A program made the translations under genes and the position numbers. A model generated the notes under the pieces. The model was given only the letters and a program-made list of their open reading frames with translations. It made no database searches and was not told where the DNA came from. Of a stretch of 64,000 nt of DNA, positions 1 to 64,000 are shown piece by piece. The stretch comes from Haladaptatus salinisoli (GTDB lineage Archaea; Halobacteriota; Halobacteria; Halobacteriales; Haladaptataceae): the NCBI RefSeq assembly GCF_020614375.1, contig NZ_CP085328.1:372001-436000 (forward strand). Reading direction: 5' to 3'. Each line of letters begins with the position of its first letter. Within the stretch, counting starts at the first letter, position 1.

Positions 1-115
1 TCGGACTCATATAATTCGAAATAACGCCTCACTTTCGGTCGAACGTACTCCGAGTCAACCACATGAGCGACTATCCGAGTACAGGAGATGCCGGTGAAGA
101 ACTGACTTGTTCGAT

Positions 116-425
116 CTATCCGTTCGCAGAGCAGAACAGTACTGGCAGCTTCGAACGGAGCGTAACTTGCTGAGCAATGCTACCGAAAAGGACTTTCCCC
201 GTCGGCGATCGTTTTCGACCGGCGATACTAATCATGTCGGCGTCGACGTCGGCAGCCGTATCGAGGACGTTCCGTACGGGATCGCCGCTTGACTGGATTA
301 CCTCGACGTCGAATCCCGCCTCCGCTAGTTCCTCAGTTGCGTGGGTAACAGATTTGAGGCTACTGGCGTCTAAATCGTCCCCGTCGGCACGGAGACGTGG
401 TAGACGAGAATTCGAACGTCATCCG
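116..425 (-). pseudogene. UspA universal stress protein relic
   Basis: Read on the minus strand, the last ~85 codons encode a typical UspA C-terminus, including the nucleotide-binding signature AGRKRSPTGKVLFGS, and end at a TAG at 116-118. Upstream, around 370-385, the frame breaks: the piece KTDDVRILVYHVS lies in another frame, and no full N-terminal half is present. It resembles the intact UspA gene at 22348-22791, which also carries the RSPTGKALFG motif. I read it as a frameshifted, 5'-truncated pseudogene; a start beyond the visible similarity cannot be excluded. Confidence 0.7.
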
Positions 426-754
426 TTTTGAGCGGCAATGTAGTGATTGACGCTACTTGGTTCGATACTCGTTCGACGTTGGTGTCGGCGCATAGTAGTA
501 TCGTCATCATTGGTAGTCAAGTTGACGTTTGAAGACGAGCTTCGTCACTGCGCCAGGTACGTCCTGCCGAACCCAGCTTGGCGATAGTTCGATCGATCCT
601 ATCTCCTCTGATAGTTCTCTCACTGGTACCTCACTCGATCGTGATGAACCCCCGACCCCGATCGAGTTGCTCGCGCACGCACTTCCACGGTGATCGCCAC
701 GAGAATTGTGTTAGCCAAATCACATTCAACTGGCGAGGGCATACAAAACCCCGA

Positions 755-764
755 ATCTTATAGT
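755..764 (+). promoter_or_regulatory. TATA-like box for the CoA-ligase-like gene
   Basis: The stretch CTTATAGTAC lies 23-32 bases before the ATG at 787, the spacing expected for a leaderless haloarchaeal transcript. The rest of 426-786 shows no convincing gene. Confidence 0.4.
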
Positions 765-786
765 ACAACAGTCAGTCTCTCCTCAC

Positions 787-2121
787 ATGAGCGTATCAGC
801 TCTATTCGACCCAGACGGCATTGCCGTCATCGGAGCGTCGAAAACACCGGGGAAACTTGGGAACGATGCGATGTCCAACGTCGAAGCTTGTGACACCGAG
901 ATCTACCCCGTAAATCCCTCAAGTTCTGGAACCGTTTTCGGGTACGAATTCGTCGACTCAGTTCACGAAACTGACGCAGATCTAGCGCTCTGTTGCGTTC
1001 CGGGACACCTACAGCCGGACGTGCTCGAAGAATGCGGCGAAGCGGGCGTCAGTGCCGCCGTGATCTTCGCTGGCGGGTTCGCAGAGGCCGGTAACGATGG
1101 GCGAGAACTCCAAGATGCGATCGAGAAGATCGCGAACGAGTACGAGATTACCGTGCTCGGACCGAATACGGCGGGGTACGCGATTCCACATCTCGATCTA
1201 TACGGGTCATTCGTTCCTCGTATTCGCGAGGTTCAAACCGGAAATATCGGCGTCGTTACCCAGAGTGCCGGCGTCGGCATCACTATGTCCTTCCAACTGA
1301 CCCGCGAAGGCTACGGTATCTCGGCGATGTTCGGACTTGGAAATCGGATGAACACGGGATTCGCCGACATAATTCCGATGCTCGATACCGATTCGCGAAC
1401 CGATTCAATCGTCATACACGTTGAGGGGACGGAGGACGTTGACGAACTCTTCGACGTCTGCCAAGCGGCCGACACTCCCATTGTCGCGTTCAAAGTCGGC
1501 GAACACGACATTGCTGACTTCGCTCAGGCACACACAGCGGCTCCGGCACAAGAGAATGCCATCTACGAGGATGGATTTAACGAGCCTGGCTTGGTGACTG
1601 TGTCCTCGATGACTGAATTGATCGACGCCGGTAGAGCCTTGGCCGACTCGCCAACGCCTGACGGCCCGAACGTCGGGATCGTGACGGCCCAGGCTGGGCC
1701 AGGGATCATTATTACGGATTTCCTCAAAGGAACAGAAGCGACCTTTCCAGAGCTGACGAGCGAGACACAAGAACGGCTGAACAACCTCTTACCCGGAATT
1801 ACGTACACAGAGAACCCTGTCGACACTGGCAGACCGATGCCCGAGTTCGGAAAGGTCGTTGACGCCGTCGCGCGCGACGGCAATGTCGATATCGTCCTCG
1901 TCTACGAGATATACGAGGACTCGCTGGGCTACCCTGTAGACGAGCTAGAGATACTCTCGACGGAGGTCGGCAAGCCGATTCTTTTCACGGTCGCCGGCCC
2001 CGACCATGCTCTCGAGGACGAACGGCGACAGATGGAGAACGCCGGAATCCCGACGTTCAACGCGCCTGAGCGCGGAGCGCAGGCTGTTGCAGCGCTCATC
2101 GACTCGATTTCAGAAAACTAG
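787..2121 (+). CDS. acyl-CoA synthetase (NDP-forming) alpha-like protein
   Basis: The 444-residue product starts with a CoA-binding Rossmann domain (FDPDGIAVIGASKTPGKLG) followed by two succinyl-CoA-ligase-like domains. This is the layout of the alpha part of ADP-forming acetyl/acyl-CoA ligases, which convert acyl-CoA, ADP and phosphate to acid, CoA and ATP. The phosphohistidine is kept as His249, but the usual SHTGALAG surroundings are degenerate (AHTAAPAQ). No ATP-grasp (beta) domain is fused and no beta-subunit gene is adjacent, so activity alone is doubtful. The start follows a TATA-like box. It could instead be a CoA-binding accessory enzyme linked to the IclR gene downstream. Confidence 0.75.
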   Translation: MSVSALFDPDGIAVIGASKTPGKLGNDAMSNVEACDTEIYPVNPSSSGTVFGYEFVDSVHETDADLALCCVPGHLQPDVLEECGEAGVSAAVIFAGGFAEAGNDGRELQDAIEKIANEYEITVLGPNTAGYAIPHLDLYGSFVPRIREVQTGNIGVVTQSAGVGITMSFQLTREGYGISAMFGLGNRMNTGFADIIPMLDTDSRTDSIVIHVEGTEDVDELFDVCQAADTPIVAFKVGEHDIADFAQAHTAAPAQENAIYEDGFNEPGLVTVSSMTELIDAGRALADSPTPDGPNVGIVTAQAGPGIIITDFLKGTEATFPELTSETQERLNNLLPGITYTENPVDTGRPMPEFGKVVDAVARDGNVDIVLVYEIYEDSLGYPVDELEILSTEVGKPILFTVAGPDHALEDERRQMENAGIPTFNAPERGAQAVAALIDSISEN

Positions 2122-3017
2122 TTAGTACAGTTTAAGAAGTGAGGCGGTCATGCGGATGGCTGGAATGAAACCCGCCGACCCGCTTAGAGAAATACTACGG
2201 CTAAGGAATTTTAGCAGCGAGAACAGACGGCGACGCCCGTCACGGTGTTTGCTGTCCGCCCGCCCTTCGCAAGGTTAACGGTCAGGAAACAGCCCTATTC
2301 CGGAGCCTTCCCGTACCAACCGGTTTCATCTGTTAGTCCTATTTTCGATCCATCGGCTGATCGACAGTGAGCCTGGTACGCCGATATCTCAGTCGAGGGC
2401 TTCTATCAATAGGATTCTGTCTTGGAGTGGGCAGAATCCTGTCCAGATTGGTGGAACTTTCCCTGTTGCTCTTGCTTTTCTAAGCTATTTGCGAGATAAT
2501 CGAAGTCAGTGGTAGCAAGCACACGGCTGCGTAATCTGATAAAGACAAAATTTCCTATTTGTTATGGTCATTAGAAATCCAGCATTACAGTAATAGGTTT
2601 GTAATGCGACTGTGCTGTAAGCGATATTATCTTACACTCCAATTAAATAATTATAAAAATATCAATCATTATTAGGATAGTTTCATGGCGACATATATTC
2701 ATGGTTTCTGGTGGATACTTACTAGAAACAAAAGATGGTACTCAGAAGCTGCTTTGTAAACATCAAAACAGTAGAAACCAATAGTCTCCGACCTTGGAGT
2801 TGCGCTCTCTTAATTTTCGGTATAATCGCAACCTATGTCTTTTATGAGGTGATACTCACTAACGTATTTATCGCCATTGTACTACAGCGTGGCCAGTAAT
2901 GTCGAAATCGTCAAATTTGTGTGCTGTTGCCATACAAACCAGCTTGAGGTGGAATAGAACGCCACCTATTGCGGAATAATCGCAAACTACAAGTAACCTT
3001 TTCAATAGTATCATCAT
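2122..3017 (+). other. intergenic region, AT-rich, no gene seen
   Basis: About 900 bases separate the CoA-ligase-like gene from the IclR gene. The first half has no sustained frame. The part from 2540 to 2880 is AT-rich and contains an imperfect dyad, GCATTAC at 2582-2588 against GTAATGC at 2601-2607, a plausible regulator site. No RNA gene was recognised. Confidence 0.5.
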
Positions 3018-3779
3018 ATGCCGCACAACGCTCCACCGCTCAAAACAGTCCAAAGAGCGTTCGAGATCATTGAAATCCTCTGGGGGCAGTCCGGTGCTAC
3101 CCCGTCGGAACTGGCAATACAGTTGGATGTGCCACAAAGCACCATCTACGATTATCTTCAAACTCTTCAGTCGATGGGGTACGTCAAACGGGTCGATGGA
3201 GAATATCGGTTGAGCTATAAGCCGCTCACTATCGGAGGACGAATCAAGTATCGGAGCCGTTTGTTTAGGGTTGCGCAAAGCGAACTCCAACAAGTAGTCG
3301 CAGAGACCGGTGAAGTGGCGGACATCAACGTTGAGGATAACGGACAGGCAGTTATTCTCCACTACGAACGTGGCGAACAATCGCTCGATCTCGGTATGTA
3401 TCCTGGAATGCGGACACCGCTTCACACTCACGCCGCTGGGAAAGTGATCCTGGCGCACCTCCCCGAAGTCCGTGTTGATGATATTATCGATAGGCACGGA
3501 CTCGAGTCAATGACTGACCAGACAATTACCAGCGTTAAAACCCTCAAGGATGAACTCGAAGAAATACGGACAGATGGATTTGCTATGGACTGGAATCAAC
3601 AAGTCAGCGGCATGGGTACTATAGCTGCTCCGATTCTCGTCGATGGCGATATTCTGGGCGCCATCAGCATAGTTGCGCCGAGCGACCGTGTCCAGAACGA
3701 ACCGTATCAGGAGCAACTCCAACAGAGGGTTCGCGAGGCCTCAAGTACGATATCGATTAACTATCAGTACAGCCAATGA
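3018..3779 (+). CDS. IclR family transcriptional regulator
   Basis: The 253-residue protein has an N-terminal winged helix (residues ~8-65, core PSELAIQLDVPQSTIYDYLQ) and a C-terminal IclR effector domain (~80-250) with the characteristic HTHAAGKVILAHLP segment. IclR proteins bind small acids or sugars and control catabolic genes, often their neighbours. It stands alone, preceded by a long AT-rich region, and could control the CoA-ligase-like gene or the sugar locus. The length is normal for the family. The effector is unknown. Confidence 0.9.
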   Translation: MPHNAPPLKTVQRAFEIIEILWGQSGATPSELAIQLDVPQSTIYDYLQTLQSMGYVKRVDGEYRLSYKPLTIGGRIKYRSRLFRVAQSELQQVVAETGEVADINVEDNGQAVILHYERGEQSLDLGMYPGMRTPLHTHAAGKVILAHLPEVRVDDIIDRHGLESMTDQTITSVKTLKDELEEIRTDGFAMDWNQQVSGMGTIAAPILVDGDILGAISIVAPSDRVQNEPYQEQLQQRVREASSTISINYQYSQ

Positions 3780-3816
3780 CGGCACTTTTCAGGTGTCGGT
3801 TTAATGTATTAATTCG

Positions 3817-4082
3817 ATGGTCGTCTTAGATATCTATAAGAAGAAGAATCAGTTGGAGTTCGAACTCGGACGGTTCGAGTCAGATCTTGAGAACGTGGAA
3901 GAAGAAATCACGTCCATCGGATCGCGACGCTCGCCGACTATTTTAGCGAGCGCGCGGATTATCTCATCGCCGCGCTACTGCCAGAGGCCGCTGCGGTCCT
4001 GGACGAGAAGTACGAGCGGGTGAAACCACAATTTGGTCGGCAAAGCACGAACTGTACAAGTACAATCTGCGGCAATAGATGA
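3817..4082 (+). pseudogene. small frameshifted gene, family unknown
   Basis: An ATG at 3817 opens a frame with a coiled-coil-like start (YKKKNQLEFELGRFESDLEN). Near 3920 coding quality moves to another frame that reads LADYFSERADYLIAALLPEA and runs to a TGA at 4080-4082. Joined, the two give a plausible ~87-residue acidic protein. I do not recognise the family. A single-base deletion, or a sequencing error, at about 3915-3922 would explain the break. Confidence 0.45.
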
Positions 4083-4190
4083 GACCGCGAATCTCATTGC
4101 ATACGATAGTGGTAGATTAGCTCTTGTTCGCTGGAGTCAACTGTGGTTTGAATCGGCTTCGCGAATCACGGATGTCTCATTTTTCCTTTC

Positions 4191-4201
4191 AAAATATATA
4201 A
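4191..4201 (+). promoter_or_regulatory. TATA-like box for the MOSC gene
   Basis: AAATATATAAC lies 25-35 bases before the ATG at 4226, consistent with a leaderless archaeal promoter. Confidence 0.45.
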
Positions 4202-4225
4202 CATCTATGTTCACGAAGCAAATTC

Positions 4226-4711
4226 ATGGGAACTGGTAGAGTTACGCAGCTCCACATTGCTCCCGATAGTGGTGAACCGATGCAAGCACGAGAAACCGTC
4301 GACGCGGTCGCCGAACGCGGACTCCGTGGCGACCGGTATTTCGAGGGGCGTGGTTTGTGGAACTTTCTCGACGAGGATCCGAACCGAGAGGTACAGGAAG
4401 CGAGCGATATCACCTTCATCGAAGCCGAAGCGCTGGCAGCAGTCGAACAGGATGCCGGAATTGAGATTCCGATGGGCGCACACCGTCGAAACGTGACGAC
4501 ACAAAATGTCCCGCTCAACCACCTCGTGGACCAAACATTCACGGTCGGTGACGCCATCTGTGAGGGAATCCAGCTGTGTGAACCGTGTGGGTATATGCAG
4601 TCGCTCGTCGGAGAGGAGGGACTCTCGAAAGCGCTCGTCCACCGTGGTGGGCTTAATGCGACTGTCGTCGAGTCTGGTCCGATCGCCATCGATGACGAGG
4701 TTCGGTGGTAG
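4226..4711 (+). CDS. MOSC domain-containing protein
   Basis: The 161 residues match the MOSC (molybdenum cofactor sulfurase C-terminal) domain: GLRGDRYF near the start, the HRRNVTTQNVPLNHLV strand-turn, and the conserved Cys in LCEPCGYM, which in this family may handle sulfur or bind the cofactor. Stand-alone MOSC proteins of this size are thought to act in sulfur or molybdopterin transfer; the exact substrate is unknown. It overlaps or directly abuts the small gene at 4714, suggesting translational coupling. A good TATA box precedes it. Confidence 0.85.
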   Translation: MGTGRVTQLHIAPDSGEPMQARETVDAVAERGLRGDRYFEGRGLWNFLDEDPNREVQEASDITFIEAEALAAVEQDAGIEIPMGAHRRNVTTQNVPLNHLVDQTFTVGDAICEGIQLCEPCGYMQSLVGEEGLSKALVHRGGLNATVVESGPIAIDDEVRW

Positions 4712-4713
4712 CC

Positions 4714-4983
4714 ATGGTTGTCATCGAGTTGGAGGAATCCATTTCCGTTGAAATGACGACGGGGAATTCAAAGCCGTGCAAGTATACGGTTATGTGCGAG
4801 GGTGAACAGGTCGCCCAGTACGAAACCAGCGCGGATCCGCGAACGGCGGGCGGTCGTGTTGGGCTTCGAAACATCGTCTGTAGGCATGTATCCGGTGTCG
4901 ATAAAAACGCGATTGACAAGCGGCTATCGACTGAAATATCGCAAAATGCCGAGGCACTGTCGAACGAATTCGGGTCGAGATAA
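4714..4983 (+). CDS. hypothetical protein downstream of MOSC gene
   Basis: This 89-residue acidic protein begins MVVIELEESISVEM. The ATG at 4714 lies two bases after the MOSC stop; an upstream GTG at 4705 would overlap it. The product has three scattered Cys, no membrane segment and no motif I recognise. Tight spacing suggests co-transcription with the MOSC gene. The function is unknown. Confidence 0.6.
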   Translation: MVVIELEESISVEMTTGNSKPCKYTVMCEGEQVAQYETSADPRTAGGRVGLRNIVCRHVSGVDKNAIDKRLSTEISQNAEALSNEFGSR

Positions 4984-5268
4984 TACCCGTTCTCTTCGCG
5001 GTAGTGTTTGCAAGGCATACTTTTTTGCCCTCTTCTGATTCTATCCGTTGTTTGAGGGATAACGCTCTTCGAATAGTACTCAAGAGATTTGCACGAGTTC
5101 AGTACACCGCTTTTTTCGGTAAGCCACCCTCTTCTTGGTACGCAACTTCATGCGCGTCGAATCTCGGTAGGCGAGTGACGAAGATAAATGAGTCATTGCA
5201 TCTAGATCGAGTGTCTGACTGCGGATGAATAGTGTATTTTTGAGCCCTCAAAACCGTATTTCGGGCGA

Positions 5269-6255
5269 ATGGTCTCGACACGATTGTCACGGCGTGAGGT
5301 TTTCCGAACAATCGCGATGACATCGTACCGTGAGTGGCCAGCCTACGATTTGACACCATTGTACGACCGAAGTTCGCTTGGTGCTCTCAAAGAGGACGTT
5401 CGAACCGTCGCGAAGGTCTGGTTTGAGCACGACGCTCACAAAGCAATCGAGCGCTTCGTGTCTGATCTTCCATTGGCGTACGTCAAGTTCCGGCCCCATG
5501 ATCGGTATACTGGATCGACACAGTACAACATGGTCTTACTGATGCGGCTATTTCTCCTCAAAGAACTCCATGGCTGGAATCACGAGACAGCACTCGTCGA
5601 GTATCTCCAGCAGCGACCATCGCTGTGCCATCGTCTCAATCTTGAATCGATACCCGACCAATCGACGCTGTGGCGAAGCTGGCAGTATCGATTTACCACG
5701 GACCTCAAAGCCACGATCAAGACAGCCGCGAAGACGATCCTAATCAAGGCCGACCAAGCGGGCGTAACAATCCCGCGAGAGCCACCGGATACCCATACAC
5801 GTCACGAATCAGATGAAGAACCAACACTTGATGGACGAACAGTTCTCGATCAAGTTCAGAAGATCACAGAACACATCGGCCAAATCGTCTTTCCGGGCTA
5901 TTCGTTGGATCGGGGCGAAGCCTGTGAGATTCACGAGCACGCATTCTGGGACCTCCAGACCTATCTCGATCTCCGAGAAAATCTGGCAGCGAATGAAGGC
6001 GCACGTAGCTTTGTCTATGAGTCACAGCGTGACCGGACACCGCTGGGACACACTCACCGCGAACATCTTCGGAATTTCTCCGTTGACCGGATTCGTGAGA
6101 TGTATCACCAGTCCCTCGACCGACTGTTAGAACGAGTAGCCGACACGAAGGAATTCCATCGAGCGGAAATCGTCGCAATCGATATCACTGAGGCCAATCC
6201 GTTTACTGGGGATCGCTCTGGCTACGAGAATGAGATCATCGGCACGAAAGAAGCG
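5269..6255 (+). mobile_element. truncated DDE transposase (5' part of an insertion sequence)
   Basis: About 328 residues match the N-terminal part of a haloarchaeal IS transposase. A DNA-binding-like region (YTGSTQYNMVLLMRLFLLKE) is followed by the start of the catalytic domain with the first Asp in VAIDITEANPFTGDR. Similarity stops after ENEIIGTKE (~6250). The following ~35 codons are the antisense of a sulfatase gene, so the catalytic core and the right end are missing. The element cannot be active. The IS family was not assigned with confidence, and the left terminal repeat was not identified in 4984-5268. Confidence 0.8.
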
Positions 6256-6752
6256 AGCGACCAGTCCTCCTCGGTGGCATGGTCTTCGAGCCACGCCTCC
6301 GCGTACGTGGAGACGTCGTCCACCCGCTCGAAACCGCGGCGGTCGGTATCCTGCCAGTCCTGAAATTCGTCAAGGACGTGCCATGCACTGTGTCTCGTCG
6401 GGAACGAACTGATCAGGGCGGTGTAGTGCCCGGCGTCTTGGAGGATAGCCGGGAGGGTTCGAAAAGTCTCTGTACCCGAAAATCCTCGCGTCTGACCGGT
6501 CGGCCGGATGTCGGCGTTCAGGTCGCCGTGATTGACAACACCGGTATGAATGCCGAATCGCCCCGTGAACAACGCCGTCCGCGAAGGGAGACAAGGCAAA
6601 TCCGAGGCGTAGTAATTAGTGAGCCGCATTCCCTCGGCGGCGAGCGAATCAATGTGTGGCGATATGTCTCGATCGTAACCGTAACATCCTAGGTGGTCTG
6701 CTCGAAGTGGATCACAGTCGATGTAGATTACTCTCTTGATACGAACTACCAC
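6256..6752 (-). pseudogene. sulfatase, 3'-truncated fragment
   Basis: The first ~165 residues are those of a type I sulfatase: the metal-binding IYIDCDPLRADHLGCYG start and the formylglycine site CLPSR (Cys54-x-Pro56-x-Arg58). Similarity ends at about WLEDHATEEDW, where the gene runs into the antisense of the transposase. The remaining two thirds, including most metal ligands, are lost. It is therefore an inactive relic of a second sulfatase, lying just upstream of the sugar locus and differing from the intact sulfatase at 29177. Confidence 0.85.
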
Positions 6753-7191
6753 AGCAGAGTCCCATATGTATTCGGGTTACCAGATCGGTTCAATGTATCC
6801 GATCAGAGAACGAGTGCGGTTCGGTCTAGTTGGTTTTCTTCATATCGGGACAATTTATCATGAATTCAAACGTTTTTGTTCACCCTAGCTGAATACGTAG
6901 TCAGAAAGGCAGATAACGGTACGACGACGTGTTTACTTAGTGCAGATCACGAGTACTGTTCAGCGGTCTACCGATTACTTCCACTGGTAGTATAAAATAT
7001 AATACAGGTAAACTATCATGTAAGATTCGGTTTTATCGGTCGAATCTCGTCCGCGTGACGGTCACGTACCAAGAAAAATATTCTGAGAGTTAGTTGTATT
7101 CCGTTGTTAACGATTGACATTCATCGCCGGGTTTGTGTTCGCCACGTATGAACAGATATTTGCTTCTCCCCTGTGTACTCCTGCGCCAGTC
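6753..7191. other. intergenic region upstream of IclR gene
   Basis: About 440 bases lie between the sulfatase relic and the IclR start, with no convincing gene. An AT-rich stretch around 6990-7015 may hold promoters; no clear operator was found. Confidence 0.4.
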
Positions 7192-7986
7192 ATGGGGGAA
7201 CAGAAAAACATCGTCCAGGCCTCGACTACCACTCTTCAAATCGTGGTGGCGCTCAAACATCTCGAAGGAGCGGGTGTAACGAAACTGGCGGCACATCTCG
7301 GGCTCCCGAAAAGCACGGTACACAACCACCTCCAAACACTGTTACAGTCAGAGTTCATCGTTTTCGATGGCGAGAAGTATCGTGTCGGTCTGCGGTTTCT
7401 CGACTTCGGCGAGTTCGTTCGTGAGCGGATTCCGCTACTCGAAGCCGCGGCGGATGAACTCGACAAACTCGCCGAGGAAACCAGAGAACTTGCTCACCTG
7501 ATGATTGAAGAGCACGGGCGTGGCGTTTATGTCTCGCAGGCGAAGGGTACTGACGCGGTGAACACAAGCATCCACGTCGGAAAGCGCGTTCACTTACACC
7601 AAACGTCGGCCGGCAAAGCAATCCTCGCACATACTCCCGACGGCGAACTCGACGAGATACTTAACAGTCATGGGTTAGAGAGTAAAACCCGAGAGACGAT
7701 CACAGATAGGGACGAACTCGAGGAGGAGCTAGAGGCCGTCCGAGAACACGGATATTCATACGACGACGAAGAGTGGCACCGTGGCCTCCGCGGCGTCGCC
7801 GCACCGATTCGAGACATGGACAACAATGCCATCGGTGCCGTCAGCGTCGCGGCCCCACTCGGTCGCACACGAGAAGATCGCTACCGAACAGATCTCCCCG
7901 AAGCTGTGCTCAGCACCGCAAATGTCATTGAATTAAACATGGAGTACGAAGTTCGATCACCGCCGTTCCCAGGTAAAAACTATTAG
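7192..7986 (+). CDS. IclR family transcriptional regulator (sugar locus)
   Basis: I chose the ATG at 7192 because family similarity begins there; the frame remains open upstream to 7114. The 264-residue protein has a winged helix (VTKLAAHLGLPKSTVHNHLQTL, ~residues 20-50) and an IclR effector domain (QTSAGKAILAHTP in the middle). It lies 22 bases before a sugar isomerase gene in the same direction, so it probably shares a transcript with it and regulates the surrounding catabolic genes. The effector, perhaps a sugar acid, cannot be read from sequence. Confidence 0.9.
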   Translation: MGEQKNIVQASTTTLQIVVALKHLEGAGVTKLAAHLGLPKSTVHNHLQTLLQSEFIVFDGEKYRVGLRFLDFGEFVRERIPLLEAAADELDKLAEETRELAHLMIEEHGRGVYVSQAKGTDAVNTSIHVGKRVHLHQTSAGKAILAHTPDGELDEILNSHGLESKTRETITDRDELEEELEAVREHGYSYDDEEWHRGLRGVAAPIRDMDNNAIGAVSVAAPLGRTREDRYRTDLPEAVLSTANVIELNMEYEVRSPPFPGKNY

Positions 7987-8008
7987 CCCCGGCCGCTATC
8001 GTTCCCCT

Positions 8009-8752
8009 ATGCGAACTGCTATAAATCTCTTCACACTCAGAGATATCGACGAACCACTCCCTCGCGTACTCGAACGCGTCGCCGATGCGGGCTATGACGG
8101 CGTCGAGTTCCTTCATCGCCTCCCCGAGGCGGATACCGAAACCGTCGTTCAGACGCTCGGCGAGCAGGAACTCGCTGTCCCCGGTGCTCACCTTGGCCCG
8201 TTCACGCCACTATCGGGACTTCCGGACGAACTTGAAGCGACGATAAATATTTACGATGCCGTGGATTGCGCAACACTCTCCATCTCCATCGACGAAGAGC
8301 ATCTGGACTCATGGACGGAGGTTCGAAAGACTGCCTCACAACTCGAATCGCTGGCAGATCGAGCCAGGGAATATAATATCGACGTCCTCTACCACAACCA
8401 TCACTGGGAGTTTCGGTCGCTTGACGAATCAACGCCGTTCGACCTTCTATTTAACGCGCTCGACGATCGGATCGGCCTTGAACTCGACGTCGGGTGGGTC
8501 GCCGCCGCCGGTGACGACCCCGTCGAACGCATCCACCGCCACGCCGACGAGTTATCGATACTTCATGTTAAGGACGTCGACACGGCCGAAAAGAAGTCTG
8601 TCGAGGTCGGTGCGGGCGACGTGAATCTCGCCGCGTGCATCGACGCTGCCCGCGCCGAGGGAGTGGAGTGGTTCATTTACGAGCACGACGAGCCCGATGA
8701 CCCGGTCGAATCACTCCGCACCGGTGCCGAGTTCCTCGACAGGTTCCGCTGA
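8009..8752 (+). CDS. sugar phosphate isomerase/epimerase family TIM barrel
   Basis: The 247-residue protein is of the AP-endonuclease-2/xylose-isomerase-like fold. Metal-site segments are visible in order: VEFLHR, YHNHHWEF, LELDVGW, HVKDVD and FIYEHDEPDD. Members isomerise, epimerise, dehydrate or eliminate sugars and keto-sugars. It is closely similar to the gene at 23771-24505, sharing the start LFTxRdxDEP and the end EWFIYEHDEPDDP, so the two are paralogs. It follows the IclR gene by 22 bases. The substrate is unknown; keto-sugar chemistry is possible given the Gfo/Idh genes nearby. Confidence 0.88.
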   Translation: MRTAINLFTLRDIDEPLPRVLERVADAGYDGVEFLHRLPEADTETVVQTLGEQELAVPGAHLGPFTPLSGLPDELEATINIYDAVDCATLSISIDEEHLDSWTEVRKTASQLESLADRAREYNIDVLYHNHHWEFRSLDESTPFDLLFNALDDRIGLELDVGWVAAAGDDPVERIHRHADELSILHVKDVDTAEKKSVEVGAGDVNLAACIDAARAEGVEWFIYEHDEPDDPVESLRTGAEFLDRFR

Positions 8753-8854
8753 ACCCCCTTAGAACAAGATGTAGGAGTCATCGCGGATGTATGGCGACAA
8801 AATCATCAGTGTTCCGCGGGACGGCGGTACCGGGTTCGGTCTCCTTTCGGTTGG

Positions 8855-9988
8855 TTATGAGAGCGTCGACCATCCGAATAGCTCCTCGTAGCGGTCGACG
8901 AATCCAAGGAATTCATCGTACGTTGGCGGGTGGCCGTTTCGTACGAACCACCCGGCGACGGCGCTCCCGGCAACGAGTCGAGCACCACCGTCGATGTCGG
9001 CGAGCTCGGCGATGGCCAACCCGGCGTTGAAATGGTCACCGGCGCTGGTCGTAATCTCGGGTTCTGAGACGCGCGGAACCGCGACGCGATGTCGGTCGTC
9101 AGCGGTCGCCAGAACCGACTCCGACACCGTGTGAACGATGATTTCCGAGACCCCGAGTCGGTCTTGGAGTGCGGCGGCGACGTCGACCAGCGCGTCACCG
9201 TCAGCGTCGAGTTCGTTCGCAAGCCGAAGCGCCTCGGCGCGGTTCGCGCTCACCGTCACCGGAACGACGTCGTCGAGTGCGGATAGCGGCTCCACGCCTC
9301 GAATCAACGTCTCCGACGAGAGGCGCCGCACGTCCGCCGGGTCGACCAAGATGCGATTCGGCGGATCACGGAGACGAGGCCAGAGGTCACGGCGGAGACC
9401 CTCCCATATAGAGGGCATCTTCGGAATCGTCGCCCAGTAGCCGAGGCCGAGCAGTTCCGTTCTGTCGATCGACGCGGCCAGCGAGTTCAGTTCGACTGCT
9501 GAGCAGATGTGTTCCCAGTCGAGTTTTGCCAATCGCCGCGTGTCGCTCAGGAGCACTTTCCCGTCGTTGAACTCGACGGCGTCGGTGATCGGAGCCGAGC
9601 CGAGCGAGATCAATTTCGTCTGTTCGTACTCCCGGGTGAACGTCTCTCGTGGCGGCTCGCCGTACGTTCCGATGATCGTCGGTCGGTGGCCGAGGCGTTC
9701 CATCGCCCGACCGAGATGCGCTGTGTGGCCGCCCGCGCGTTTGCGCTCGCAGAACCATTCGATGCTACAGGAGGTATCTAGGGATGCGGCGTCGACGATC
9801 CGCGTCCCGAATTCCTCGAGCGTGTCCATTCGTTCGTAATCGTCGGGATCGAAGCGCGTTGCCACCGCCGTTCGGATGCGGTCGACGACACCATCGAAGC
9901 CGAACGCGACTTTCTGTTCTGCTAACGATGGCGGCAGAGCCTGACGACAGGCGTCAATATAATTTCGGGTTTCGGTATCGATACCCAT
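8855..9988 (-). CDS. PfkB-family carbohydrate kinase
   Basis: The 377-residue protein has ribokinase-fold features: FGFDGVVDRI at the start, the AGGHTAHLGRAMERLG glycine-rich substrate segment, and the C-terminal catalytic signature TSAGDHFNAGLA, whose Asp is the catalytic base. Enzymes of this family phosphorylate sugars, keto-sugars or nucleosides with ATP. It is somewhat longer than typical (~310) through its N-terminal extension. It is divergent from a class I aldolase gene across 249 bases, suggesting a kinase-aldolase pair splitting a phosphorylated sugar. The substrate is unresolved. Confidence 0.82.
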   Translation of the reverse strand: MGIDTETRNYIDACRQALPPSLAEQKVAFGFDGVVDRIRTAVATRFDPDDYERMDTLEEFGTRIVDAASLDTSCSIEWFCERKRAGGHTAHLGRAMERLGHRPTIIGTYGEPPRETFTREYEQTKLISLGSAPITDAVEFNDGKVLLSDTRRLAKLDWEHICSAVELNSLAASIDRTELLGLGYWATIPKMPSIWEGLRRDLWPRLRDPPNRILVDPADVRRLSSETLIRGVEPLSALDDVVPVTVSANRAEALRLANELDADGDALVDVAAALQDRLGVSEIIVHTVSESVLATADDRHRVAVPRVSEPEITTSAGDHFNAGLAIAELADIDGGARLVAGSAVAGWFVRNGHPPTYDEFLGFVDRYEELFGWSTLS

Positions 9989-10163
9989 AGTGACTAGTCG
10001 GTACTATGAAATCGTGCCGCGGTAACAAAACTATTGCTCTCTCGCAGCAATGTTGCCTTCTCGTCCAAAAGTTCATCTGTTTGATATAAAGGGTGATGTC
10101 GACAAGAAGCTAGAAATCCCTACCCCAATCGGCTAACAAAAGGGAATGTCGCCTTCGTCCCGG

Positions 10164-10211
10164 TCGGGGCCCCGAACTGTGAGGTAGGGACTAACCCAAA
10201 CGGCTTTAGTA
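10164..10211 (+). promoter_or_regulatory. palindrome and TATA-like box between kinase and aldolase
   Basis: A perfect 12-bp palindrome, TCGGGGCCCCGA (10164-10175), lies in the divergent intergenic region. TTTAGTA at 10205-10211 sits 27-33 bases before the aldolase ATG. The palindrome is well placed for an operator upstream of the promoter. Both are read from sequence only. Confidence 0.35.
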
Positions 10212-10237
10212 TTGCCTTCAAAACGCTCATCCGTCAG

Positions 10238-11020
10238 ATGCGTTCAGTAGTCGATACTCCGATCAGCCGAGACGGGCGGTCAATTATTATTGCAATGGAT
10301 CACGGTCTCGAACGAGGACCGATCGTATTCGAAGATAATCCGGAGCGTGCTGATCCGTCGGCCGTGTTCGATATCGCGACCCACGACGCCGTCACTGGAC
10401 TCGCCGTCCATCAGGGGGTCGCCGAGACGTACTATCCCTCTTACGACGACTCGGTGAACCTGGTCGCAAAACTGAACGGGAAGACAAGTATGGTAATGGG
10501 CGATCGCTACTCGCCGCCGATTTGGTCGGTCGAGAGTGCCGCGGAATTGGGCGCCGACGCGATCGGCTACACAGTCTACACCGGGTCGAACCGCGAGGCG
10601 GACATGTTCTCGGAGTTCGCCGCCGCCCGCGAAGACGCTCGTGACGCTGATTTACCGGTCGTCCTCTGGTCATACCCGCGCGGACAAGGCGTCAACGACC
10701 ACAATGCCCCTGACACCGTCGCCTACGCAGCGCGGATTGGACTCGAACTTGGTGCGGATATGGCGAAGATAAAGTATCCCGGCACGCGCGAAGGTGTCGA
10801 GTGGGCCGTCCGCGTCGCGGGCGAACTTCCGGTGCTGATGAGCGGCGGTGCGTCGGTCAGCGAAGAGGCATTTCTCCGCGACGTAGCGACGTTCATGGCC
10901 GGCGGTGGAAAGGGGCTGACGGTCGGGCGAAACATCTGGCAGCGGGCGAACCCGACTGCAACGCTGGACAAACTCGAACGACTGGTGTTCGAGGACGCCA
11001 CCGTCGAAGACGTGCTGTAG
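10238..11020 (+). CDS. class I (Schiff-base) aldolase, DhnA/FbaB family
   Basis: The 260-residue TIM barrel has the DhnA-type start (IIIAMDHGLERGP), the Schiff-base lysine in GADMAKIKYPG (Lys177), and the phosphate-binding end GGGKGLTVGRNIWQR. Family members cleave fructose 1,6-bisphosphate or related keto-sugar phosphates, or make aromatic precursors. The position beside a PfkB kinase and upstream of an alcohol dehydrogenase and an isomerase in one direction argues for sugar-phosphate cleavage. It is not possible to tell FBP from, say, a deoxy- or 6-deoxy-sugar phosphate. Confidence 0.85.
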   Translation: MRSVVDTPISRDGRSIIIAMDHGLERGPIVFEDNPERADPSAVFDIATHDAVTGLAVHQGVAETYYPSYDDSVNLVAKLNGKTSMVMGDRYSPPIWSVESAAELGADAIGYTVYTGSNREADMFSEFAAAREDARDADLPVVLWSYPRGQGVNDHNAPDTVAYAARIGLELGADMAKIKYPGTREGVEWAVRVAGELPVLMSGGASVSEEAFLRDVATFMAGGGKGLTVGRNIWQRANPTATLDKLERLVFEDATVEDVL

Positions 11021-11079
11021 CACCGAAACGCTTCCCTCGAATCAGCAGCTATTTGTGGCGAGCAACTGTCGGCCTAGAC

Positions 11080-12150
11080 ATGAGTGAGCAAGCAACGACC
11101 GTACAGGTCGAGGAGCGCGCCGATCGGATGCAGGCGCTGGTCAATTACGAACCGGAGGGGGTCGAACTCCGCGAGGTCGAAGTGCCCGACCTCGGCGAAG
11201 CCGAGGCGCTAATTCGCGTCGAGGCGGTGGGAATCTGCGGTAGCGACATCCACCAGTGGCACGGCAGTCACAGCTGGGGGGTCAACTATCCGGTCACCCT
11301 CGGCCACGAGTTCGGCGGCGTCATCGAGGAGATAAACGGCGACGGTGAGTTCGAACTCGGCGATCGGGTCGTCTGCGAGACGGCCGCCGTCATCGACGAA
11401 AAATCGCCGCTCAGCCGTCAGGGGAAGTACAATCTCGACCCCGACCGCCTGGGCTTCGGCTACGGCGATGACGGTGCGATGGCGCGCTACGTCGCGGTTC
11501 CCGTGCGGTGTCTCCACCACGTCCCGGACGGACTGGCGTTCGAACGAGCCGCACTGACCGAACCGTGTAGCGTCGCCTACAACGCCGTCTGCCAGAACGC
11601 CGAAATCGACCCTGGCGACAGCGTCCTCGTCCTCGGTCCGGGAACGATCGGTCTGCTCTGCGTTCAGATGGCATCGCTTTCCGGCGCGAGCCACGTCATC
11701 GCCAACGGCCTGCCGGTCGACGAAGACCGCCTCGACGTCGCCGAAGAACTCGGCGCGACGGACACCGTAACCGACGACCCGTCTGAGCTGATAGCCGGTA
11801 TCGGTGACGGTCTCGGCGTCGATACCGTGATCGATGCCTCGGGTCACTCCGCAACCTTCGAGACGGCGATGGACGCCGTTCGCCCCGACGGCCACATCAC
11901 GAAGGTCGGTTGGGGGCCCCAACCCATGGAGTACAGTATGGACCCGGTGGTTCAGAAGGCGGTCACGGTACAAGGGAGCTTCTCGCATACGTGGCCGACG
12001 TGGGAGAAAGTGCTCACGCTGCTCAACACGGGCCAACTCGATGTCGAACCGATCGTCGATCGCGTCGCACCGCTGGAGGAGTGGCACGAGTGCTTCGAGG
12101 GGATGCACGACCGACAGTACATCAAATGCGTCCTGACCCCGAACCGATGA
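11080..12150 (+). CDS. zinc-type alcohol/sugar dehydrogenase (MDR family)
   Basis: The start at 11080 (MSEQATTVQVEE) was chosen because it follows the aldolase by 59 bases and precedes family similarity; the frame is open further upstream inside the aldolase. The 356-residue protein has the catalytic zinc ligands in GICGSDIHQW and LGHEFGG, and a nucleotide-binding segment VLVLGPGTIGLLCVQMA. The four-Cys structural zinc loop is absent: residues after VCETAAVIDEKS contain none. This resembles sorbitol/threonine-dehydrogenase-like enzymes oxidising sugar alcohols or sugars with NAD(P). It is probably co-transcribed with the aldolase and the next isomerase. Confidence 0.85.
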   Translation: MSEQATTVQVEERADRMQALVNYEPEGVELREVEVPDLGEAEALIRVEAVGICGSDIHQWHGSHSWGVNYPVTLGHEFGGVIEEINGDGEFELGDRVVCETAAVIDEKSPLSRQGKYNLDPDRLGFGYGDDGAMARYVAVPVRCLHHVPDGLAFERAALTEPCSVAYNAVCQNAEIDPGDSVLVLGPGTIGLLCVQMASLSGASHVIANGLPVDEDRLDVAEELGATDTVTDDPSELIAGIGDGLGVDTVIDASGHSATFETAMDAVRPDGHITKVGWGPQPMEYSMDPVVQKAVTVQGSFSHTWPTWEKVLTLLNTGQLDVEPIVDRVAPLEEWHECFEGMHDRQYIKCVLTPNR

Positions 12151-12195
12151 GCCGAACTCAATCACGAATCGAGTCGATGGAGGTGCCCGCCTGAC

Positions 12196-13092
12196 ATGCC
12201 CCTCGCCGCGTTCCCGAAGTGCTACCTCGGCCGGCTGGTGGACGGAGAGATGAGTCTCGAGGAATGGTTCGACGTCGCCGCCGACATCGACGTTGACGGA
12301 GTCGAGTTCTACTGGGGCATCACACCGGCGGACGACCGTGAAGAACTCGATCGCCTCAGATCAGCCGCAAGCGAGCGAGGACTTTCGATTCCGATGATGT
12401 GCTACTCTCCGGACTTCACACATCCCGACCCGGAAGTGCGACGGGAGGAGGTCAAACAAGAAAGACGAGCCATCGAAGCAACCGCCCGTCTCGGTGGCGG
12501 TTACTGTCGCGTGCTCTCGGGGCAGCGACGACCCGATGTTTCCCGAGAAGAAGGATTGACGTGGGTGAGCGACTGCATCGACGAACTGCTCTCTCACGCT
12601 GCCGACCACGAGGTAACGCTCGTCCTCGAGAATCACTACAAAGACGACTACTGGAACCACCCCGAGTTCGCCCAGCAGATGAACGTGTTCCTCGACCTGC
12701 TCGATCGCATCGACGAGAGCCCATGGTTCGGTGTCAACTACGACCCTTCGAACGCCATCATCGCCGGTGATGATCCGATTGAACTACTCGATGCTGTCAA
12801 AGAACGCGTCGTCACGATGCACGCTAGCGACCGATATCTCGAAGGCGGAACGGTCGAGGATCTCCGCGAGATGGAAGCCGAAGGCGGGGAGGGATACGCC
12901 GACATCCTCCAGCACGGCGTCGTCGGCGAGGGGATGATCGACTATGACGCCGTGTTCTCGCTCCTCGACGAGGCGGGCTTCGACGGCTGGATTTCCATCG
13001 AAGACGGGTACAACGCCAAGAAAGGGAAAGAGCATCTTGATCGTTCTGCGCGATTCCTCCGCGAGAAGATGGCCGAACACGGTCTGTCGTAG
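12196..13092 (+). CDS. sugar phosphate isomerase/epimerase family TIM barrel
   Basis: The 298-residue protein is a longer member of the xylose-isomerase-like fold. Metal-site motifs are LVLENHYKDDYW, FGVNYDPSNA, TMHASDRYL and GWISIEDG. It begins 45 bases after the dehydrogenase stop, as the third gene of a kinase-facing aldolase-dehydrogenase-isomerase run. It differs clearly from the two shorter paralogs at 8009 and 23771. Candidate activities are ketose epimerisation or keto-sugar processing; the sequence does not decide. Confidence 0.86.
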   Translation: MPLAAFPKCYLGRLVDGEMSLEEWFDVAADIDVDGVEFYWGITPADDREELDRLRSAASERGLSIPMMCYSPDFTHPDPEVRREEVKQERRAIEATARLGGGYCRVLSGQRRPDVSREEGLTWVSDCIDELLSHAADHEVTLVLENHYKDDYWNHPEFAQQMNVFLDLLDRIDESPWFGVNYDPSNAIIAGDDPIELLDAVKERVVTMHASDRYLEGGTVEDLREMEAEGGEGYADILQHGVVGEGMIDYDAVFSLLDEAGFDGWISIEDGYNAKKGKEHLDRSARFLREKMAEHGLS

Positions 13093-13247
13093 TTCCCGCA
13101 GACGGTCGCTCCAATGCGAAAAGCGCTTGCCGATTCCGACTTCCGGTCGGCCCGTTCAAAGCGCCTCGGTTCGACCACTCCGACTCGGCGACCGCCACCC
13201 ACCGCGGTTTGATTGGCGGCGTTCCACGAGTTCTTCCGACCGCCGTC

Positions 13248-14114
13248 TCAGTCGTTCGAAGTACTTTCGCTACCCTCCACCAGTTCGAACATGCAGCCCT
13301 GCTCGACGTGATGAACCGGCGTACCGGGGAATGCATCGTCGAGGTGTTCGGCGAGCAATTCGATGCTCCGCACCTCACTGGTCGCGTGATTGACGACGAC
13401 GACCGGCACGTCCGCGTCGACCGCGACGTGCCCGTCCCGCCAGTAGGTGAACCCGTCGTCGGAGCAGACGACCATGTCCGGGTCGTACGCGTCGAACATG
13501 TGTCGGAAGGGCGTGATAGCACCAGTGCCGACGACGATTCGCGAGACGGGAGTTTCCCTGTCGCCGAGCAGTTCTACCGCATTCTGACCGACGTCCTGAA
13601 CCGAACTGGCGATTCCGCGAGCCGCCTCTCTGGCGGTTCGCTCGTCGACTTCGTAAACGCGGTAATAGTCGCCGCTCCCAAACGCTGCGGGCGGCACCGG
13701 CATCTCTCCTGCAGTCACTTCATCGGCTTCCGTGAAGTCGAGGTGGTGTCCCCATGCGTCCGGAACGCCGATCTTCGGGTATTGATCCCAGAGGTCGTGG
13801 CACCGGAGGATCACGAGGTCGTGTTTCTCGATGAACGCTTGCTTCTCGTCGATCAACTCGACGACGCTTGGCGGATGGTTCTCTCGAATCGGCTCCGCTT
13901 CGTGATCGTAGTACGTGCCCTCGTGGGTGACGAAGAGGTTGCAGCCGAGTTCGACGGAGCGTTCGAGGGCCCACGCGTAACTCATCCAGCCGACCGCGAC
14001 GCCTTCAACCTCTGCGTTCGGGTCGCCTGCCTTGAACGTATCAACCGTGTCGTCCCAGTCCACCCATCCCCCGTCGAGCGACCGCAGGTAGTCGCGAATC
14101 TCGCTCGCCTTCAT
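13248..14114 (-). CDS. Nif3-like (DUF34) dinuclear metal protein
   Basis: The 288-residue protein shows the Nif3/DUF34 layout with an early metal site (CNLFVTHEGTYYDHE) and a late one (VVVNHATSEVRSIE). The family forms ring-like hexamers with two metals; its reaction is not firmly known. The ATG overlaps the stop of the GH38 C-terminal gene by four bases (ATGA at 14111-14114), so it is translationally coupled to the split glycosidase. That context suggests a role in sugar metabolism rather than the housekeeping role usually proposed. Confidence 0.82.
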   Translation of the reverse strand: MKASEIRDYLRSLDGGWVDWDDTVDTFKAGDPNAEVEGVAVGWMSYAWALERSVELGCNLFVTHEGTYYDHEAEPIRENHPPSVVELIDEKQAFIEKHDLVILRCHDLWDQYPKIGVPDAWGHHLDFTEADEVTAGEMPVPPAAFGSGDYYRVYEVDERTAREAARGIASSVQDVGQNAVELLGDRETPVSRIVVGTGAITPFRHMFDAYDPDMVVCSDDGFTYWRDGHVAVDADVPVVVVNHATSEVRSIELLAEHLDDAFPGTPVHHVEQGCMFELVEGSESTSND

Positions 14115-15649
14115 GTTCGCCCCCTAAAGGTGAGACGAACGACGCGCACCGTCCGCGGGTCGATATCGACTACAACGCAGTCGTCGTCCACGTCGAGTGC
14201 CGGACCGTCCATCTCTTCGCCTAGCACCCCCACTGCTCGCGCGCCCGTAATTTCGAGCACGCCGGAGGCGACCGTCGCGGTTCGGGCGTCGTCGCTCGCG
14301 TTCAATAGACCGACCTCGACCTGGCCATCGAGGGTAGTCTCGTCGGCGACCGCGTCCGGGTCGAGGAAGGCGTCCGCCCTCCCCGCTGGTCGGACGAAGA
14401 GCACCAGCACGGGCGGCTCGGGAAGGTCAAACCAGTGGCCGGAACGAGGGAACTTCGGCGATGCTCCCCCCTCCACGAGCGGCTGGGCGAACACGTTCCA
14501 GTGATCCGCCTCCGCGCCCGCACGGTGGGCACGCGCCTCGTCGAAGCCACCCTCGTGAGGCCGGAGGTGGTACCGCGCCCTGACGACGCCCGGTTGGTGT
14601 GCGCGGAAGTTCGTATTATAGTAGTTCGTCGCAACCCACCCGAGCACCAGCGCCTGGTCAAGCGAGAACTCCTCTCGATTCTTCCCGAAGTGGAAATCAC
14701 CGAACTGAATGAGGGGATTCAGCGGACATCCCACCGTCATCCCTCGCTCGTCGTTCGACAGTTCCGTCCAGCGCTGGACGGTGTAGAAGTCGCGGTTACA
14801 ACCCGAAAGCTGGTCTCGCCCGGGCCGCATCGCCTGCCCGCCGACGTCAACGTGCGCTTCTGGGTCTGAGAGCGAAAGAGGAAACGCGAGGTACGTTGAG
14901 GACGGATGCGTGCACCGACCCTCCTCCCAGGTCGCCTCGACCACGACGTTGCGACCTTCGTCGGGAACGAACACCCGGAGATCAACGGCACTGTCGAGGC
15001 CGGATACCGTCAACGACTGCCGGACATCGTACCCTAGTGGCGTCCGGTAGACTCGGTGGGCGGTGACGCGCTCTGGGCCGTACCGCTCCGCTCGCCAGTC
15101 AGGCTGATAGCCCAATCGAGGGGACTCCCACGGTTCTAACCCCCGATCCTCCACGAGCCCCGGAGCCGCATTCCAGAGACCGTTCGGATTGGCGTCCCCA
15201 GCCTCCGGAGCGCGAAATAGTTGATCCCGTGGTGCCTCGTGGTTCTCATCTGCCAAGCGCTCTCGGACGACGCCGGCCACCGGGTACTCGGCCGTCTCGT
15301 CGACCCACTCGCAGTCAAGGTGTTTATCCCACCATCCGCCGATGCCGCCGCGCTCCCGGTCGAACGTAATTCGGAACGCATCGGTCTCGACGGTTCGCCG
15401 TTCGTCGGACGGCCACCCTTCGTTCGACAGTAATTCGTCGACAGGGACGACGGTGTATCCGTTCCCTGGGACTTCGGTTCGGGGAAGCAGGTACGCATTG
15501 TCGTTGAACGCCCGGTCTTGCCAGTGTCGGGCAGAAAGTTCGTCATCAGGCTGTCCCCGAGCGTTGATGGCGTACTTCGAGACGGGGCCGGAGACCGTCC
15601 GATCCCACGGAAGCGGATTCGCGACGAGAACCCCCGAGTAGTCGGTCAT
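14111..15649 (-). CDS. GH38-like alpha-mannosidase, C-terminal half as a separate protein
   Basis: I start this gene at the ATG at 15649 (MTDYSGVLVANPLPWDRT), not further upstream, because it overlaps the stop of the preceding gene by four bases (ATGA). The 512 residues are all-beta in character and match the region that follows the catalytic barrel in GH38 enzymes: the NPLPWDR strand, then GGIGGWWDKHLDCEWVDE, then long beta-sandwich segments. No catalytic-domain motif is present. It presumably assembles with the product of 15646-16887 to form one enzyme. No signal peptide is seen, so it acts in the cytoplasm. Confidence 0.8.
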   Translation of the reverse strand: MTDYSGVLVANPLPWDRTVSGPVSKYAINARGQPDDELSARHWQDRAFNDNAYLLPRTEVPGNGYTVVPVDELLSNEGWPSDERRTVETDAFRITFDRERGGIGGWWDKHLDCEWVDETAEYPVAGVVRERLADENHEAPRDQLFRAPEAGDANPNGLWNAAPGLVEDRGLEPWESPRLGYQPDWRAERYGPERVTAHRVYRTPLGYDVRQSLTVSGLDSAVDLRVFVPDEGRNVVVEATWEEGRCTHPSSTYLAFPLSLSDPEAHVDVGGQAMRPGRDQLSGCNRDFYTVQRWTELSNDERGMTVGCPLNPLIQFGDFHFGKNREEFSLDQALVLGWVATNYYNTNFRAHQPGVVRARYHLRPHEGGFDEARAHRAGAEADHWNVFAQPLVEGGASPKFPRSGHWFDLPEPPVLVLFVRPAGRADAFLDPDAVADETTLDGQVEVGLLNASDDARTATVASGVLEITGARAVGVLGEEMDGPALDVDDDCVVVDIDPRTVRVVRLTFRGRT

Positions 15650-16887
15650 TCGTCCACCTCCTCGGCCACGTGCCGGGTAAGTTCGGCGATGGCGTCGCGC
15701 CGCAGTAGGAGACTCGCACTTCGAGCGTCGTAGGCCTGCTTCGCTTTGTGAGTCCACTGACTGCGCGTGTCGTCCGACTCGGCGTGTTCGACTGAGACGT
15801 CCGCGCCCCACGTGTGCTCGTCGTACATTGCAATGCTCCACCATGCCTGTTCGCGTCGTCCTGGGGCGCTCCGCCGGATGGGAGACCGTTCGCCTTTGCC
15901 ACGCCCGGCCGCGGTCAGTGCGGCCTCCAGAGCATCCGCGGTACCGAGTCGGCGTCGGCTCTCGCGGTTGATCGCCGTCTCGCGTGCGCTGGTAATAGAG
16001 CCGAAGTTCCAGTAGTCGGTCCAGTCGCCACGGTGGACCGGGAGCGTCACGTCGGAGTCGTCGACGGCGTCCCACCACTCGGATGGCGTCGCAAGTCGCA
16101 GCGACGGGAGGTCGCCGCCCGCGACGGCGGGGTCGTCGTTCCACTTGGCGACGAACGAGGGGAGGGTGTCGAACGGCGGGTTGTTGTCGAAAAACGGATG
16201 GGTGGTCTGGATCATGAGGATTGGCAGGTCGTAGTCGATGCGGTCTAAGTGGTCCTCGAGTCGCGGCAGCCACCGGGTACGAAGATCATCGGCGTCTCGA
16301 CCGATGCCCATGTTGTAACCGCCACCGTATTGGAACCCGTTGTAGGTTCGCAGGGTTCGACCGCTCGGACCTTCCCAGCGGAAGGCGAGCGGTCGCTCTA
16401 ACGGGGCACCGCCCCAATGGCGGTTCACGGCCATGGAGAACCCGTCGATGCCCGCATCGAGCAGACGGTCGACCAGTGGCCAGTTGTGACCGTTTACGTC
16501 GCCGTTCATCCCGGTGCGGATCTCGAACCCGTACTCCTCGCGCAGGTGACGCACCGGGCGGAGTGATTCGAGAAGTTCCGACTGGTCGTACAGTGGTGTG
16601 AGGTTCCCGAACATCCCCGCCACCTCGATTCGGCCGCGCTCCTCCAACGCACGAAACCGCGCGACATTCTCGTCTGACGCAGTTCGAAGCCAACGCAACA
16701 GCGGTGCCGTCGTCTCGACCGTCCATCGAAACGCTTCGGGTTGTGGGCGGTCGATATTCCGTTCCGCCAAATCGATCGCCTTGTCGATGAACCGTCGCTG
16801 GAGATCCCAGACGACGGGCTGGTCATGCGTGTATCCGATGTCCGTGTGACAGTGGTGGACGACGAATATCTCGTCGATAGTATTCAT
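15646..16887 (-). CDS. GH38-like alpha-mannosidase, catalytic N-terminal half
   Basis: The 413-residue protein has the GH38 zinc motif HHCHTDIGYTHDQ (His12-x-His14-x-Asp16), then MNGDVNGHNW, in which Asp130 matches the family nucleophile, a GH57/38-fold barrel, and a helical domain ending in MYDEHTWGAD, where family members have a zinc-ligand His. It lacks the beta-sandwich half, which the next gene encodes. GH38 enzymes remove alpha-mannosyl groups; this divergent branch could act on other sugars. It is the first gene of a three-gene coupled operon with the C-half and Nif3-like genes. No secretion signal was found. Confidence 0.85.
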   Translation of the reverse strand: MNTIDEIFVVHHCHTDIGYTHDQPVVWDLQRRFIDKAIDLAERNIDRPQPEAFRWTVETTAPLLRWLRTASDENVARFRALEERGRIEVAGMFGNLTPLYDQSELLESLRPVRHLREEYGFEIRTGMNGDVNGHNWPLVDRLLDAGIDGFSMAVNRHWGGAPLERPLAFRWEGPSGRTLRTYNGFQYGGGYNMGIGRDADDLRTRWLPRLEDHLDRIDYDLPILMIQTTHPFFDNNPPFDTLPSFVAKWNDDPAVAGGDLPSLRLATPSEWWDAVDDSDVTLPVHRGDWTDYWNFGSITSARETAINRESRRRLGTADALEAALTAAGRGKGERSPIRRSAPGRREQAWWSIAMYDEHTWGADVSVEHAESDDTRSQWTHKAKQAYDARSASLLLRRDAIAELTRHVAEEVDE

Positions 16888-16917
16888 CTGAACGATTCGT
16901 GTTATCTAAGGGCAAGG

Positions 16918-16924
16918 TTTTATA
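16918..16924 (-). promoter_or_regulatory. TATA box of the split-GH38 operon
   Basis: On the minus strand TATAAAA lies 31-37 bases upstream of the GH38 start at 16887, matching an archaeal leaderless promoter. Confidence 0.45.
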
Positions 16925-17100
16925 GATTCTCTCTCATCGCCGTCGTGTCGGGCGGGCACCTCTTCGATTCTCTCCGCCACCGTTGACGTTCCGTCTCTCA
17001 CCTGCTTCGTTTCCTCCCTCTATCGGTTGTGGTGTACGGAAAACCGAGAAACACTCCGTCAGAATCTACATTCCTGCTTCACGTGAGCAATTACTATTTT

Positions 17101-17372
17101 CGAACTGAGTGTACCGCTTGCGATTCTCTTCCCGGACAGCGACGTTGAAGAGACCACTACTGGACTTGCTGAGACGGATGTGGCTACCGTCGAATACTTC
17201 GACTGACAGACGGAGCCGGCGGATGTCGCGGTCGAGACGTTCCGCGGTGCGGGTCTCGACGTCGCCGCGACGGGGTTTCCGATGGCAAACCCCTGCACTG
17301 ACCAATCCCGACCACCGAGACGTCGCCGTCGACGCCCTCAAGTGCTCCGTCGACGAGGCGGCGGCAGTTTGA
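17101..17372 (+). pseudogene. sugar isomerase/epimerase relic
   Basis: In the gap between the GH38 operon and the FAD gene the plus strand encodes broken pieces of a xylose-isomerase-like protein. One frame reads VAVETFRGAGLDVAATGFPM; a shifted frame reads LTNPDHRDVAVDALKCSVDE, the familiar conserved segment of this family, and ends at a TGA near 17370. A stop interrupts the first part around 17204. Both ends are lost. It is a relic of a fourth isomerase-like gene. Confidence 0.6.
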
Positions 17373-17476
17373 GGTTCGAAAGATACCATAGAAGGTGAGC
17401 TCACGTCCGCCGGAACGGTGTCCGGTCGACCCGTTTTCGGTGTCGAGAAGCATGCGAAATCGATTTGAGGAGAAGG

Positions 17477-17482
17477 TTTATA
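17477..17482 (+). promoter_or_regulatory. TATA box of the FAD oxidoreductase gene
   Basis: TTTATA lies 30-35 bases before the ATG at 17512, consistent with a leaderless transcript. Confidence 0.45.
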
Positions 17483-17511
17483 CGCTCATCTAGACTGCGA
17501 GTTAATGTTAC

Positions 17512-19650
17512 ATGGTATCGTACGACGTTGCTGTCATCGGTGCGACGCCTGGTGGCGTAATGGCGGCCGTTCACGCCGCCCGCGCCGGTCGGGAGACGTG
17601 TCTCGTGGCGCTTAACGACCACCTCGGCGGTATGATGGCCAGCGGGCTAGGCGTAACCGACACGCTGCTCAGTCCGCGGAAAGCGCGGGCTCCGCTATTG
17701 GACGAGTTCTTCGAGTGGGTTCGAACGCATTACCGGGAAACCTATGGTGACACGTCGGAGCAGTACCGAAACTGCAATGCGGGACTGTTCTTCGAACCCC
17801 ACGTCGCCGAAGGGATCTTCGAGGAGATGGTCGACGTGCCGGCACTCACGGTTCGGCGACGACGGTATCCGGTGAGCGCCGAACGAGAGGGCTCGCGCGT
17901 CCGGTGTGTCACCCTCGAATCATTCGCCGACGAGCCGTCCGTGCTGGTCGATGCGTCGGTGTTCATCGATGCGACCTACGAGGGAGACCTCGCCGCCATC
18001 GCTGGCATCCCCTACCGGGTGGGTCGGGAGTCCCGCGAGGAGTACGGTGAACGCTTCGCTGGACGGGTCTTCGTCGACACCGAAAACGACGCCTCGCTGC
18101 GACCGGGAACCACCGGCGAGGGCGACGACGCGGTTCAATCGTACAACTACCGATTGTGCCTGTGTAGCGACCCGGACAACCGGCGCAATCCCGAGAAGCC
18201 GGACGGCTACGACCGACGGGAGTACCTCTGGATCGTAAAATCGTGGGAGGAGATGGTGGCGTACCTCGACGAACGAGGTATCGAAGACGGAATGGCGGCG
18301 GGCCTCCGCTCTCGGACGTCGGACGCCCTAGCAGACGCCATGACACGGTGGATGGAAGGCGATGGGCCGCCGGATGTCGGCGACGAGAACCGGTGGACGC
18401 GGCTGGAAGACGATCCCTATCGTCCCGTCGACCCAATCGAGACCGAATCGCTCCCCTGCCCGGCCCAGACGTCGCTACTCGAGCGTTCTGGAACAGAACT
18501 GCTGGGGCTGTTTCAGGGCGGCGACTTCGAATGGGGGAAGCTTCCGAACGACAAACACGATCTGAACACCTGCGACCTCGTGGGAGAATCCGACGCTTAC
18601 CCCGAGGCCGATTGGGACGAGCGCGAAGAGATTGCAAAGCGCCACCGCGACTACGTCATCGGGTTCCTCTACTTCCTCCAGAACGACGACGCGGTTCCCT
18701 CGCGATTGCAGGAACGAGCTCGCAAGTGGGGGCTGGCGGCAGACGAGTTTGAGGACAACGATAACGTTCCGTTCCAGCTCTACGTCCGCGAAGCGCGCCG
18801 GATCAAAGGGCGGGAAACCTTCACAGAGCATGACGCCCTCCTGGCGGAGGGGCTTGACCGCGCGCCGATCAACGAGACCGCGGTCGCCATCGCCGAGTAT
18901 CCGCTTGACGCTCACGACGTTCGACCGGTTCGTCGAACCGGTACGACCGCAGACGGTCGATTCTTCCTGACCGAGCTGACGGTTCCTTCCCAGATTCCCT
19001 ACGGATGCATTGTCCCCGAAGACGCCGACAACCTCCTCGTCCCTATGGCGATATCCGCGAGTCACGTCGGCTTTCAGACAATTCGGCTGGAGCCGACGTG
19101 GATCCAACTCGGAGAGGTGGCAGGCATCGCCGCGGCCGAGTCGCTCGAACGCGGTACCGTCCCAGGCACGCTCGATCCGACCGACTTACAGCGTCGGCTC
19201 GTGGAGGTCGGGAACACGCTCGCGTTCTTCGCCGACTTCGACGCGAAAACCGATGAAGCGTGGGTGCCGGCCGTCCAGTTCCTCGCCACGAAAGGGTTCT
19301 TCCGTGGATACGAAGCCCGACCGGAGGCCCCACTGGACGAGAACACGGCCGAAGTATGGGCACGTTCGACCGCTACGCTTCTCGCGAACGCCCCGGACGA
19401 CTCCACTCGAGATGCGACCGAACGTGCACGCGTTCTCCCTTCGACGCCCGGTAATAACGTCGAGAGCGCCCGAGAATTCATCGACGACGTTCGACAAGCG
19501 TGTAAGGGAAGAGGAATGCGGATTATTTCCGATGACTGCTCGCCTCGCACCGCGGCGGACGATTGTGGTCTGAGTGGTGCGGACGAGCTCTCACGGGGTG
19601 ACGCCTGCCGAATCGTCTACCGCCTTCTAACTAGTACGGACTCCGCGTGA
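17512..19650 (+). CDS. FAD-dependent oxidoreductase (FAD_oxidored family)
   Basis: The 712-residue protein starts with a dinucleotide-binding fold in the variant form typical of this family, VAVIGATPGGVMAAVHAARAG, followed by HLGGMMASGLGVTD, and later VFIDATYEGDLAAIAGI and PYGCIVPEDADNLLVPMAIS, another FAD contact. Such proteins are common in polysaccharide loci, with a substrate not generally established; oxidation of a sugar or sugar-derived acid is a fair guess. No signal peptide is visible. The last ~120 residues form an extra helical domain. It stands alone behind its own TATA box. Confidence 0.8.
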   Translation: MVSYDVAVIGATPGGVMAAVHAARAGRETCLVALNDHLGGMMASGLGVTDTLLSPRKARAPLLDEFFEWVRTHYRETYGDTSEQYRNCNAGLFFEPHVAEGIFEEMVDVPALTVRRRRYPVSAEREGSRVRCVTLESFADEPSVLVDASVFIDATYEGDLAAIAGIPYRVGRESREEYGERFAGRVFVDTENDASLRPGTTGEGDDAVQSYNYRLCLCSDPDNRRNPEKPDGYDRREYLWIVKSWEEMVAYLDERGIEDGMAAGLRSRTSDALADAMTRWMEGDGPPDVGDENRWTRLEDDPYRPVDPIETESLPCPAQTSLLERSGTELLGLFQGGDFEWGKLPNDKHDLNTCDLVGESDAYPEADWDEREEIAKRHRDYVIGFLYFLQNDDAVPSRLQERARKWGLAADEFEDNDNVPFQLYVREARRIKGRETFTEHDALLAEGLDRAPINETAVAIAEYPLDAHDVRPVRRTGTTADGRFFLTELTVPSQIPYGCIVPEDADNLLVPMAISASHVGFQTIRLEPTWIQLGEVAGIAAAESLERGTVPGTLDPTDLQRRLVEVGNTLAFFADFDAKTDEAWVPAVQFLATKGFFRGYEARPEAPLDENTAEVWARSTATLLANAPDDSTRDATERARVLPSTPGNNVESAREFIDDVRQACKGRGMRIISDDCSPRTAADDCGLSGADELSRGDACRIVYRLLTSTDSA

Positions 19651-19698
19651 CCCTGTGGATACGCCCGTTTCTGCAAAGCACGTTGTTGTAGCAGGAAG

Positions 19699-19750
19699 CC
19701 CACCCTCAAACGCGAGGGCGTCAGCCCGAGCGGTAGGGTGGGGTAGTTCA
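19699..19750. repeat. IS200/IS605 (TnpB-type) right-end hairpin scar
   Basis: CCCACCCT at 19699-19706 pairs perfectly with AGGGTGGG at 19735-19742, with GC-rich inner hairpins between (GGGCGTCAGCCC). The block ends GTAGTTCAC. This layout matches the structured right end or omega-RNA region of haloarchaeal TnpB elements, but no tnpB or tnpA frame remains. Its final TCA is also the stop codon (TGA on the minus strand) of the amidase gene. Confidence 0.55.
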
Positions 19751-21238
19751 CGCGTTCCGCTTGTACTCGTACGCCACATCGAGGAGTGTCCCGTCGTCGT
19801 GCCAGGCGCCCACGAGTTGCATCCCGACGGGGAGGTTTTCCACTTCCCCACAAGGAACGCTCAGTGCCGGATGACCGGTTACGTTCGCGGGCGTGAGCGA
19901 GCCGTTCGGCGAGGGCATATCCTCGTTACCGAACGCTCCGAGTTCGAGCGCCGTTGTCGGCGTCGAGGGCGCGACCAGCACGTCCACCTCAGTAAACACC
20001 TCGTCGACGACCTCGGTGAGAGCGGTTCGAAGGTTCTGTGCTCGGGCGTAGTGGCGCGCGCCATGGTTGTACAGCAGGTGCGCACCGAGGAGGATGACCT
20101 CCTTCGGAACCGTCCCGATGTCGGCGCTCGACCCGCGACGAACCCGCTCGAACCCGGCGGTCAGGCTCTCGATGCTGGCGCGGCGTCGCCAGAGTCCGAC
20201 GTCGTTGGTCAGGTACGCGGCGGCAAACTCCACGGGCCCGATACCCCACCACGCTGCCCCGACGTGTTCGAGTTCAGGAATCTCGACCGACGTCACGCTA
20301 GCGCCGAGCGATTCAAGGTCGGCGACCGCATCGCGCACCGTCGCGGCGACCGCGTCGGTCGCAAACCCTTCGAAATAGTTCTCGAGGACGCCCACGGTCA
20401 CGTCGCCGAGGTCGGTTCCGATATCGGTCGCAAACGACCGATTCCCCTCGTTCGTTATCCGTTTACCGCCTGGAGCATCAGCGATGACGTCCATCGCCTT
20501 CGCCGCCGTCTCGACGTCCACGGCCATCGGGCCGATGTCTTCGAGCGAGTCGCCCTGCGTAAAGAATCCGCGCTTCGGGACGCGTCCGTGCGTGGGTTTC
20601 AAGCCAACGACGCCGCAGTAACTCGCCGGGATACGGATACTGCCGCCCGTGTCGGAGCCGAGGGCGAAGTCCACATCGCCCGCAGCGACGGCGGCTCCGC
20701 TTCCGCCCGACGAGCCGCCTGCCACGTGATTCGGATCGACGGGATTGGTCGACGGACCGTACGCGCTGCTCTCCGAGGTCGGTCCCATCGCCATCTCGTC
20801 GAGGTTCGTCTTTCCCCGCAGACGCGCCCCCGCCTCGAGGAGTCGGTCGACGACCGTCGCGTGTTCGCCGGGGACGATTCCTTCGAACCCGTGCGAGGCG
20901 TTCGTCGTCTCGACGCCGTGGACGGCGATGTTATCTTTCACTCCGACGCGAACGCCGGCGAGGACTCCGCTCGCATCGTCGCGCTCCAGTTCGAACCTCG
21001 TTATCCAAGCATTGTACGGGTTATCGTCGGTCGGCGGGCGGTACGGTGATGTGATGAACGTGTCACCGTCTCCACCCCGGTCTCTGAGCGAATCTATCGG
21101 GGTCGTTTCCAGCGTCTCGTAGATGTCCACGTCTGAGTATCCGGCGGCGGACTTCGCCTCGCCCTCGGTGAGTTCCATCCCGATACGCTCGGCGAGCACC
21201 TCCGCCTCCGCTTCGGAGAAGTGTCTGTACTTGCTCAT
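19748..21238 (-). CDS. amidase (amidase signature family)
   Basis: The 496-residue protein has all parts of the amidase signature triad: the base lysine in RVGVKDNIAVHG, the Ser-rich loop GGSSGGSGAAVAAG, and the nucleophile region GSDTGGSIRIPASYCG. It is not a GatA in context, since no GatB or GatC is near. It lies 12 bases after a Gfo/Idh gene on the same strand, so it is probably in one operon; an amide or N-acyl group on a sugar-derived substrate is possible. Its stop codon lies in the IS605-like scar. Confidence 0.88.
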   Translation of the reverse strand: MSKYRHFSEAEAEVLAERIGMELTEGEAKSAAGYSDVDIYETLETTPIDSLRDRGGDGDTFITSPYRPPTDDNPYNAWITRFELERDDASGVLAGVRVGVKDNIAVHGVETTNASHGFEGIVPGEHATVVDRLLEAGARLRGKTNLDEMAMGPTSESSAYGPSTNPVDPNHVAGGSSGGSGAAVAAGDVDFALGSDTGGSIRIPASYCGVVGLKPTHGRVPKRGFFTQGDSLEDIGPMAVDVETAAKAMDVIADAPGGKRITNEGNRSFATDIGTDLGDVTVGVLENYFEGFATDAVAATVRDAVADLESLGASVTSVEIPELEHVGAAWWGIGPVEFAAAYLTNDVGLWRRRASIESLTAGFERVRRGSSADIGTVPKEVILLGAHLLYNHGARHYARAQNLRTALTEVVDEVFTEVDVLVAPSTPTTALELGAFGNEDMPSPNGSLTPANVTGHPALSVPCGEVENLPVGMQLVGAWHDDGTLLDVAYEYKRNA

Positions 21239-21250
21239 CGTCTTCCAGTG

Positions 21251-22276
21251 TCAGTAGTCAAGGTCGACATCAACCAGTTCTCCGGACCAGGCGGACTCGT
21301 AGGCCGCTTCGGTCACCGCCGTCGACAGCAGGCCATCGTGAACGGTGGCCGGCGGTTCGCTGTCGGTTTCGATAGCTTCGATGAAGGCATCAGCTTTCGG
21401 GAGTTCCGAACCGAGATTGATGTTCGGCGTGTGGATGTCGCCATCGGTATCGACCGTGCGGAACCTCCGCGGGTTCCACTCGTGACCATCGATGAGCGTC
21501 GCGCCGTCATCGCCCCAGAACCGGTACGTCTCGCTCACGCGCGGCGCGTCCCCCGAGACGGCGATGGACGCGACGCTATCGTTCTCGAACTGGACGGTAA
21601 GCCCCGCTTGGATATCGACCCGTTCCTCGTCGTCGTGGAACGTCATCTGTGCGGTTACCGAAGACGGCGTCTCGTCCATCACCCACAGCACCGCGTCGAC
21701 GACGTGACTCCCCGAATCGTACAACTGCCCGCCGCCGCTCAATTCCGGGTTGGCCTTCCAGGACCCGCCGACGGCGTTGATCCAGTCTTGGGTGATTTCG
21801 GCGGTGACGAACTCAGGACTCGTATCGCGCTCATTCCAGTATTCGCGGGCTGTCCGGAAGGAAGTGTCGAGGTGTCGTTGATAACCGAGCATCACGGTTC
21901 GATCCGACTGTTCGACCCGATGGGCGAGATCCTTCGCGTCGTCGAGCGACGTACACAGCGGCTTCTCACAGAGGACGTGGAGGTCGTATTCCAATCCGGC
22001 GACGATCTGTTCGTGGTGGAGGCCGTGTGGCGTCGTTATCACCAACCCGTCGAGATCCTCGTCCTCTAACATTAGCTCGTAGTCCTCGTACTGCGATCCT
22101 TCGGAAACATCAAGTTCGTCCCCCGCCTCGGCAAGGATATCCGGATTTAGCTCGGCGATTGCGCTAACCGTCGCCCGGTCGTGGCGGAGGAACTCTCGTC
22201 CCATCGCCTTTCCGAGAAAGCCAGTTCCGATAATTCCCGCACGAAACGGTACGTCGGCTGAGTACGTGCTCTCCAT
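21251..22276 (-). CDS. Gfo/Idh/MocA family oxidoreductase (1)
   Basis: I prefer the ATG at 22276 (MESTYSADVPFRAGIIG); another in-frame ATG lies 15 bases upstream. The 341-residue protein has the Rossmann start AGIIGTGFLGKAMG, the hallmark EKP motif in LHVLCEKPLCTS, and the downstream active-site GSHVVDAVLW, with conserved His. These enzymes oxidise or reduce sugars or inositols with NAD(P), often at C1 or C3. It sits just ahead of the amidase gene in the same direction. Confidence 0.88.
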   Translation of the reverse strand: MESTYSADVPFRAGIIGTGFLGKAMGREFLRHDRATVSAIAELNPDILAEAGDELDVSEGSQYEDYELMLEDEDLDGLVITTPHGLHHEQIVAGLEYDLHVLCEKPLCTSLDDAKDLAHRVEQSDRTVMLGYQRHLDTSFRTAREYWNERDTSPEFVTAEITQDWINAVGGSWKANPELSGGGQLYDSGSHVVDAVLWVMDETPSSVTAQMTFHDDEERVDIQAGLTVQFENDSVASIAVSGDAPRVSETYRFWGDDGATLIDGHEWNPRRFRTVDTDGDIHTPNINLGSELPKADAFIEAIETDSEPPATVHDGLLSTAVTEAAYESAWSGELVDVDLDY

Positions 22277-22347
22277 GCTACAGTTCACCAATATCGTACG
22301 GTGTGTTAAACGTTTTTACTCTGCAGCAAACGGTCGACTAACTCACC

Positions 22348-22791
22348 TCATCCAGTTCGAACGACGACGGAACCGTCGAAATTGAGAATGATCGACTGCG
22401 TGTCGTCGCCGAAAAGCGCCTTCCCCGTTGGTGACCGCTCCCGACCGGTGACGAACACGTAGTCGCAGTCGTGCTTGCGCGCCGTCGACAGTATCTCGTC
22501 GCGCTTCTCTCCGAGAGCACCGACTGACGTGACAGACACGTCCAGATCGCTCAGCAGTTCCTGAGCGAGATTGGCCGCGTACTGCCGCGCACCCTCGAGG
22601 GCCGTCTCGACGCCGTACACCGATGTTTCAGTCACTTCAGCGAGCTGGTCTTGATTGTCGTTGAATTCCTCTTCAGTCGTTACGTGCAGGATTACAACTT
22701 CGGCGTCGACGCCAGCCGCGAGTTCGCCCGCTTCTCGAACCATCTCCTTCGAGCGCTCGTCCAGATCGACGACCGCTAGTGCTCGTTCCAT
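22348..22791 (-). CDS. universal stress protein UspA family
   Basis: The 147-residue protein shows the ATP-binding type UspA pattern: AVVDLDERSKEMVREAGELA at the start and the nucleotide loop VTGRERSPTGKALFGDDTQSI near the end. UspA proteins respond to stress through unknown effectors. The length is normal. It lies between two sugar genes with a 71-base gap to the Gfo/Idh gene. It resembles the broken UspA at 116-425. Confidence 0.88.
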   Translation of the reverse strand: MERALAVVDLDERSKEMVREAGELAAGVDAEVVILHVTTEEEFNDNQDQLAEVTETSVYGVETALEGARQYAANLAQELLSDLDVSVTSVGALGEKRDEILSTARKHDCDYVFVTGRERSPTGKALFGDDTQSIILNFDGSVVVRTG

Positions 22792-22919
22792 ATCTCCGCT
22801 CTAGCGTGTCCGCACTTATTTCTTGCCGAATGAGCGATTACGCAATGAGGTGGATCGCGTATACACATCACTCGGTGATAGATATCTTTTTGCATGCCGA
22901 CGAACCCTGTTGGGGTACG

Positions 22920-23678
22920 ATGGTTCAGGTTACCGTATGGAACGAACATCGTAGCGAGACGAAACATGAACGCGGACGCGAACTCTACCCGGACGGGATT
23001 CACGCCGAACTCGCCGCGATCCTCGAAGACGAAGGTCACGACGTGCGCACGGCAACGCTCGACGAACCCGAACACGGATTGACGGACGAGGTTCTCGAAA
23101 CGACAGACGTCATGCTTTGGTGGGGCCACGAGGCTCACAACGAGGTCGACGACGCCATCGTCGAGAAAGTGAAGGAACGAGTACTTGACGGGATGGGTCT
23201 CTTGGTGCTGCATTCTGGCCATTACGCGAAAATATTCAGGGAACTCATGGGAACGACCGGTTCGCTGAAGTGGCGCGACACGAGCCTAACGGACGGCGAG
23301 CGCGAACGTGTCTGGTTCGTCGAGCCGGGGCATCCCATCGCCGACGGGCTCGACGATGAGTATATCGAGATTCCGCAAGCGGAGATGTACGGGGAGCGCT
23401 TCGACATCCCGGCGCCAGACACACTCGTCACCATCAGTTGGTTTGAAGGCGGCGAGGTATTCCGCTCTGGTTGTTGCTACCAACGCGGCGAAGGCCGCGT
23501 GTTCTACTTCCGGCCGGGCCACGAGACGTATCCGGTATACAAACAAGATGACGTCCGCACGGTCATCGCTAACGCGGTCAATTGGGCAGCTCCCGACGAC
23601 GGTCCAAATCCGGAGTTCGCCGATCAGCGCGATCCGCTCGAGGATATCGAGGACGGACTTCCGCCCGAACACCGGTAG
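22920..23678 (+). CDS. ThuA domain protein (1)
   Basis: The ATG at 22920 is preferred because ThuA similarity starts at MVQVTVWNEHRSE; the frame stays open upstream. The 252 residues match the ThuA/trehalose-utilisation fold, glutamine-amidotransferase-like: LWWGHEAHNEVDD, LLVLHSGHYAKIF, VFYFRPGHETYPVY. In rhizobia ThuA works with the Gfo/Idh enzyme ThuB in forming or using 3-keto-trehalose. Here it is flanked by Gfo/Idh genes on both sides. A hairpin follows its stop. Confidence 0.85.
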   Translation: MVQVTVWNEHRSETKHERGRELYPDGIHAELAAILEDEGHDVRTATLDEPEHGLTDEVLETTDVMLWWGHEAHNEVDDAIVEKVKERVLDGMGLLVLHSGHYAKIFRELMGTTGSLKWRDTSLTDGERERVWFVEPGHPIADGLDDEYIEIPQAEMYGERFDIPAPDTLVTISWFEGGEVFRSGCCYQRGEGRVFYFRPGHETYPVYKQDDVRTVIANAVNWAAPDDGPNPEFADQRDPLEDIEDGLPPEHR

Positions 23679-23682
23679 GAAG

Positions 23683-23703
23683 GGCACAGCGCAGCGCTGT
23701 GCC
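23683..23703 (+). terminator. hairpin after ThuA gene
   Basis: GGCACAGCG (23683-23691) and CGCTGTGCC (23695-23703) form a perfect 9-bp stem with a CAG loop, five bases past the stop of the ThuA gene. No T-run follows directly, so it may act as a transcript-end or stability element rather than a classical terminator. It lies between convergent genes. Confidence 0.5.
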
Positions 23704-23770
23704 AGATCTATCCTTGTGAATAGTCGGTTTCGCTTCGAGAAGCCGAGTTATCAGATGAGGGAAGGCTGTT

Positions 23771-24505
23771 TCACCGGCTCAGGAAGTTGTCCAACTGCTC
23801 AGCACCGGTGCGAAGTGAGTCGAATGGGTCGTCGGGCTCGTCGTGCTCGTAAATGAACCACTCCGTCCCTGCCTCGACGGCGGCGTCGATGCACGCGGCG
23901 AGATCTACGTCGCCCTCGCCAATCTCCGCGGGACACCCGTCGTTGAGGTGGACGTCCTTGATGTGGACGAGCGGACATTGACCCTCGAGCGTCGATAGGA
24001 GGTCGACGGGGTCCCGTCCACCCTCACGAGCCCAGCCAACATCGAGCTCGTAATTAACGGACAAGGGCGTGAGATCGATCAGACGGTCGAATGCGGTTCG
24101 GCTGTCGACATCGACGAATTCGTGAGCGTGATTGTGATAGAACAATCGGCAGTCGTCGGCCCTAAGTCGGGCGGCGATCTCCGCGAGATACAACGCCGTC
24201 GACTCGACCGTGTCGACGGACTCGAAGTGGGCGTCGTCGAGATACGGAATGATGACCGATTCACAGCCGAGGCTCTCGACCGCGTCGGTCACCGCGTTAA
24301 CGTCCTCATCGAGGCGCTCGTGACTGACGTGGACACCGGCACAAGCAATCCCATAGTCGTCGAGTACGTCCGCAAATGCGGCAGGGTCGTCGGGAAGCCC
24401 CGCGAGTTCGACACCGTCGTAACCCGCGTCGGCGACGCGTTCTGCGAGTTCAGGGAACGGTTCGTCGACGTTTCGTACGGTGAACAACTGGATAGCAGTG
24501 TGCAT
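23771..24505 (-). CDS. sugar phosphate isomerase/epimerase family TIM barrel
   Basis: The start at 24505 (MHTAIQLFTVRNVDEP) lies one base after the Gfo/Idh stop, so the pair is translationally linked. The 244-residue protein has the metal-site segments FYHNHAHEFVDVD, NYELDVGWA, VHIKDVHLND and FIYEHDEPDD. It is a close paralog of the gene at 8009-8752, while the intervening isomerase at 12196 is of another type. With its Gfo/Idh partner it would suit a two-step oxidation then isomerisation, hydration or elimination of a keto-sugar. Confidence 0.87.
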   Translation of the reverse strand: MHTAIQLFTVRNVDEPFPELAERVADAGYDGVELAGLPDDPAAFADVLDDYGIACAGVHVSHERLDEDVNAVTDAVESLGCESVIIPYLDDAHFESVDTVESTALYLAEIAARLRADDCRLFYHNHAHEFVDVDSRTAFDRLIDLTPLSVNYELDVGWAREGGRDPVDLLSTLEGQCPLVHIKDVHLNDGCPAEIGEGDVDLAACIDAAVEAGTEWFIYEHDEPDDPFDSLRTGAEQLDNFLSR

Positions 24506-24506
24506 C

Positions 24507-25625
24507 TCAGTCCTGTGAGAGCGGTTCTTCGACCGCGATATCGTTCGAATCGAACCGGACAGGCCGACCACCGTGTTCGCTCGACCGGTAGATACCCTCG
24601 ATGACGCGTTGGACCGTGAGCGCCTCTTCGATGGTGCTGATGCTCGGCGGAGTGCCTGACGTCACGGCACCGAGGAAGCACTCGGTCTGTGCTTCCTTGC
24701 GATTTTGGTCGGGGACGGTCACCGTCGAGTCGACGTGCTGTTCGACGCCGACGTTCCGCGTCTCGTGAAGCGTCAGCGCGTTCTCCGGCTTGTCGAGTTC
24801 GGCACCAGCGTCGGTGCCGCGTAATGCGATGGTCTCCTCTTCGTTACCGTTCGTCGCCCACGCGATGTCGAAGGTGATCGTTTGACCCTCAGCCGTTTGA
24901 ATCATCGCCGTTGCTGAGTCCTCGACGTCGAAACTCGGAGTATCATCGGAATCTTCGCCCCACATCTCGAGGTACTTGTAGTCATCGCGATGGCCGAACT
25001 CCCGTCGCGTGACGCCGGAGACTTGTGTCACCTCCGGGTCGCCGAGGACGTAGAGCGTCAGGTCGATGATGTGGACACCGATGTCGATGAGCGCTCCCCC
25101 GCCCGCGACGTTCTTCGACGTGAACCACGACCCGCGACCCGGAACGCCGCGTCGGCGGATATAGTTCGTTTCGACGCTAGTCACGTCGCCCAAATCGCCG
25201 CGTTCGACGTACGCCCGGAGCGCGGTGGCAGCGTTCATGAACCGGTTATGGAATCCGACCATCCCGAAGGCGTTGGACGATTCGGCCGCCTCTGCGATGC
25301 GCTCTGCGCTCTCCAACGAATGCGCGAGCGGTTTCTCCAGTAATAAGTCGATGTCTGCCTCGAACGCGGCCACGGCGGCCGACTCGTGGAACTTGTTCGG
25401 AGTCGATACGATAACGGCATCGAGATCTTCGGTCTCGAACAGTGCCTCGTGCGAACCGTGAGTGTCGATACCCCACTTCTCCTCGTAGTGCTCCCGTGCG
25501 TCCTGTGACACGTCGGCACCCGCGACGACTTCGCAACCGGCGTTCTGGACGAGTTCCGTGTGCCAGTGGCCCATCGAACCGAGTCCGACGATACCGACAT
25601 CAACTAGCTTGGTACTGTCTCCCAT
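24507..25625 (-). CDS. Gfo/Idh/MocA family oxidoreductase (2)
   Basis: I start at 25625 (MGDSTKLVDVGIVGLGSMG), where family similarity begins; the frame is open a further 38 codons upstream but that stretch is unlike the family. The 372-residue protein has the dinucleotide fold, the EKP motif in LLLEKPLAHSLE, and GVHIIDLTLYVLG. It is directly coupled to the isomerase gene downstream on the minus strand. It probably oxidises a sugar unit with NAD(P); which carbon is unknown. Confidence 0.88.
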   Translation of the reverse strand: MGDSTKLVDVGIVGLGSMGHWHTELVQNAGCEVVAGADVSQDAREHYEEKWGIDTHGSHEALFETEDLDAVIVSTPNKFHESAAVAAFEADIDLLLEKPLAHSLESAERIAEAAESSNAFGMVGFHNRFMNAATALRAYVERGDLGDVTSVETNYIRRRGVPGRGSWFTSKNVAGGGALIDIGVHIIDLTLYVLGDPEVTQVSGVTRREFGHRDDYKYLEMWGEDSDDTPSFDVEDSATAMIQTAEGQTITFDIAWATNGNEEETIALRGTDAGAELDKPENALTLHETRNVGVEQHVDSTVTVPDQNRKEAQTECFLGAVTSGTPPSISTIEEALTVQRVIEGIYRSSEHGGRPVRFDSNDIAVEEPLSQD

Positions 25626-25853
25626 TTCAACATCTGACGTATTTGGACACACACACGTATATGTTGTGATATCGCTGATAGAGGGTACGACCGCCGCCGC
25701 TGCTTCCGTATCGTATGATTTTTGACCGTCCTTTGCCAACCTGCGGTACGACTCAAGTAAACATGCCCCACAGCACGCCCAACAGTCGTAATCGCGGAGC
25801 GAGAACTGTACGGACGCGACTCCGCCGAGAACGCGGCGGAGGACACTGATTCA

Positions 25854-27641
25854 ATGCGCGTCGAGAGCCCCGACGGTTCGGTCGTGACCGAGTTCGGATT
25901 AACCGACCAAGGGCAACCAACGCTCGTCGTCCACTCGGCCGAAACGACCGTAGTCGAGCGGTCGCCGCTCGGCCTTCGGACGTTCGAGGAATCGTTCGTT
26001 GACGGTCTTTCGATCAAGCACCGAGAGCGGCGGATGGTGGAGACGAAGTACGAGACGCCCGCAGGCAAGCGACGAATGCACCATTCGCTGGCGAACGAGG
26101 CAACTGTAATGCTCGTCAACACCAACGACGCGGTTATCCGCGTTGATCTTCGAGTTTCCACCGACGGGGCGGCCTACCGGTATCGGCTTCCCGGCTGTAA
26201 CTCCGTTCTGGTAACCGACGAGGAGAGCGCTTTTCGCCTCCCTGAGGGTGCGAGGGGTTGGCTGATGCCGTTCGAGAAGAAGCACGAAGACGTATGGCGA
26301 TCCACCGCGCCAACAGAGGCGGACGGCCAGTACAGTTTCCCGTCGCTATTCGAAGTAGACGACCGGTGGGTGCTCCTGACCGAGGCGGGCGTCGACGGAC
26401 GATACGTCGCGTCCCGGTTCGAGACTGAGACGGAAGAATCGCTGTTTCGTGTTCGCTTCCCGGATTCGGAAAACCACCGAATGACGACCGAGACGCAGGA
26501 CGTGAGCACGACGCGACCACTCGCGACGCCGTGGCGCGTCGCGATCGTGGGCGATCTCGCGACAGTCGTGGAATCAGATCTCGTAACTGACGTCATCGAC
26601 GCGCCGTCCTACGGGAACGACCCATGCCGAATCGCGGACACGTCATGGATCGAACCGGGGCGCGTCGCGTGGTCGTGGTGGTCCGACGGCGGCAGTCCGG
26701 GTGACCGCGAGACCCAACGCGAGTACGTCGACTACGCGAGCGAACGCGGTTGGGAGTACGTTCTCGTCGACGAGGGATGGGAACGAGAATGGTTGTCCGG
26801 TCTCGTCGAGTACGCGAACGAACGAGATGTCGACGTACTGGTCTGGTCGCGGTGGTCCGACCTCGACACCCCGGCCAAGCGCGACGTGCGTCTTTCGAGG
26901 TGGAAGGCCTGGGGCGTCGCCGGCGTCAAAGTGGACTTCATGAACTCCGACACGCAGGAGATGATGCGGTTCTACGACGACCTGGCCGCGGCGACCGCCG
27001 ATCACGAGCTACTCTTAAACGTCCACGGCTCTATCACCCCGAAGGGACTGCGCCGACGGTGGCCGCACTTGCTCACCTACGAAGGGGTCTTCGGCGCGGA
27101 GAATTATCACCCGGTGCCGAAGACGGTGCCGCCAGAGCACAACGTCATCCTCCCATTCACTCGAAACGTGCTCGGACCGATGGATTACACGCCCGTTACG
27201 TTCTCCGCGGAGACGCGAACCACGACGGTCGGCCACGAACTCGCGCTTTCGACCGTCTTCGAAACCGGTCTCCAGCACTTCGCCGACAGCGTGGAGAGTT
27301 ACGCGGCCCAACCACTGGCCGAGGAGTTCCTCGAAGCCGTTCCCGTCGCGTGGGACGAAACTCGGTTCGTAGGAGGCTACCCCGGTACCGAAGCCACCGT
27401 CGCGCGACGGCGCGGCGACAGCTGGTTCCTCGGAACCATCACGGCCGGTGAACCATCCACCGTCGACGTGGCGTGCAACTTCCTCGACGAGAACGGGACG
27501 TACCGCGTCGAAGTGTTCCGGGACGACGACACTGGGGAATCGCTCGCCTACGACGAGCGCGAGCTATCGCACGAGGACACGTTCTCGATCGACGTCTCGG
27601 AGAACGGTGGATTCGCCGCAGTCTTCCGGTTACAGGGATGA
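25854..27641 (+). CDS. GH97 family glycoside hydrolase
   Basis: The 595-residue protein has the GH97 layout: an N-terminal beta-sandwich (~1-230), a TIM barrel (~240-500: AWSWWSDGGSPGD, EYVLVDEGWE) and a C-terminal beta domain. GVKVDFMNSD carries an Asp (361) at the nucleophile position found in retaining alpha-galactosidase-type members and absent from inverting SusB-type members. TYEGVFGAENY (Glu410) fits the acid/base. An exo-alpha-galactosidase-like activity is therefore likely. No signal peptide is visible, so it acts inside the cell on imported oligosaccharides. Confidence 0.85.
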   Translation: MRVESPDGSVVTEFGLTDQGQPTLVVHSAETTVVERSPLGLRTFEESFVDGLSIKHRERRMVETKYETPAGKRRMHHSLANEATVMLVNTNDAVIRVDLRVSTDGAAYRYRLPGCNSVLVTDEESAFRLPEGARGWLMPFEKKHEDVWRSTAPTEADGQYSFPSLFEVDDRWVLLTEAGVDGRYVASRFETETEESLFRVRFPDSENHRMTTETQDVSTTRPLATPWRVAIVGDLATVVESDLVTDVIDAPSYGNDPCRIADTSWIEPGRVAWSWWSDGGSPGDRETQREYVDYASERGWEYVLVDEGWEREWLSGLVEYANERDVDVLVWSRWSDLDTPAKRDVRLSRWKAWGVAGVKVDFMNSDTQEMMRFYDDLAAATADHELLLNVHGSITPKGLRRRWPHLLTYEGVFGAENYHPVPKTVPPEHNVILPFTRNVLGPMDYTPVTFSAETRTTTVGHELALSTVFETGLQHFADSVESYAAQPLAEEFLEAVPVAWDETRFVGGYPGTEATVARRRGDSWFLGTITAGEPSTVDVACNFLDENGTYRVEVFRDDDTGESLAYDERELSHEDTFSIDVSENGGFAAVFRLQG

Positions 27642-27710
27642 GTCTTGGGTGATCCCTCCCGATAATTCGACCGAGGCACATAGGTTTAATTCGATCCAGC
27701 ACAAACGGGT

Positions 27711-28028
27711 ATGACAGAGATGGACACAGGAAACGAACCGACTCGTTCCGGAATCGGCGACAGCGTCCGGAATTACATCGACAATCACCGTCTGTTAACC
27801 TACTTCGTCGTAATTGAGGCGCTTCTCGTGTTCAGCGCCTGGTACCTCGACACGTGGGTGTCGTTCGTTCTGACCAAGAGCGGCGACGATATCTCTGACA
27901 TCGCGGCGGGCCTGCTTGGCGCATGGGCGGTGATATTCGCCCTTATTGGGCTCGTCGGCGCCTGCCTGATCGTCTCGTCGCGTCTCTGGTTGCGGGTCGG
28001 TCGGAGTATCGGAAGAGGATCGGCCTGA
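27711..28028 (+). CDS. small two-helix membrane protein
   Basis: The 105-residue protein has a charged N-terminus and two hydrophobic segments (LLTYFVVIEALLVFSAWYL and AAGLLGAWAVIFALIGLVGA). No known domain was recognised. It begins 69 bases after the GH97 stop in the same direction and may share its transcript. A 19-nt palindrome follows about 60 bases past the stop. Confidence 0.65.
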   Translation: MTEMDTGNEPTRSGIGDSVRNYIDNHRLLTYFVVIEALLVFSAWYLDTWVSFVLTKSGDDISDIAAGLLGAWAVIFALIGLVGACLIVSSRLWLRVGRSIGRGSA

Positions 28029-28086
28029 GGTTCGATGGAAAGTTCTGAAGCATACCGCATTTCTGTATAAAAGAGTGAGCGACGAC

Positions 28087-28105
28087 TGCCGTTTTGAAAA
28101 CGGCA
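28087..28105. repeat. 19-nt palindrome
   Basis: TGCCGTTTTGAAAACGGCA is a perfect inverted repeat, nine bases each side of a single G. It lies 58 bases past the small membrane protein gene. It may be a transcript-end hairpin or a regulator site. Confidence 0.45.
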
Positions 28106-28970
28106 TCGCTAACCCTGACGGAGAGAAGAACGCCACCGCGTTAGTCGAGGACCACCGTCACGGAAGCGGTTCGGCGCCAGCTTATAATTGATCCTAGTCT
28201 AACGACCGATATCCGGTTCTCGTTCACTATCAGCAAATTCGAATGTAAACCTGAGTTCCACGCGGAGAGGGGCAAGAATCGTTCATCAGTCCGTTTTCTT
28301 GATTTTCATAGCAATGGTCGACGTTGTCTTGCGTTCAGACTAAATGAACACTCCCTCGTCGTCACTATCGGGAGCTTCCGTACGTGACGATATTTCGGAT
28401 ATCGCACCGATGATAGCGACCGTCGAAGGAACCGATTACAGTCCTAAATCTGTAATAGCTTCGCAATCTCGATTCCGCGGCAAGCTAGCGTTTGTCACGG
28501 GTTCGCTCTACGAGGGAGATTCGAAGACTAAACGGAGTGCCATTACAAATATAGAACTGTAATCATCGTGGGAATTCAGCTCCCAGAGCAGTCAGACAGC
28601 CATAACAGTCGTTCACCTAGTCTGAACAGTAGCAAGCACGCGTCGCGTTGTTCTTATCGATCTACCATCAATGAAATAACTCATCGGCGAGCTAATTACG
28701 CCGTAAAATTGGTGTTTTTTCGTACGATTCTTGAATGAAGAACTCATTTGTGGAATTCAGCAAGGGGAAGTCCGAGACGGAAAACGTTCCGAGCAAACGG
28801 CGACCGGAGCGGAAAGCAAACTCTCTTACCGCGAATCGACTCGCCGAGCGCGCACGGAGCGAGACGGAGGGCGATAGCACCGTCGTCGTAGGTGCGGTCG
28901 TACGGAGTTACGACCGCACCACGTCGCTCGTTTGCACACATTGATTGTGGATGCCGAGAAACGGGGTGAC
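28106..28970. other. intergenic region with a strong hairpin
   Basis: This ~865-base gap has no convincing gene: a 72-codon frame at 28344 and a 69-codon frame at 28735 have no family features. The notable element is a perfect 12-bp stem at 28891-28920 (GGTGCGGTCGTA and its complement, six-base loop), 51 bases before the small Cys-rich gene. It could be an operator, attenuator or mobile-element remnant. Confidence 0.5.
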
Positions 28971-29180
28971 ATGGCACGGTACGTGGAGTATTGTCGCACC
29001 AACGTGAGCGAAGACCTCCGAGAGTCGCTCGCACGCCTCGATGAGACGGTCGTCGAGAAGTGCTGCCTGCGTCGGTGCGGTGTCTGTCGTGCGAAATCGT
29101 TCTTGGTAGTCGACGGTGAACCGCGGTGCGGTGAGAGCCACACCACCCTCATCGAGAACCTACCGGAGGAGAGCGAATGA
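28971..29180 (+). CDS. small Cys-rich protein coupled to sulfatase
   Basis: The 69-residue protein begins MARYVEYCRTNVSEDLRESL and contains a dense cysteine cluster, KCCLRRCGVCRAKSF followed by GEPRCGE: five Cys within ~24 residues. This could form a zinc or other metal knuckle. Its TGA overlaps the ATG of the intact sulfatase (ATGA, 29177-29180), so the two are translationally coupled. I do not recognise the family. A partner in sulfatase maturation or metal handling is an inference from context only. Confidence 0.7.
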   Translation: MARYVEYCRTNVSEDLRESLARLDETVVEKCCLRRCGVCRAKSFLVVDGEPRCGESHTTLIENLPEESE

Positions 29181-30709
29181 AGCTCCTGTTCATCTCCGTC
29201 GATAGTCTCCGTTGGGATTTCCTCGACACGTACGACACGACCGCCCACGTGGACGTGAAGACGCCGAACCTCGACCGATTCGCGGAGCGCGCGGCAGTTT
29301 TCGAGAATCACTATGCTGGAAGTCTTCCGTGCATGCCCGCGCGGCGCGAGTGGCTGACGGGCACACAGGAGTTCCTCTGGCGTCCGTGGGGGCCTATCGA
29401 GCCGTTCGACGCAACGATTCCGCGGGCACTCCGAGACGAGGGGGTAATCACGGAACTGATCACGGATCACTACCACTACTTCCAGCACGGTAGCGACGGC
29501 TACTACGAGGACTTCAACGGATTCGAGTTCGTTCGCGGTCACGAGTACGACGCTTGGAAGACAGCGCCGAAAATCCCCCAGAATCACGTCCATAATCAAC
29601 TCGGCTTTTCGGTTCCGGACGACCCGCTCGGGTTCGGCTACCTAAATCCGGTGCAGTATCCCCGGAACGTCGACGGTTTCGAGAGAGAAGAAGACTTCTT
29701 CGCGCCGAAAGTGTTCTCACAGACGGAAGAATGGCTAGCCCGTAACGAGGAGTGGGACGAGTGGTTCTGCTACGTCGACAGCTTCGACGTCCACGAGCCG
29801 TTTCACGTTCCGGAGCCGTACGCTTCGATGTACACCGACGAAGACGCCCGCAACCAGGAGCTCACTTTCTGGCCCCCTTACGGCCGGATCGACCGCGGTG
29901 AAAGCGAACTCTCCGAATCCGAACTGGCGTTCGTCCGATCGCAGTTCGCCGGCAAGCTCACGATGACCGACCGCTGGTTCGGGCGAGTCTTGGACGCCCT
30001 TGACGATGGCGATTTGTGGGACGAGACGATGGTCGTCGTGACGTCGGACCACGGCTACTATCTCGGTGACCACGGTTGGAGCGGGAAACCGTTCGAAGCT
30101 CCGCTGTACGACGTGCTCGCGCACACGCCCCTATTCGTTTGGCACCCCGACGCGGAACGAACCGGTGACCGAATCAAGGCGCTGACAGCCGCAGTCGATC
30201 TCAACGCGACGCTCCTCGATGCGTTCGGCGTCGTCGATGCCGCCGGCCCACACGGTCGGAGTTTCATGCCGCTCCTCCGAGGCGAGCGCGATGCGCATCG
30301 CGATTGGGCTATCTACGGTTACTGGGGATCCAGCGTCAACGTCACCGATGGTCGGTACACGTATCTCCATCCCTGCGACGACGAGGTGGACAGCCGATGC
30401 CACTCGACCAGGATGATGAATCCACACTCCTGGTTCACACCGTCAAAACCCCGTCACGACGCCGAGTCAGGCAAGTTTCTTCCGTACGCGGAGACGCTCG
30501 TCTGGCGCTACGACGCCCCCTCGTACTCGCGCCACGACGACCCGCTCCTGTTCGACACGACCGCAGATCCGCGGCAGAAGAACGATATCGCCGCCGAGTC
30601 GGACGACGCCCGACGGATGCGAAAGTTGCTGGTAACGGCTTTCGAAGAGTTAAACGCGCCCCGCCGCCAGTACGATCGCCTCGGCTTGCCCGTCGACAGT
30701 GCGGGGTAA
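29177..30709 (+). CDS. sulfatase (formylglycine-dependent, type I)
   Basis: The 510-residue protein has the sulfatase fold: metal ligands at the start (FISVDSLRWDF), the modifiable Cys in CMPARREWLTG (Cys52-x-Pro54-x-Arg56), and the second metal site VVTSDHGYYLGDHGW. Sulfatases of this type hydrolyse sulfate esters after the Cys is turned into formylglycine. There is no signal peptide, so it acts inside the cell, presumably desulfating an imported sugar. No maturase gene is seen in the window; the small Cys-rich protein precedes it with an overlap. Confidence 0.92.
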   Translation: MKLLFISVDSLRWDFLDTYDTTAHVDVKTPNLDRFAERAAVFENHYAGSLPCMPARREWLTGTQEFLWRPWGPIEPFDATIPRALRDEGVITELITDHYHYFQHGSDGYYEDFNGFEFVRGHEYDAWKTAPKIPQNHVHNQLGFSVPDDPLGFGYLNPVQYPRNVDGFEREEDFFAPKVFSQTEEWLARNEEWDEWFCYVDSFDVHEPFHVPEPYASMYTDEDARNQELTFWPPYGRIDRGESELSESELAFVRSQFAGKLTMTDRWFGRVLDALDDGDLWDETMVVVTSDHGYYLGDHGWSGKPFEAPLYDVLAHTPLFVWHPDAERTGDRIKALTAAVDLNATLLDAFGVVDAAGPHGRSFMPLLRGERDAHRDWAIYGYWGSSVNVTDGRYTYLHPCDDEVDSRCHSTRMMNPHSWFTPSKPRHDAESGKFLPYAETLVWRYDAPSYSRHDDPLLFDTTADPRQKNDIAAESDDARRMRKLLVTAFEELNAPRRQYDRLGLPVDSAG

Positions 30710-30908
30710 GGGAGCAAAGTCGACCTCGTCCTCGAACGGTCGATTTACTTCGATACCCTGTACGATGGCGGCGAGATGGCCGTTCGGGCAGTGTTTTCGT
30801 CGACGAGACCGATAGAAGCAGTCGTTCCGACGAGTACGGGGGAACCGCTCGTAAGCTGAATATTCGAAACCGACCGAGGACGTTCGACGATGCGATCGAC
30901 GCTCGTGG

Positions 30909-30942
30909 GAATCCTCGCCCTAAAAGGCGGGGAGGAGGTCAC
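30909..30942. repeat. IS200/IS605 (TnpB-type) right-end-like scar
   Basis: AATCCTCGCCC and GGCGGGGAGG flank a short A-rich loop, forming a hairpin followed by GGTCACC. The layout resembles the scars at 53664 and, less closely, at 19699. No transposase frame remains. It lies between the sulfatase and the ABC transporter operon, in a 315-base gap that otherwise shows no gene. Confidence 0.5.
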
Positions 30943-31024
30943 CGTTATTCTAAGTATCGGTGGGAGCTCAATGTTGATGAACATACAATAACTTTTTCAC
31001 ACAGTATTTCTATTGTGGGAGAGA

Positions 31025-32866
31025 ATGCGAGACGATAGTCAACAAAGTGGGCAGTTCAAGGGTAGCTGGGCGTCCCGTCGGCGATTCATCCAAGCCGCCG
31101 GCGGTGCGGCCGGCATCACCGGACTCGCCGGCTGCCAAGGCGATACAAGTGACTCGGGGAAGAACGGTGGAAGTACCACAGCATCGGGGAACGGACAGTC
31201 GTCCGGCCAACCTGTCGACCCGAAGCTCACGCTGGATTCGCTCGGAGTGCCTGCGAGCGACGTCCAGTGGAACGAGTTCAACTTCTCGAACTATAAGTGG
31301 ATGGTGCAGGCGCATATCATGGATCCGTTCGCGGTCTGGGATCCTGCCAACAGTGAATTTGTGGGATTACTCGCGAAAGACTGGACGGTCGATACGAAAA
31401 ACCAAAAACTCCAGGTCAAACTCAACAAGGACTATAAGTGGCACGACGGAAAGAAAACCGTCCGCCCGGTCACTGCCAAGGACGTATATACCCACTTCCA
31501 GATGGAGCAACACATGGGGTGGTCTTCGTCCGAGTATACGAAGGAAATCAAGGAAGTCGACAAACACACTGTCGAATTTATACTGAAAGGAGGATACGAG
31601 AACAAGGATTTCATTAGATTCAACCTTCTGACAAATGTACTGTCCCACGGTCTCCCACAATACCGCGAGTGGGTTCAAAAATTCGACAAGGCAGGAAGTC
31701 AGAAGGCGAAAGACAAGTTTTCGCAGAAACTTAGCGAGGTCAGCATCCCGACTGAGGAGATGTATTCATACGGTCCATTCGCCGCAAAGGATGCCTCACG
31801 ACAAAATCTCACATGCGTCAAAAATCCTGGCCACCCGGCTGCTGACAAAATCAACTTCCCAAAACTCGTATTCCGCTACGTCGGAAGTGAACAGAAGTTA
31901 TGGCAGTCACTTTCGAACGGTCAACTCGACGGCCACGTACGGATGAACGTTCCGAAGGACGTACGATCTGGCTTCCCGAGTCACGTCGAACGCACGACGG
32001 TTTCTAGCCTGGGTGGTCTATCGCTTGCGTTCACATGGAAAGACGACGTGGTCAGCGATCCACGCGTCCGTCAGGCTATCGGGTACGTCATCGACAGGCA
32101 GACCGTCGCGGAGAATGCGGGTGCAGATACTCACCAGCCCGTCACCCTCAACACCGGATTGGCAACGAAGTACAACGACGATTATCTCGATTCGAGCAAG
32201 TACATCAAATACGACAAAAATCATCAGAAGGCCACTCGACTCCTCAAAGACGCTGGCTTTACGAAGAACGGAAAGCAGTGGATGACCCCCAGTGGGAAGG
32301 AATTCGGTCCCGACATTAAAACCGGGACAACCGGAGGGCCTGACCTACTTGCCCTTCAGACCGTCACCAGTCAGCTCAAACAGTTCGGTATTGACACGCA
32401 GCTCCGAACAATGGAAGCAACATCGTTCGAGGAGAACATCTGGAATCAAGGTGACTTCCGCATCGCCTCCGCTGGATGGGGCGCGGATTATCCGCAGCCG
32501 TATGCTTGGTACAACAATACGTTCGTCGAGAATCGCGATAAGACAGGTATGCCAAGCGAGATATCGACTCCTCCGGTCGGCGAACCCAACGGACCACAGG
32601 GCAGTCTGACGATGAACCTTGACACTGCCGTCAACAACCTGACTAAATTCAACGGCGAGAAGCTCAAAAAGCAAACTCGCGAACTCGCCTGGGCGTATGA
32701 CTTCCTGGTACCTCAGCTCCAGATATACGAGTCGCGCGACCAAACATGGTTCTCGAACGACGATTGGAACTACCCGTCGCTTGATAGCGATATCATGCAA
32801 CGAAGGTTCTATACGCCGTTCCATTACATACTGAAGACGGGCAAGTTCACCGCGAAGACGAAGTAG
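31025..32866 (+). CDS. ABC transporter substrate-binding protein (family 5), Tat lipoprotein
   Basis: I prefer the ATG at 31025; a second in-frame ATG lies 12 bases upstream. The 613-residue product has a twin-arginine signal (SRRRFIQAAGG) with lipobox LAGC, so it is exported folded and lipid-anchored outside the membrane. A Thr/Ser/Gly-rich linker follows, then the two-lobed SBP_bac_5 domain. Family 5 proteins bind peptides, nickel or oligosaccharides; here the surrounding glycosidases favour an oligosaccharide. It is the first of five transporter genes and is likely made in excess. Confidence 0.9.
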   Translation: MRDDSQQSGQFKGSWASRRRFIQAAGGAAGITGLAGCQGDTSDSGKNGGSTTASGNGQSSGQPVDPKLTLDSLGVPASDVQWNEFNFSNYKWMVQAHIMDPFAVWDPANSEFVGLLAKDWTVDTKNQKLQVKLNKDYKWHDGKKTVRPVTAKDVYTHFQMEQHMGWSSSEYTKEIKEVDKHTVEFILKGGYENKDFIRFNLLTNVLSHGLPQYREWVQKFDKAGSQKAKDKFSQKLSEVSIPTEEMYSYGPFAAKDASRQNLTCVKNPGHPAADKINFPKLVFRYVGSEQKLWQSLSNGQLDGHVRMNVPKDVRSGFPSHVERTTVSSLGGLSLAFTWKDDVVSDPRVRQAIGYVIDRQTVAENAGADTHQPVTLNTGLATKYNDDYLDSSKYIKYDKNHQKATRLLKDAGFTKNGKQWMTPSGKEFGPDIKTGTTGGPDLLALQTVTSQLKQFGIDTQLRTMEATSFEENIWNQGDFRIASAGWGADYPQPYAWYNNTFVENRDKTGMPSEISTPPVGEPNGPQGSLTMNLDTAVNNLTKFNGEKLKKQTRELAWAYDFLVPQLQIYESRDQTWFSNDDWNYPSLDSDIMQRRFYTPFHYILKTGKFTAKTK

Positions 32867-33030
32867 TGAATTCTTTGTCGCTAGCTTGTCTCTACCAATC
32901 ATCGTTCGTCGGTTCGGATGAACGATCCAATTCCTAGTGTTTAATTTCGACTGCGTCGAAAACGATATCCCAGTTGCCTAAAGAGGCGATTACCGTAGGT
33001 TTTACAACCTCGGGTTGCAACTAAGATGGT

Positions 33031-34032
33031 ATGCGATGGCTTGCCAAAAGAATCGGGCAGGCGATTTTTACCCTCTGGGCGATAGTGACGATTTCGTTCG
33101 TACTCATCCGCTTTCTGCCCGGGGGACCAATCGACTACCTAGTTGTGCAGCTAAAGAAAAAAAAGATACCAGAGTCGATAATCGATAATTACGTCGAGAA
33201 TTACATCAGTTTCCAGCCGGATCAACCCCTTTGGGTGCAGTACATCGACTACGTGAGTTCCGTCTTACAAGGGGACCTTGGCCAGGCTTACTTCCAAGAT
33301 GGAATGGTGTTCGACATCCTCGCGCAGGCATTACCGTGGACTATCTTCCTCGCGGCTATCGCGACGTTCGTGACGACGGTGGTCGGTATCGCCTTCGGCG
33401 GGTTCATGGCGTACACAGAAGGGAGCAAATTTGACTCGGGTGTGACCCTCTTTTCGACCGTGGCGGGCGGCATTCCGTACTACATACTGGCCATCACACT
33501 CGTCTATCTGTTCGGTTACCGCTGGCAGATGTTCCCGACGGGGGGGCAAGTCGACCCCAGCCTTGTAGCGGGATTCAACTGGCCATACGTCAAAAGCGTA
33601 TTGTATCACGCCGTGCTTCCGCTCCTGTCGACAACGCTCGTCGGTTGGGGTGGTGTGGCGCTCTCGATGCGCGGCAACAGCATCAGTATCCTCGGCGAGG
33701 ACTACATCCGTGTTGCCCGACTGCGTGGTCTCTCTCGACGACGGATTGCACTTCGGTACGTCGCACGAAACGCAATGTTGCCGATGTACACCGGCATCCT
33801 ATTGTCGATCGCGTTCATGCTCGGCGGGTCGGTGATCCTAGAGCAGATCTTTGCGTATCCCGGTATCGGTTTATACCTGTTCAAGGCGGTGGTTTCGTCT
33901 GATTATCCGCTCATGATGGGCGGGCTCATCATGATCTCGACGGCAGTGGTAATCGGTGTTCTGGTCGCCGATCTCACGTACAGCAAGATCGACCCGCGTG
34001 CGTCGAGTGAGGGAGAACGCGAGTCCTACTAA
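33031..34032 (+). CDS. ABC transporter permease, DppB/OppB type
   Basis: The 333-residue membrane protein has six predicted helices, beginning with the DppB-type WLAKRIGQAIFTLWAIVTISFVLIR and including the coupling-loop segment EDYIRVARLRGLSRRRIALRYVARNA, which contacts the ATPases. It pairs with the DppC-type protein encoded next. It lies 164 bases after the binding-protein gene in the same direction; the gap has no gene. Confidence 0.92.
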   Translation: MRWLAKRIGQAIFTLWAIVTISFVLIRFLPGGPIDYLVVQLKKKKIPESIIDNYVENYISFQPDQPLWVQYIDYVSSVLQGDLGQAYFQDGMVFDILAQALPWTIFLAAIATFVTTVVGIAFGGFMAYTEGSKFDSGVTLFSTVAGGIPYYILAITLVYLFGYRWQMFPTGGQVDPSLVAGFNWPYVKSVLYHAVLPLLSTTLVGWGGVALSMRGNSISILGEDYIRVARLRGLSRRRIALRYVARNAMLPMYTGILLSIAFMLGGSVILEQIFAYPGIGLYLFKAVVSSDYPLMMGGLIMISTAVVIGVLVADLTYSKIDPRASSEGERESY

Positions 34033-34051
34033 ATCTCTTAAGAATAATACC

Positions 34052-35167
34052 ATGGCATCACAACAATCGGACGGCGAAAGGATGGTGGACGAACTTCCGT
34101 TCAACACAACCGCAGATACGACGATATCGCGCCAGGAGGAACTCCGGCGAACCATAGACATGACGCTGGTTGCCCCATTCCGCGTTTTGTGGAGCGATTG
34201 GCGCGCCAGGGTCGGTTTCGTTATCGTCATGTTCTACGTTTTGATGGGAACTCTCGGAGTAATGGTAAACCCCACCCCGTATACGGGGATGGGTGATCGC
34301 TATCTTCAACCGTTTCACGACGGCTGGTTCACGCTCCAATCCGTATCGATTGGCGGCGTAACGCTTCCGCTCGATCCGCAGTTTCATCTCGTGTTAGGGA
34401 CTGACGCGCTCGGACAAGGGATATGGTCGCAGGTCGTCCACGCAACCCCGGCGATGATAGAGATGATCCTCGCGGGCGCCGTGTTCTCCACGGTTGTCGC
34501 AACCATTTTCGGCACGCTCGCGGGCTACAAAGGCGGCCTCACCGACCGATCCATCATGACGCTGTCCGATATCACGATGACGATACCCGGGCTCCCACTG
34601 GTGATTATCATCGCCGCTGCTCTCCAGCCAAAGGATCCGTATCTGATAGGCCTGATCCTCGGCATCAACAACTGGGCCGGACTGTGCCGCGCCGTTCGTT
34701 CGCAGGTGCTTAGCGTTCGAGAACGGAACTTCGTTGAGGCCTCCCGTGCGATGGGGCTATCGACACCGCGAATTCTCGCAGACGATATCATTCCCGATCT
34801 CATGTCGTACATCTCGATCCATTTCGTGCGGGCGGCGCGCGGAATCGTCTTCGAATCCGTCGCGCTGTACTATCTCGGTATCCTCCCGTTCACGACGTTG
34901 AACTGGGGGGTGATGATGAATCTCGCGTACAATACTTCCGGTGCGTTGTACACGTGGAAGTCCGCCCACTGGATCTTCATTCCAATGTTCACCATCACGG
35001 TGCTTTCGGTAGGGTTGATCCTGTTCTCACAGGGGATGGATCGAATCTTTAACCCCCGCGTTCGTGCACGACACGTGAAGTCCGTGTCCAGCGCCGAACC
35101 AGACGAAGACGGGGAAGCGTCGAGTCCGATGACGACCGTCGCGCAGACGGAGGTACAAGATAAATGA
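34052..35167 (+). CDS. ABC transporter permease, DppC/OppC type
   Basis: The start at 34052 (MASQQSDGERMVDE) lies 19 bases past the DppB-type stop. The 371-residue protein has an N-terminal cytosolic tail, a first helix (VGFVIVMFYVLMGTLGVMV), a large external loop, and the coupling motif VEASRAMGLSTPRILADDIIPD. It forms the second half of the channel. Its stop overlaps the start of the first ATPase gene (ATGA), indicating one tightly coupled operon. Confidence 0.92.
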   Translation: MASQQSDGERMVDELPFNTTADTTISRQEELRRTIDMTLVAPFRVLWSDWRARVGFVIVMFYVLMGTLGVMVNPTPYTGMGDRYLQPFHDGWFTLQSVSIGGVTLPLDPQFHLVLGTDALGQGIWSQVVHATPAMIEMILAGAVFSTVVATIFGTLAGYKGGLTDRSIMTLSDITMTIPGLPLVIIIAAALQPKDPYLIGLILGINNWAGLCRAVRSQVLSVRERNFVEASRAMGLSTPRILADDIIPDLMSYISIHFVRAARGIVFESVALYYLGILPFTTLNWGVMMNLAYNTSGALYTWKSAHWIFIPMFTITVLSVGLILFSQGMDRIFNPRVRARHVKSVSSAEPDEDGEASSPMTTVAQTEVQDK

Positions 35168-36249
35168 CGGCACACGATTCACTGGCTGACACGACCGACC
35201 GATCGACGGACAGAGACGTGATTTTCGAGGTGCGCAACACGAGCGTCACGTTCGACATGGAGCGGGGCGAGTCTCGGGTGATGGACAACGTCTCTCTCGA
35301 CATCTACCGCGATGAGATACTGGGTGTCGTGGGAGAGTCGGGGTCGGGAAAATCGATGTTCGCCTCGGCACTTCTCGATGCAGTGGTGCGACCGGGGAAA
35401 CTCACCGGCGAGATAACTTATTATCCAGAAGAAGGGGAGAAGATCGACCTTCTCGACCTCAACGAGCGCGAACTCAAACGTCTCCGGTGGGAAGAAATTT
35501 CGATGGTATTCCAAGGGGCGATGAGTTCGTTCAATCCCACGATGAAAATACGGAAACACTTCGAGGAGACGCTCGACGCTCACGGCCAGGATCGCGAAAC
35601 CGGACTCGACCACGCCCGCGAGCTGCTCTCCGATTTGTACCTGGAACCGGAGCGAGTGCTCGATTCGTATCCGCACGAACTATCCGGCGGAATGCAACAG
35701 CGCGCACTCATCGCCCTCTCGCTCGTACTCAAACCAAGCGTACTGGTGATGGATGAACCGACCGCCGCACTCGACCTCCTCATGCAGCGGTCGATTCTCA
35801 CCTTATTGGAGAATCTACAGGAGAAGTACGACCTGACGGTGGTGTTCATCACACACGACCTACCGCTCGTAGCTGGCCTCGCTAACCGTCTCGCCGTCAT
35901 GTACGCCTTCGAGTTCGTCGAAATCGGCCCGAGTGACGAAATCGTTCGGAACGCAGCTCACCCATATACCAGGGCGCTCCTAAAGGCGGTGCCGAACCTC
36001 GACGCGCCGCTGGACGAGATGCGTCCGATAGAGGGGTCCGCGCCGGACCCGGTAAACGTGCCGACCGGCTGTACGTATCACCCCCGATGTCCCCTCGCTA
36101 CGAACGAGTGCGTTCAGAACGACCCGGATTACTACGACATTACCGTCGACCATCAGGCCGCCTGTCACCACTGGGAGAAGTCGTTCGAGGAGATTCCGTA
36201 CTCGGTGAGCAGCGCGACTGACGGAGACGCGGAGGTCGAGTCGGAATGA
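35164..36249 (+). CDS. ABC transporter ATP-binding protein, DppD/OppD type
   Basis: The 361-residue protein has Walker A GESGSGKSMF, the signature LSGGMQQRALIALSL, and Walker B VLVMDEPTAALD. The C-terminal oligopeptide-transporter extension carries the usual Cys cluster (GCTYHPRCPLATNEC) that can hold an iron-sulfur centre. It supplies half of the ATP-driving pair. ATGA overlaps join it to genes on both sides. Confidence 0.93.
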   Translation: MTAHDSLADTTDRSTDRDVIFEVRNTSVTFDMERGESRVMDNVSLDIYRDEILGVVGESGSGKSMFASALLDAVVRPGKLTGEITYYPEEGEKIDLLDLNERELKRLRWEEISMVFQGAMSSFNPTMKIRKHFEETLDAHGQDRETGLDHARELLSDLYLEPERVLDSYPHELSGGMQQRALIALSLVLKPSVLVMDEPTAALDLLMQRSILTLLENLQEKYDLTVVFITHDLPLVAGLANRLAVMYAFEFVEIGPSDEIVRNAAHPYTRALLKAVPNLDAPLDEMRPIEGSAPDPVNVPTGCTYHPRCPLATNECVQNDPDYYDITVDHQAACHHWEKSFEEIPYSVSSATDGDAEVESE

Positions 36250-37385
36250 GCGGAGCCAACCCACCACTACTCCGGTTGGAGGACGTCGAGGTACACTTCG
36301 AGCAAAAGCAAGGGATCCTCGACCGGTTCGTCGGAAAGCGCGACGAAAACGCCGTCAAGGCCGTCGACGGGGTGTCGCTCGATATCGAGGAGAACGATGT
36401 GGTCGCCCTCGTCGGCGAATCCGGTTGCGGGAAAACGACCCTCGGCAAGACCGCGATCGGCCTGCAGCGCCCGACGGCCGGCTCGGTGAAATACCGGGGC
36501 CAGGACATCTGGGAGGCAAAGGATCGCAAGAATGCCGAGATTCCGTACAAGGATATCCGCCGGTCGCTACAGATCATACATCAGGACCCCGGCAGTTCGC
36601 TCAATCCGAACAAAACGATTATGAAGAGTCTGCAGGCGCCGTTGAAGAAATGGCAGCCGAGTTTGAGTTCCGAGGATCGACGGGCACGCGTCCTCGGAAT
36701 GCTCGAACACGTCGGTATGGTGCCGCCCGACGACTACGCGAACCGATTCCCCCACCAGTTGAGCGGCGGCGAGAAACAGCGAACCGCGCTGGTGCGGGCC
36801 TTACTGATGAACCCGGACGTCATCCTCGCCGACGAGGCGGTGTCAGCACTCGACGTCTCCCTGCGCGTCGAGACGATGGATCTCTTGCTCGACCTACAGG
36901 ACGAGTTCGACACGTCGTTCATCTTCGTCTCTCACAACCTCTCGAACGCGCGGTACCTCGCCCAGAAATCCGGCGGGCGCATCGGCGTGATGTACCTCGG
37001 ACGGCTAGTCGAGATCGGATCGGCCGAAGAGTTGCTCCAAAACCCGCGTCATCCCTACACAAAGGTGCTGCGGTGGTCGACGGCTGAACTCGACCCGGAC
37101 AAGGCGGAGGTCGGCGACCCCCCTGTTCGAACCGTCGACATCCCCGACCCGTCGAACCCCCCATCCGGGTGCCGGTTTCACACTCGATGTCCGAAGGCAC
37201 ATGAGACGTGCGTCCGCGAAGATCCGAATCTCGTCAGCCATCCCGACGACGCGGACGCCCACGTCGCCTCCTGTTTCCGACAGTTCCCGGAGGACGAACA
37301 CGAGTACTGGAACAGTCCTCCACTGGAAGGCGTCGAGAACGCCGAATACTCGCTTCCGAGCGACGACCGAGGAAGCGACGGATAA
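36246..37385 (+). CDS. ABC transporter ATP-binding protein, DppF/OppF type
   Basis: The 379-residue protein has Walker A GESGCGKTTLGKTA, signature LSGGEKQRTALVRAL, and a Walker B in which the usual DEP is DEA (ILADEAVSALD), a conservative change that keeps the catalytic Glu. The C-terminal extension has the GCRFHTRCPKAHETC cluster. It pairs with the DppD-type protein and is the last gene of the transporter operon, its start overlapping the previous stop. Confidence 0.92.
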   Translation: MSGANPPLLRLEDVEVHFEQKQGILDRFVGKRDENAVKAVDGVSLDIEENDVVALVGESGCGKTTLGKTAIGLQRPTAGSVKYRGQDIWEAKDRKNAEIPYKDIRRSLQIIHQDPGSSLNPNKTIMKSLQAPLKKWQPSLSSEDRRARVLGMLEHVGMVPPDDYANRFPHQLSGGEKQRTALVRALLMNPDVILADEAVSALDVSLRVETMDLLLDLQDEFDTSFIFVSHNLSNARYLAQKSGGRIGVMYLGRLVEIGSAEELLQNPRHPYTKVLRWSTAELDPDKAEVGDPPVRTVDIPDPSNPPSGCRFHTRCPKAHETCVREDPNLVSHPDDADAHVASCFRQFPEDEHEYWNSPPLEGVENAEYSLPSDDRGSDG

Positions 37386-37403
37386 CACCAAACGACGCCA
37401 TTA

Positions 37404-37607
37404 CTACCTGGGCTCTCGCGGATCCAGTCCTCGCCAGTCGACGTATAACAGTACGCTGACTATCAGAAGTGTCATCAGGATGATACCGAGGCTCAACACC
37501 GAAACGACGTAGGCACCCGTCCCGGGTTCGACCGCGGTGAACGCGATCGCCAACAACACGAGAAACACCATTTCCACACCGAAGATGACGCGGAAGAGGT
37601 GGCGCAT
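37404..37607 (-). CDS. small two-helix membrane protein
   Basis: The 67-residue protein is almost entirely two hydrophobic segments (IFGVEMVFLVLLAIAFTAV and VLSLGIILMTLLIVSVLLYV) with a short charged tail. It is convergent with the transporter operon, 18 bases past its last stop. No family was recognised. The coding pattern and clean helix layout support a real gene. Confidence 0.6.
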   Translation of the reverse strand: MRHLFRVIFGVEMVFLVLLAIAFTAVEPGTGAYVVSVLSLGIILMTLLIVSVLLYVDWRGLDPREPR

Positions 37608-37895
37608 AGGCCACCATCACGCTAGATGGTAAAGAACATGCCGACACGACGGCACCACGTCCGTGGAAACCGCGGCGAACGGGGTGGGACCGAAATCGGC
37701 GTATCGGGGGAGACGACGAGGAACGCCGGATTCCGGAAATCCGATCGTCGTCAGACGACCCTCGATTTTCGACAACGCCGTCTCCTCACCTCCGCGCTCC
37801 TCGTCCGGTCCGAGCGGGCCGCCAGACCCTTCGAGGCTGGGCCTTCGCGTTCGCATTCAGATAGATACTTATGGCATTGTTGGAACCACGATAAC

Positions 37896-38888
37896 ATGGA
37901 ACGTGGAGCGAGTTATTTCGGTGTGAGGGACCTCCGTCACGTCGAGAACGACCTCGATAGATTCGCGGACGAGGGATTGAACGCGATACTGCACACGTAC
38001 AGCGAACGCGACCAGACTTTTTACGAGGAGACGATGGCGGACATCGTCGCCGCGAGCAACGACCGCGGGTTCACGACGTACGTCAATCCGTGGGGCGTCG
38101 GAAAAGTGTTCGGCGGCGAAGCGTTCTCCCAGTTCATCGCAAAACATCCGGAGACCCGCCAGCGTATCGTCGGCGGTTCCAAGGAACACGCCGCGTGCTT
38201 CAATAACCCCGGATTCCGGGCGTTCGTACGCGAATGGACCGAATCCGCCGTCGGGCTAAATCCGGATGTTATCTTCTGGGACGAACCGCACTGGATCCTC
38301 CCGGAGTGGTTCGACGACGACCAACCGGACGACGCGTGGGTCTGCCGGTGTGCCCACTGTCGAGAGCGCTACCGCCGAGAGCACGACAGGCCGATGCCCG
38401 TCTCGGAGGACGACACCGTCCGCCAGTTTCGTGAAGACTCGCTACTCGACTTCCTCGACGAACAGATGGCGATCGTCGACGAAGCAGGGGTGGATAACGC
38501 GGTATGTCTCGTCCCCGTCTCCGATGCAGACCACGGTATCACGGATTGGGAGCGCCTCACGGCAAACGACCACATCGACCTCATCTCGACCGATCCGTAT
38601 TGGGGGCTGTTCGCCGACGACGACGTCGAGGGGTTCGTCCGCGAATCCGTCGAACGCGTAACCGACCTGGCGAACGCGAACGACCTCCGCAGTCAGATCT
38701 GGATCCAAGGATTCGGCCTCGACGATGAGGAGGAAACGTACGAACACATCCGGACGGCGACTCAGGGTTCGGTCGAGGGCGGTGTGGACAGCGTGTTCAT
38801 GTGGGGGTACGACGGCTGTCGTTCCATCTCATCCATCGCCTCCGAGAACCCCGACGCGGTTTGGCAGACGTACCTAGATGCGTTGTAG
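37896..38888 (+). CDS. glycoside-hydrolase-like TIM barrel protein, function unknown
   Basis: The start at 37896 (MERGASYFGVRDLRHVEND) is preferred over the long upstream open frame, which is unlike coding sequence. The 330-residue product looks like a GH-type TIM barrel: GLNPDVIFWDEPHWILPEWF places acidic residues at a strand end, and a Cys loop (WVCRCAHCRERYRREHD) resembles those of several putative glycosidases. ISTDPYWGLF and DSVFMWGYDGCR follow. There is no signal peptide. I could not assign a GH family. Its position between the importer and acid-sugar genes suits oligosaccharide cleavage. Confidence 0.7.
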   Translation: MERGASYFGVRDLRHVENDLDRFADEGLNAILHTYSERDQTFYEETMADIVAASNDRGFTTYVNPWGVGKVFGGEAFSQFIAKHPETRQRIVGGSKEHAACFNNPGFRAFVREWTESAVGLNPDVIFWDEPHWILPEWFDDDQPDDAWVCRCAHCRERYRREHDRPMPVSEDDTVRQFREDSLLDFLDEQMAIVDEAGVDNAVCLVPVSDADHGITDWERLTANDHIDLISTDPYWGLFADDDVEGFVRESVERVTDLANANDLRSQIWIQGFGLDDEEETYEHIRTATQGSVEGGVDSVFMWGYDGCRSISSIASENPDAVWQTYLDAL

Positions 38889-38921
38889 GCGCCGGGGTGA
38901 TGGTCGACGGCCGGGTTTCGG

Positions 38922-40301
38922 TCACTCCCACGCGTCGGTCCCGTCCCGAACACGAACGAAATAGTCGGTACCGCCAAGTTGGCCACCCTTCAGCGCGATT
39001 TCGATGCCGTCGAACCGTCCGGTCCGCGAGTGGGCAGTGCAGAGCGGACTCCCGGGTGCGAGCGGAAACCGCGTCTGTAGGGCGTACACGTCGAGTGCCG
39101 GCGTCACATGTCCGCAGGTATCTCCACCGGCGACGCAGACGCGGTCGATCTCGGTTCGGTCGAGCAACCGACGCAGGAGAGCGCCTTGCTCGTCCCCGAT
39201 GAATTCGCCGACATTATCTGGGGGATTGATGGCTTCCCGCGCGCGGCGTTTCGTCTCCTCGATCGCCTCGTCATCAGAACCGTGCGCCGTGTACAGGACA
39301 ACGCTATCGCCGCGGTCGAGCGCGTTCAGAGCATCCTCGAACGCTCGCTCGCGCGCCGCGTCAGCGGTTTCCGGATCGATCAGATTTGCGGTGTCGATGC
39401 GAACGCCAGTGAATCCCGCATCGAGCGCCGCGTCGATTTGGGCCGCCGTGAGCGGTGATGCGCTGCCGGACATCACGATTAGTTGGTCGACAGGGGCCAG
39501 GGAATCGAACTCGGGCGTTCGGTCGACGATGCCCGCCGCCCGCCAGTAATCGGCGAGGGCGTACTGGAATCCAGAAGAGCCTACGACGAACGAGGGTTCG
39601 TCGCGGTTGTCCCCGTACGTCTCCCAGATCACGCCACCGGTCGTTCTCAGATGGTCGTCGTCGAGGCCGTCGAGGAACACGATCTCCGCGCCCTCGCGGA
39701 CCGTCTCTACGAGTTCGTGTCTCGTTTCCTCCAGTCCTTCGTCGACGGTGAGCACGTCGACGAGACCCATCGACCGATCCGTCTGCTTCGAGAGGTGGCG
39801 GCGCAGGTCGCTCTCGTCCATCGGCGTCATCGGGTGATCGCGCATCGTCGGGTGGCGATCGAGGCGGTACACGTCGTCGATATCCTCCGCGAACATGTTG
39901 CCGAAGATGACGTACCGTCCGAGCGGCGGAGCCGCCGCATGAACGGGCACCGCGTCGTTTTCGAAGATATCGGTCGCAATGCCGATAGCCCGACCGATGT
40001 TACCGATATCGGGCGCGGAGTCGAACGTCGAGCAGATCTTGTAGTGGACGAGCGGTGCATCGAGGGCGGCGAGCGATTCGAAGACGGGCGGTAGCGCATC
40101 GTTCATCGTCGCGGGCGTCATCGACCGACTGGTGCCGGCGACGCCGACGGCGTCTGCGTCGGGAAACTCCCGCTCGATCGCCTCCGAGTTCGGCGGATCG
40201 AGGAAGAGGACGGTCTCGATCCCCGACCGGGCGAGCGCGTCCATAGCGTCGGTCGATCCAGTCACGTCGTCGCCGTAGAACGCGAGAAGCAGATCGTCCA
40301 T
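38922..40301 (-). CDS. four-carbon acid sugar kinase family (DUF1537, OtnK-like)
   Basis: The 459-residue protein starts with the family signature FYGDDVTGSTDAMDAL, has a central linker, and ends with a nucleotide-binding domain (RVCVAGGDTCGHVTPALDVY, IALKGGQLGGTDYF). Known members phosphorylate 3-oxo-tetronates, threonate, erythronate or related acids with ATP. It is divergent from a class II aldolase gene, and this is the classic partner: kinase, then aldolase or decarboxylase. It probably handles a sugar acid produced by the oxidoreductases. Confidence 0.88.
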   Translation of the reverse strand: MDDLLLAFYGDDVTGSTDAMDALARSGIETVLFLDPPNSEAIEREFPDADAVGVAGTSRSMTPATMNDALPPVFESLAALDAPLVHYKICSTFDSAPDIGNIGRAIGIATDIFENDAVPVHAAAPPLGRYVIFGNMFAEDIDDVYRLDRHPTMRDHPMTPMDESDLRRHLSKQTDRSMGLVDVLTVDEGLEETRHELVETVREGAEIVFLDGLDDDHLRTTGGVIWETYGDNRDEPSFVVGSSGFQYALADYWRAAGIVDRTPEFDSLAPVDQLIVMSGSASPLTAAQIDAALDAGFTGVRIDTANLIDPETADAARERAFEDALNALDRGDSVVLYTAHGSDDEAIEETKRRAREAINPPDNVGEFIGDEQGALLRRLLDRTEIDRVCVAGGDTCGHVTPALDVYALQTRFPLAPGSPLCTAHSRTGRFDGIEIALKGGQLGGTDYFVRVRDGTDAWE

Positions 40302-40453
40302 CGGTCACCGTCCCCACAGGGTAAACGGTCGATCTTCGAACACGGTCGCCGGAGTGAGCCCCATGCTCCGCCGACCACAGAAGTTTGAAACTACGCGCAT
40401 CGGATTCCTCATTTTGCCACGGGATATTAAAAAGCTCGGCTGAGGCCAAAAAT

Positions 40454-40462
40454 ACTTATACC
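40454..40462 (+). promoter_or_regulatory. TATA box of the class II aldolase gene
   Basis: ACTTATACC lies 32-40 bases before the ATG at 40494, an archaeal TATA position. An AT-rich TTTAATA on the minus strand near 40424-40431 could serve the divergent kinase gene. Confidence 0.4.
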
Positions 40463-40493
40463 GCTAACGAACGCAAACGGAGTACGTGAACCT

Positions 40494-41147
40494 ATGACCG
40501 ATTCAACGTCACTCGGAGACGAGCGAGCGAAGGTGGGAGAACTCGGGCGGGAGATGCTCGCGCAGGAATTGACCAAGGGCACCGGCGGGAACGTGAGCGT
40601 CAGATCGGACGACCGTTTCGCCATCAGTCCGTCGGGCGTGCCGTACGAGGACGTCACGGCCGAGTCGGTTCCGGTCGTCGACCTCGACGGCGAGCGACTC
40701 GAAGGTGACCTGAAACCGTCGAACGAGACGCCGATGCACGCGGTCATCTATCGGGAACGAGACGACGTCGGAGCAATCATCCACACTCACTCGCCCTACG
40801 CGAGTACGTTCGCTAGCCTGAACGAACCGATTCCAGCCTCCCACTATCTGATCGCCTACGCCGGAACCGAGATTCCGGTCGCGGGCTACGAGCCGCCGGG
40901 AACGACGGCGCTCGGCGACCTCGCAATGAATACGATGGGCGACAATCACGACGCCGTCTTGTTGAAGAATCACGGCGTCATAACCGTCGGTAAGACGGGG
41001 GCGGACGCACTCGACGTCGCGCTCATGGTCGAGTATTGCGCTCGAATTCACTATCAGGCGATCAACGTCGGCGAGCCTGCGATACTCCCTGACGAGGCGG
41101 TAGAAGACCTCCGGAAGATGTTCAAGACCGACTACGGCCAGCAGTAG
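40494..41147 (+). CDS. class II aldolase/adducin family (fuculose-phosphate aldolase or OtnC-like)
   Basis: The 217-residue protein has the zinc site of the family: HTHSPYASTFASLNEPIP provides two His, and LLKNHGVITVGKTGADAL a third near the end. TGGNVSVRSDDRFAISPSGVPYED is the phosphate-binding segment. Members cleave fuculose or rhamnulose phosphates or decarboxylate 3-oxo-tetronate 4-phosphate. The divergent OtnK-like kinase favours the last possibility. The product feeds triose or dihydroxyacetone phosphate to central metabolism. Confidence 0.88.
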   Translation: MTDSTSLGDERAKVGELGREMLAQELTKGTGGNVSVRSDDRFAISPSGVPYEDVTAESVPVVDLDGERLEGDLKPSNETPMHAVIYRERDDVGAIIHTHSPYASTFASLNEPIPASHYLIAYAGTEIPVAGYEPPGTTALGDLAMNTMGDNHDAVLLKNHGVITVGKTGADALDVALMVEYCARIHYQAINVGEPAILPDEAVEDLRKMFKTDYGQQ

Positions 41148-41229
41148 GGAGCCCCGACGGTTGAAAACGCCGGCGACGATGACAAACCCTTAGTGATGGG
41201 CCACGATATACTATACCGAGTCACTCAGT

Positions 41230-41895
41230 ATGTGCACGAAAGTCTGTTTCTTCCATACAGTCGCAAGTCTCTCCGAGCGATTCGACGATTTGGCGGCGGA
41301 GTACGTTCCCGACGTCGATCACTTCCACGTCGTTGACGAGAGCGTTCTAAATGATGCGTTGGAAGCGGGCGAACTCACTCCCGCCGTCAACAGGCGCATC
41401 TGCTCGCAGCTCTCACTCGCCGAAGATGCCGGGGCGGATTTGATCCTTGATACGTGCTCAAGTACGTCTCCGGCCGTGGACATCGCCCGTGAGATGGTCG
41501 ACGTACCGATTCTCAAAATCGATGACCCGATGACCGAGGCGGCGGTAGAACACGGCGAAGACATCGCGATCCTCGCGACAGCGGAGTCGACGATAGGACC
41601 GAGCGCGGAACTCGTCCAGCGGAAAGCCGACCAACGGGCAACAGAGATCAACCTCTGGACGAAACTCGTTGATGAAGCTCTCGACGCTCTCCAGAGCGGT
41701 GAGAAAGATCGCCACGACCGGCTGGTAACCGACTGCGCGGTCGAATTGGCCGACGCGACGGACGTCATCGTACTCGCACAAGCGTCGATGAGCCACCTAG
41801 CACCTAGTCTCTCTAATCGTGTTTCCGTTCCAGTACTTTCTAGCCCGGACAGGGCCATGGAAACCGTCGCCGAAGAAGTTGGAAATTCCTCATAA
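41230..41895 (+). CDS. Asp/Glu/hydantoin racemase-like protein
   Basis: The 221-residue protein looks like the Asp/Glu racemase superfamily: one catalytic Cys in ADLILDTCSSTSPAVDIA and a possible second near LVTDCAVELADATDVIVLAQASM, with the ILKIDDPMTEAAVEHG strand. Members include racemases, isomerases and decarboxylases of acids. It follows the class II aldolase by 82 bases in the same direction, consistent with acid-sugar catabolism. A TATA-like string (41207-41215) precedes it closely. The reaction is unknown. Confidence 0.72.
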   Translation: MCTKVCFFHTVASLSERFDDLAAEYVPDVDHFHVVDESVLNDALEAGELTPAVNRRICSQLSLAEDAGADLILDTCSSTSPAVDIAREMVDVPILKIDDPMTEAAVEHGEDIAILATAESTIGPSAELVQRKADQRATEINLWTKLVDEALDALQSGEKDRHDRLVTDCAVELADATDVIVLAQASMSHLAPSLSNRVSVPVLSSPDRAMETVAEEVGNSS

Positions 41896-42015
41896 GTCAC
41901 GTCGCACCATCTGCGGTCGACGGAACTATCCTTCAACTCCCTAGAGCAAGCGAATAAATCGAGCATTTCAGCTCGAATCGCAAGATTCTCCCTCATCCTC
42001 ACGAATTCGAGAGTC

Positions 42016-42702
42016 ATGACGAGAATCAACGCGCTCGTGATAGGGGAAAACACCTTTCCGTTTCATGCGCTCGACGAAATGGCACCGCACATCAATGCCG
42101 TCCTCAGCGATGTCGCTGATGCGGAGCTAACTACAGACCGAACGCGTCTCGAAGACCTCTCAGGCTACGACATCGTCGTCGACTACCTCACGGACAGCAC
42201 GCTCACCGACGAGCAGTACGCGAGTCTTCAGTCGTTCGTCGCAGACGGCGGCGGCTATCTCGGTATCCATTGCGCAGCAGATCTCACGAGTACGTCCGAC
42301 GGTAACGGCGGTATCAAGACGCGGGAAGAACCAATTCCGGAGTTGCGCGAACTTCTCCGCGGACACTTCGTGGATCATCCCGAACAATCGATGTTCGGCG
42401 TCGATCTCAGGAACGGTGATCATCCCGTTACTGCGAACGTCGCTGACTTCGAAGTGTTCGATGAACCGTACCAGGTGGACTTCGACAATGAGGAGGTTCA
42501 TGTCCTCGCCTGGATGGATCACCCTGACTTAGACCGGAATCCTGTCGTCTGGGTGCGTGAATACGGCGACGGCCGCGTTTGCTACTCCTCGCTCGGCCAC
42601 ACCGTCGATGCGTTCGAACACGAGCAGCATGGTCGTCTCCTCCGGAATGCCGTTCGGTGGATCGCCGATGCCCAAAACGGCCAGAACATCGACACTCCGT
42701 GA
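42016..42702 (+). CDS. ThuA domain protein (2)
   Basis: The 228 residues match the ThuA fold: YDIVVDYLTDSTLTDEQ, then LQSFVADGGGYLGIHCAAD, and near the end VVWVREYGDGRVCYSSLGHTVDAF, with the conserved His. It is diverged from the ThuA protein at 22920. The gene is convergent with a Gfo/Idh gene 131 bases away, as seen in ThuA/ThuB-type sugar oxidation loci. It may act on a keto-sugar; this is inference. Confidence 0.85.
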   Translation: MTRINALVIGENTFPFHALDEMAPHINAVLSDVADAELTTDRTRLEDLSGYDIVVDYLTDSTLTDEQYASLQSFVADGGGYLGIHCAADLTSTSDGNGGIKTREEPIPELRELLRGHFVDHPEQSMFGVDLRNGDHPVTANVADFEVFDEPYQVDFDNEEVHVLAWMDHPDLDRNPVVWVREYGDGRVCYSSLGHTVDAFEHEQHGRLLRNAVRWIADAQNGQNIDTP

Positions 42703-42833
42703 GCACCCTTTGCCGTTCGCTTGACAAAGTACGGCGATTACCGATGTCTGTCAAGGACGGTCCTTGACCACCGCGACCGATGGCAATGAGGAATCCGACT
42801 ACCGCGAGTGGAGAGACCAAAATCGGGACGTTA

Positions 42834-43934
42834 TTACTCCACAACTCCTTCCGGGAATGTCCGCGGGAGGGGTACCGGCCGCTCGCAGTCGGAGTCAAGA
42901 GTAATGTGTTGACTCTGATCGGAGGATTCCCGGATACCGGACAGAACGTCGAAAACATGGCGGGCAAGTTCGCCGCTGGTTCGTTGGGTCCAGTCGGTTC
43001 GAAGCGCATACGCCATGTCGGCCACGCCGGCACCTCGCCCACCCGTATAACTGTGGGTGAGCGGAACTGTTTCGAATTCATCACTGTTCCCCTCTCGTAC
43101 GCTAACGGGCCCCTCGAAGTGGTTCGGATCGGGGAGACTCAGAGTTCCTTCTGTCCCGTGAATCTCGAAGGCTGGTGATGGGAACGTCGAACCATGTACG
43201 TCGAAGCTGAATAAGAGGTTGGCCACGGCACCACTCTCGAAGTCGACAACGCCGGCCTCGTGAGTCGGAACCTCGACGTCGATACGCTCGCCGCGTCGAG
43301 ATTTACTCGTGATCGTACGCTCCTCAAATCCCCGAGCTACGGATCCGGTGATCCTGCTCACAGGACCGAGGAGAGATACGAGGGCCGTTACGTAGTACGG
43401 TCCGATATCGAACAGGGGGCCGCCACCACGCTGGTAAAAGAAGTCGGGATTCGGATGCCAGCGTTCGTGGCCAGGGGATGTCCAAACGGCTGTTGCTCCG
43501 ATCGGCTCACCGATACGACCATTGTCAATGATCGACCGGCAGGTTTGCAGGCCTGCTCCGAGGAACGTATCCGGTGCTGATCCGACGAGTAGGTCCTCTG
43601 CGGTGGCCATTCGGAGTATCTCCTCGACCTCTCCGACGGTCGTAGCCAGTGGTTTCTCGACGTAGACGTGTTTGCCTGCGTCGAGTATCTGTCGGCAGGT
43701 TTTGGCGTGAGCGCCGGGTGGAGTCAGATTGACGATGAGTTCGACGGCCGGATCGTCGAGTAACTCCTGTACGTCGTACGCGGTAACGTCGTACTCGTCG
43801 GCTTTCATCTTCGCCCGCTCCGTATCGATATCTGCGCACGCGGTTACGTCGAACGCGTCGAATGTATCACCGGTAGAAAAGTATTCGTCGCTGATGGTGC
43901 CACAACCGAGGAGGCCTACGTTAACACTCTCCAT
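42834..43934 (-). CDS. Gfo/Idh/MocA family oxidoreductase (3)
   Basis: The start at 43934 (MESVNVGLLGCGTISDEYF) is chosen because the dinucleotide fold begins there. The 366-residue protein carries the EKP motif in HVYVEKPLATTVGE and FDIGPYYVTALVSLLG in the substrate domain. A weakly coding-like stretch with an internal stop lies upstream in 43935-44205 on the same strand (VPVDATPEQIAQVSRMDSN), perhaps the end of a lost gene. The substrate is unknown. Confidence 0.87.
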   Translation of the reverse strand: MESVNVGLLGCGTISDEYFSTGDTFDAFDVTACADIDTERAKMKADEYDVTAYDVQELLDDPAVELIVNLTPPGAHAKTCRQILDAGKHVYVEKPLATTVGEVEEILRMATAEDLLVGSAPDTFLGAGLQTCRSIIDNGRIGEPIGATAVWTSPGHERWHPNPDFFYQRGGGPLFDIGPYYVTALVSLLGPVSRITGSVARGFEERTITSKSRRGERIDVEVPTHEAGVVDFESGAVANLLFSFDVHGSTFPSPAFEIHGTEGTLSLPDPNHFEGPVSVREGNSDEFETVPLTHSYTGGRGAGVADMAYALRTDWTQRTSGELARHVFDVLSGIRESSDQSQHITLDSDCERPVPLPRTFPEGVVE

Positions 43935-44205
43935 ACGAAACCATCTCGAAGAAGGGTAATGAAAATACTGGTACGGCGAGCCATTCAGGCTTCGCTCCGG
44001 CACTCTCCCAACTCTCCGGGCGGGTGTAGTATCGACGTCGGGCCAACATTCGCGAGGAACGGATTCGCAGGGGCGGATTCAACAAGCTCGATTAGAATCC
44101 ATGCGAGAGACTTGCGCGATCTGCTCCGGGGTCGCATCCACAGGTACGCGCTCGAAGTCCCGTCGAAACGACCGTCGGCTTCCACCCCGTGAGTCTGTCT
44201 CGAGG

Positions 44206-45282
44206 TTACTTCTCTACGTGCACGGTTTCTCGTCTGCGTCCCGCCCGGTAGATGGCTTCCATCGTACGCATATCCGTAAGCCCGTGCTGCCCATCAGGAA
44301 TCAGCGGTTCGGATCGGGTGAATCGATCGGCGAAATAATCGAACTCTTCGCGCATTTCGTCAACCTGCTCGAGGGAGAGCTGTACGGTAGTTTCCGAGCG
44401 GGTGAGTTCTAGTGAACACTTACCGGCGAATACCGGATCGAGGTTGATCTGACCTTCCGTTCCGGTTATTTTGAGCTGTGAGTCCACGTGGGCGTTCTGA
44501 CTCGCGGTGCAGACGGCGTGAGTCCCGTTTTCGAACACTATGGTGTAGGCGGAGCGCTCGTCAGGGACGTCGTCGAACGCCTCGTGAAACGATCCGACTT
44601 GAGCGGTCACGGTGACTGGATCGCTCCTCAGAAGGAACCGGAGCGTATTGATCGGGTATATTCCCAAATCCATGACGGAGGTACCGTACCCGGTAAGTTC
44701 GGATTCGAGCCGCCATTGGTTAGGGTCCGAGAACATATCGAGAAGTATCTGAGAGTTGGCACCGTACGCCTGAACAGCATCGCCGATAAAGCCGTCGTCG
44801 ATTAACGCCCGAGCTTGACGAATCGCCGGTTGCGTCTGCATTCTGTAGGCAACCATGAGCGGAACGTCTTTCGAGTTACAAACGTCAACGAGTCGTTCAG
44901 CACGTTCGACGGTCGCTTCCATCGGTTTCTCACAAAGAACTCCTTTTCCGAGTTCTGCGGCCGTCTCGGCGTATTCGAGATGTAGCGCGTTCGGGGTTGC
45001 GATATAGACAGCGTCGTACGCTTCCTCGGCTGCGCCACCGTGGAACTCCTCATAGGTTATCGCGTGATCGATCGTGTCCGCGTGCCCGGCTATCTGTTCG
45101 GCCTTCTCTTTCGAACTGCTAACGACGGTCGTCGTGACACAGAGTTCCGAATTCTTCACAGCCGGAATTACGGCGTCGACGGTCCACCAGCCCAGCCCGA
45201 TTAGTGCGAACCTGACCGTCTGATCGGTGGTTTTCTGCCAATCTCGGCGAGTAACGCTATCTATCCATTCCGTGACATCCAT
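44206..45282 (-). CDS. Gfo/Idh/MocA oxidoreductase, D-xylose 1-dehydrogenase-like (4)
   Basis: The start at 45282 gives MDVTEWIDSVTRRDWQ, the N-terminal extension also found in haloarchaeal Gfo6/XacA-type D-xylose 1-dehydrogenases. FALIGLGWWTVDAVIPAV, then GVLCEKPMEATVERAERLVD and PLMVAYRMQTQPAIRQAR, support that subgroup. The 358-residue enzyme would oxidise an aldose at C1 with NADP, giving a lactone that opens to an aldonic acid. Which sugar is used is inference. It is the last gene of the sugar locus. Confidence 0.85.
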   Translation of the reverse strand: MDVTEWIDSVTRRDWQKTTDQTVRFALIGLGWWTVDAVIPAVKNSELCVTTTVVSSSKEKAEQIAGHADTIDHAITYEEFHGGAAEEAYDAVYIATPNALHLEYAETAAELGKGVLCEKPMEATVERAERLVDVCNSKDVPLMVAYRMQTQPAIRQARALIDDGFIGDAVQAYGANSQILLDMFSDPNQWRLESELTGYGTSVMDLGIYPINTLRFLLRSDPVTVTAQVGSFHEAFDDVPDERSAYTIVFENGTHAVCTASQNAHVDSQLKITGTEGQINLDPVFAGKCSLELTRSETTVQLSLEQVDEMREEFDYFADRFTRSEPLIPDGQHGLTDMRTMEAIYRAGRRRETVHVEK

Positions 45283-45740
45283 GTTCGTTCGTAGGGCCGT
45301 CGTTGGTTTAAATCCAAGCACTAACGCGGTTCCTTCGAACTAGAGTTTTCCTCCTTGGCATAATTTAAGATTTTGAAGTATTTTAACGATAACTCGGCTA
45401 GGTTCGTTCCAGACCGATCAACGGAAAGGGTTACGGCACTCCAATGGAGTTTGCGGAGTGCCTTGGGAGCCAGTAGGTTTGATAATTCCCGGTATGTTAG
45501 TTCTCGGGCTGCTCGCGGATTTTCGATATCGCGCTCTAATCGCTTAGGGGATAGTATGGTGGTAAGATATCGATTTCAGCCACTGTCGATGGCTTCTCCC
45601 TCCGAAGGTAGGTTCAATCCCCGATCACGAAATTTCATATAGCGGTATGTGATTTATATTATCGTCGATGCGGGATTCAAGACATCTCTCGTCCGAATTC
45701 GGCAAATAGACGATTTGGCCTGACACTTCCGCATATTGCA

Positions 45741-45850
45741 GTAAGCGGAAGTGGAAATGACCAAGTCGCCGCCTTCGGCAAAGCATATTTCGTCCGTTCG
45801 CACCACTCATCGGCTTCAAACCAATACTTTCCCGGTCTGCTCTCTGATTC
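45741..45850. repeat. diverged direct repeat, copy A
   Basis: The stretch beginning GTAAGCGGAAGTG is repeated in the same orientation at 47144-47240, with blocks such as AGTCGCCG and TCGTCCG conserved and overall identity I estimate near 70 percent. The translated frames are also alike (VAAFGKAYFVRSHHS against VAVFGEADIVRSHCS). The two copies bracket the ATP-grasp gene. Confidence 0.6.
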
Positions 45851-46134
45851 TGAGTGAGTAGATCGAGAGTGCGAGCCCGCAACCAAGTTGCTCATCGGTT
45901 AGAAGCTTCTACTAGCCAATGTAGCCCCGATTTATCGGGACTCAGTGGCAATACCACTGGAACAGACGATAACGGGTTCGGAATGTTCGACTTCACTTAT
46001 CCGAATCGAGTGAACAAAACGAATCTCCATCTGAGATCATCATTCCCGTCGGGAAAGAAGGAAGCGTTACGGACCGTGTGATCGTCTCGCCCTAGCTTCC
46101 TTTCCTCTTCGAATGTGGTGGGTTACTCTGTAAC

Positions 46135-46188
46135 GGCTCTGTTGAAATCCTCAGAGGGTGATAGGAATGGCGTGTTGAATAGAGAGCG
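46135..46188 (+). repeat. IS6-like terminal sequence with GAATAGAGAGCG motif
   Basis: GGCTCTGTTGAAATCC (46135-46150) resembles the terminal inverted repeat of IS6-family elements (GGCTCTGTTG-type). It is followed at 46177-46188 by GAATAGAGAGCG, which recurs inverted at 47100-47111 and, nearly complete, at 58694. No transposase gene lies between. It looks like a solo end or scar. Confidence 0.4.
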
Positions 46189-46308
46189 CATATTTTGCTC
46201 GTTGTACTGCTTTGCCACTCCTGAAATCGGTCGTATCGGCGTTCGAATCCGTTGGTGCAAGAATGAATCAAAGGATTATCTTCCTTCCCACACAGACATC
46301 TGTTATCT

Positions 46309-47070
46309 ATGAAGACAGCCGACGTGGAGCAGATCGGGATTCTCTGTGCTGATGATCAGCCGGTGTTCACTGCCGTCGCCAGCCGACTTCGGGACGCAGG
46401 ACACACAGTTCGATTCTTCGATCCGCGATCCGAACTCTCTCCGACCCACATCGACGATCTCGCTCTGCTCGTCAACAAGCAGGTGTTCCCACTCAATCTC
46501 CCCGCTCTCAGATATGCGCGGCGAACAGGGACACCCCTGTGGAACAACCTCGTCGCGACGATTGCGTTGAGTTCACGGCTAATCGGGCTCCAAGCGCTTG
46601 AGACGGTCGGGTTTCGTACTCCTCGAATAACCTTCGAGAAACCCGAGTTTGAGTACGTCGCAAAGCCCTGCTACATCTGGCACGGCGACCCCGAACTGAA
46701 CGGTGAGGGAGGGTTCTATCAAGAGCGAATCCACACGGAGCCCATCGATTACAAGTACTACGCTGTCAACGATGGAACGCGAGTCCAGACGGCGGCCAAG
46801 CGCGTTACATCAAAGCTCCACGGCCCCAAACGATTCCTGAATCAAATACGTCCCAGACCGACGCTTACGCGACGTCTTCGCCGCCTCGTCACCCGACTCA
46901 ATCTTCGGGGCGTCGGAGTCGATTTCGTCAAAGATAACGAGAACCGGTTCTGGGCCGTAGACGTCAATCTTGCCGCAGGGTACCGGGACAGCGGGTTAGA
47001 ACCGGCCCTCTATAAGTCGATTCGTACAAATCTACCGACAAGTACAATGGGTGATATTTTTTCGAACTAG
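46309..47070 (+). CDS. ATP-grasp-like protein
   Basis: The 253-residue protein has an N-terminal RimK-like half (IGILCADDQPVFTAVASRLRDAGHTVRFFDPR) and an ATP-grasp-like half with YVAKPCYIWHGDPELNGEGGFYQE, a lysine and glycine-rich ATP contact, and RFWAVDVNLAAGYRDSG, in which Asp and Asn fit magnesium ligands. It is shorter than most ligases of this fold (~290-330) but has both halves. The substrate is unknown. It is isolated and flanked by diverged repeats, suggesting a mobile or rearranged block. Confidence 0.65.
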   Translation: MKTADVEQIGILCADDQPVFTAVASRLRDAGHTVRFFDPRSELSPTHIDDLALLVNKQVFPLNLPALRYARRTGTPLWNNLVATIALSSRLIGLQALETVGFRTPRITFEKPEFEYVAKPCYIWHGDPELNGEGGFYQERIHTEPIDYKYYAVNDGTRVQTAAKRVTSKLHGPKRFLNQIRPRPTLTRRLRRLVTRLNLRGVGVDFVKDNENRFWAVDVNLAAGYRDSGLEPALYKSIRTNLPTSTMGDIFSN

Positions 47071-47090
47071 TACCAAGGAAAGAGTTTCTG

Positions 47091-47111
47091 CTGAATGCAC
47101 GCTCTCTATTC
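47091..47111 (-). repeat. copy of a 21-bp motif shared with 58694
   Basis: Read on the minus strand, GAATAGAGAGCGTGCATTCAG matches the plus strand at 58694-58714 at 19 of 21 positions. Its first 12 bases also match 46177-46188 in inverted orientation. It lies just past the ATP-grasp gene. Confidence 0.55.
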
Positions 47112-47143
47112 TACATGAAGCCGATTTTCTGCCTCATAAATCC

Positions 47144-47240
47144 GTAAGCGGAAGTGAGATCCGTCGAGTCGCCGTCTTTGGGGAAGCAGATATCGTCCGC
47201 TCGCACTGCTCACTGCCTCCAAATCAGATATTGCTCTGAT
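47144..47240. repeat. diverged direct repeat, copy B
   Basis: Second copy of the repeat at 45741-45850, same orientation, ~1.4 kb away on the other side of the ATP-grasp gene. Confidence 0.6.
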
Positions 47241-47627
47241 TATTCACCCTGGTTTTAAGTGAAGTTACTCCCTAGCGAAGTCGATCTCGTTCGTGTCTCC
47301 GATTTCCGTGTCTCTCTTATACAGGACGTAGACGGGGGTTTCAAACGGATAACCCATGAGTCTCGTTGTGCCGTCTGAATCTGTTTGCCGGGAGGTAGAT
47401 CTGCTAGAGAGACCAGGCTATACTTCAGCGAGAAGTTCTCGGCTTGGGGATGATAGTAGACGACGTGAGACATCTGATAGGTGAGTTTGTGAAGCGAGCT
47501 TAAAGCATCTCAGCGTCCTCATTCGATACTGCTATCGTTTTCTCCCGTGCGGGTGGCTGTTGGCATTCACATTGTGGCGTGGGAGTGTGTCACAAGAACA
47601 AAGGGGACACTGGCCGTTTCTCTACCC
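47241..47627. other. intergenic region upstream of aconitase-family gene
   Basis: This ~390-base gap has no supported gene; a 72-codon minus-strand frame lacks family features. No clear TATA box could be fixed for the aconitase-family gene. Confidence 0.4.
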
Positions 47628-49565
47628 ATGCCTGGAACAGTAACCGAGAAGCTCATCGAGGACCATCTCGTCGACGGCCAGATGGAGCCGGGCGAGGAGA
47701 TCGCTATAGAGATTGATCAGACGCTCACGCAAGACGCCACCGGGACGATGGTGATGCTCGAACTCGAGGCGATGAATGTCGAGCACCTCGAAAGCGAGCT
47801 CTCCGCACAGTACGTCGACCACAACCTGATTCAGGAAGACAACAAGAACCCCGACGACCACCTGTTCTTGAACAGTGCCTGCGAGAAGTGGGGTGTCTGG
47901 TACTCGCCTGCCGGAAACGGCGTCTCCCACCCCGTCCACCAAGAGCGGTTTGGCGTGCCGGGCAAGACGCTGCTGGGGTCGGACTCGCACACGCCCGCCG
48001 CCGGTGCGATGGGCATGCTCGCGATCGGCTCCGGTGGCCTTGACATCGCCATGGCGATGGCCGGCGAGCCCTACCACGTGAACGCTCCGGAGGTCTGGGG
48101 CGTGGAGTTGCGCGGCGAACTGCCCGACTGGTGTAGCGCCAAGGACGTGATTCTGGAGATGTTGCGCCGCCACGATGTCGACGGCGGCGTCGGCCGCGTC
48201 ATCGAGTATCACGGGGCTGGGCTGGACACCCTGACCGCGATGGATCGCCATGTGATCGCCAACATGGGGACTGAACTGGGTGCCACCAGTACGGTGTTCC
48301 CGGCCGACGATGCTGTGAGACGGTTTCTCGCCCAACAGCAGCGCGAGGACGCGTTCCGGGAGTTGCGCGCCGACGACGATGCCGAGTACCACGTGACAGA
48401 GACGATTCACCTCGACGAGATCGAGCCGTTGATCGCCAAGCCGTCCAGCCCCGGCAACGTCGTTCCGGTGGCGGACGTGGCGGGTGAGGACCTCTATCAG
48501 GCGTACATCGGGTCCAGCGCGAACCCAGGGCTTCGTGACTTCGCAGTGCCGGCGATGATCATGGACGGGGAGCGAGTTCCGTCGGCGGTCAGTTTCGACG
48601 TGAACCCTACCTCTCGGCAGATGCTGGAGAACTTGACGGAGATGGGATATCTCGGCAAGTTATACGCGAGCGGCGCTCGCGTCCACCAAGCAGGATGTAA
48701 TGGCTGTATCGGGATGGGCCAGGCACCCGCGTCCGGCCGCAACAGCCTCCGAACGGTTCCACGAAACTTCCCAGGGCGTACCGGCACCCGCGAGGATAGT
48801 GTGTTCCTGTGCAGCCCCGAGACTGCGGCTGCAAGTGCGCTCACTGGTGAGATCACCGACCCGCGCACCCTCGAAGAAACACACGGCATCGAGTATCCAG
48901 AATGGACCGAGCCCAAGGAGATTATCGTGGACGAATCGGCGCTAAGTCCGCCGCCGGAGAACCCGGGTGGCGAACTGGAGAAGGGACCTAACGTGAAATC
49001 ACTGCCGGAGTTCGAACGTGTTCCGGACGCCATCACCGGACCTGTGTTGATGAAAGTCGGCGACGACATCTCGACAGATGAGATTATGCCAGCTGGCTCG
49101 GACGTCCTCCCCTATCGGTCGAATATCCCAAGGATCAGCGAGTGGGTGTTCGACCAGGTTGAGCAGGGCTTCTACAAGCGAGCACAGGACGAAGGGGCGC
49201 CGTGGCTGGTCGTCGGTGGGTCGAACTACGGGCAGGGGAGTTCGCGCGAGCACGCGGCTTTGGCCCCCTACTATCTGGGGATGCGGGCCGCACTGGCCGT
49301 CAGCTATGCGCGCATCCACTGGCAGAATCTTGTGAACTTCGGCATCGTGCCGCTCGAGTTCACTGATCGAAGTGACTACGACAGCATTGACCAGGGCGAT
49401 ACCCTCGAACTGCCCGATATTCGTGAGGAAATGCAAGAAGACTCCAAGGTCACGGTGCGCAACGCCACGCAGGACACGACGTTCACGGCCGAGCACAGCC
49501 TGAGCCCGCGCCAGGTCGAAATTGTACTCCAAGGTGGGTTGATCGAGGATTACAAGCCGAGTTAA
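47628..49565 (+). CDS. aconitase-family hydro-lyase, divergent (Fe-S Cys missing)
   Basis: I start at the ATG at 47628 (MPGTVTEKLIEDHLVDGQM), where family similarity begins. The 645-residue protein has the aconitase domains: LLGSDSHTPAAGAMG (His121), the cluster loop AGCNGCIGMGQAP (Cys357, Cys360), and the swivel domain with GGSNYGQGSSREHAALAP. The first cluster ligand, normally in GSCTN, is replaced: residues 295-299 read GSSAN. Only two of three cluster Cys remain, so a normal 4Fe-4S aconitase cluster is doubtful. It may be a paralog with another hydro-lyase role. It is not adjacent to other citric acid cycle genes. Confidence 0.85.
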   Translation: MPGTVTEKLIEDHLVDGQMEPGEEIAIEIDQTLTQDATGTMVMLELEAMNVEHLESELSAQYVDHNLIQEDNKNPDDHLFLNSACEKWGVWYSPAGNGVSHPVHQERFGVPGKTLLGSDSHTPAAGAMGMLAIGSGGLDIAMAMAGEPYHVNAPEVWGVELRGELPDWCSAKDVILEMLRRHDVDGGVGRVIEYHGAGLDTLTAMDRHVIANMGTELGATSTVFPADDAVRRFLAQQQREDAFRELRADDDAEYHVTETIHLDEIEPLIAKPSSPGNVVPVADVAGEDLYQAYIGSSANPGLRDFAVPAMIMDGERVPSAVSFDVNPTSRQMLENLTEMGYLGKLYASGARVHQAGCNGCIGMGQAPASGRNSLRTVPRNFPGRTGTREDSVFLCSPETAAASALTGEITDPRTLEETHGIEYPEWTEPKEIIVDESALSPPPENPGGELEKGPNVKSLPEFERVPDAITGPVLMKVGDDISTDEIMPAGSDVLPYRSNIPRISEWVFDQVEQGFYKRAQDEGAPWLVVGGSNYGQGSSREHAALAPYYLGMRAALAVSYARIHWQNLVNFGIVPLEFTDRSDYDSIDQGDTLELPDIREEMQEDSKVTVRNATQDTTFTAEHSLSPRQVEIVLQGGLIEDYKPS

Positions 49566-49699
49566 CCGAGAACAGTCGAGGGAACGATGTCCCTATCTCA
49601 TTCACTCGGCCTCAGGGTCTCACTTCGTGAAGGCCCACCTCGAACCATGGCCATCTCTCATATCGAGCGTCCCTTGCTCGTTTGCAGATATGCCGACTG

Positions 49700-49985
49700 G
49701 GATCGCAAATCCGATCCGTCCAATCCAAAGGCAGCGATATCTTTTTCTCAGTGGTATTTGACATTTCAAGCGCTCTGGCTTGATTGATACCGAAGGGTAT
49801 CGATGGAAGCGGATCGACCCATACAAGCCAACCTTAGCAAGTTGCATCGGCACTGAGAGGATTTTGACTGGCTTTCCCTCCGCTTGGTAGAGCATTCCCG
49901 TGACCTCATCGAAGGTCAGGACCTCCGGGCCGCCGAGGTCGTACGCCTTGCCGACGTGTTTATCGTCTTCGATCTCGTGGGAGCG
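49700..49985 (-). pseudogene. NAD(P)-binding SDR/epimerase relic
   Basis: The minus strand encodes DDKHVGKAYDLGGPEVLTFDEVT and LYQAEGKPVKILSVPMQLAK, typical of the C-terminal third of NDUFA9-like atypical SDR proteins. It then jumps frame near 49800 to SIPFGINQARALEMSNTT. The N-terminal NAD-binding part is absent, and a membrane-protein fragment is joined just upstream near 50045. It is a frameshifted and truncated relic. Confidence 0.65.
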
Positions 49986-50046
49986 AAGGCAATCGGAATG
50001 CGTGGAGCATTCCTTAACAGGCACGAGAATCCGTACTCGGGTTGAC

Positions 50047-50290
50047 AGAAACGAATTATCTTCCCGACTAATACCGCGAATACCACACCAGTCATGGTCT
50101 CAGTATAGTTGGCTGTTAGCCAGTGCGGGATCACGAGAAAGACGACGGTGAGAATGCCCATCGTGACCGTGAAGAGTACAGCGACTACCCTGCGGTCGTT
50201 GTCAAAGCCGATGCGATAGACCCTCGCCAGAAAGAAGACTGTCCACAGAGCGGTTAAGACTAGCACAATCTACTCCCAGATGGTCGGCAT
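50047..50290 (-). pseudogene. small membrane protein fragment
   Basis: From an ATG at 50290 the minus strand reads MPTIWE, then an in-frame TAG, then three hydrophobic segments (ALWTVFFLARVYRIG, VVAVLFTVTMGILTVVFLVI, GVVFAVLVGKIIRF). Similarity to a membrane protein ends at ~50047, where the SDR relic begins. An alternative GTG start after the TAG is possible. I read this as a deletion junction between two decayed genes. Confidence 0.5.
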
Positions 50291-50963
50291 AGTAGGTGTT
50301 CACCCTCTGTGTTATCGACACTGACGATGCTGACACATACAAAAAATCTATCGACCATGGCGTCATCGAGGACAATTCGCGTCGACAGAAACAACCTTAG
50401 TGCTCTCATGGTGAACGTGTTCTTTATCTCCTACATGTAACAGAGCATCGTAGCCGGTAGTTAATCCACCAGTGTTGGTTAAGATCCGTATCCATCCGCA
50501 TGCGGATGGATACGCGAAACGTACGAGATGGGGCATGATTCACCCGTTCTGGATGCGAGCGAGTGTACTAACGCGCAGGTGTTCCGTCTATACTCTCCCA
50601 CCCCCACCCCCACCCTCTTGCGAAATTCAAAAAGCATCACATGGTTTCTCATATATATTCACGACGCCTGCCACTGCACAGTCTTGCGGTTTTTCACTCA
50701 TCGCCTGGTGTGTAGTGTCACTTTCTCACCAGCATTTATCCTCGCGGACACAGGCGTAGAGCCCTTCATCCTCCCATATTTCGAGCGTAACCCCTTTTAT
50801 CTTGAGCTCGACGGAATTAATCGGTTTTACTGAAAACCGTGGTCAAACATCTTGCTCAGGATATCACTTCCCGAACTGGCGAGTTGCGTGCTTAGAATAC
50901 TCAATTTGAAATTTCAGCAGTGTATGACTTAGTACCAACGCAGTCGGGTTGATCTATGGATAT
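50291..50963. other. intergenic region with palindrome and C-rich tract
   Basis: About 670 bases without a supported gene. It holds the 28-bp palindrome at 50487-50514 and a C-rich simple tract near 50597-50620. Confidence 0.5.
50487..50514. repeat. perfect 28-bp palindrome
   Basis: Two 14-base arms meet without a spacer: CGTATCCATCCGCA followed by its exact reverse complement. It lies in a gene-free stretch between decayed genes and the AI-2E family gene. It could be a dimeric regulator site, a cruciform or a recombination site. A palindrome this long is not expected by chance here. Confidence 0.6.
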
Positions 50964-52235
50964 TTATTGCGAGTCGTCTATGCTTTCGTCTTGTTGTTTT
51001 GCATTTTCAGCGGGAGACGCTTGGTCAGCTGCTGACGTTTCTGTAGGAGATTTTAAGTCTCGCTGATCAGATCCATCTCCGTTCGTCGTTGCATACCGGT
51101 TGTCATTTGGATTTGGAATTGGATCGGTTGCAGTTGCTTGTGGCGTCAATTCGTGCCCGTGTATCAATTCCGACAAGATTATACGGGTACTATGGACGAA
51201 CAGTACGAGTAGAAGCGGTCCAAGGAACAGTCCATACCAACCGAACAGTAACGGGCCAAAGATATATGCGAATAGGACGAGGCCAACGTGGAGATTCCGA
51301 CCGGAGATGTACGGCCGCAATAGTATTTCGGTGAGCCCATCAACGATCGTGGCTGTAATGAGTAGAAAAGCCACGGGGAACCAAATATAGAGTGGTTCTG
51401 ATACCAATGCAGTGCCAGCTAGATAGAGGCCGACTGGAACGTAGACGAGTTTCATTCCAACCACTGGAACTAAACTTGCAAGCCCTGTCAATAGTCCGAA
51501 CAAAACAGCTGCTGGAATAGCAAGCCCAGGAGGAGCAATCGCATTGAGGGCCATATACGTGATCGAAGCAATGATAGCTACCACGAAGGCATTCAAAATA
51601 TTGCCGAAGTAGATCGTCTGAAGATCAGTATCAACTGCCTCTAAGAAGGCGTGTGTCGCACTGTCCGAATTGCTAATTTGTGATGTGAACCAATTCGCAA
51701 GCTTCTGATCGTCTCGAAGAAGATAGAACGCAATCGCGAGCGCAATGAAGATGTGCAAAAAACCGACGACAATTGCACTCAGATATCCACCTGCTGATGT
51801 GAGTATCTTACTCATTGTCTTTGGACTGAGATACTGCGTAAGTTGCTGGGGATTTGAAAGCAACTGCTGCAATACTACCTGTGGATCCTGTGTCCCAATA
51901 ACACGCTGCAGATATGGCCCAAGAAGTAATTGATATTGATCCAAATTTGACCCAAAGAGTTCATTCACTTGATGAATACTCATGAGTACTGTATACGCAA
52001 TCAGAAGTAATCCTGGGAACGCCAGCATACCGAGAGAAAGCCCGGCTACGAACGTTGGAGATCCCACACGATGGGTTAGCTGCCGGTACACGGGCCGCGT
52101 TGCATAGTAAATAAATAATCCGAGAATGATCGTACCCACGTACGAGTAGAGGATGTAGACGAAAAGTACGCCGAGGATGCTAAAGATCAACCACCAGGCG
52201 ATCCTTTCCCGGTTTTGAGTGATGTCGTGTTTCAC
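50964..52235 (-). CDS. AI-2E family transporter (PerM-like)
   Basis: The 423-residue membrane protein has the AI-2E transporter layout: an early helix pair (IFSILGVLFVYILYSYVGTIILGLFIYY), a large extramembrane region, then helices including GILNAFVVAIIASITYMALNAIAPPGLAIPAAV and GLASLVPVVGMKLVYVPVGLYLAG. The tail is hydrophilic and acidic. Members export small molecules or ions; the substrate is unknown. Base composition is lower in GC than that of the sugar locus. A broken relative lies at 57498-58534. Confidence 0.88.
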   Translation of the reverse strand: MKHDITQNRERIAWWLIFSILGVLFVYILYSYVGTIILGLFIYYATRPVYRQLTHRVGSPTFVAGLSLGMLAFPGLLLIAYTVLMSIHQVNELFGSNLDQYQLLLGPYLQRVIGTQDPQVVLQQLLSNPQQLTQYLSPKTMSKILTSAGGYLSAIVVGFLHIFIALAIAFYLLRDDQKLANWFTSQISNSDSATHAFLEAVDTDLQTIYFGNILNAFVVAIIASITYMALNAIAPPGLAIPAAVLFGLLTGLASLVPVVGMKLVYVPVGLYLAGTALVSEPLYIWFPVAFLLITATIVDGLTEILLRPYISGRNLHVGLVLFAYIFGPLLFGWYGLFLGPLLLVLFVHSTRIILSELIHGHELTPQATATDPIPNPNDNRYATTNGDGSDQRDLKSPTETSAADQASPAENAKQQDESIDDSQ

Positions 52236-52581
52236 GCATCAAACTTAGCGAGACAACATCGTAAGCACAACGACTGGCACGTTGCGTGATGAGGTCAGTA
52301 GACAAGCGGTCGTTCACCAGAGTGAAACGAGGCATACCGTGACACCACAGCCGTCTCGAAGAGAGCACAGATGATATTATTTGCAAATTTTAACTTAATA
52401 GTCATTGATCTTCTGCCGCCTAAAATCGCAAACAGAAGTGAACCACCCTCGGTACCTTCGTTTCGATCTGTGCGGAGTTCGTGGCGCGTATGTATCGATT
52501 TCAGGTGGGTATGTGGAGGTGGTTGTTATCCTTGAGGTGGTCATTTCGGTGAGCGACCGAATCGGACTCCTACTGTAAATT
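52236..52581. other. intergenic region, nothing recognised
   Basis: About 345 bases between divergent genes. Neither strand shows a convincing gene; AT-rich 52375-52400 may carry a promoter. Confidence 0.4.
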
Positions 52582-52914
52582 ATGGCAGATGACAAACGAG
52601 CCCGAGACAAGCAAGCGGATGACGAAGAGCGACACCAGTCAGAGCGAGAGGTAGAGGAGGTACGTAACCGTGCCGGTGAAGACCAACAGAAGCACGGCGA
52701 CCCTAGTGCGCAGCTTGGTGACCTTGATGGAGCACTCGAAACCCACGACTATCCAACCACGACGGATGAATTGGTCGCAGCCTATGGCGACTATGAGATC
52801 GAAACTCAGGGCGGGACGGAATCCCTCGAGGAAGTGCTCGCTTCTACTGATAACCAAACGTACGACTCCGCCGATGATGTTCAAGGCCGGATACTGGGGC
52901 TGATACATCGGTGA
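52582..52914 (+). CDS. DUF5789 family protein
   Basis: The 110-residue acidic protein starts with the charged repeat-like MADDKRARDKQADDEERHQS. It ends with the conserved haloarchaeal block YPTTTDELVAAYGDYEIETQ, then SLEEVLASTDNQTYDSADDV. This is the DUF5789 family, of unknown function and restricted to haloarchaea. The length is normal. Its N-terminal part is copied in the fragment at 62207-62338. Confidence 0.82.
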   Translation: MADDKRARDKQADDEERHQSEREVEEVRNRAGEDQQKHGDPSAQLGDLDGALETHDYPTTTDELVAAYGDYEIETQGGTESLEEVLASTDNQTYDSADDVQGRILGLIHR

Positions 52915-53264
52915 CAAATTAGCTCTCGGGTATGCGAATCTCAGTCTGGTGGCTATTGCGCTGGGAGCACTCATACAGACACTTGCCATCTGCCCTGTGA
53001 TCGTCCCCAAACATTGCCGTGCCTACGGAAACACTTGGATTACCACGCCCACGATCCCTAAGACGGCGATCTCTCTCGTTGAACGTCGATAGTGAATTCC
53101 TGTACACGGTTTCGATATCCCGAAACGTTTGAAATGTACTTTGTCTCCGACACAGCCAGTAGAGTGCTGTTCAGTGGATTGGGAATGGATTGGATAGACC
53201 GTCAGTCGGCGATAGAAGCTACACTCATCAATTAGATATTAACTCTACCTAGCCGCAAGATGTC
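52915..53264. other. intergenic region, nothing recognised
   Basis: About 350 bases between convergent genes. No gene, hairpin or repeat was recognised. Confidence 0.4.
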
Positions 53265-53522
53265 CTACCGACGGGTCCGCTCGTGTTTCGGTTCTAAGTT
53301 AAGAAACACGTCGTCCTCCGCACCACACTCCGGACAGGTATGCACGAAGTGGAGGCCGTCCTCATCACGTTTTTCTATGCGCCACTCTGACCGGGCGCGG
53401 GCGACGTTTCCACATTCTGGGCAGCGTTTGGGATGATCTTGGAGGTACGTCTGCATGAAGTCGATGAATGACTGCGTTCCAAGACGGTGGATTGGCATTG
53501 GTCGACCGTACGGGAAGCTCAC
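53265..53522 (-). CDS. small zinc-ribbon (CPxCG) protein
   Basis: The 85-residue protein has two CPxCG knuckles, RCPECGNV and TCPECGAEDD, separated by ~28 residues, forming a zinc ribbon. An internal Met (MPIHRLGTQSFIDFMQTYL) is an alternative start. Such small zinc-finger proteins are abundant in haloarchaea, some with regulatory effects on growth or biofilm. The partner is unknown. Confidence 0.75.
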   Translation of the reverse strand: MSFPYGRPMPIHRLGTQSFIDFMQTYLQDHPKRCPECGNVARARSEWRIEKRDEDGLHFVHTCPECGAEDDVFLNLEPKHERTRR

Positions 53523-53663
53523 ATATCAGCATATTCCACCCGTTAGTTCCTCAACAGTACATACCACAAGATCTGGGCTCTTTTTGATAGTTGATGAGTG
53601 TGCCAGCCAGCAACGGTTACTCGTCTGTTTGTAGATATCGATCCGATTACGGAGATTCAAGGA

Positions 53664-53698
53664 GAAAGCCCCGCCCTTTAGGGCGGAGAGGATGTCAC
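53664..53698. repeat. IS200/IS605 (TnpB-type) right-end hairpin scar
   Basis: CCGCCC (53671-53676) and GGGCGG (53681-53686) form a perfect stem with loop TTTA, followed by AGAGGATGTCAC, the common ending of haloarchaeal TnpB elements. No tnpB sequence was recognised upstream. The TCA of the ending supplies the TGA stop of the CBS-HPF gene on the minus strand. Confidence 0.65.
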
Positions 53699-54903
53699 CC
53701 GCCAAGCCACCAGCCATAGAGCTGTGCCTGCTCGTCAGTGTCCGGATGCTTCTTCGAGTGGCCGTAGGTCTTCCCCTTGAGCAGCTGACGTTCGACCGCG
53801 TTCGCGGCGAGTCGAAGGGCGTGAGAGGCACCGTAGCCCTCCCCATCGGCCGTGAAGTAGCCGCGGTCGGTGACTAGTCGAATCCGTGCCTGCACCAGCG
53901 GTACACCCCGGCTTTGTTCCTTGTGCTCCTGCAGTTCGATGCTGGCCTTGATTACGCTCATCTCACCGTACTTCGCGGTCATGCTCTCGATCAGCGCAGA
54001 GACGTCGTCGTAGTCCATCCCCTCCAGCAGGTCGAGCCCGAACACCTGAACGGCGTTCCGGTCGTCGCGCTCCCAGGTGAGCGCTTCGATGACGTCCGTT
54101 TTCGTGATGATACCGATCGGCTCGTCGGCTTCGTCGGCCGTGACGACGAGTGAGGAGATCCCCCGCTCGAACATCATCTTGACGACCTCGTCGAGCGGTG
54201 CGCTCCGCTCAACCGTTACGACTGCGTCGGACATCAGGTTCCGGATCGGCAGGTCGAGCATTCGATCGGCATCGCCCTCGCGCGCACCGAACCCACCACG
54301 GTTCTGCCCACCGCCACTGCGGCCACCGAAGCCGCTCGACGAACCGCCCTGGCTCTTACTGCCACTCCGCGTCGTGAATTCGATAACGTCATACAGACTC
54401 AGCATTCCCACGAGATCGTCCTCGTCGACGACCGGGAGGTGGGCTATACCGGCTTCTCGAAGCGTATTGAGCGCTTTCCCGATCGTAGTTTCAGGAGTCG
54501 CACTGACCAACTTCGCCGTGTAGGCGTCGTCGACAGTCACTGCGTCGAGAAACGGACGGATGGCCTCGAGGATCATATCGCCGGTCACCACGCCGATGAC
54601 ACGGTCATCGTCTAGTACGGGGAGCGTTTTGGCGTCACTGCCGATCATGAGCCGCGCGACCTCGCGGACGTCCTCGGTGCGGTCGACCGTCGGGACGTGC
54701 TGTACCTGTGAGCCGACCTTCGCAGACGGCTGATTGGACGAGGAAGCCATCTGTCGACGGCTGACGACGCCGCGGTACTCGTCGCCGTCCGTCACAACTA
54801 CCGCATCGAGTTTCTGGTTCTCGAACGCCCCGGCGACCTTCGAGAGCGGTGTGCCGATGTCGAACTCGGTGAACTCCGTCGAGAGAATTTTAGAGATGTC
54901 CAT
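53695..54903 (-). CDS. CBS-domain protein with HPF/RaiA-like C-terminus
   Basis: The 402-residue protein has four CBS repeats (~1-275), the adenosyl-ligand binding modules, with a Gly/Ser-rich insert (QGGSSSGFGGRSGGGQNRGG) after the second. The last ~120 residues (VIKASIELQEHKEQS to LRLAANAVERQLLKG) resemble ribosome hibernation factor domains, as in archaeal CBS-HPF proteins. It may link nucleotide status to ribosome dormancy. It is divergent from the CorC gene. Its stop codon lies in the IS605-like scar. Confidence 0.8.
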   Translation of the reverse strand: MDISKILSTEFTEFDIGTPLSKVAGAFENQKLDAVVVTDGDEYRGVVSRRQMASSSNQPSAKVGSQVQHVPTVDRTEDVREVARLMIGSDAKTLPVLDDDRVIGVVTGDMILEAIRPFLDAVTVDDAYTAKLVSATPETTIGKALNTLREAGIAHLPVVDEDDLVGMLSLYDVIEFTTRSGSKSQGGSSSGFGGRSGGGQNRGGFGAREGDADRMLDLPIRNLMSDAVVTVERSAPLDEVVKMMFERGISSLVVTADEADEPIGIITKTDVIEALTWERDDRNAVQVFGLDLLEGMDYDDVSALIESMTAKYGEMSVIKASIELQEHKEQSRGVPLVQARIRLVTDRGYFTADGEGYGASHALRLAANAVERQLLKGKTYGHSKKHPDTDEQAQLYGWWLGG

Positions 54904-55158
54904 GGGTAACTCTCTAGTGGGAGGGGTGCTGGACGGTTATATCTGTCCTACCCCTGTTCTTGCAGCCGGAGAGATATCGAGTGAGGAAACGTCGACGTGA
55001 TTATGACCGCCAAATCGACGAAATAGAGGTGGAGTTCACCGGCTCTATCGACGATCCACAGCCGTGTTCGTTAGCACGTGACGAGTGCGACCGATCCTCG
55101 ATTGTCTCGCTTGCTCAGTCCCCATCCCTACAAGTCCCCGACCGAATAATGAACGGAT

Positions 55159-56502
55159 ATGGTAGATCTGATTTCCGTGGGTGGATTGCTTCTCGCTTTC
55201 TTCTTGGTCATCATGAACGGGGTGTTCGTGGCGGCGGAATTCGCATTCGTCAAAGTCCGACCAACCCGAGTGAACGCACTCGTCGACCGAGGGAAACCTG
55301 GAGCGAGCCTGGTACAAGATGTCATTGAGAACCTCGACGGCTATCTCGCCGTCAGTCAGCTCGGGATAACGCTCTCCTCGCTCGGCCTCGGGTGGATCGG
55401 CGAACCCGCTGTGGCAACGCTCATCGAACCCGTACTCGGTGAGGTGCTTCCCGCGGGCACGATCCATCTCGTCGCGTTCGCGCTGGGCTTCGGCTTCGTC
55501 ACGTTCCTCCACGTCGTCTTCGGCGAACTCGCCCCGAAGACGTTCGCTATTCAGGAGGCCGAACGGGTGGCGCTCCTCGTTGCGCCGCTCATGAAATTCT
55601 TCTACTATGCGTTTATGCCGGGTATCATCGTCTTCAACGGAACTGCCAACTACTTCACCCGCCTCGTCGGCGTCTCGCCAGCGTCAGAAGGCGAAGAGAC
55701 CCACACCGAGGAAGAGATTCTGATGATCCTCAGCCGCTCAGAAGAGTCCGGACACATCGATCTCGACGAGGTCGAGATGATCGAGAGTGTCTTCGAACTC
55801 GGCGACACGATCGCCCGCGAAATAATGGTTCCCCGTCCCGACGTGGAAACCGTATCCGCCTCGATGGCACTCCCGGAACTCCGATCAGTCACTGCCAGCG
55901 GAACCTACACTCGTTACATCGTGCTCGACGAGGACGGGGAACAGCCGATTGGATTCGTCCACGCAAAGGACATTCTGCAGGCGAGTGAAAACAAGAGTGA
56001 TCACGACAACCCCATCACTGCTCGTGACCTCGCACGAGATGTCATTGTCGTCCCGGAGACGCGACGGATCGACACTATTCTCGCCGAGTTTCAGACGCAC
56101 GGTGGTGGACAGATCGCCGTCGTCATCGACGAATGGGGCGTCTTCGAGGGTATCGTAACCATCGAGGACATCCTCGAGGAAATCGTCGGCGACATTCGAG
56201 ACGAATTTGACACGGCACCGCAGGATCCCACTATCGAGCAACGGGACGACGGAACGTACGTCGTCGACGGCGGCGTTCCAGTTCAAGAAGTGAACGAACG
56301 GCTCGGCACCGAGTTCGAGACAGACGCGGTCGAAACGATCGGCGGATTCGTCTTTAGCCAACTCGGGCGCGAACCTGAAGTCGCCGATCAGATCGAACAG
56401 AATGGATACATCCTTCGCGTCGACGCTATCGACAACGCGCGAATTGAACGGCTCGTAATCCACCCGGGAGAACAGTCTCAAAAGAAAACCACTGACGAAT
56501 AA
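55159..56502 (+). CDS. CNNM/CorC (HlyC) family transporter-like protein
   Basis: The 447-residue protein has an N-terminal DUF21 membrane domain (~1-190, four helices starting LISVGGLLLAFFLVIMNGVFVAAEFAFVK), a CBS pair (~205-330, with VFEGIVTIEDILEEIVGDI), and a C-terminal CorC/HlyC transporter-associated domain (~350-440, DGTYVVDGGVPVQEVNERLG). Relatives move magnesium or respond to it. The domain order and length are normal. It is divergent from the CBS-HPF gene. Confidence 0.92.
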   Translation: MVDLISVGGLLLAFFLVIMNGVFVAAEFAFVKVRPTRVNALVDRGKPGASLVQDVIENLDGYLAVSQLGITLSSLGLGWIGEPAVATLIEPVLGEVLPAGTIHLVAFALGFGFVTFLHVVFGELAPKTFAIQEAERVALLVAPLMKFFYYAFMPGIIVFNGTANYFTRLVGVSPASEGEETHTEEEILMILSRSEESGHIDLDEVEMIESVFELGDTIAREIMVPRPDVETVSASMALPELRSVTASGTYTRYIVLDEDGEQPIGFVHAKDILQASENKSDHDNPITARDLARDVIVVPETRRIDTILAEFQTHGGGQIAVVIDEWGVFEGIVTIEDILEEIVGDIRDEFDTAPQDPTIEQRDDGTYVVDGGVPVQEVNERLGTEFETDAVETIGGFVFSQLGREPEVADQIEQNGYILRVDAIDNARIERLVIHPGEQSQKKTTDE

Positions 56503-56572
56503 CTCGTCCTCAAGCGGTGTGACTATATCGGGCAGAAGAGAGTGGCCCAACTCACGCTAGGCGTACTCACCA

Positions 56573-57115
56573 ATGAGTCTCGAGATAATCGACCGGATGG
56601 TGCTCGAAACCGCGTTTGGACGCATTCTCGGAGGAACTGAACGCGCAGTCTCGGAAGGGGTTGGAATCGTGGCGAAGTGGTTCGTCTATCGCTAGCGATC
56701 CTAGCCGCGGCAAATCTCCTCGTGATCCCGTTGTTGTCAGAGTGGATCTCGATGGCCGTATCCTATCTACTGGCGTTCGTCGCCGGACTGTTGTGATTGT
56801 TCTCGGTTTCGTCGTCGCGGACTTCATCGGTGATGCGATCATGCGGACCCAGGCGTCCACCCAAACGGCGTATACGTCTTGGTTCATCGCTGGGTCATGG
56901 ATATTCATCTACTTCACGGTGATTGTCATCGGACCGGACACGATGGGTGTTGACGTCGGCATCCTGTTCGTCTTCTTCGAGGTGGTCGCGTGGGGACTCG
57001 CTGCGGCTGTCGCGATCGGCGTCGGCATCGCCGTGAGCTGGGACGGCCACACCTCCGTTCAGGAAAATATCGACCGCTGGATGGGGCGCGCGTCCGCCGG
57101 GACACCGTCGCCAGC
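56573..57115 (+). pseudogene. MscS-type TM-helix membrane protein relic
   Basis: Coding pieces of a haloarchaeal membrane protein with TM-helix repeats lie in three frames. MSLEIIDRMVLETAFGRILG runs into a TAG near 56693; LAILAAANLLVIPLLSEWIS continues in another frame; VIVLGFVVADFIGDAIMRTQ to VQENIDRWMGRAS continues in a third. At least two frameshifts make it nonfunctional. It joins the next relic near 57120. Confidence 0.65.
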
Positions 57116-57137
57116 CTGCTTGCCCACGCTGACGCTG

Positions 57138-57342
57138 ACCAGTATGGATTCAAACCGAAGGTACCACGAGTTCGGAACGTTCAGTCAGAATCGGCTGCGT
57201 ATATCATCCGCGGATTACCACGGACTCCGTCCCCCTTGGAGGAGCCGATCGCGACGACGAAACCGAAGAGCGACTCAACGCAGCGCTCTGGAGATATTGC
57301 AAGCGCGTGGTCACTCTAATTGAAGACAAACCCAACGAGTAG
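57138..57342 (+). pseudogene. relic of the gene family at 61630
   Basis: GCVYHPRITTDSV and DDETEERLNAALWRYCKRVV match the C-terminal half of the intact protein at 61630-62058 (VCVYHPQITTDSV, DDETEERLNAALWQYSERVA). The upstream part, from about DQYGF, is frameshifted. The frame ends at a TAG at 57340-57342. It is a 5'-truncated and broken copy. Confidence 0.65.
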
Positions 57343-57497
57343 TCCGCCACCGACAAGGATAATTTCTGGGTTATCATCAGCCTCATATTATATTCACAAT
57401 GCCAGTCGTGGACTACGGGGAATGAGTAGAAGTCGTCGTACATTTGGACGCAGCTCATTATTCAAGGGGTAAAAATGGATGACGGAGACGGTTGCAA

Positions 57498-58534
57498 TTA
57501 GTCGGCGATCGGTTGCGTGTTCTCCTGGGCGAACAGGTCGAGTATGATTTTTCGGCCAGTAATCATCGGTCGGAGCGGGGCAATCAATGCGGCGACCATT
57601 GTGGTGGGCATTTTCGGAGGACTTGTCGTGTTTGGAGCGATTGGCCTGTTCATCGGCCCCGTAGTCCTCGGGGGAGCGAGGTAGATGTCGAAGACGCTAA
57701 TTATCGAACCATACACCAGTATCGCGCTCGCTGCCACGGGCCGTCCGACCAGAAGGAGATAGACCGAAACTGGCACCCAGACACCGAACGCGCCGATTAG
57801 CGGGAGCAGCGTGAGGATGAAGGTCGCGACGGTCAGGAAGACGATCCTGGACATACCAACGAGTGCTAGTCCGATTCCCAACAGCACGGCTTGGATGACC
57901 GCGACAGCGACGTTACCCACGACGGAGGCCCACATGAGGTGGTCGAGTTCTACGAACAGTTCTCGCTGTACACGATCGCCGACGGGGACGACCGATTCCA
58001 GCCACGCGACGAACCGTTCGCCGTCGCGTAACAGTGCGAAGAGGACGAAGCCTGTCACGGTGAGCCCAATCAGCACGCCCGGGAGGCCGCCGATGACGGC
58101 GAGTATGCCAGTGGCGAGTCGCTGCACGGTCTGCGCTATCGGCTCTTGATAGGTCGCGTACAACAGGTCGAGGTCGACGACGAATCCGATGGTTTCGAGT
58201 CGGTCCTGGATACGGTCCGGGCTGAATGCTCCCTCCTGGATTGCGGTGAGGAGCGCTAGGTCCTGCTGAAATGCGATAGCGAGGACGTATGCGACCGGAA
58301 TGAAAAAAAGACTATCGACATCGCGATAGTGGCGACCGCTGCCGTCGCCGAGCTCAGCCATTACTCGAGTCTCCGTTGTACGAGTGCGAGAACGTATGCG
58401 AGCACGATCGCGAGCAAGACGTATTGCAAGTATGTGAAGACGAGCAGTACGGCGAGCATCGTGCTTACCACTGCAAAGATCGTCAGTGCATTCCTGTCCG
58501 AAGACTGCTATGGCGGCCCGCTCTTCTTAGTCAT
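57498..58534 (-). pseudogene. AI-2E family transporter pseudogene with internal inversion
   Basis: From an ATG at 58534 the minus strand reads MTKKSGPP, then TAG, then continues in frame (ALTIFAVVSTMLAVLLVFTY) to a TAA after QRRLE. One extra T in a T-run near 58308 shifts the frame. Next comes a long intact part (IPVAYVLAIAFQQDLALLTA onward) to SVFDIYL, followed by 129 bp lying in reverse orientation and the normal ending LDLFAQENTQPIAD. It carries two nonsense codons, one frameshift and one inversion. It is a distinct family member from 50964-52235. Confidence 0.8.
57551..57679. other. exact 129-bp inverted segment inside the AI-2E pseudogene
   Basis: Here the plus strand encodes the missing part of the protein: RPVIIGRSGAINAATIVVGI then FGGLVVFGAIGLFIGPVVLG. 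Flipping 57551-57679 restores one continuous frame: YL joins RPVII through CTT, and GGA joins KIILD through AAA. Only TCG/CGA is shared at the ends, so no long inverted repeats drive it. Confidence 0.75.
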
Positions 58535-58863
58535 ATACTCCCTTTAAAGAGCATTTCTTATGATTCTCATACCCGTGTCCCCGCTGTTTCTGCACGTGAG
58601 GGGGCTAGGCCGATTTCTCGATGACGGATCTGAGATTTCCGGATGGACATGCCCAGATTCGAATTGCTAAGTAAATGATGCGAACGACGTAGTGAATAGA
58701 GAGCATGGATTCAGTGTTTTGGCTTCGATTGTTTCAAGCCATTTGATCGATCTGTGAATACCTATACGGTTCGGTGAACCTCTTCACTTGTTGAAAATAT
58801 AATCATATTTGATAGGGAATGGGTTTGGAACTAGAGCTAATTATCCTCAATCACACCCGTCTC
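58535..58863. other. intergenic region with repeat motif
   Basis: No gene was recognised in these ~330 bases. They contain the 21-bp motif at 58694-58714 and an AT-rich stretch near 58790-58810. Confidence 0.4.
58694..58714 (+). repeat. copy of a 21-bp motif shared with 47091
   Basis: GAATAGAGAGCATGGATTCAG matches the minus strand of 47091-47111 at 19 of 21 positions, and its first 11 bases match 46177-46187. It is probably the scar or end of an insertion sequence. Confidence 0.55.
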
Positions 58864-59271
58864 TCACTCGTGGACGTCATACAGTTCGACCAGCGTCAGG
58901 AGATCTCGTTCCAGTTCACCGCCAACGAACTGGACGTGACCCGTTTCAGCCTCGTAGTCGATTATTCGAGTCTCCTCCAGTTTTGGGAGATGGGTATGGT
59001 GAAGTGCGATCCGGACGCGTTGTCGTTGTTCGTCGGACACCCGTTCCGCATCTTCGTCTCGAACCCGGTCTGCAACGCGATCTACGAGCGCATCGTATGC
59101 CAGTGTTTTGTCGGATGCATTGTTCACTGCGTTGAGGATGGCGCGTCGATGTTCGTTCGCTACTACCGACAGAATCGTATCGGGGGAGATCGGTCTCTCA
59201 CGCCCCGAAGAATTGGAATCCTCATCAATTGACTGGATATCACGTGTCCCCAGCTCTCGACTCTCATCCAT
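58864..59271 (-). CDS. DUF7344 family winged-helix regulator
   Basis: I start at 59271 (MDESRELGTRDIQSIDEDSN). The 135-residue protein has the DUF7344 winged-helix core: LSVVANEHRRAILNAVNNAS, VDRVADRVRDEDAERVSDEQ, ALHHTHLPKLEETRIIDYEA. Such proteins are small haloarchaeal DNA-binding regulators with unknown signals. It lies 58 bases from the end of the Bat-type HTH gene on the same strand and may be co-transcribed. Confidence 0.82.
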   Translation of the reverse strand: MDESRELGTRDIQSIDEDSNSSGRERPISPDTILSVVANEHRRAILNAVNNASDKTLAYDALVDRVADRVRDEDAERVSDEQRQRVRIALHHTHLPKLEETRIIDYEAETGHVQFVGGELERDLLTLVELYDVHE

Positions 59272-59329
59272 ACTCACATAGCGTAGGCCCAACTGCCTGG
59301 TTTTGTCCCATGGTGTATCATGGAAACAG

Positions 59330-59995
59330 TCAATCCACTTTCGCCGCTGACTCGGGCGTGAGAAGCGCGTGCCTCCCGAACGCACTGATGGCACGACGCA
59401 GTCGCTCCGTCACTGCCTGGTCGGAAATCCCGAGCTCGTCGGCTAACTCCGCGGTCGTACAGCCGCGTGGAATGTCGTAGTATCCCATTCGAACGGCGAG
59501 CGTGAGCGCTTCTCGTTGAGGCTCACTCAAGCCGTACCACGGACCGGCCTCGGGGTTCGTCGGATTGAATACACGGGTTAGCTCCAGGGAGATGTGCGCG
59601 TCCTCACAACAGTCCTGGCACTGACTCAATGCCTCGCGGTCAGGGAATCGCATCTCGAAATTCCACCCTTCCGGTGATCCAGTAGCACTCAGTATTTGCC
59701 CGTCGTGTTCCAAGATGCACTGAAAAAGGTGGTCCTGGCTCGCATCCCAGTCGATCTTGAACAGCGTCCGATCTTCGAACACGTCCACCTCCGTGACGCT
59801 GTTGACAGTTGGATAGCGTTCGACAGTCTCGAGAAAGCCGTTTTCGACCGGTTCGTAGACCCAGAAGAGCGGGACGGTCACGTTCCCACTTGGAACGAGC
59901 GTTTCGAGTTCGATGGCCGACGCTTGCTCTAAACTGAGGATTTGTCCGAGTTCGAAATTGTCGGATGGGATGCGAATCTCCGTAATCACACTCAT
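59330..59995 (-). CDS. Bat-type HTH_10 transcriptional regulator (1)
   Basis: The start at 59995 (MSVITEIRIPSDNFELGQIL) is preferred; the frame stays open upstream without family similarity. The 221-residue protein has the bacterioopsin-activator GAF-like N-terminal half and a C-terminal HTH_10 (LSEPQREALTLAVRMGYYDI, then TTAELADELGISDQAVTERL). A CQDCCED segment is notable in the middle. Relatives activate gene sets in response to oxygen, light or redox. It is divergent from a similar gene at 60187. Confidence 0.88.
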   Translation of the reverse strand: MSVITEIRIPSDNFELGQILSLEQASAIELETLVPSGNVTVPLFWVYEPVENGFLETVERYPTVNSVTEVDVFEDRTLFKIDWDASQDHLFQCILEHDGQILSATGSPEGWNFEMRFPDREALSQCQDCCEDAHISLELTRVFNPTNPEAGPWYGLSEPQREALTLAVRMGYYDIPRGCTTAELADELGISDQAVTERLRRAISAFGRHALLTPESAAKVD

Positions 59996-60186
59996 GCTCG
60001 CTTGTGAGACTAGATTGCTCGGTCGTACAAAAGGAGACGACATGGTGTGCCATGGTTGCCTGGATACCAAACGTACTCCTCGCTCACAGCGCACATTATC
60101 CCGGCCATCAACGGTGCGTTGGCTCGTCTCGAAGCCATGGTACACCACCCATGACGGTTATTCGTCTACTAGACGAAGGCTTCCGT

Positions 60187-60831
60187 ATGGCGACTGTGAT
60201 GGAGTTTACGAGTCCGGCAGCGGAGTTTCCGCTTGGAAGTGTGTTCGAGAACTTGCCGAGTGTGACGGTCGAACTGGAGCGACTGATTCCACACGAGACG
60301 CTGATTATTCCGTATTTCTGGGTCCGCGGTGCAGAAGCGGATGACATCGAAGCGTCGTTCGAGTCACATTCCGGCGTGAGCAACATCCGACTAGTCGATA
60401 GCGTCGAAGACGAGTATCTCATGTGTGCCGAGTGGGAGTCAGAGTACTTCGGTATCCTGAGTGCGCTTGCCAAGGCCAACGTCGTCGTGCTCTCCGGAAT
60501 CGGTACGAAAGATGAGTGGCGATTCGAGGTGCGCGCCGAGAGTCAAGAGGCAATCGCCGAGTTTCGAGATTACTGCCAGGAAAACGACATCCCAATAGCG
60601 ATCACAGCCCTCCACGCCATGCTTCCGATTCAGGGAGAGGGCTACGAATTGACCGAGACCCAACGCGAGGCACTCGTGTTAGCCTACGAACGGGGCTACT
60701 TCGACACCCCACGCGAGGCGTCGCTCGAAGAGATCGCTGACGAGCTCGGCATCACCCAGCAGTCACTGTCGTCACGCCTTCGACGTGGGCATCGACGGCT
60801 CATTGGAGCGACGCTCATCAGTTCGTCGTGA
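60187..60831 (+). CDS. Bat-type HTH_10 transcriptional regulator (2)
   Basis: The start at 60187 (MATVMEFTSPAAEFPLGSVF) is chosen; ATG at 60199 is also possible. The 214-residue protein has the same two-part layout as its neighbour: an N-terminal sensor-like half and the C-terminal HTH_10 (LTETQREALVLAYERGYFDT, then SLEEIADELGITQQSLSSRL). The ~190-base divergent region contains CATGG-TGTG-CCATG at about 60042-60055, a small dyad that might be a shared operator. Confidence 0.88.
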   Translation: MATVMEFTSPAAEFPLGSVFENLPSVTVELERLIPHETLIIPYFWVRGAEADDIEASFESHSGVSNIRLVDSVEDEYLMCAEWESEYFGILSALAKANVVVLSGIGTKDEWRFEVRAESQEAIAEFRDYCQENDIPIAITALHAMLPIQGEGYELTETQREALVLAYERGYFDTPREASLEEIADELGITQQSLSSRLRRGHRRLIGATLISSS

Positions 60832-60915
60832 TCGTTCGGATAGACACCCTGTCTTAAACCCTCTGTATAATCAGCTCCCTTGTTGAACCGACTCAGACGG
60901 CTAGAATCCGTAGAA

Positions 60916-61266
60916 ATGGACACGAAGATATCTGGGGTTGGAGTCGAAGCGGTCGAGTACGCTCAGGACTCTAGGACTGTTCGCACCCAGTTCGATCAAG
61001 AGAAGGCACCTGCGAGCATCGCTGTTATCGCAACGCTGGCGGATGTAATGGACACTAATCCGGGTGAACTGGACCCGCTTTATTTCACTGTTGACCCCGA
61101 CGCGTTAGATGCGCTCGTCCGGGTTCGCAACGGGACGAACGGAGATATCCACGTTGCATTCACGCACGAGGGCCACGCGATAACCGTACACAGCTATGGT
61201 GTGGTCGTCATCACACCAGAACACGAACTCACAGCGCAAAAATACGAAAGGGGCGAGGGAAAATGA
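60916..61266 (+). CDS. HalOD1 domain protein
   Basis: The 116-residue protein begins MDTKISGVGVEAVEYAQD and contains the haloarchaeal output domain 1 block: SIAVIATLADVMDTNPGELD, then LYFTVDPDALDALVRVRNG and VAFTHEGHAITVHSYGVVVI. HalOD1 is a proposed signal-output module; its target is unknown. Its stop overlaps the start of the next small gene (ATGA), a common pairing. The frame is open a few codons further upstream. Confidence 0.82.
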   Translation: MDTKISGVGVEAVEYAQDSRTVRTQFDQEKAPASIAVIATLADVMDTNPGELDPLYFTVDPDALDALVRVRNGTNGDIHVAFTHEGHAITVHSYGVVVITPEHELTAQKYERGEGK

Positions 61267-61448
61267 CGTCTGAGGAGACACCACTCACGTCGAAGGAGGG
61301 ATTGAACGCGGAGCTGAAAGCACTCCTTCGCAGGGCCTACGAAAGTGGAATTGATGTGGAAGGTGGATTCGAATGCCGAAACGGGGTCGAACATCCTGAC
61401 TGGGACGTGATCGTCACAGAAGTCGAAAAGAACGAGCAATCAGAGTGA
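61263..61448 (+). CDS. small haloarchaeal protein paired with HalOD1
   Basis: The 61-residue acidic protein ends with GFECRNGVEHPDWDVIVTEV, a conserved signature of small haloarchaeal proteins often found next to HalOD1 genes. The coupling (ATGA overlap) suggests they work together. The function is unknown; one Cys is present. Confidence 0.72.
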   Translation: MTSEETPLTSKEGLNAELKALLRRAYESGIDVEGGFECRNGVEHPDWDVIVTEVEKNEQSE

Positions 61449-61629
61449 CCGACTACAAGGGTGGCTGGATTGGTAGCAGTTGACATCCCTCACTCACGGA
61501 TAACCCTTCCGAGGGTCGTGGTACCGTGACCCTGTATCGTCAACTGGAGCAAATGCATGCCATAAGCTGTTGATGCTGAACTCTGTGCGTAGTACGAACG
61601 TTGATTGGCCTTGCCATCCTACTAGGCGC

Positions 61630-62058
61630 ATGGCCGAGTTTCCAGACGAGCGACAGCTCGTACTACGAGCGCGATCCCGCTTGGAACAATGGACGAATAG
61701 TGCCCGGACGACGGCATACGCTGAACTGTTCGACGGTGACGAGCCGATCCTCACCGCGGACGAACTCCGGCTCCTCGATGCCCTCGATTCTGAACTGGAA
61801 CGACAGGGCGGCGATGGTGTCTGGGGGACCGACCAATACGGGATCCATACGGCGGGGACTTCAAGTTCGGATACTTCACTCGGAGTGGTCTGCGTCTATC
61901 ACCCACAGATCACCACAGACTCCGTCCTTCGTGGAGCAGACGAACTCGACGACGAGACCGAAGAACGGCTCAACGCCGCACTCTGGCAATACAGCGAACG
62001 TGTCGCAACGCTCATCGAAGCAAAACTCGACGAGTTCGTCCGCCGGACGCAGGGCTAG
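61630..62058 (+). CDS. conserved haloarchaeal protein of unknown function
   Basis: The 142-residue acidic protein starts MAEFPDERQLVLRARSRLEQ and has conserved-looking blocks DGDEPILTADELRLLDALDS, GDGVWGTDQYGIHTAGTSSS and TEERLNAALWQYSERVATLI. I recognise it as a haloarchaea-only family without an assigned role. A broken copy of its second half lies at 57138-57342. It is followed by a truncated DUF5789 gene. Confidence 0.7.
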   Translation: MAEFPDERQLVLRARSRLEQWTNSARTTAYAELFDGDEPILTADELRLLDALDSELERQGGDGVWGTDQYGIHTAGTSSSDTSLGVVCVYHPQITTDSVLRGADELDDETEERLNAALWQYSERVATLIEAKLDEFVRRTQG

Positions 62059-62206
62059 CCGCGCATTCTCGTGGTTCGTCAACCGTGGATTGGACCGGGT
62101 GATCGGCGACTTCGTCGCCGAACTCACGTGTCGAGGTCTGTCTATTGCATTCAGGACACCCGTCACCGGCCATAGGACTATCCGACTAGAGCACCAAAAG
62201 TACGAG

Positions 62207-62338
62207 ATGGCAGACAACAAATCGGGGCGAGACAAGCAAGCGGACGACGCCGAGAGATGCCAGCGAGAGCGCAGCATCGCCGAGGAACTGGAGCGTGGAG
62301 ACGAAACAGAGCCACCGGTCGCAGCGTTGTCTCACTGA
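62207..62338 (+). pseudogene. DUF5789 gene, truncated N-terminal copy
   Basis: ATG at 62207 opens a 43-residue frame, MADNKSGRDKQADDAERCQR to PPVAALSH, which matches the first third of the DUF5789 gene at 52582 (MADDKRARDKQADDEERHQS). The conserved C-terminal block is absent before the TGA at 62336-62338. It is a truncated duplicate; the sequence after it belongs to another gene. Confidence 0.7.
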
Positions 62339-62403
62339 ATACGTCCATGAGTTCATCATACCAGCCGCACCCCAGGGGGGCGGATATCCGACTGACCGAT
62401 GGT

Positions 62404-62709
62404 TTACTCGTGGTGCTGCTCACCGAATGTGTCGACCGGACTCACCTCTACGCCGCTTGTACTGTGAACGACAACCTCGTAGCCGGCATACGCAAATCTC
62501 ACTCGACCGTCTGATCGCGTGTCTCCGTCATAGGTTGGTGTGAAGAGGCGATCCAACGTATCAGGATCGATGACCTCGTAGAGCGGCGGAAGTTCACGAT
62601 ACGAGATATCGGCTGCATCGGCGACCGCCGCGACAATCTGCTGAGTTACTGACTGCTATGATGCGGCGTGGCGACGAGTGCTCGCAGGTGTGGTGGTGGA
62701 CGAAGTCAT
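62404..62709 (-). pseudogene. HalOD1 gene interrupted by an in-frame TAG
   Basis: From ATG at 62709 the minus strand reads MTSSTTTPASTRRHAAS, then TAG, then continues in the same frame with a complete HalOD1 domain: VTQQIVAAVADAADISYREL, LYEVIDPDTLDRLFTPTYDG, VRFAYAGYEVVVHSTSGVEV, ending TAA at 62404-62406. The total is 102 codons with a single TAG at codon 18. It is either a young pseudogene or starts downstream of the TAG at a non-ATG codon. It is a relative of the HalOD1 gene at 62910. Confidence 0.65.
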
Positions 62710-62909
62710 GGCGAGTACACCAGTATCTTAACTAGTACTTTGCCGCTTTTAACTCATATGTGAGGAAATGGGCGACAGCATAGCTCTCAGTAATTGGTAT
62801 TTATACTGAATAATAATAAATTGCTGACTTCTATAATGAAATAATCGACCAGAGGAACTATTATCGGTAGCACAGTAGCTGAGAGCGACTGTAGGAGAAG
62901 ACGATTCAT

Positions 62910-63218
62910 ATGGAATCAGGGGACTTCACACGCGACGATAGCGAATCACACCCCGCGTGGCACACTGAACCACCACCGTCGACGACAATCGTAGAAAGGA
63001 TTGCTGCTCGGGCGGAGGTCTCCAGCGACGATCTCGAGCCACTCTATGCGGCAATCGATCCCGATGCACTCGATGCACTGTTTGCACCGCGCCCTAATGG
63101 GAGTGACCGAACCGGTGGCCAGGTCACGTTCACGTATGCTGGCTATGCTGTGACAGTCACCAGCGATCGCTCTGGCGTCAGCATCGAGATTGATCCGCTC
63201 GACGAACACCGAGAGTAG
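62910..63218 (+). CDS. HalOD1 domain protein
   Basis: The 102-residue protein has an acidic N-terminus, then the HalOD1 core IVERIAARAEVSSDDLEPLY and AAIDPDALDALFAPRPNGSD, then VTFTYAGYAVTVTSDRSGVS. The length is normal for the family. It lies 18 bases from the end of the TrmB-type gene, which is convergent. It and the interrupted HalOD1 gene at 62404-62709 are divergent across 200 bases. Confidence 0.82.
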   Translation: MESGDFTRDDSESHPAWHTEPPPSTTIVERIAARAEVSSDDLEPLYAAIDPDALDALFAPRPNGSDRTGGQVTFTYAGYAVTVTSDRSGVSIEIDPLDEHRE

Positions 63219-63236
63219 GTGGCAGTTTTACACACG

Positions 63237-64000
63237 TTACTCGTCGGCCATCGCGGGATCGTCAGCTGGTTGCAGTCCGGACGCCATCAAGCGCCGGGCA
63301 ATCACCACGATCCCATTGTCGAAGCCTCGACCAAACACTGCTTTCTCAGTGTCGATTTCGCCAGTGGCCGTCTCGTGTACCGAACTGACCAGAATTGTAT
63401 TCTGATCAATCAGCAGCAGTCGACTAATTGTTGTCTCGTCAGCGTGAGCGCTTGGTGACCCGTTCAGCCACTCCAATCCTGAGACGAAGACCTCGGCCTC
63501 AGGCAGTGCCGCTGCAATGTGCTCGCGTAACTGGTTAGTCGCGGTGCCAATGAGGACGCTGAGGCCTGTCTCCTGCGCTTCGTGGAGTTGCTCGAGTAAC
63601 TCCTCTGTGACGGCCTCCTCCCGCCCGACGATGAGCACGATCTCCTGGCCGGCGGCATCAATAAGTTGCTGTGTCCGATTGCGTATCGGCGTGACGCCCG
63701 AGAGCGCCCACACTTCGTGGGTGATCTCCTCATCACTGTCCGGCACTGTTGGATCAATGTTCTCCAGTGCCTCAACAAGCGTGTCCGTTCGCGATTCGTA
63801 TTCTTGGCGCAGTGTCTTGGCGGCCTCCTCGATCGGCACGGCGCGGAATTGCTGGGGGTTCGAGTGCTGGATTTCGACGAGTCCTTTGGATTCTAGCACT
63901 CGAATCGCATCATAGACGCGTGTTCGGGGCACCTCGGAGGTCTCGCTGATTTCCTTGGCTGTCCCTTTCGGGAGGCGTGCTAACGCCACGAAACACCCTG
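63237..64000 (-). CDS. TrmB family transcriptional regulator (5' end beyond window)
   Basis: The minus strand carries at least 254 residues of a TrmB-type regulator: the winged-helix part (FVALARLPKGTAKEISETSE, then VPRTRVYDAIRVLESKGLVE), a coiled linker, and a C-terminal domain (GQEIVLIVGREEAVTEELLE). The frame stays open to the window edge, so the true start lies beyond 64000. Family members sense sugars or other metabolites. The target is unknown. Confidence 0.85.
   Translation of the reverse strand, partial: GCFVALARLPKGTAKEISETSEVPRTRVYDAIRVLESKGLVEIQHSNPQQFRAVPIEEAAKTLRQEYESRTDTLVEALENIDPTVPDSDEEITHEVWALSGVTPIRNRTQQLIDAAGQEIVLIVGREEAVTEELLEQLHEAQETGLSVLIGTATNQLREHIAAALPEAEVFVSGLEWLNGSPSAHADETTISRLLLIDQNTILVSSVHETATGEIDTEKAVFGRGFDNGIVVIARRLMASGLQPADDPAMADE

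Follow-up and report, generated by a model that had tools for sequence, protein, structure and literature searches.

Recent years have seen the elucidation of bacterial pathways that cleave glycosidic bonds through oxidation followed by elimination. ThuA proteins act in the breakdown of 3-keto-disaccharides, and a 2024 study in Nature reportedly describes an oxidation-elimination pathway of the gut, from which the 8TCx structure entries presumably originate. The gene cluster described here, located on a large replicon of the haloarchaeon Haladaptatus salinisoli, looks like an archaeal form of this known bacterial route, in which bonds are broken by oxidation and elimination and not by hydrolysis.

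The chemistry and the operon (GlycDH-AtOGE-AtHYD-Gfo) of the O-glycoside beta-eliminase AtOGE have been described in Agrobacterium (PMC10628242). The haloarchaeal cluster shares with that system an OGE-like barrel with the same metal-site residues and clustered Gfo oxidoreductases; a second TIM barrel is also present in both, represented here by TIM-B with its faint likeness to AtHYD. However, C3 oxidation is probably carried out by a Gfo enzyme in the haloarchaeal cluster, whereas Agrobacterium uses the flavoenzyme GlycDH, and the archaeal version adds a large set of importer and glycosidase genes, a DUF1537 protein and aldolases. The levoglucosan route of Bacillus smithii, LgdA-B1-B2-C (PMC7676230), likewise combines a Gfo, a TIM eliminase, a second TIM barrel, a second Gfo and an ABC importer. 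In contrast to it, our cluster has many more genes and contains no levoglucosan dehydrogenase by the NCBIfam cut-off (NF052479, 650 bits; cluster proteins score at most 97 bits). In the C-deglycosylation of puerarin by DgpA-DgpBC (PMC8563793), the DgpA proteins are the closest solved relatives of Gfo2, whereas TIM-A and TIM-C match AtOGE, with no DgpC chain among their PDB matches. A DgpB-like partner gave no Pfam match among the cluster proteins scanned, which included part of the small ORFs. Escherichia coli YcjQ-YcjR-YcjS unite a Zn dehydrogenase, a TIM barrel and a Gfo, as does the cluster, and Gfo2 is 30% identical to YcjS; unlike YcjR, with its ELDH site, TIM-A and TIM-C carry an HHDH site. 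Finally, a report on Haloarcula hispanica (PMC11519228) describes an IclR-like regulator for sugar alcohol uptake and oxidation. Its mannitol/sorbitol route is similar in its ketohexokinase, class I aldolase, dehydrogenase and IclR-type regulator, and differs in its CUT1 importer, that of our cluster being of the Opp type. The cluster differs further in that no second PfkB kinase was found among its proteins scanned.

Gene content and conservation

The sugar-catabolism gene set covers 38 kb, positions 7192-45282 of the window, that is, of the whole stretch of 64,000 nucleotides analyzed (contamination estimate of the genome, 5.4%). The cluster as described is real. Every item of the inventory given in the original prediction was recovered by Pfam: four Gfo/Idh genes, three AP_endonuc_2 TIM barrels, two ThuA genes, one FAD_oxidored, two glycosidases (GH38 and GH97), one sulfatase, an Opp-type importer (SBP_bac_5, two permeases and two ATPases), and the pairs DUF1537 (SBD_N/NBD_C) with class II aldolase and ketohexokinase with DeoC/LacD aldolase. 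Beyond this inventory, we found an amidase, a NIF3-like protein, a universal stress protein, a Zn dehydrogenase, an Asp/Glu racemase, a DUF1450 mini-gene overlapping the sulfatase gene, and a protein at 37881-38888. The proposed cluster ends, 7192 and 45282, are the starts of the IclR and Gfo4 genes implied by the annotation of Haladaptatus halobius. GC content is 0.58-0.65 at 8-28 kb of the window versus 0.48-0.55 at 1-8 kb.

The proposed comparison with other Halobacteria revealed that the gene set recurs in relatives from three haloarchaeal families. In Haladaptatus halobius the block is kept in the same order, with identities of 66-99% and an insertion of two further genes; rearranged versions are found in Haloprofundus halobius, a Haloprofundus-like genome (G149) and Halomontanus rarus. 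Fifteen genes are common to the five clusters read; in Haloprofundus halobius they are spread over about 53 kb, in G149 over 46 kb and in Halomontanus rarus over 28 kb. The ordered block in Haladaptatus halobius, together with the 15 genes recurring in three other relatives, argues that the cluster is more than chance. Part of a sixth cluster was seen in Halegenticoccus soli, where Gfo2 (74%) and TIM-C (68%) again form a pair. Absences of orthologs hold for the stretches read, at a tblastn threshold of 1e-5; the NIF3-like gene of G149 is cut only by the border between two fetched stretches.

All five clusters have the IclR-type regulator (7192-7986, + strand; Pfam IclR_C), the NIF3/DUF34-like protein (13248-14114, -; Pfam) and GH38, which consists of two overlapping ORFs: a catalytic part (15646-16887, -; Pfam GH38N, 2.7e-15) and a C-terminal part (14111-15649, -) for which no Pfam or NCBIfam match was obtained. 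A frameshift artefact was ruled out as the origin of this split, since the same split is annotated in Haladaptatus halobius, Haloprofundus halobius and Halomontanus. Equally present in all five are the family 5 solute-binding protein (31025-32866, +; Pfam), the four OppBCDF-type importer genes (33031-37385, +; Pfam) and the protein at 37881-38888 (+), which had no Pfam or NCBIfam match and no PDB sequence match better than 0.05. The structural model of the latter (pLDDT 76) is a glycosidase-like TIM barrel, which Foldseek aligned with numerous barrels of glycosidases and epimerases, all with low TM-scores. Four of the five clusters contain the GH97 glycosidase (25854-27641, +), the amidase (19748-21238, -; 12 nt behind Gfo1) and the universal stress protein (22348-22791, -; Pfam). 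The sulfatase (29177-30709, +; Pfam), with its CxPxR motif, has its start overlapped by 4 nt by the DUF1450 mini-gene (28971-29180, +). Its ortholog is missing in two of the five clusters; every cluster, however, contains a gene of the sulfatase family or has one no more than about 12 kb away, and a sulfated glycan is therefore a possible substrate.

The FAD-dependent oxidoreductase (PF12831; 17512-19650, +) is 61% identical in Halomontanus and had no PDB sequence match at 0.001; full-length matches occur in 4 of 392 genomes, and in 9 others the match is partial or split. ThuA1 (22920-23678, +; Pfam ThuA) and ThuA2 (42016-42702, +) complete this part of the inventory, ThuA2 being found at full length and high identity only in Haladaptatus halobius. 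In 10 entries, including the window and two doublets, a ThuA gene and an eliminase-type TIM barrel are no more than 6 kb apart.

According to the original prediction, the pathway feeds two kinase-aldolase modules. The DUF1537 kinase (38922-40301, -) and the class II aldolase (40494-41147, +) occur together with TIM-A in all five clusters, which upholds the first of them. The second, comprising the prokaryotic ketohexokinase (8855-9988, -; Pfam Khk, 445 bits) and the class I (DeoC/LacD) aldolase (10238-11020, +), fared less well: ketohexokinase, class I aldolase, the Zn-dependent alcohol dehydrogenase (ZnADH; 11080-12150, +) and TIM-B, each present in four of the five clusters, went unmatched in the 49 kb of Halomontanus that were read, and this module therefore seems dispensable. 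Neither the class I aldolase nor ZnADH reached an NCBIfam cut-off; the aldolase scored 186 bits of the 430 required by the archaeal class I FBP aldolase model, and ZnADH matched two threonine dehydrogenase models better than IolM (180 bits, cut-off 450). The DUF1537 kinase is OiaK-like, and the cut-offs of the 3-oxo-isoapionate and 3-oxo-tetronate kinases and decarboxylase were not reached (OiaK 479 of 700 bits, OtnK 205 of 350, OtnC 100 of 250). The closest NCBIfam models of the class II aldolase are ribulose-1-phosphate and fuculose-1-phosphate aldolase (220 bits each; cut-offs 300 and 264). An apionate pathway, suggested by the OiaK match, was rejected because this match falls short of its cut-off and because the ribulose/fuculose-1-phosphate aldolase models fit the aldolase better than the decarboxylase model does. 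The Asp/Glu racemase family protein (41230-41895, +; Pfam) follows in four of the five clusters.

Dehydrogenases and TIM barrels

Gfo/Idh genes as such are common, with 21 matches in the Haladaptatus salinisoli genome. Gfo2 (24507-25625, -; four of the five clusters) has DgpA (3e-45) and DgpA1 (7e-39) as its best solved relatives among 51 PDB sequences matched at 1e-10, followed in third place by an unspecified dehydrogenase (6jw6, 1e-22) and in sixth by levoglucosan dehydrogenase (6a3f, 6e-21). E. coli YcjS scores 135 bits with Gfo2 versus 64, 48 and 47 bits with Gfo1, Gfo3 and Gfo4. By homology, Gfo2, with the motif DIGVHIID, is thus a candidate glycoside 3-dehydrogenase of the DgpA/YcjS type; the Halomontanus stretch matches it at only 28%. 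The His-type Gfo1 (21251-22276, -; DSGSHVVD) is present in all five clusters at 63-97%, its best NCBIfam model being IolG at 114 bits (cut-off 355). Gfo4 (44206-45282, -) scores 587.7 bits against the D-xylose 1-dehydrogenase Gfo6 model (NF041392, cut-off 350), for which Gfo1, Gfo2 and Gfo3 reach 102 bits or less. A tyrosine has a role in C1-type Gfo enzymes, and the Tyr-type Gfo3 (42834-43934, -; DIGPYYVT), with an ortholog-level match only in Haladaptatus halobius, shares the DxGxY motif of the Gfo6-type D-xylose 1-dehydrogenase, as in Gfo4. Gfo3 and Gfo4 look like C1 enzymes, and the idea that all four dehydrogenases act at C3 was rejected.

A PDB sequence search returned AtOGE (8BVK) as the best solved relative of both TIM-C (23771-24505, -; 1e-23) and TIM-A (8009-8752, +; 2e-18). 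TIM-A starts 22 nt behind the IclR gene and is found in all five clusters at 59-89%; an ortholog of TIM-C is absent from three of the five, where the best match is TIM-A. The three metal ligands and the base of AtOGE (H132, H134, D163 and H189) are kept in both proteins as H, H, D, H. All four residues are also kept in 103 of 107 OGE-like rows, and seven outgroup rows of four kinds (TIM-B, TIM-D, a hydroxypyruvate-isomerase-like protein and YcjR) read E(H/L)DH. Sequence, active site and tree all place TIM-A and TIM-C with AtOGE, which forms a long branch in the tree. Both are candidate beta-eliminases of the Mn type; to our knowledge, no archaeal OGE-like member has had its activity assayed. 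The stop of Gfo2 is followed after 1 nt by the start of TIM-C, and the two genes are an operon pair.

TIM-B (12196-13092, +) has an isomerase/epimerase/hydratase-type site (E-H-D-H). Glutamate occupies the position of AtOGE His132 in TIM-B, not in TIM-A or TIM-C; as an isomerase-type marker it rests on the four kinds compared, AtHYD not among them. AtHYD is the second PDB sequence match of TIM-B at 5e-5 over 177-275, and the AtHYD segment compared is the part previously aligned with TIM-B, which favors TIM-B in this comparison. In Foldseek, AtHYD ranks 35, behind IolE, Art22 and epimerases, and YcjR ranks 44, so that epimerase, dehydratase and hydratase are not separated. The predicted TIM-barrel relic exists at 17096-17369 (+), as an N-terminal part of about 95 amino acids in two overlapping tblastn pieces. 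Its intact counterpart, a hydroxypyruvate-isomerase-like TIM barrel of Haloprofundus halobius, matched it at 3e-21. TIM-B and the relic do not fit an eliminase, and the idea that all three TIM barrels are eliminases was rejected. Side by side, a Gfo2-like gene and the gene of a further TIM barrel, TIM-D, make up a pair that is common on chromosomes.

Taken as an archaeal keto-glycoside pathway, the whole cluster is partly supported: Gfo2, TIM-A and TIM-C agree with this prediction, and the C1-like Gfo3 and Gfo4 and the isomerase-like TIM-B and relic do not support it. The dehydrogenases do not fall strictly among C1 or inositol enzymes, nor the barrels among ordinary isomerases, because Gfo2 belongs with the C3 glycoside dehydrogenases, AtOGE is the relative of TIM-A and TIM-C, and Gfo2 and TIM-C form an operon pair.

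Possible route and alternative explanations

We consider it probable (roughly 0.6) that the cluster is a conserved haloarchaeal catabolic module in which an imported oligosaccharide or glycoside is partly cleaved by C3 oxidation and beta-elimination inside the cell. The Opp-type importer would bring the oligosaccharide or glycoside into the cell, where GH38, GH97, the sulfatase and the barrel at 37881-38888, all presumably cytoplasmic, may trim it. Gfo2, perhaps also Gfo1 or the FAD enzyme, would oxidize a glycosyl unit at C3 with NAD. TIM-A and TIM-C, as putative Mn-type beta-eliminases, could then abstract the proton at C2 so that the leaving group departs and a 2-hydroxy-3-keto-glycal forms, which TIM-B or the chromosomal TIM-D might hydrate or epimerize. 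The product would be reduced by Gfo1 or converted to triose phosphate by the DUF1537 kinase and the class II aldolase. If true, such an archaeal branch would widen the known range of oxidation-elimination cleavage, offer salt-tolerant enzymes for glycosides untouched by hydrolases, and explain the role of haloarchaeal genes that at present carry the names sugar phosphate isomerase or Gfo/Idh oxidoreductase. Together, the five clusters define a minimal gene set that is testable in a genetically tractable haloarchaeon.

More tentatively, and with rather low confidence, 3-keto-glycoside chemistry may be general in haloarchaea, comprising a chromosomal operon (CUT1 importer, Gfo2-like dehydrogenase, TIM-D and a second Gfo) with plasmid-borne extensions, the present cluster among them, in which the keto-sugar would not be reduced to glucose and would pass directly through the DUF1537 kinase and class II aldolase to triose phosphates. 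Ordinary catabolism is an unlikely explanation of the cluster. Here, GH38, GH97 and further glycosidases would hydrolyze all bonds, the Gfo enzymes would oxidize free sugars at C1 or act as reductases, the TIM barrels would isomerize, and both aldolase modules would convert ketoses to triose phosphates. The Gfo4 score above the Gfo6 cut-off, the Tyr motif of Gfo3 and the isomerase-type site of TIM-B agree with it, as does the use of ketohexokinase and class I aldolase for fructose in Haloarcula hispanica, with its IclR-like regulator (PMC11519228); however, this leaves unexplained why two of the TIM barrels carry the eliminase signature and why one of these is coupled to a Gfo of the DgpA/YcjS type.

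It appears quite improbable that the cluster works by epimerization as in E. coli YcjQ-YcjR-YcjS (functions taken from annotation), with a Gfo oxidizing C3, TIM-B epimerizing, ZnADH reducing and a glycosidase cleaving. The same three families do occur in one cluster, and the YcjS score of Gfo2 (135 bits) and the Foldseek rank of YcjR (44) for TIM-B point in this direction, but TIM-B resembles YcjR (26% over 220 amino acids, 28 bits) and ZnADH resembles YcjQ (26% over 249 amino acids, 44 bits) only weakly, other families scoring better, and the Halomontanus stretch retains TIM-A while having no match to TIM-B or ZnADH. A cyclitol pathway like the inositol route with IolG, IolM, IolN and IolO is very unlikely: the IolG match of Gfo1, the third-ranked IolM match of ZnADH and the IolN match of a creatininase-family protein of Halomontanus (34 bits, third after creatininase and MftE) are all far below cut-off (355, 450 and 245 bits), TIM-B scores only 34 bits against IolO (cut-off 300), and glycosidases and an Opp-type importer would be unexpected.

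Gfo genes near OGE-like barrels

Returning to the oxidation-elimination reading, we surveyed the neighborhoods of OGE-like TIM barrels, with Gfo and TIM labels assigned by profiles from the window's own genes and their matches. A Gfo lay within 5 kb in 11 of 16 regions (L085-L100, from the middle of the TIM list, picked blind to Gfo, not at random) versus 1 of 15 control regions (one further contig was too short; Fisher 0.0006). Region L096 was counted as none by its first TIM; the second TIM there has a Gfo. When 80 loci were taken by TIM pattern alone, 30 had a Gfo within 5 kb, 41 had none and 9 were too short. Among rows with the full eliminase signature, 47 lacked a nearby Gfo and 46 had one, so the signature is found with and without such a neighbor; near-duplicate rows (one locus fetched twice) had been removed only if identical. 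TIM-A of the window lacks a Gfo within 5 kb, as do all seven top-ranked lone TIM-C paralogs. That TIM-C is a plain core gene was rejected, since the cluster copy is coupled to Gfo2 though its nearest outside relatives mostly stand alone. The genome count was 63 of 116 among the matches listed, and 100 of 195 sampled genomes of the host's order contained a homolog of TIM-C with an E value of at most 0.001.

Conservation and limits of the cluster

The window, G000:C2:372001-436000, belongs to a genome of 5.04 Mb in 8 contigs. A Pfam scan recovered each of the gene classes named in the original prediction, and the relic TIM barrel noted there is real (17096-17369). Judging by the annotated plasmid of Haladaptatus halobius, IclR and Gfo4 start at 7192 and 45282, which are also the predicted cluster ends. 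The 38-kb cluster is a unit. In Haladaptatus halobius (NZ_CP085337.1) the block keeps its gene order (66-99% identity); a further TIM-barrel gene, TIM-D, and an alpha-glucosidase gene are additionally present between the unassigned protein (37881-38888, plus strand) and DUF1537. A rearranged cluster is present in Haloprofundus halobius (NZ_CP083667.1), the Haloprofundus-like genome G149 and Halomontanus rarus (NZ_CP119797.1). Fifteen genes are common to all five clusters compared: IclR, TIM-A, NIF3, GH38N, GH38C, the FAD oxidoreductase (FADox, 17512-19650, plus strand), Gfo1, the importer genes SBP5, OppB, OppC, OppD and OppF (31025-37385, plus strand), the unassigned protein, DUF1537 and a class II aldolase. 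Khk, LacD and ZnADH (8855-12150), TIM-B, an amidase, Gfo2, GH97, Usp and a racemase occur in four of the five, being absent from the Halomontanus stretch.

Other members are more variable. ThuA1 shares 40% identity with its match in Halomontanus and 91%, 79% and 64% with those in the other three relatives. Among the four relatives, orthologs of TIM-C, Gfo3 and full-length ThuA2 were found only in Haladaptatus halobius. Haloprofundus halobius has matches to Gfo4 (61%) and the sulfatase (77%), and G149 only a 25% sulfatase match; further genes annotated as sulfatases lie within or close to the clusters of Haladaptatus halobius, Haloprofundus halobius and Halomontanus. In Halegenticoccus soli a sixth cluster is represented in part by two loci of 16.7 kb each (Gfo2 74%, TIM-C 68%, TIM-A 70%, Gfo1 87%, FADox only 35%). 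Of the 392 genomes of the order, 13 have a FADox match at 1e-60, and because it is full length in only four (the window genome G000, G186, G149 and G224), the cluster is rare.

The flanking orf463 and aconitase genes (right) and transposase gene (left) had no match in the relatives' stretches compared. The transposase (DUF772, 5269-6363) lies just left of the cluster, next to a minus-strand fragment (6408-6734) that weakly resembles a sulfatase (29% over 112 aa); Haladaptatus halobius carries a sulfatase gene at the corresponding position. At 38888-38922, compared with locus L122 (39354-42069), the window lacks the TIM-D and alpha-glucosidase genes, both present there in Haladaptatus halobius and Haloprofundus halobius; of these two genes, only the alpha-glucosidase (60%) is present in G149.

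Candidate eliminases and dehydrogenases

The top PDB sequence match of both TIM-C (23771-24505, minus strand) and TIM-A (8009-8752, plus strand) is 8BVK (1e-23 and 2e-18, respectively), followed by 8TCx entries, which for TIM-A are joined by other, uncharacterised entries. According to the available part of PMC10628242, 8BVK is AtOGE, a 3-keto-O-glucoside beta-eliminase with His132, Asp163 and His189 as ligands and His134 as base. In the alignment, TIM-C keeps all four residues. In a wider alignment H,H,D,H was found in 103 of 107 OGE-like rows, including TIM-A and TIM-C, the exceptions coming from loci L080, L093, L099 and L201. TIM-B (12196-13092, plus strand; three orthologs and one duplicate entry in this alignment), TIM-D, a hydroxypyruvate-isomerase-like protein and E. 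coli YcjR carry E,H or L,D,H at this site. A 114-row tree placed AtOGE, a long branch flagged by the tree program, with TIM-A and TIM-C on one side of 108 rows (100/99), and TIM-B outside.

The top solved relative of Gfo2 (24507-25625, minus strand) is DgpA (3e-45), whose product is 3''-oxo-puerarin (PMC8563793, available part). Proposed catalytic residues are E103/H193 in LgdA and E95/H185 in LgdC (PMC10066097, available part). Among the four Gfo proteins of the window, Gfo2 is nearest to YcjS, annotated as D-glucoside 3-dehydrogenase. Gfo1 (21251-22276, minus strand) and Gfo2, present in five and four of the five clusters, share the DxGxH motif of YcjS; Gfo3 (42834-43934) and Gfo4 (44206-45282), both on the minus strand, have DxGxY. 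Tyrosine in this motif is a mark of C1 enzymes, and Gfo4 scores above the Gfo6 NCBIfam cut-off. Given these motifs and the Gfo4 score, at most two of the four Gfo proteins are candidate C3-dehydrogenases. The keto-glycoside reading of the cluster is thus partly supported: Gfo2, TIM-A and TIM-C speak for it, and a C3 role for all four Gfo proteins does not stand.

For the predicted structure of TIM-B (pLDDT 81), the matches to IolE, Art22, tagatose 3-epimerase and UlaE rank above those to AtHYD and YcjR; among PDB sequence matches of TIM-B, AtHYD is second. An AtHYD segment, picked by its match to TIM-B, gave 42 bits against TIM-B, 33 against TIM-D and near nothing against TIM-A and TIM-C. TIM-B and TIM-D may thus each be a hydratase, an epimerase or an isomerase.

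Association of Gfo and TIM-barrel genes

The ATG of TIM-C starts 1 nt past the Gfo2 stop. A Gfo gene lies within 5 kb of a TIM-C homolog in 11 of 16 regions, taken from the middle of the match list without regard to Gfo, vs 1 of 15 control stretches taken from those contigs and scored within 5 kb of their centre. Lone TIM-C paralogs among the top matches had a Gfo within 5 kb in none of seven cases. Two observations count against pairing: 80 loci found by the TIM pattern had a Gfo within 5 kb in 30 cases and none in 41 (9 were too short), and TIM-A has no Gfo within 5 kb in the window. TIM-D lies within 6 kb of an eliminase-type TIM in 5 of 108 entries, two apparently from the same genome. Since four of these five carry at least two Gfo genes, candidate four-enzyme sets do occur in haloarchaea, albeit in small number.

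A TIM-D copy (74%) resides on contig C1 of the window genome (L115 5211-15084; G000:C1 ~2717200-2727100), in one run with a CUT1-type importer made up of a MalK-type ATPase, two permeases and SBP_bac_8, a DgpA/YcjS-like gene 49% identical to Gfo2, a second Gfo and a 237-aa ORF without Pfam match. TIM-D was detected at 1e-50 or better in 135 of 195 genomes, and its start lies within 5 kb of that of a Gfo2-like gene in 63 of the 116 genomes having both among the matches listed. The literature searches, which were broader in aim, turned up no description of this pair. A second eliminase-type TIM cluster of the window genome (L065 8859-19545; G000:C7:168858-179544) holds five Gfo ORFs, another TIM and an ABC ATPase; similar arrangements occur in G149 (L084) and G092 (L094).

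Proposed route and substrate

Most likely, an oligosaccharide would be imported, trimmed inside the cell, oxidised at C3 by Gfo2 and cleaved by elimination through TIM-A or TIM-C; the product would be hydrated or epimerised, and then reduced or phosphorylated and split by an aldol cleavage. Import, oxidation and elimination are deduced from homology and conserved residues; trimming, hydration or epimerisation, and reduction or phosphorylation with aldol cleavage are inferred. DUF1537 and the class II aldolase accompany TIM-A in all five clusters, but both score below the NCBIfam cut-offs. The ketohexokinase and the class I aldolase look like an add-on, because Halomontanus has no match to them; in Haloarcula hispanica such a pair serves fructose (PMC11519228, available part).

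No paper linking haloarchaea to C3-oxidation/elimination glycoside chemistry was found in a search mainly of journals open without subscription, which does not prove novelty; the word archaea is absent from PMC10628242, PMC7676230, PMC8563793 and PMC10066097. PMC13260240, which deals with how haloarchaea use glycosaminoglycans, makes no mention of Gfo in the available part and applies the term beta-elimination to polysaccharide lyases.

GH38, GH97 and the relatives' alpha-glucosidase suggest alpha-linked sugars as substrate, and the sulfatases suggest that some are sulfated. GH38 (14111-16887) is divided between an N-terminal, catalytic ORF and a C-terminal ORF that overlap each other, and a NIF3-like gene, again overlapping, comes next; annotations of relatives from three families show this split too. 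The gene of a DUF1450 mini-protein with the motif CCLRRCGVC (28971-29180) shares its last 4 nt with the start of the sulfatase gene, a pair also seen in Haladaptatus halobius, Haloprofundus halobius and Halegenticoccus soli. Could it be a sulfatase helper? The unassigned protein at 37881-38888 matches no Pfam or NCBIfam family; its predicted structure is a glycosidase-like barrel, and it possibly represents a new glycosidase family. Its homologs in Halorussus halophilus and Haladaptatus caseinilyticus (55-58%) have anhydro-N-acetylmuramic acid kinase and PIG-L deacetylase genes within about 12 kb.
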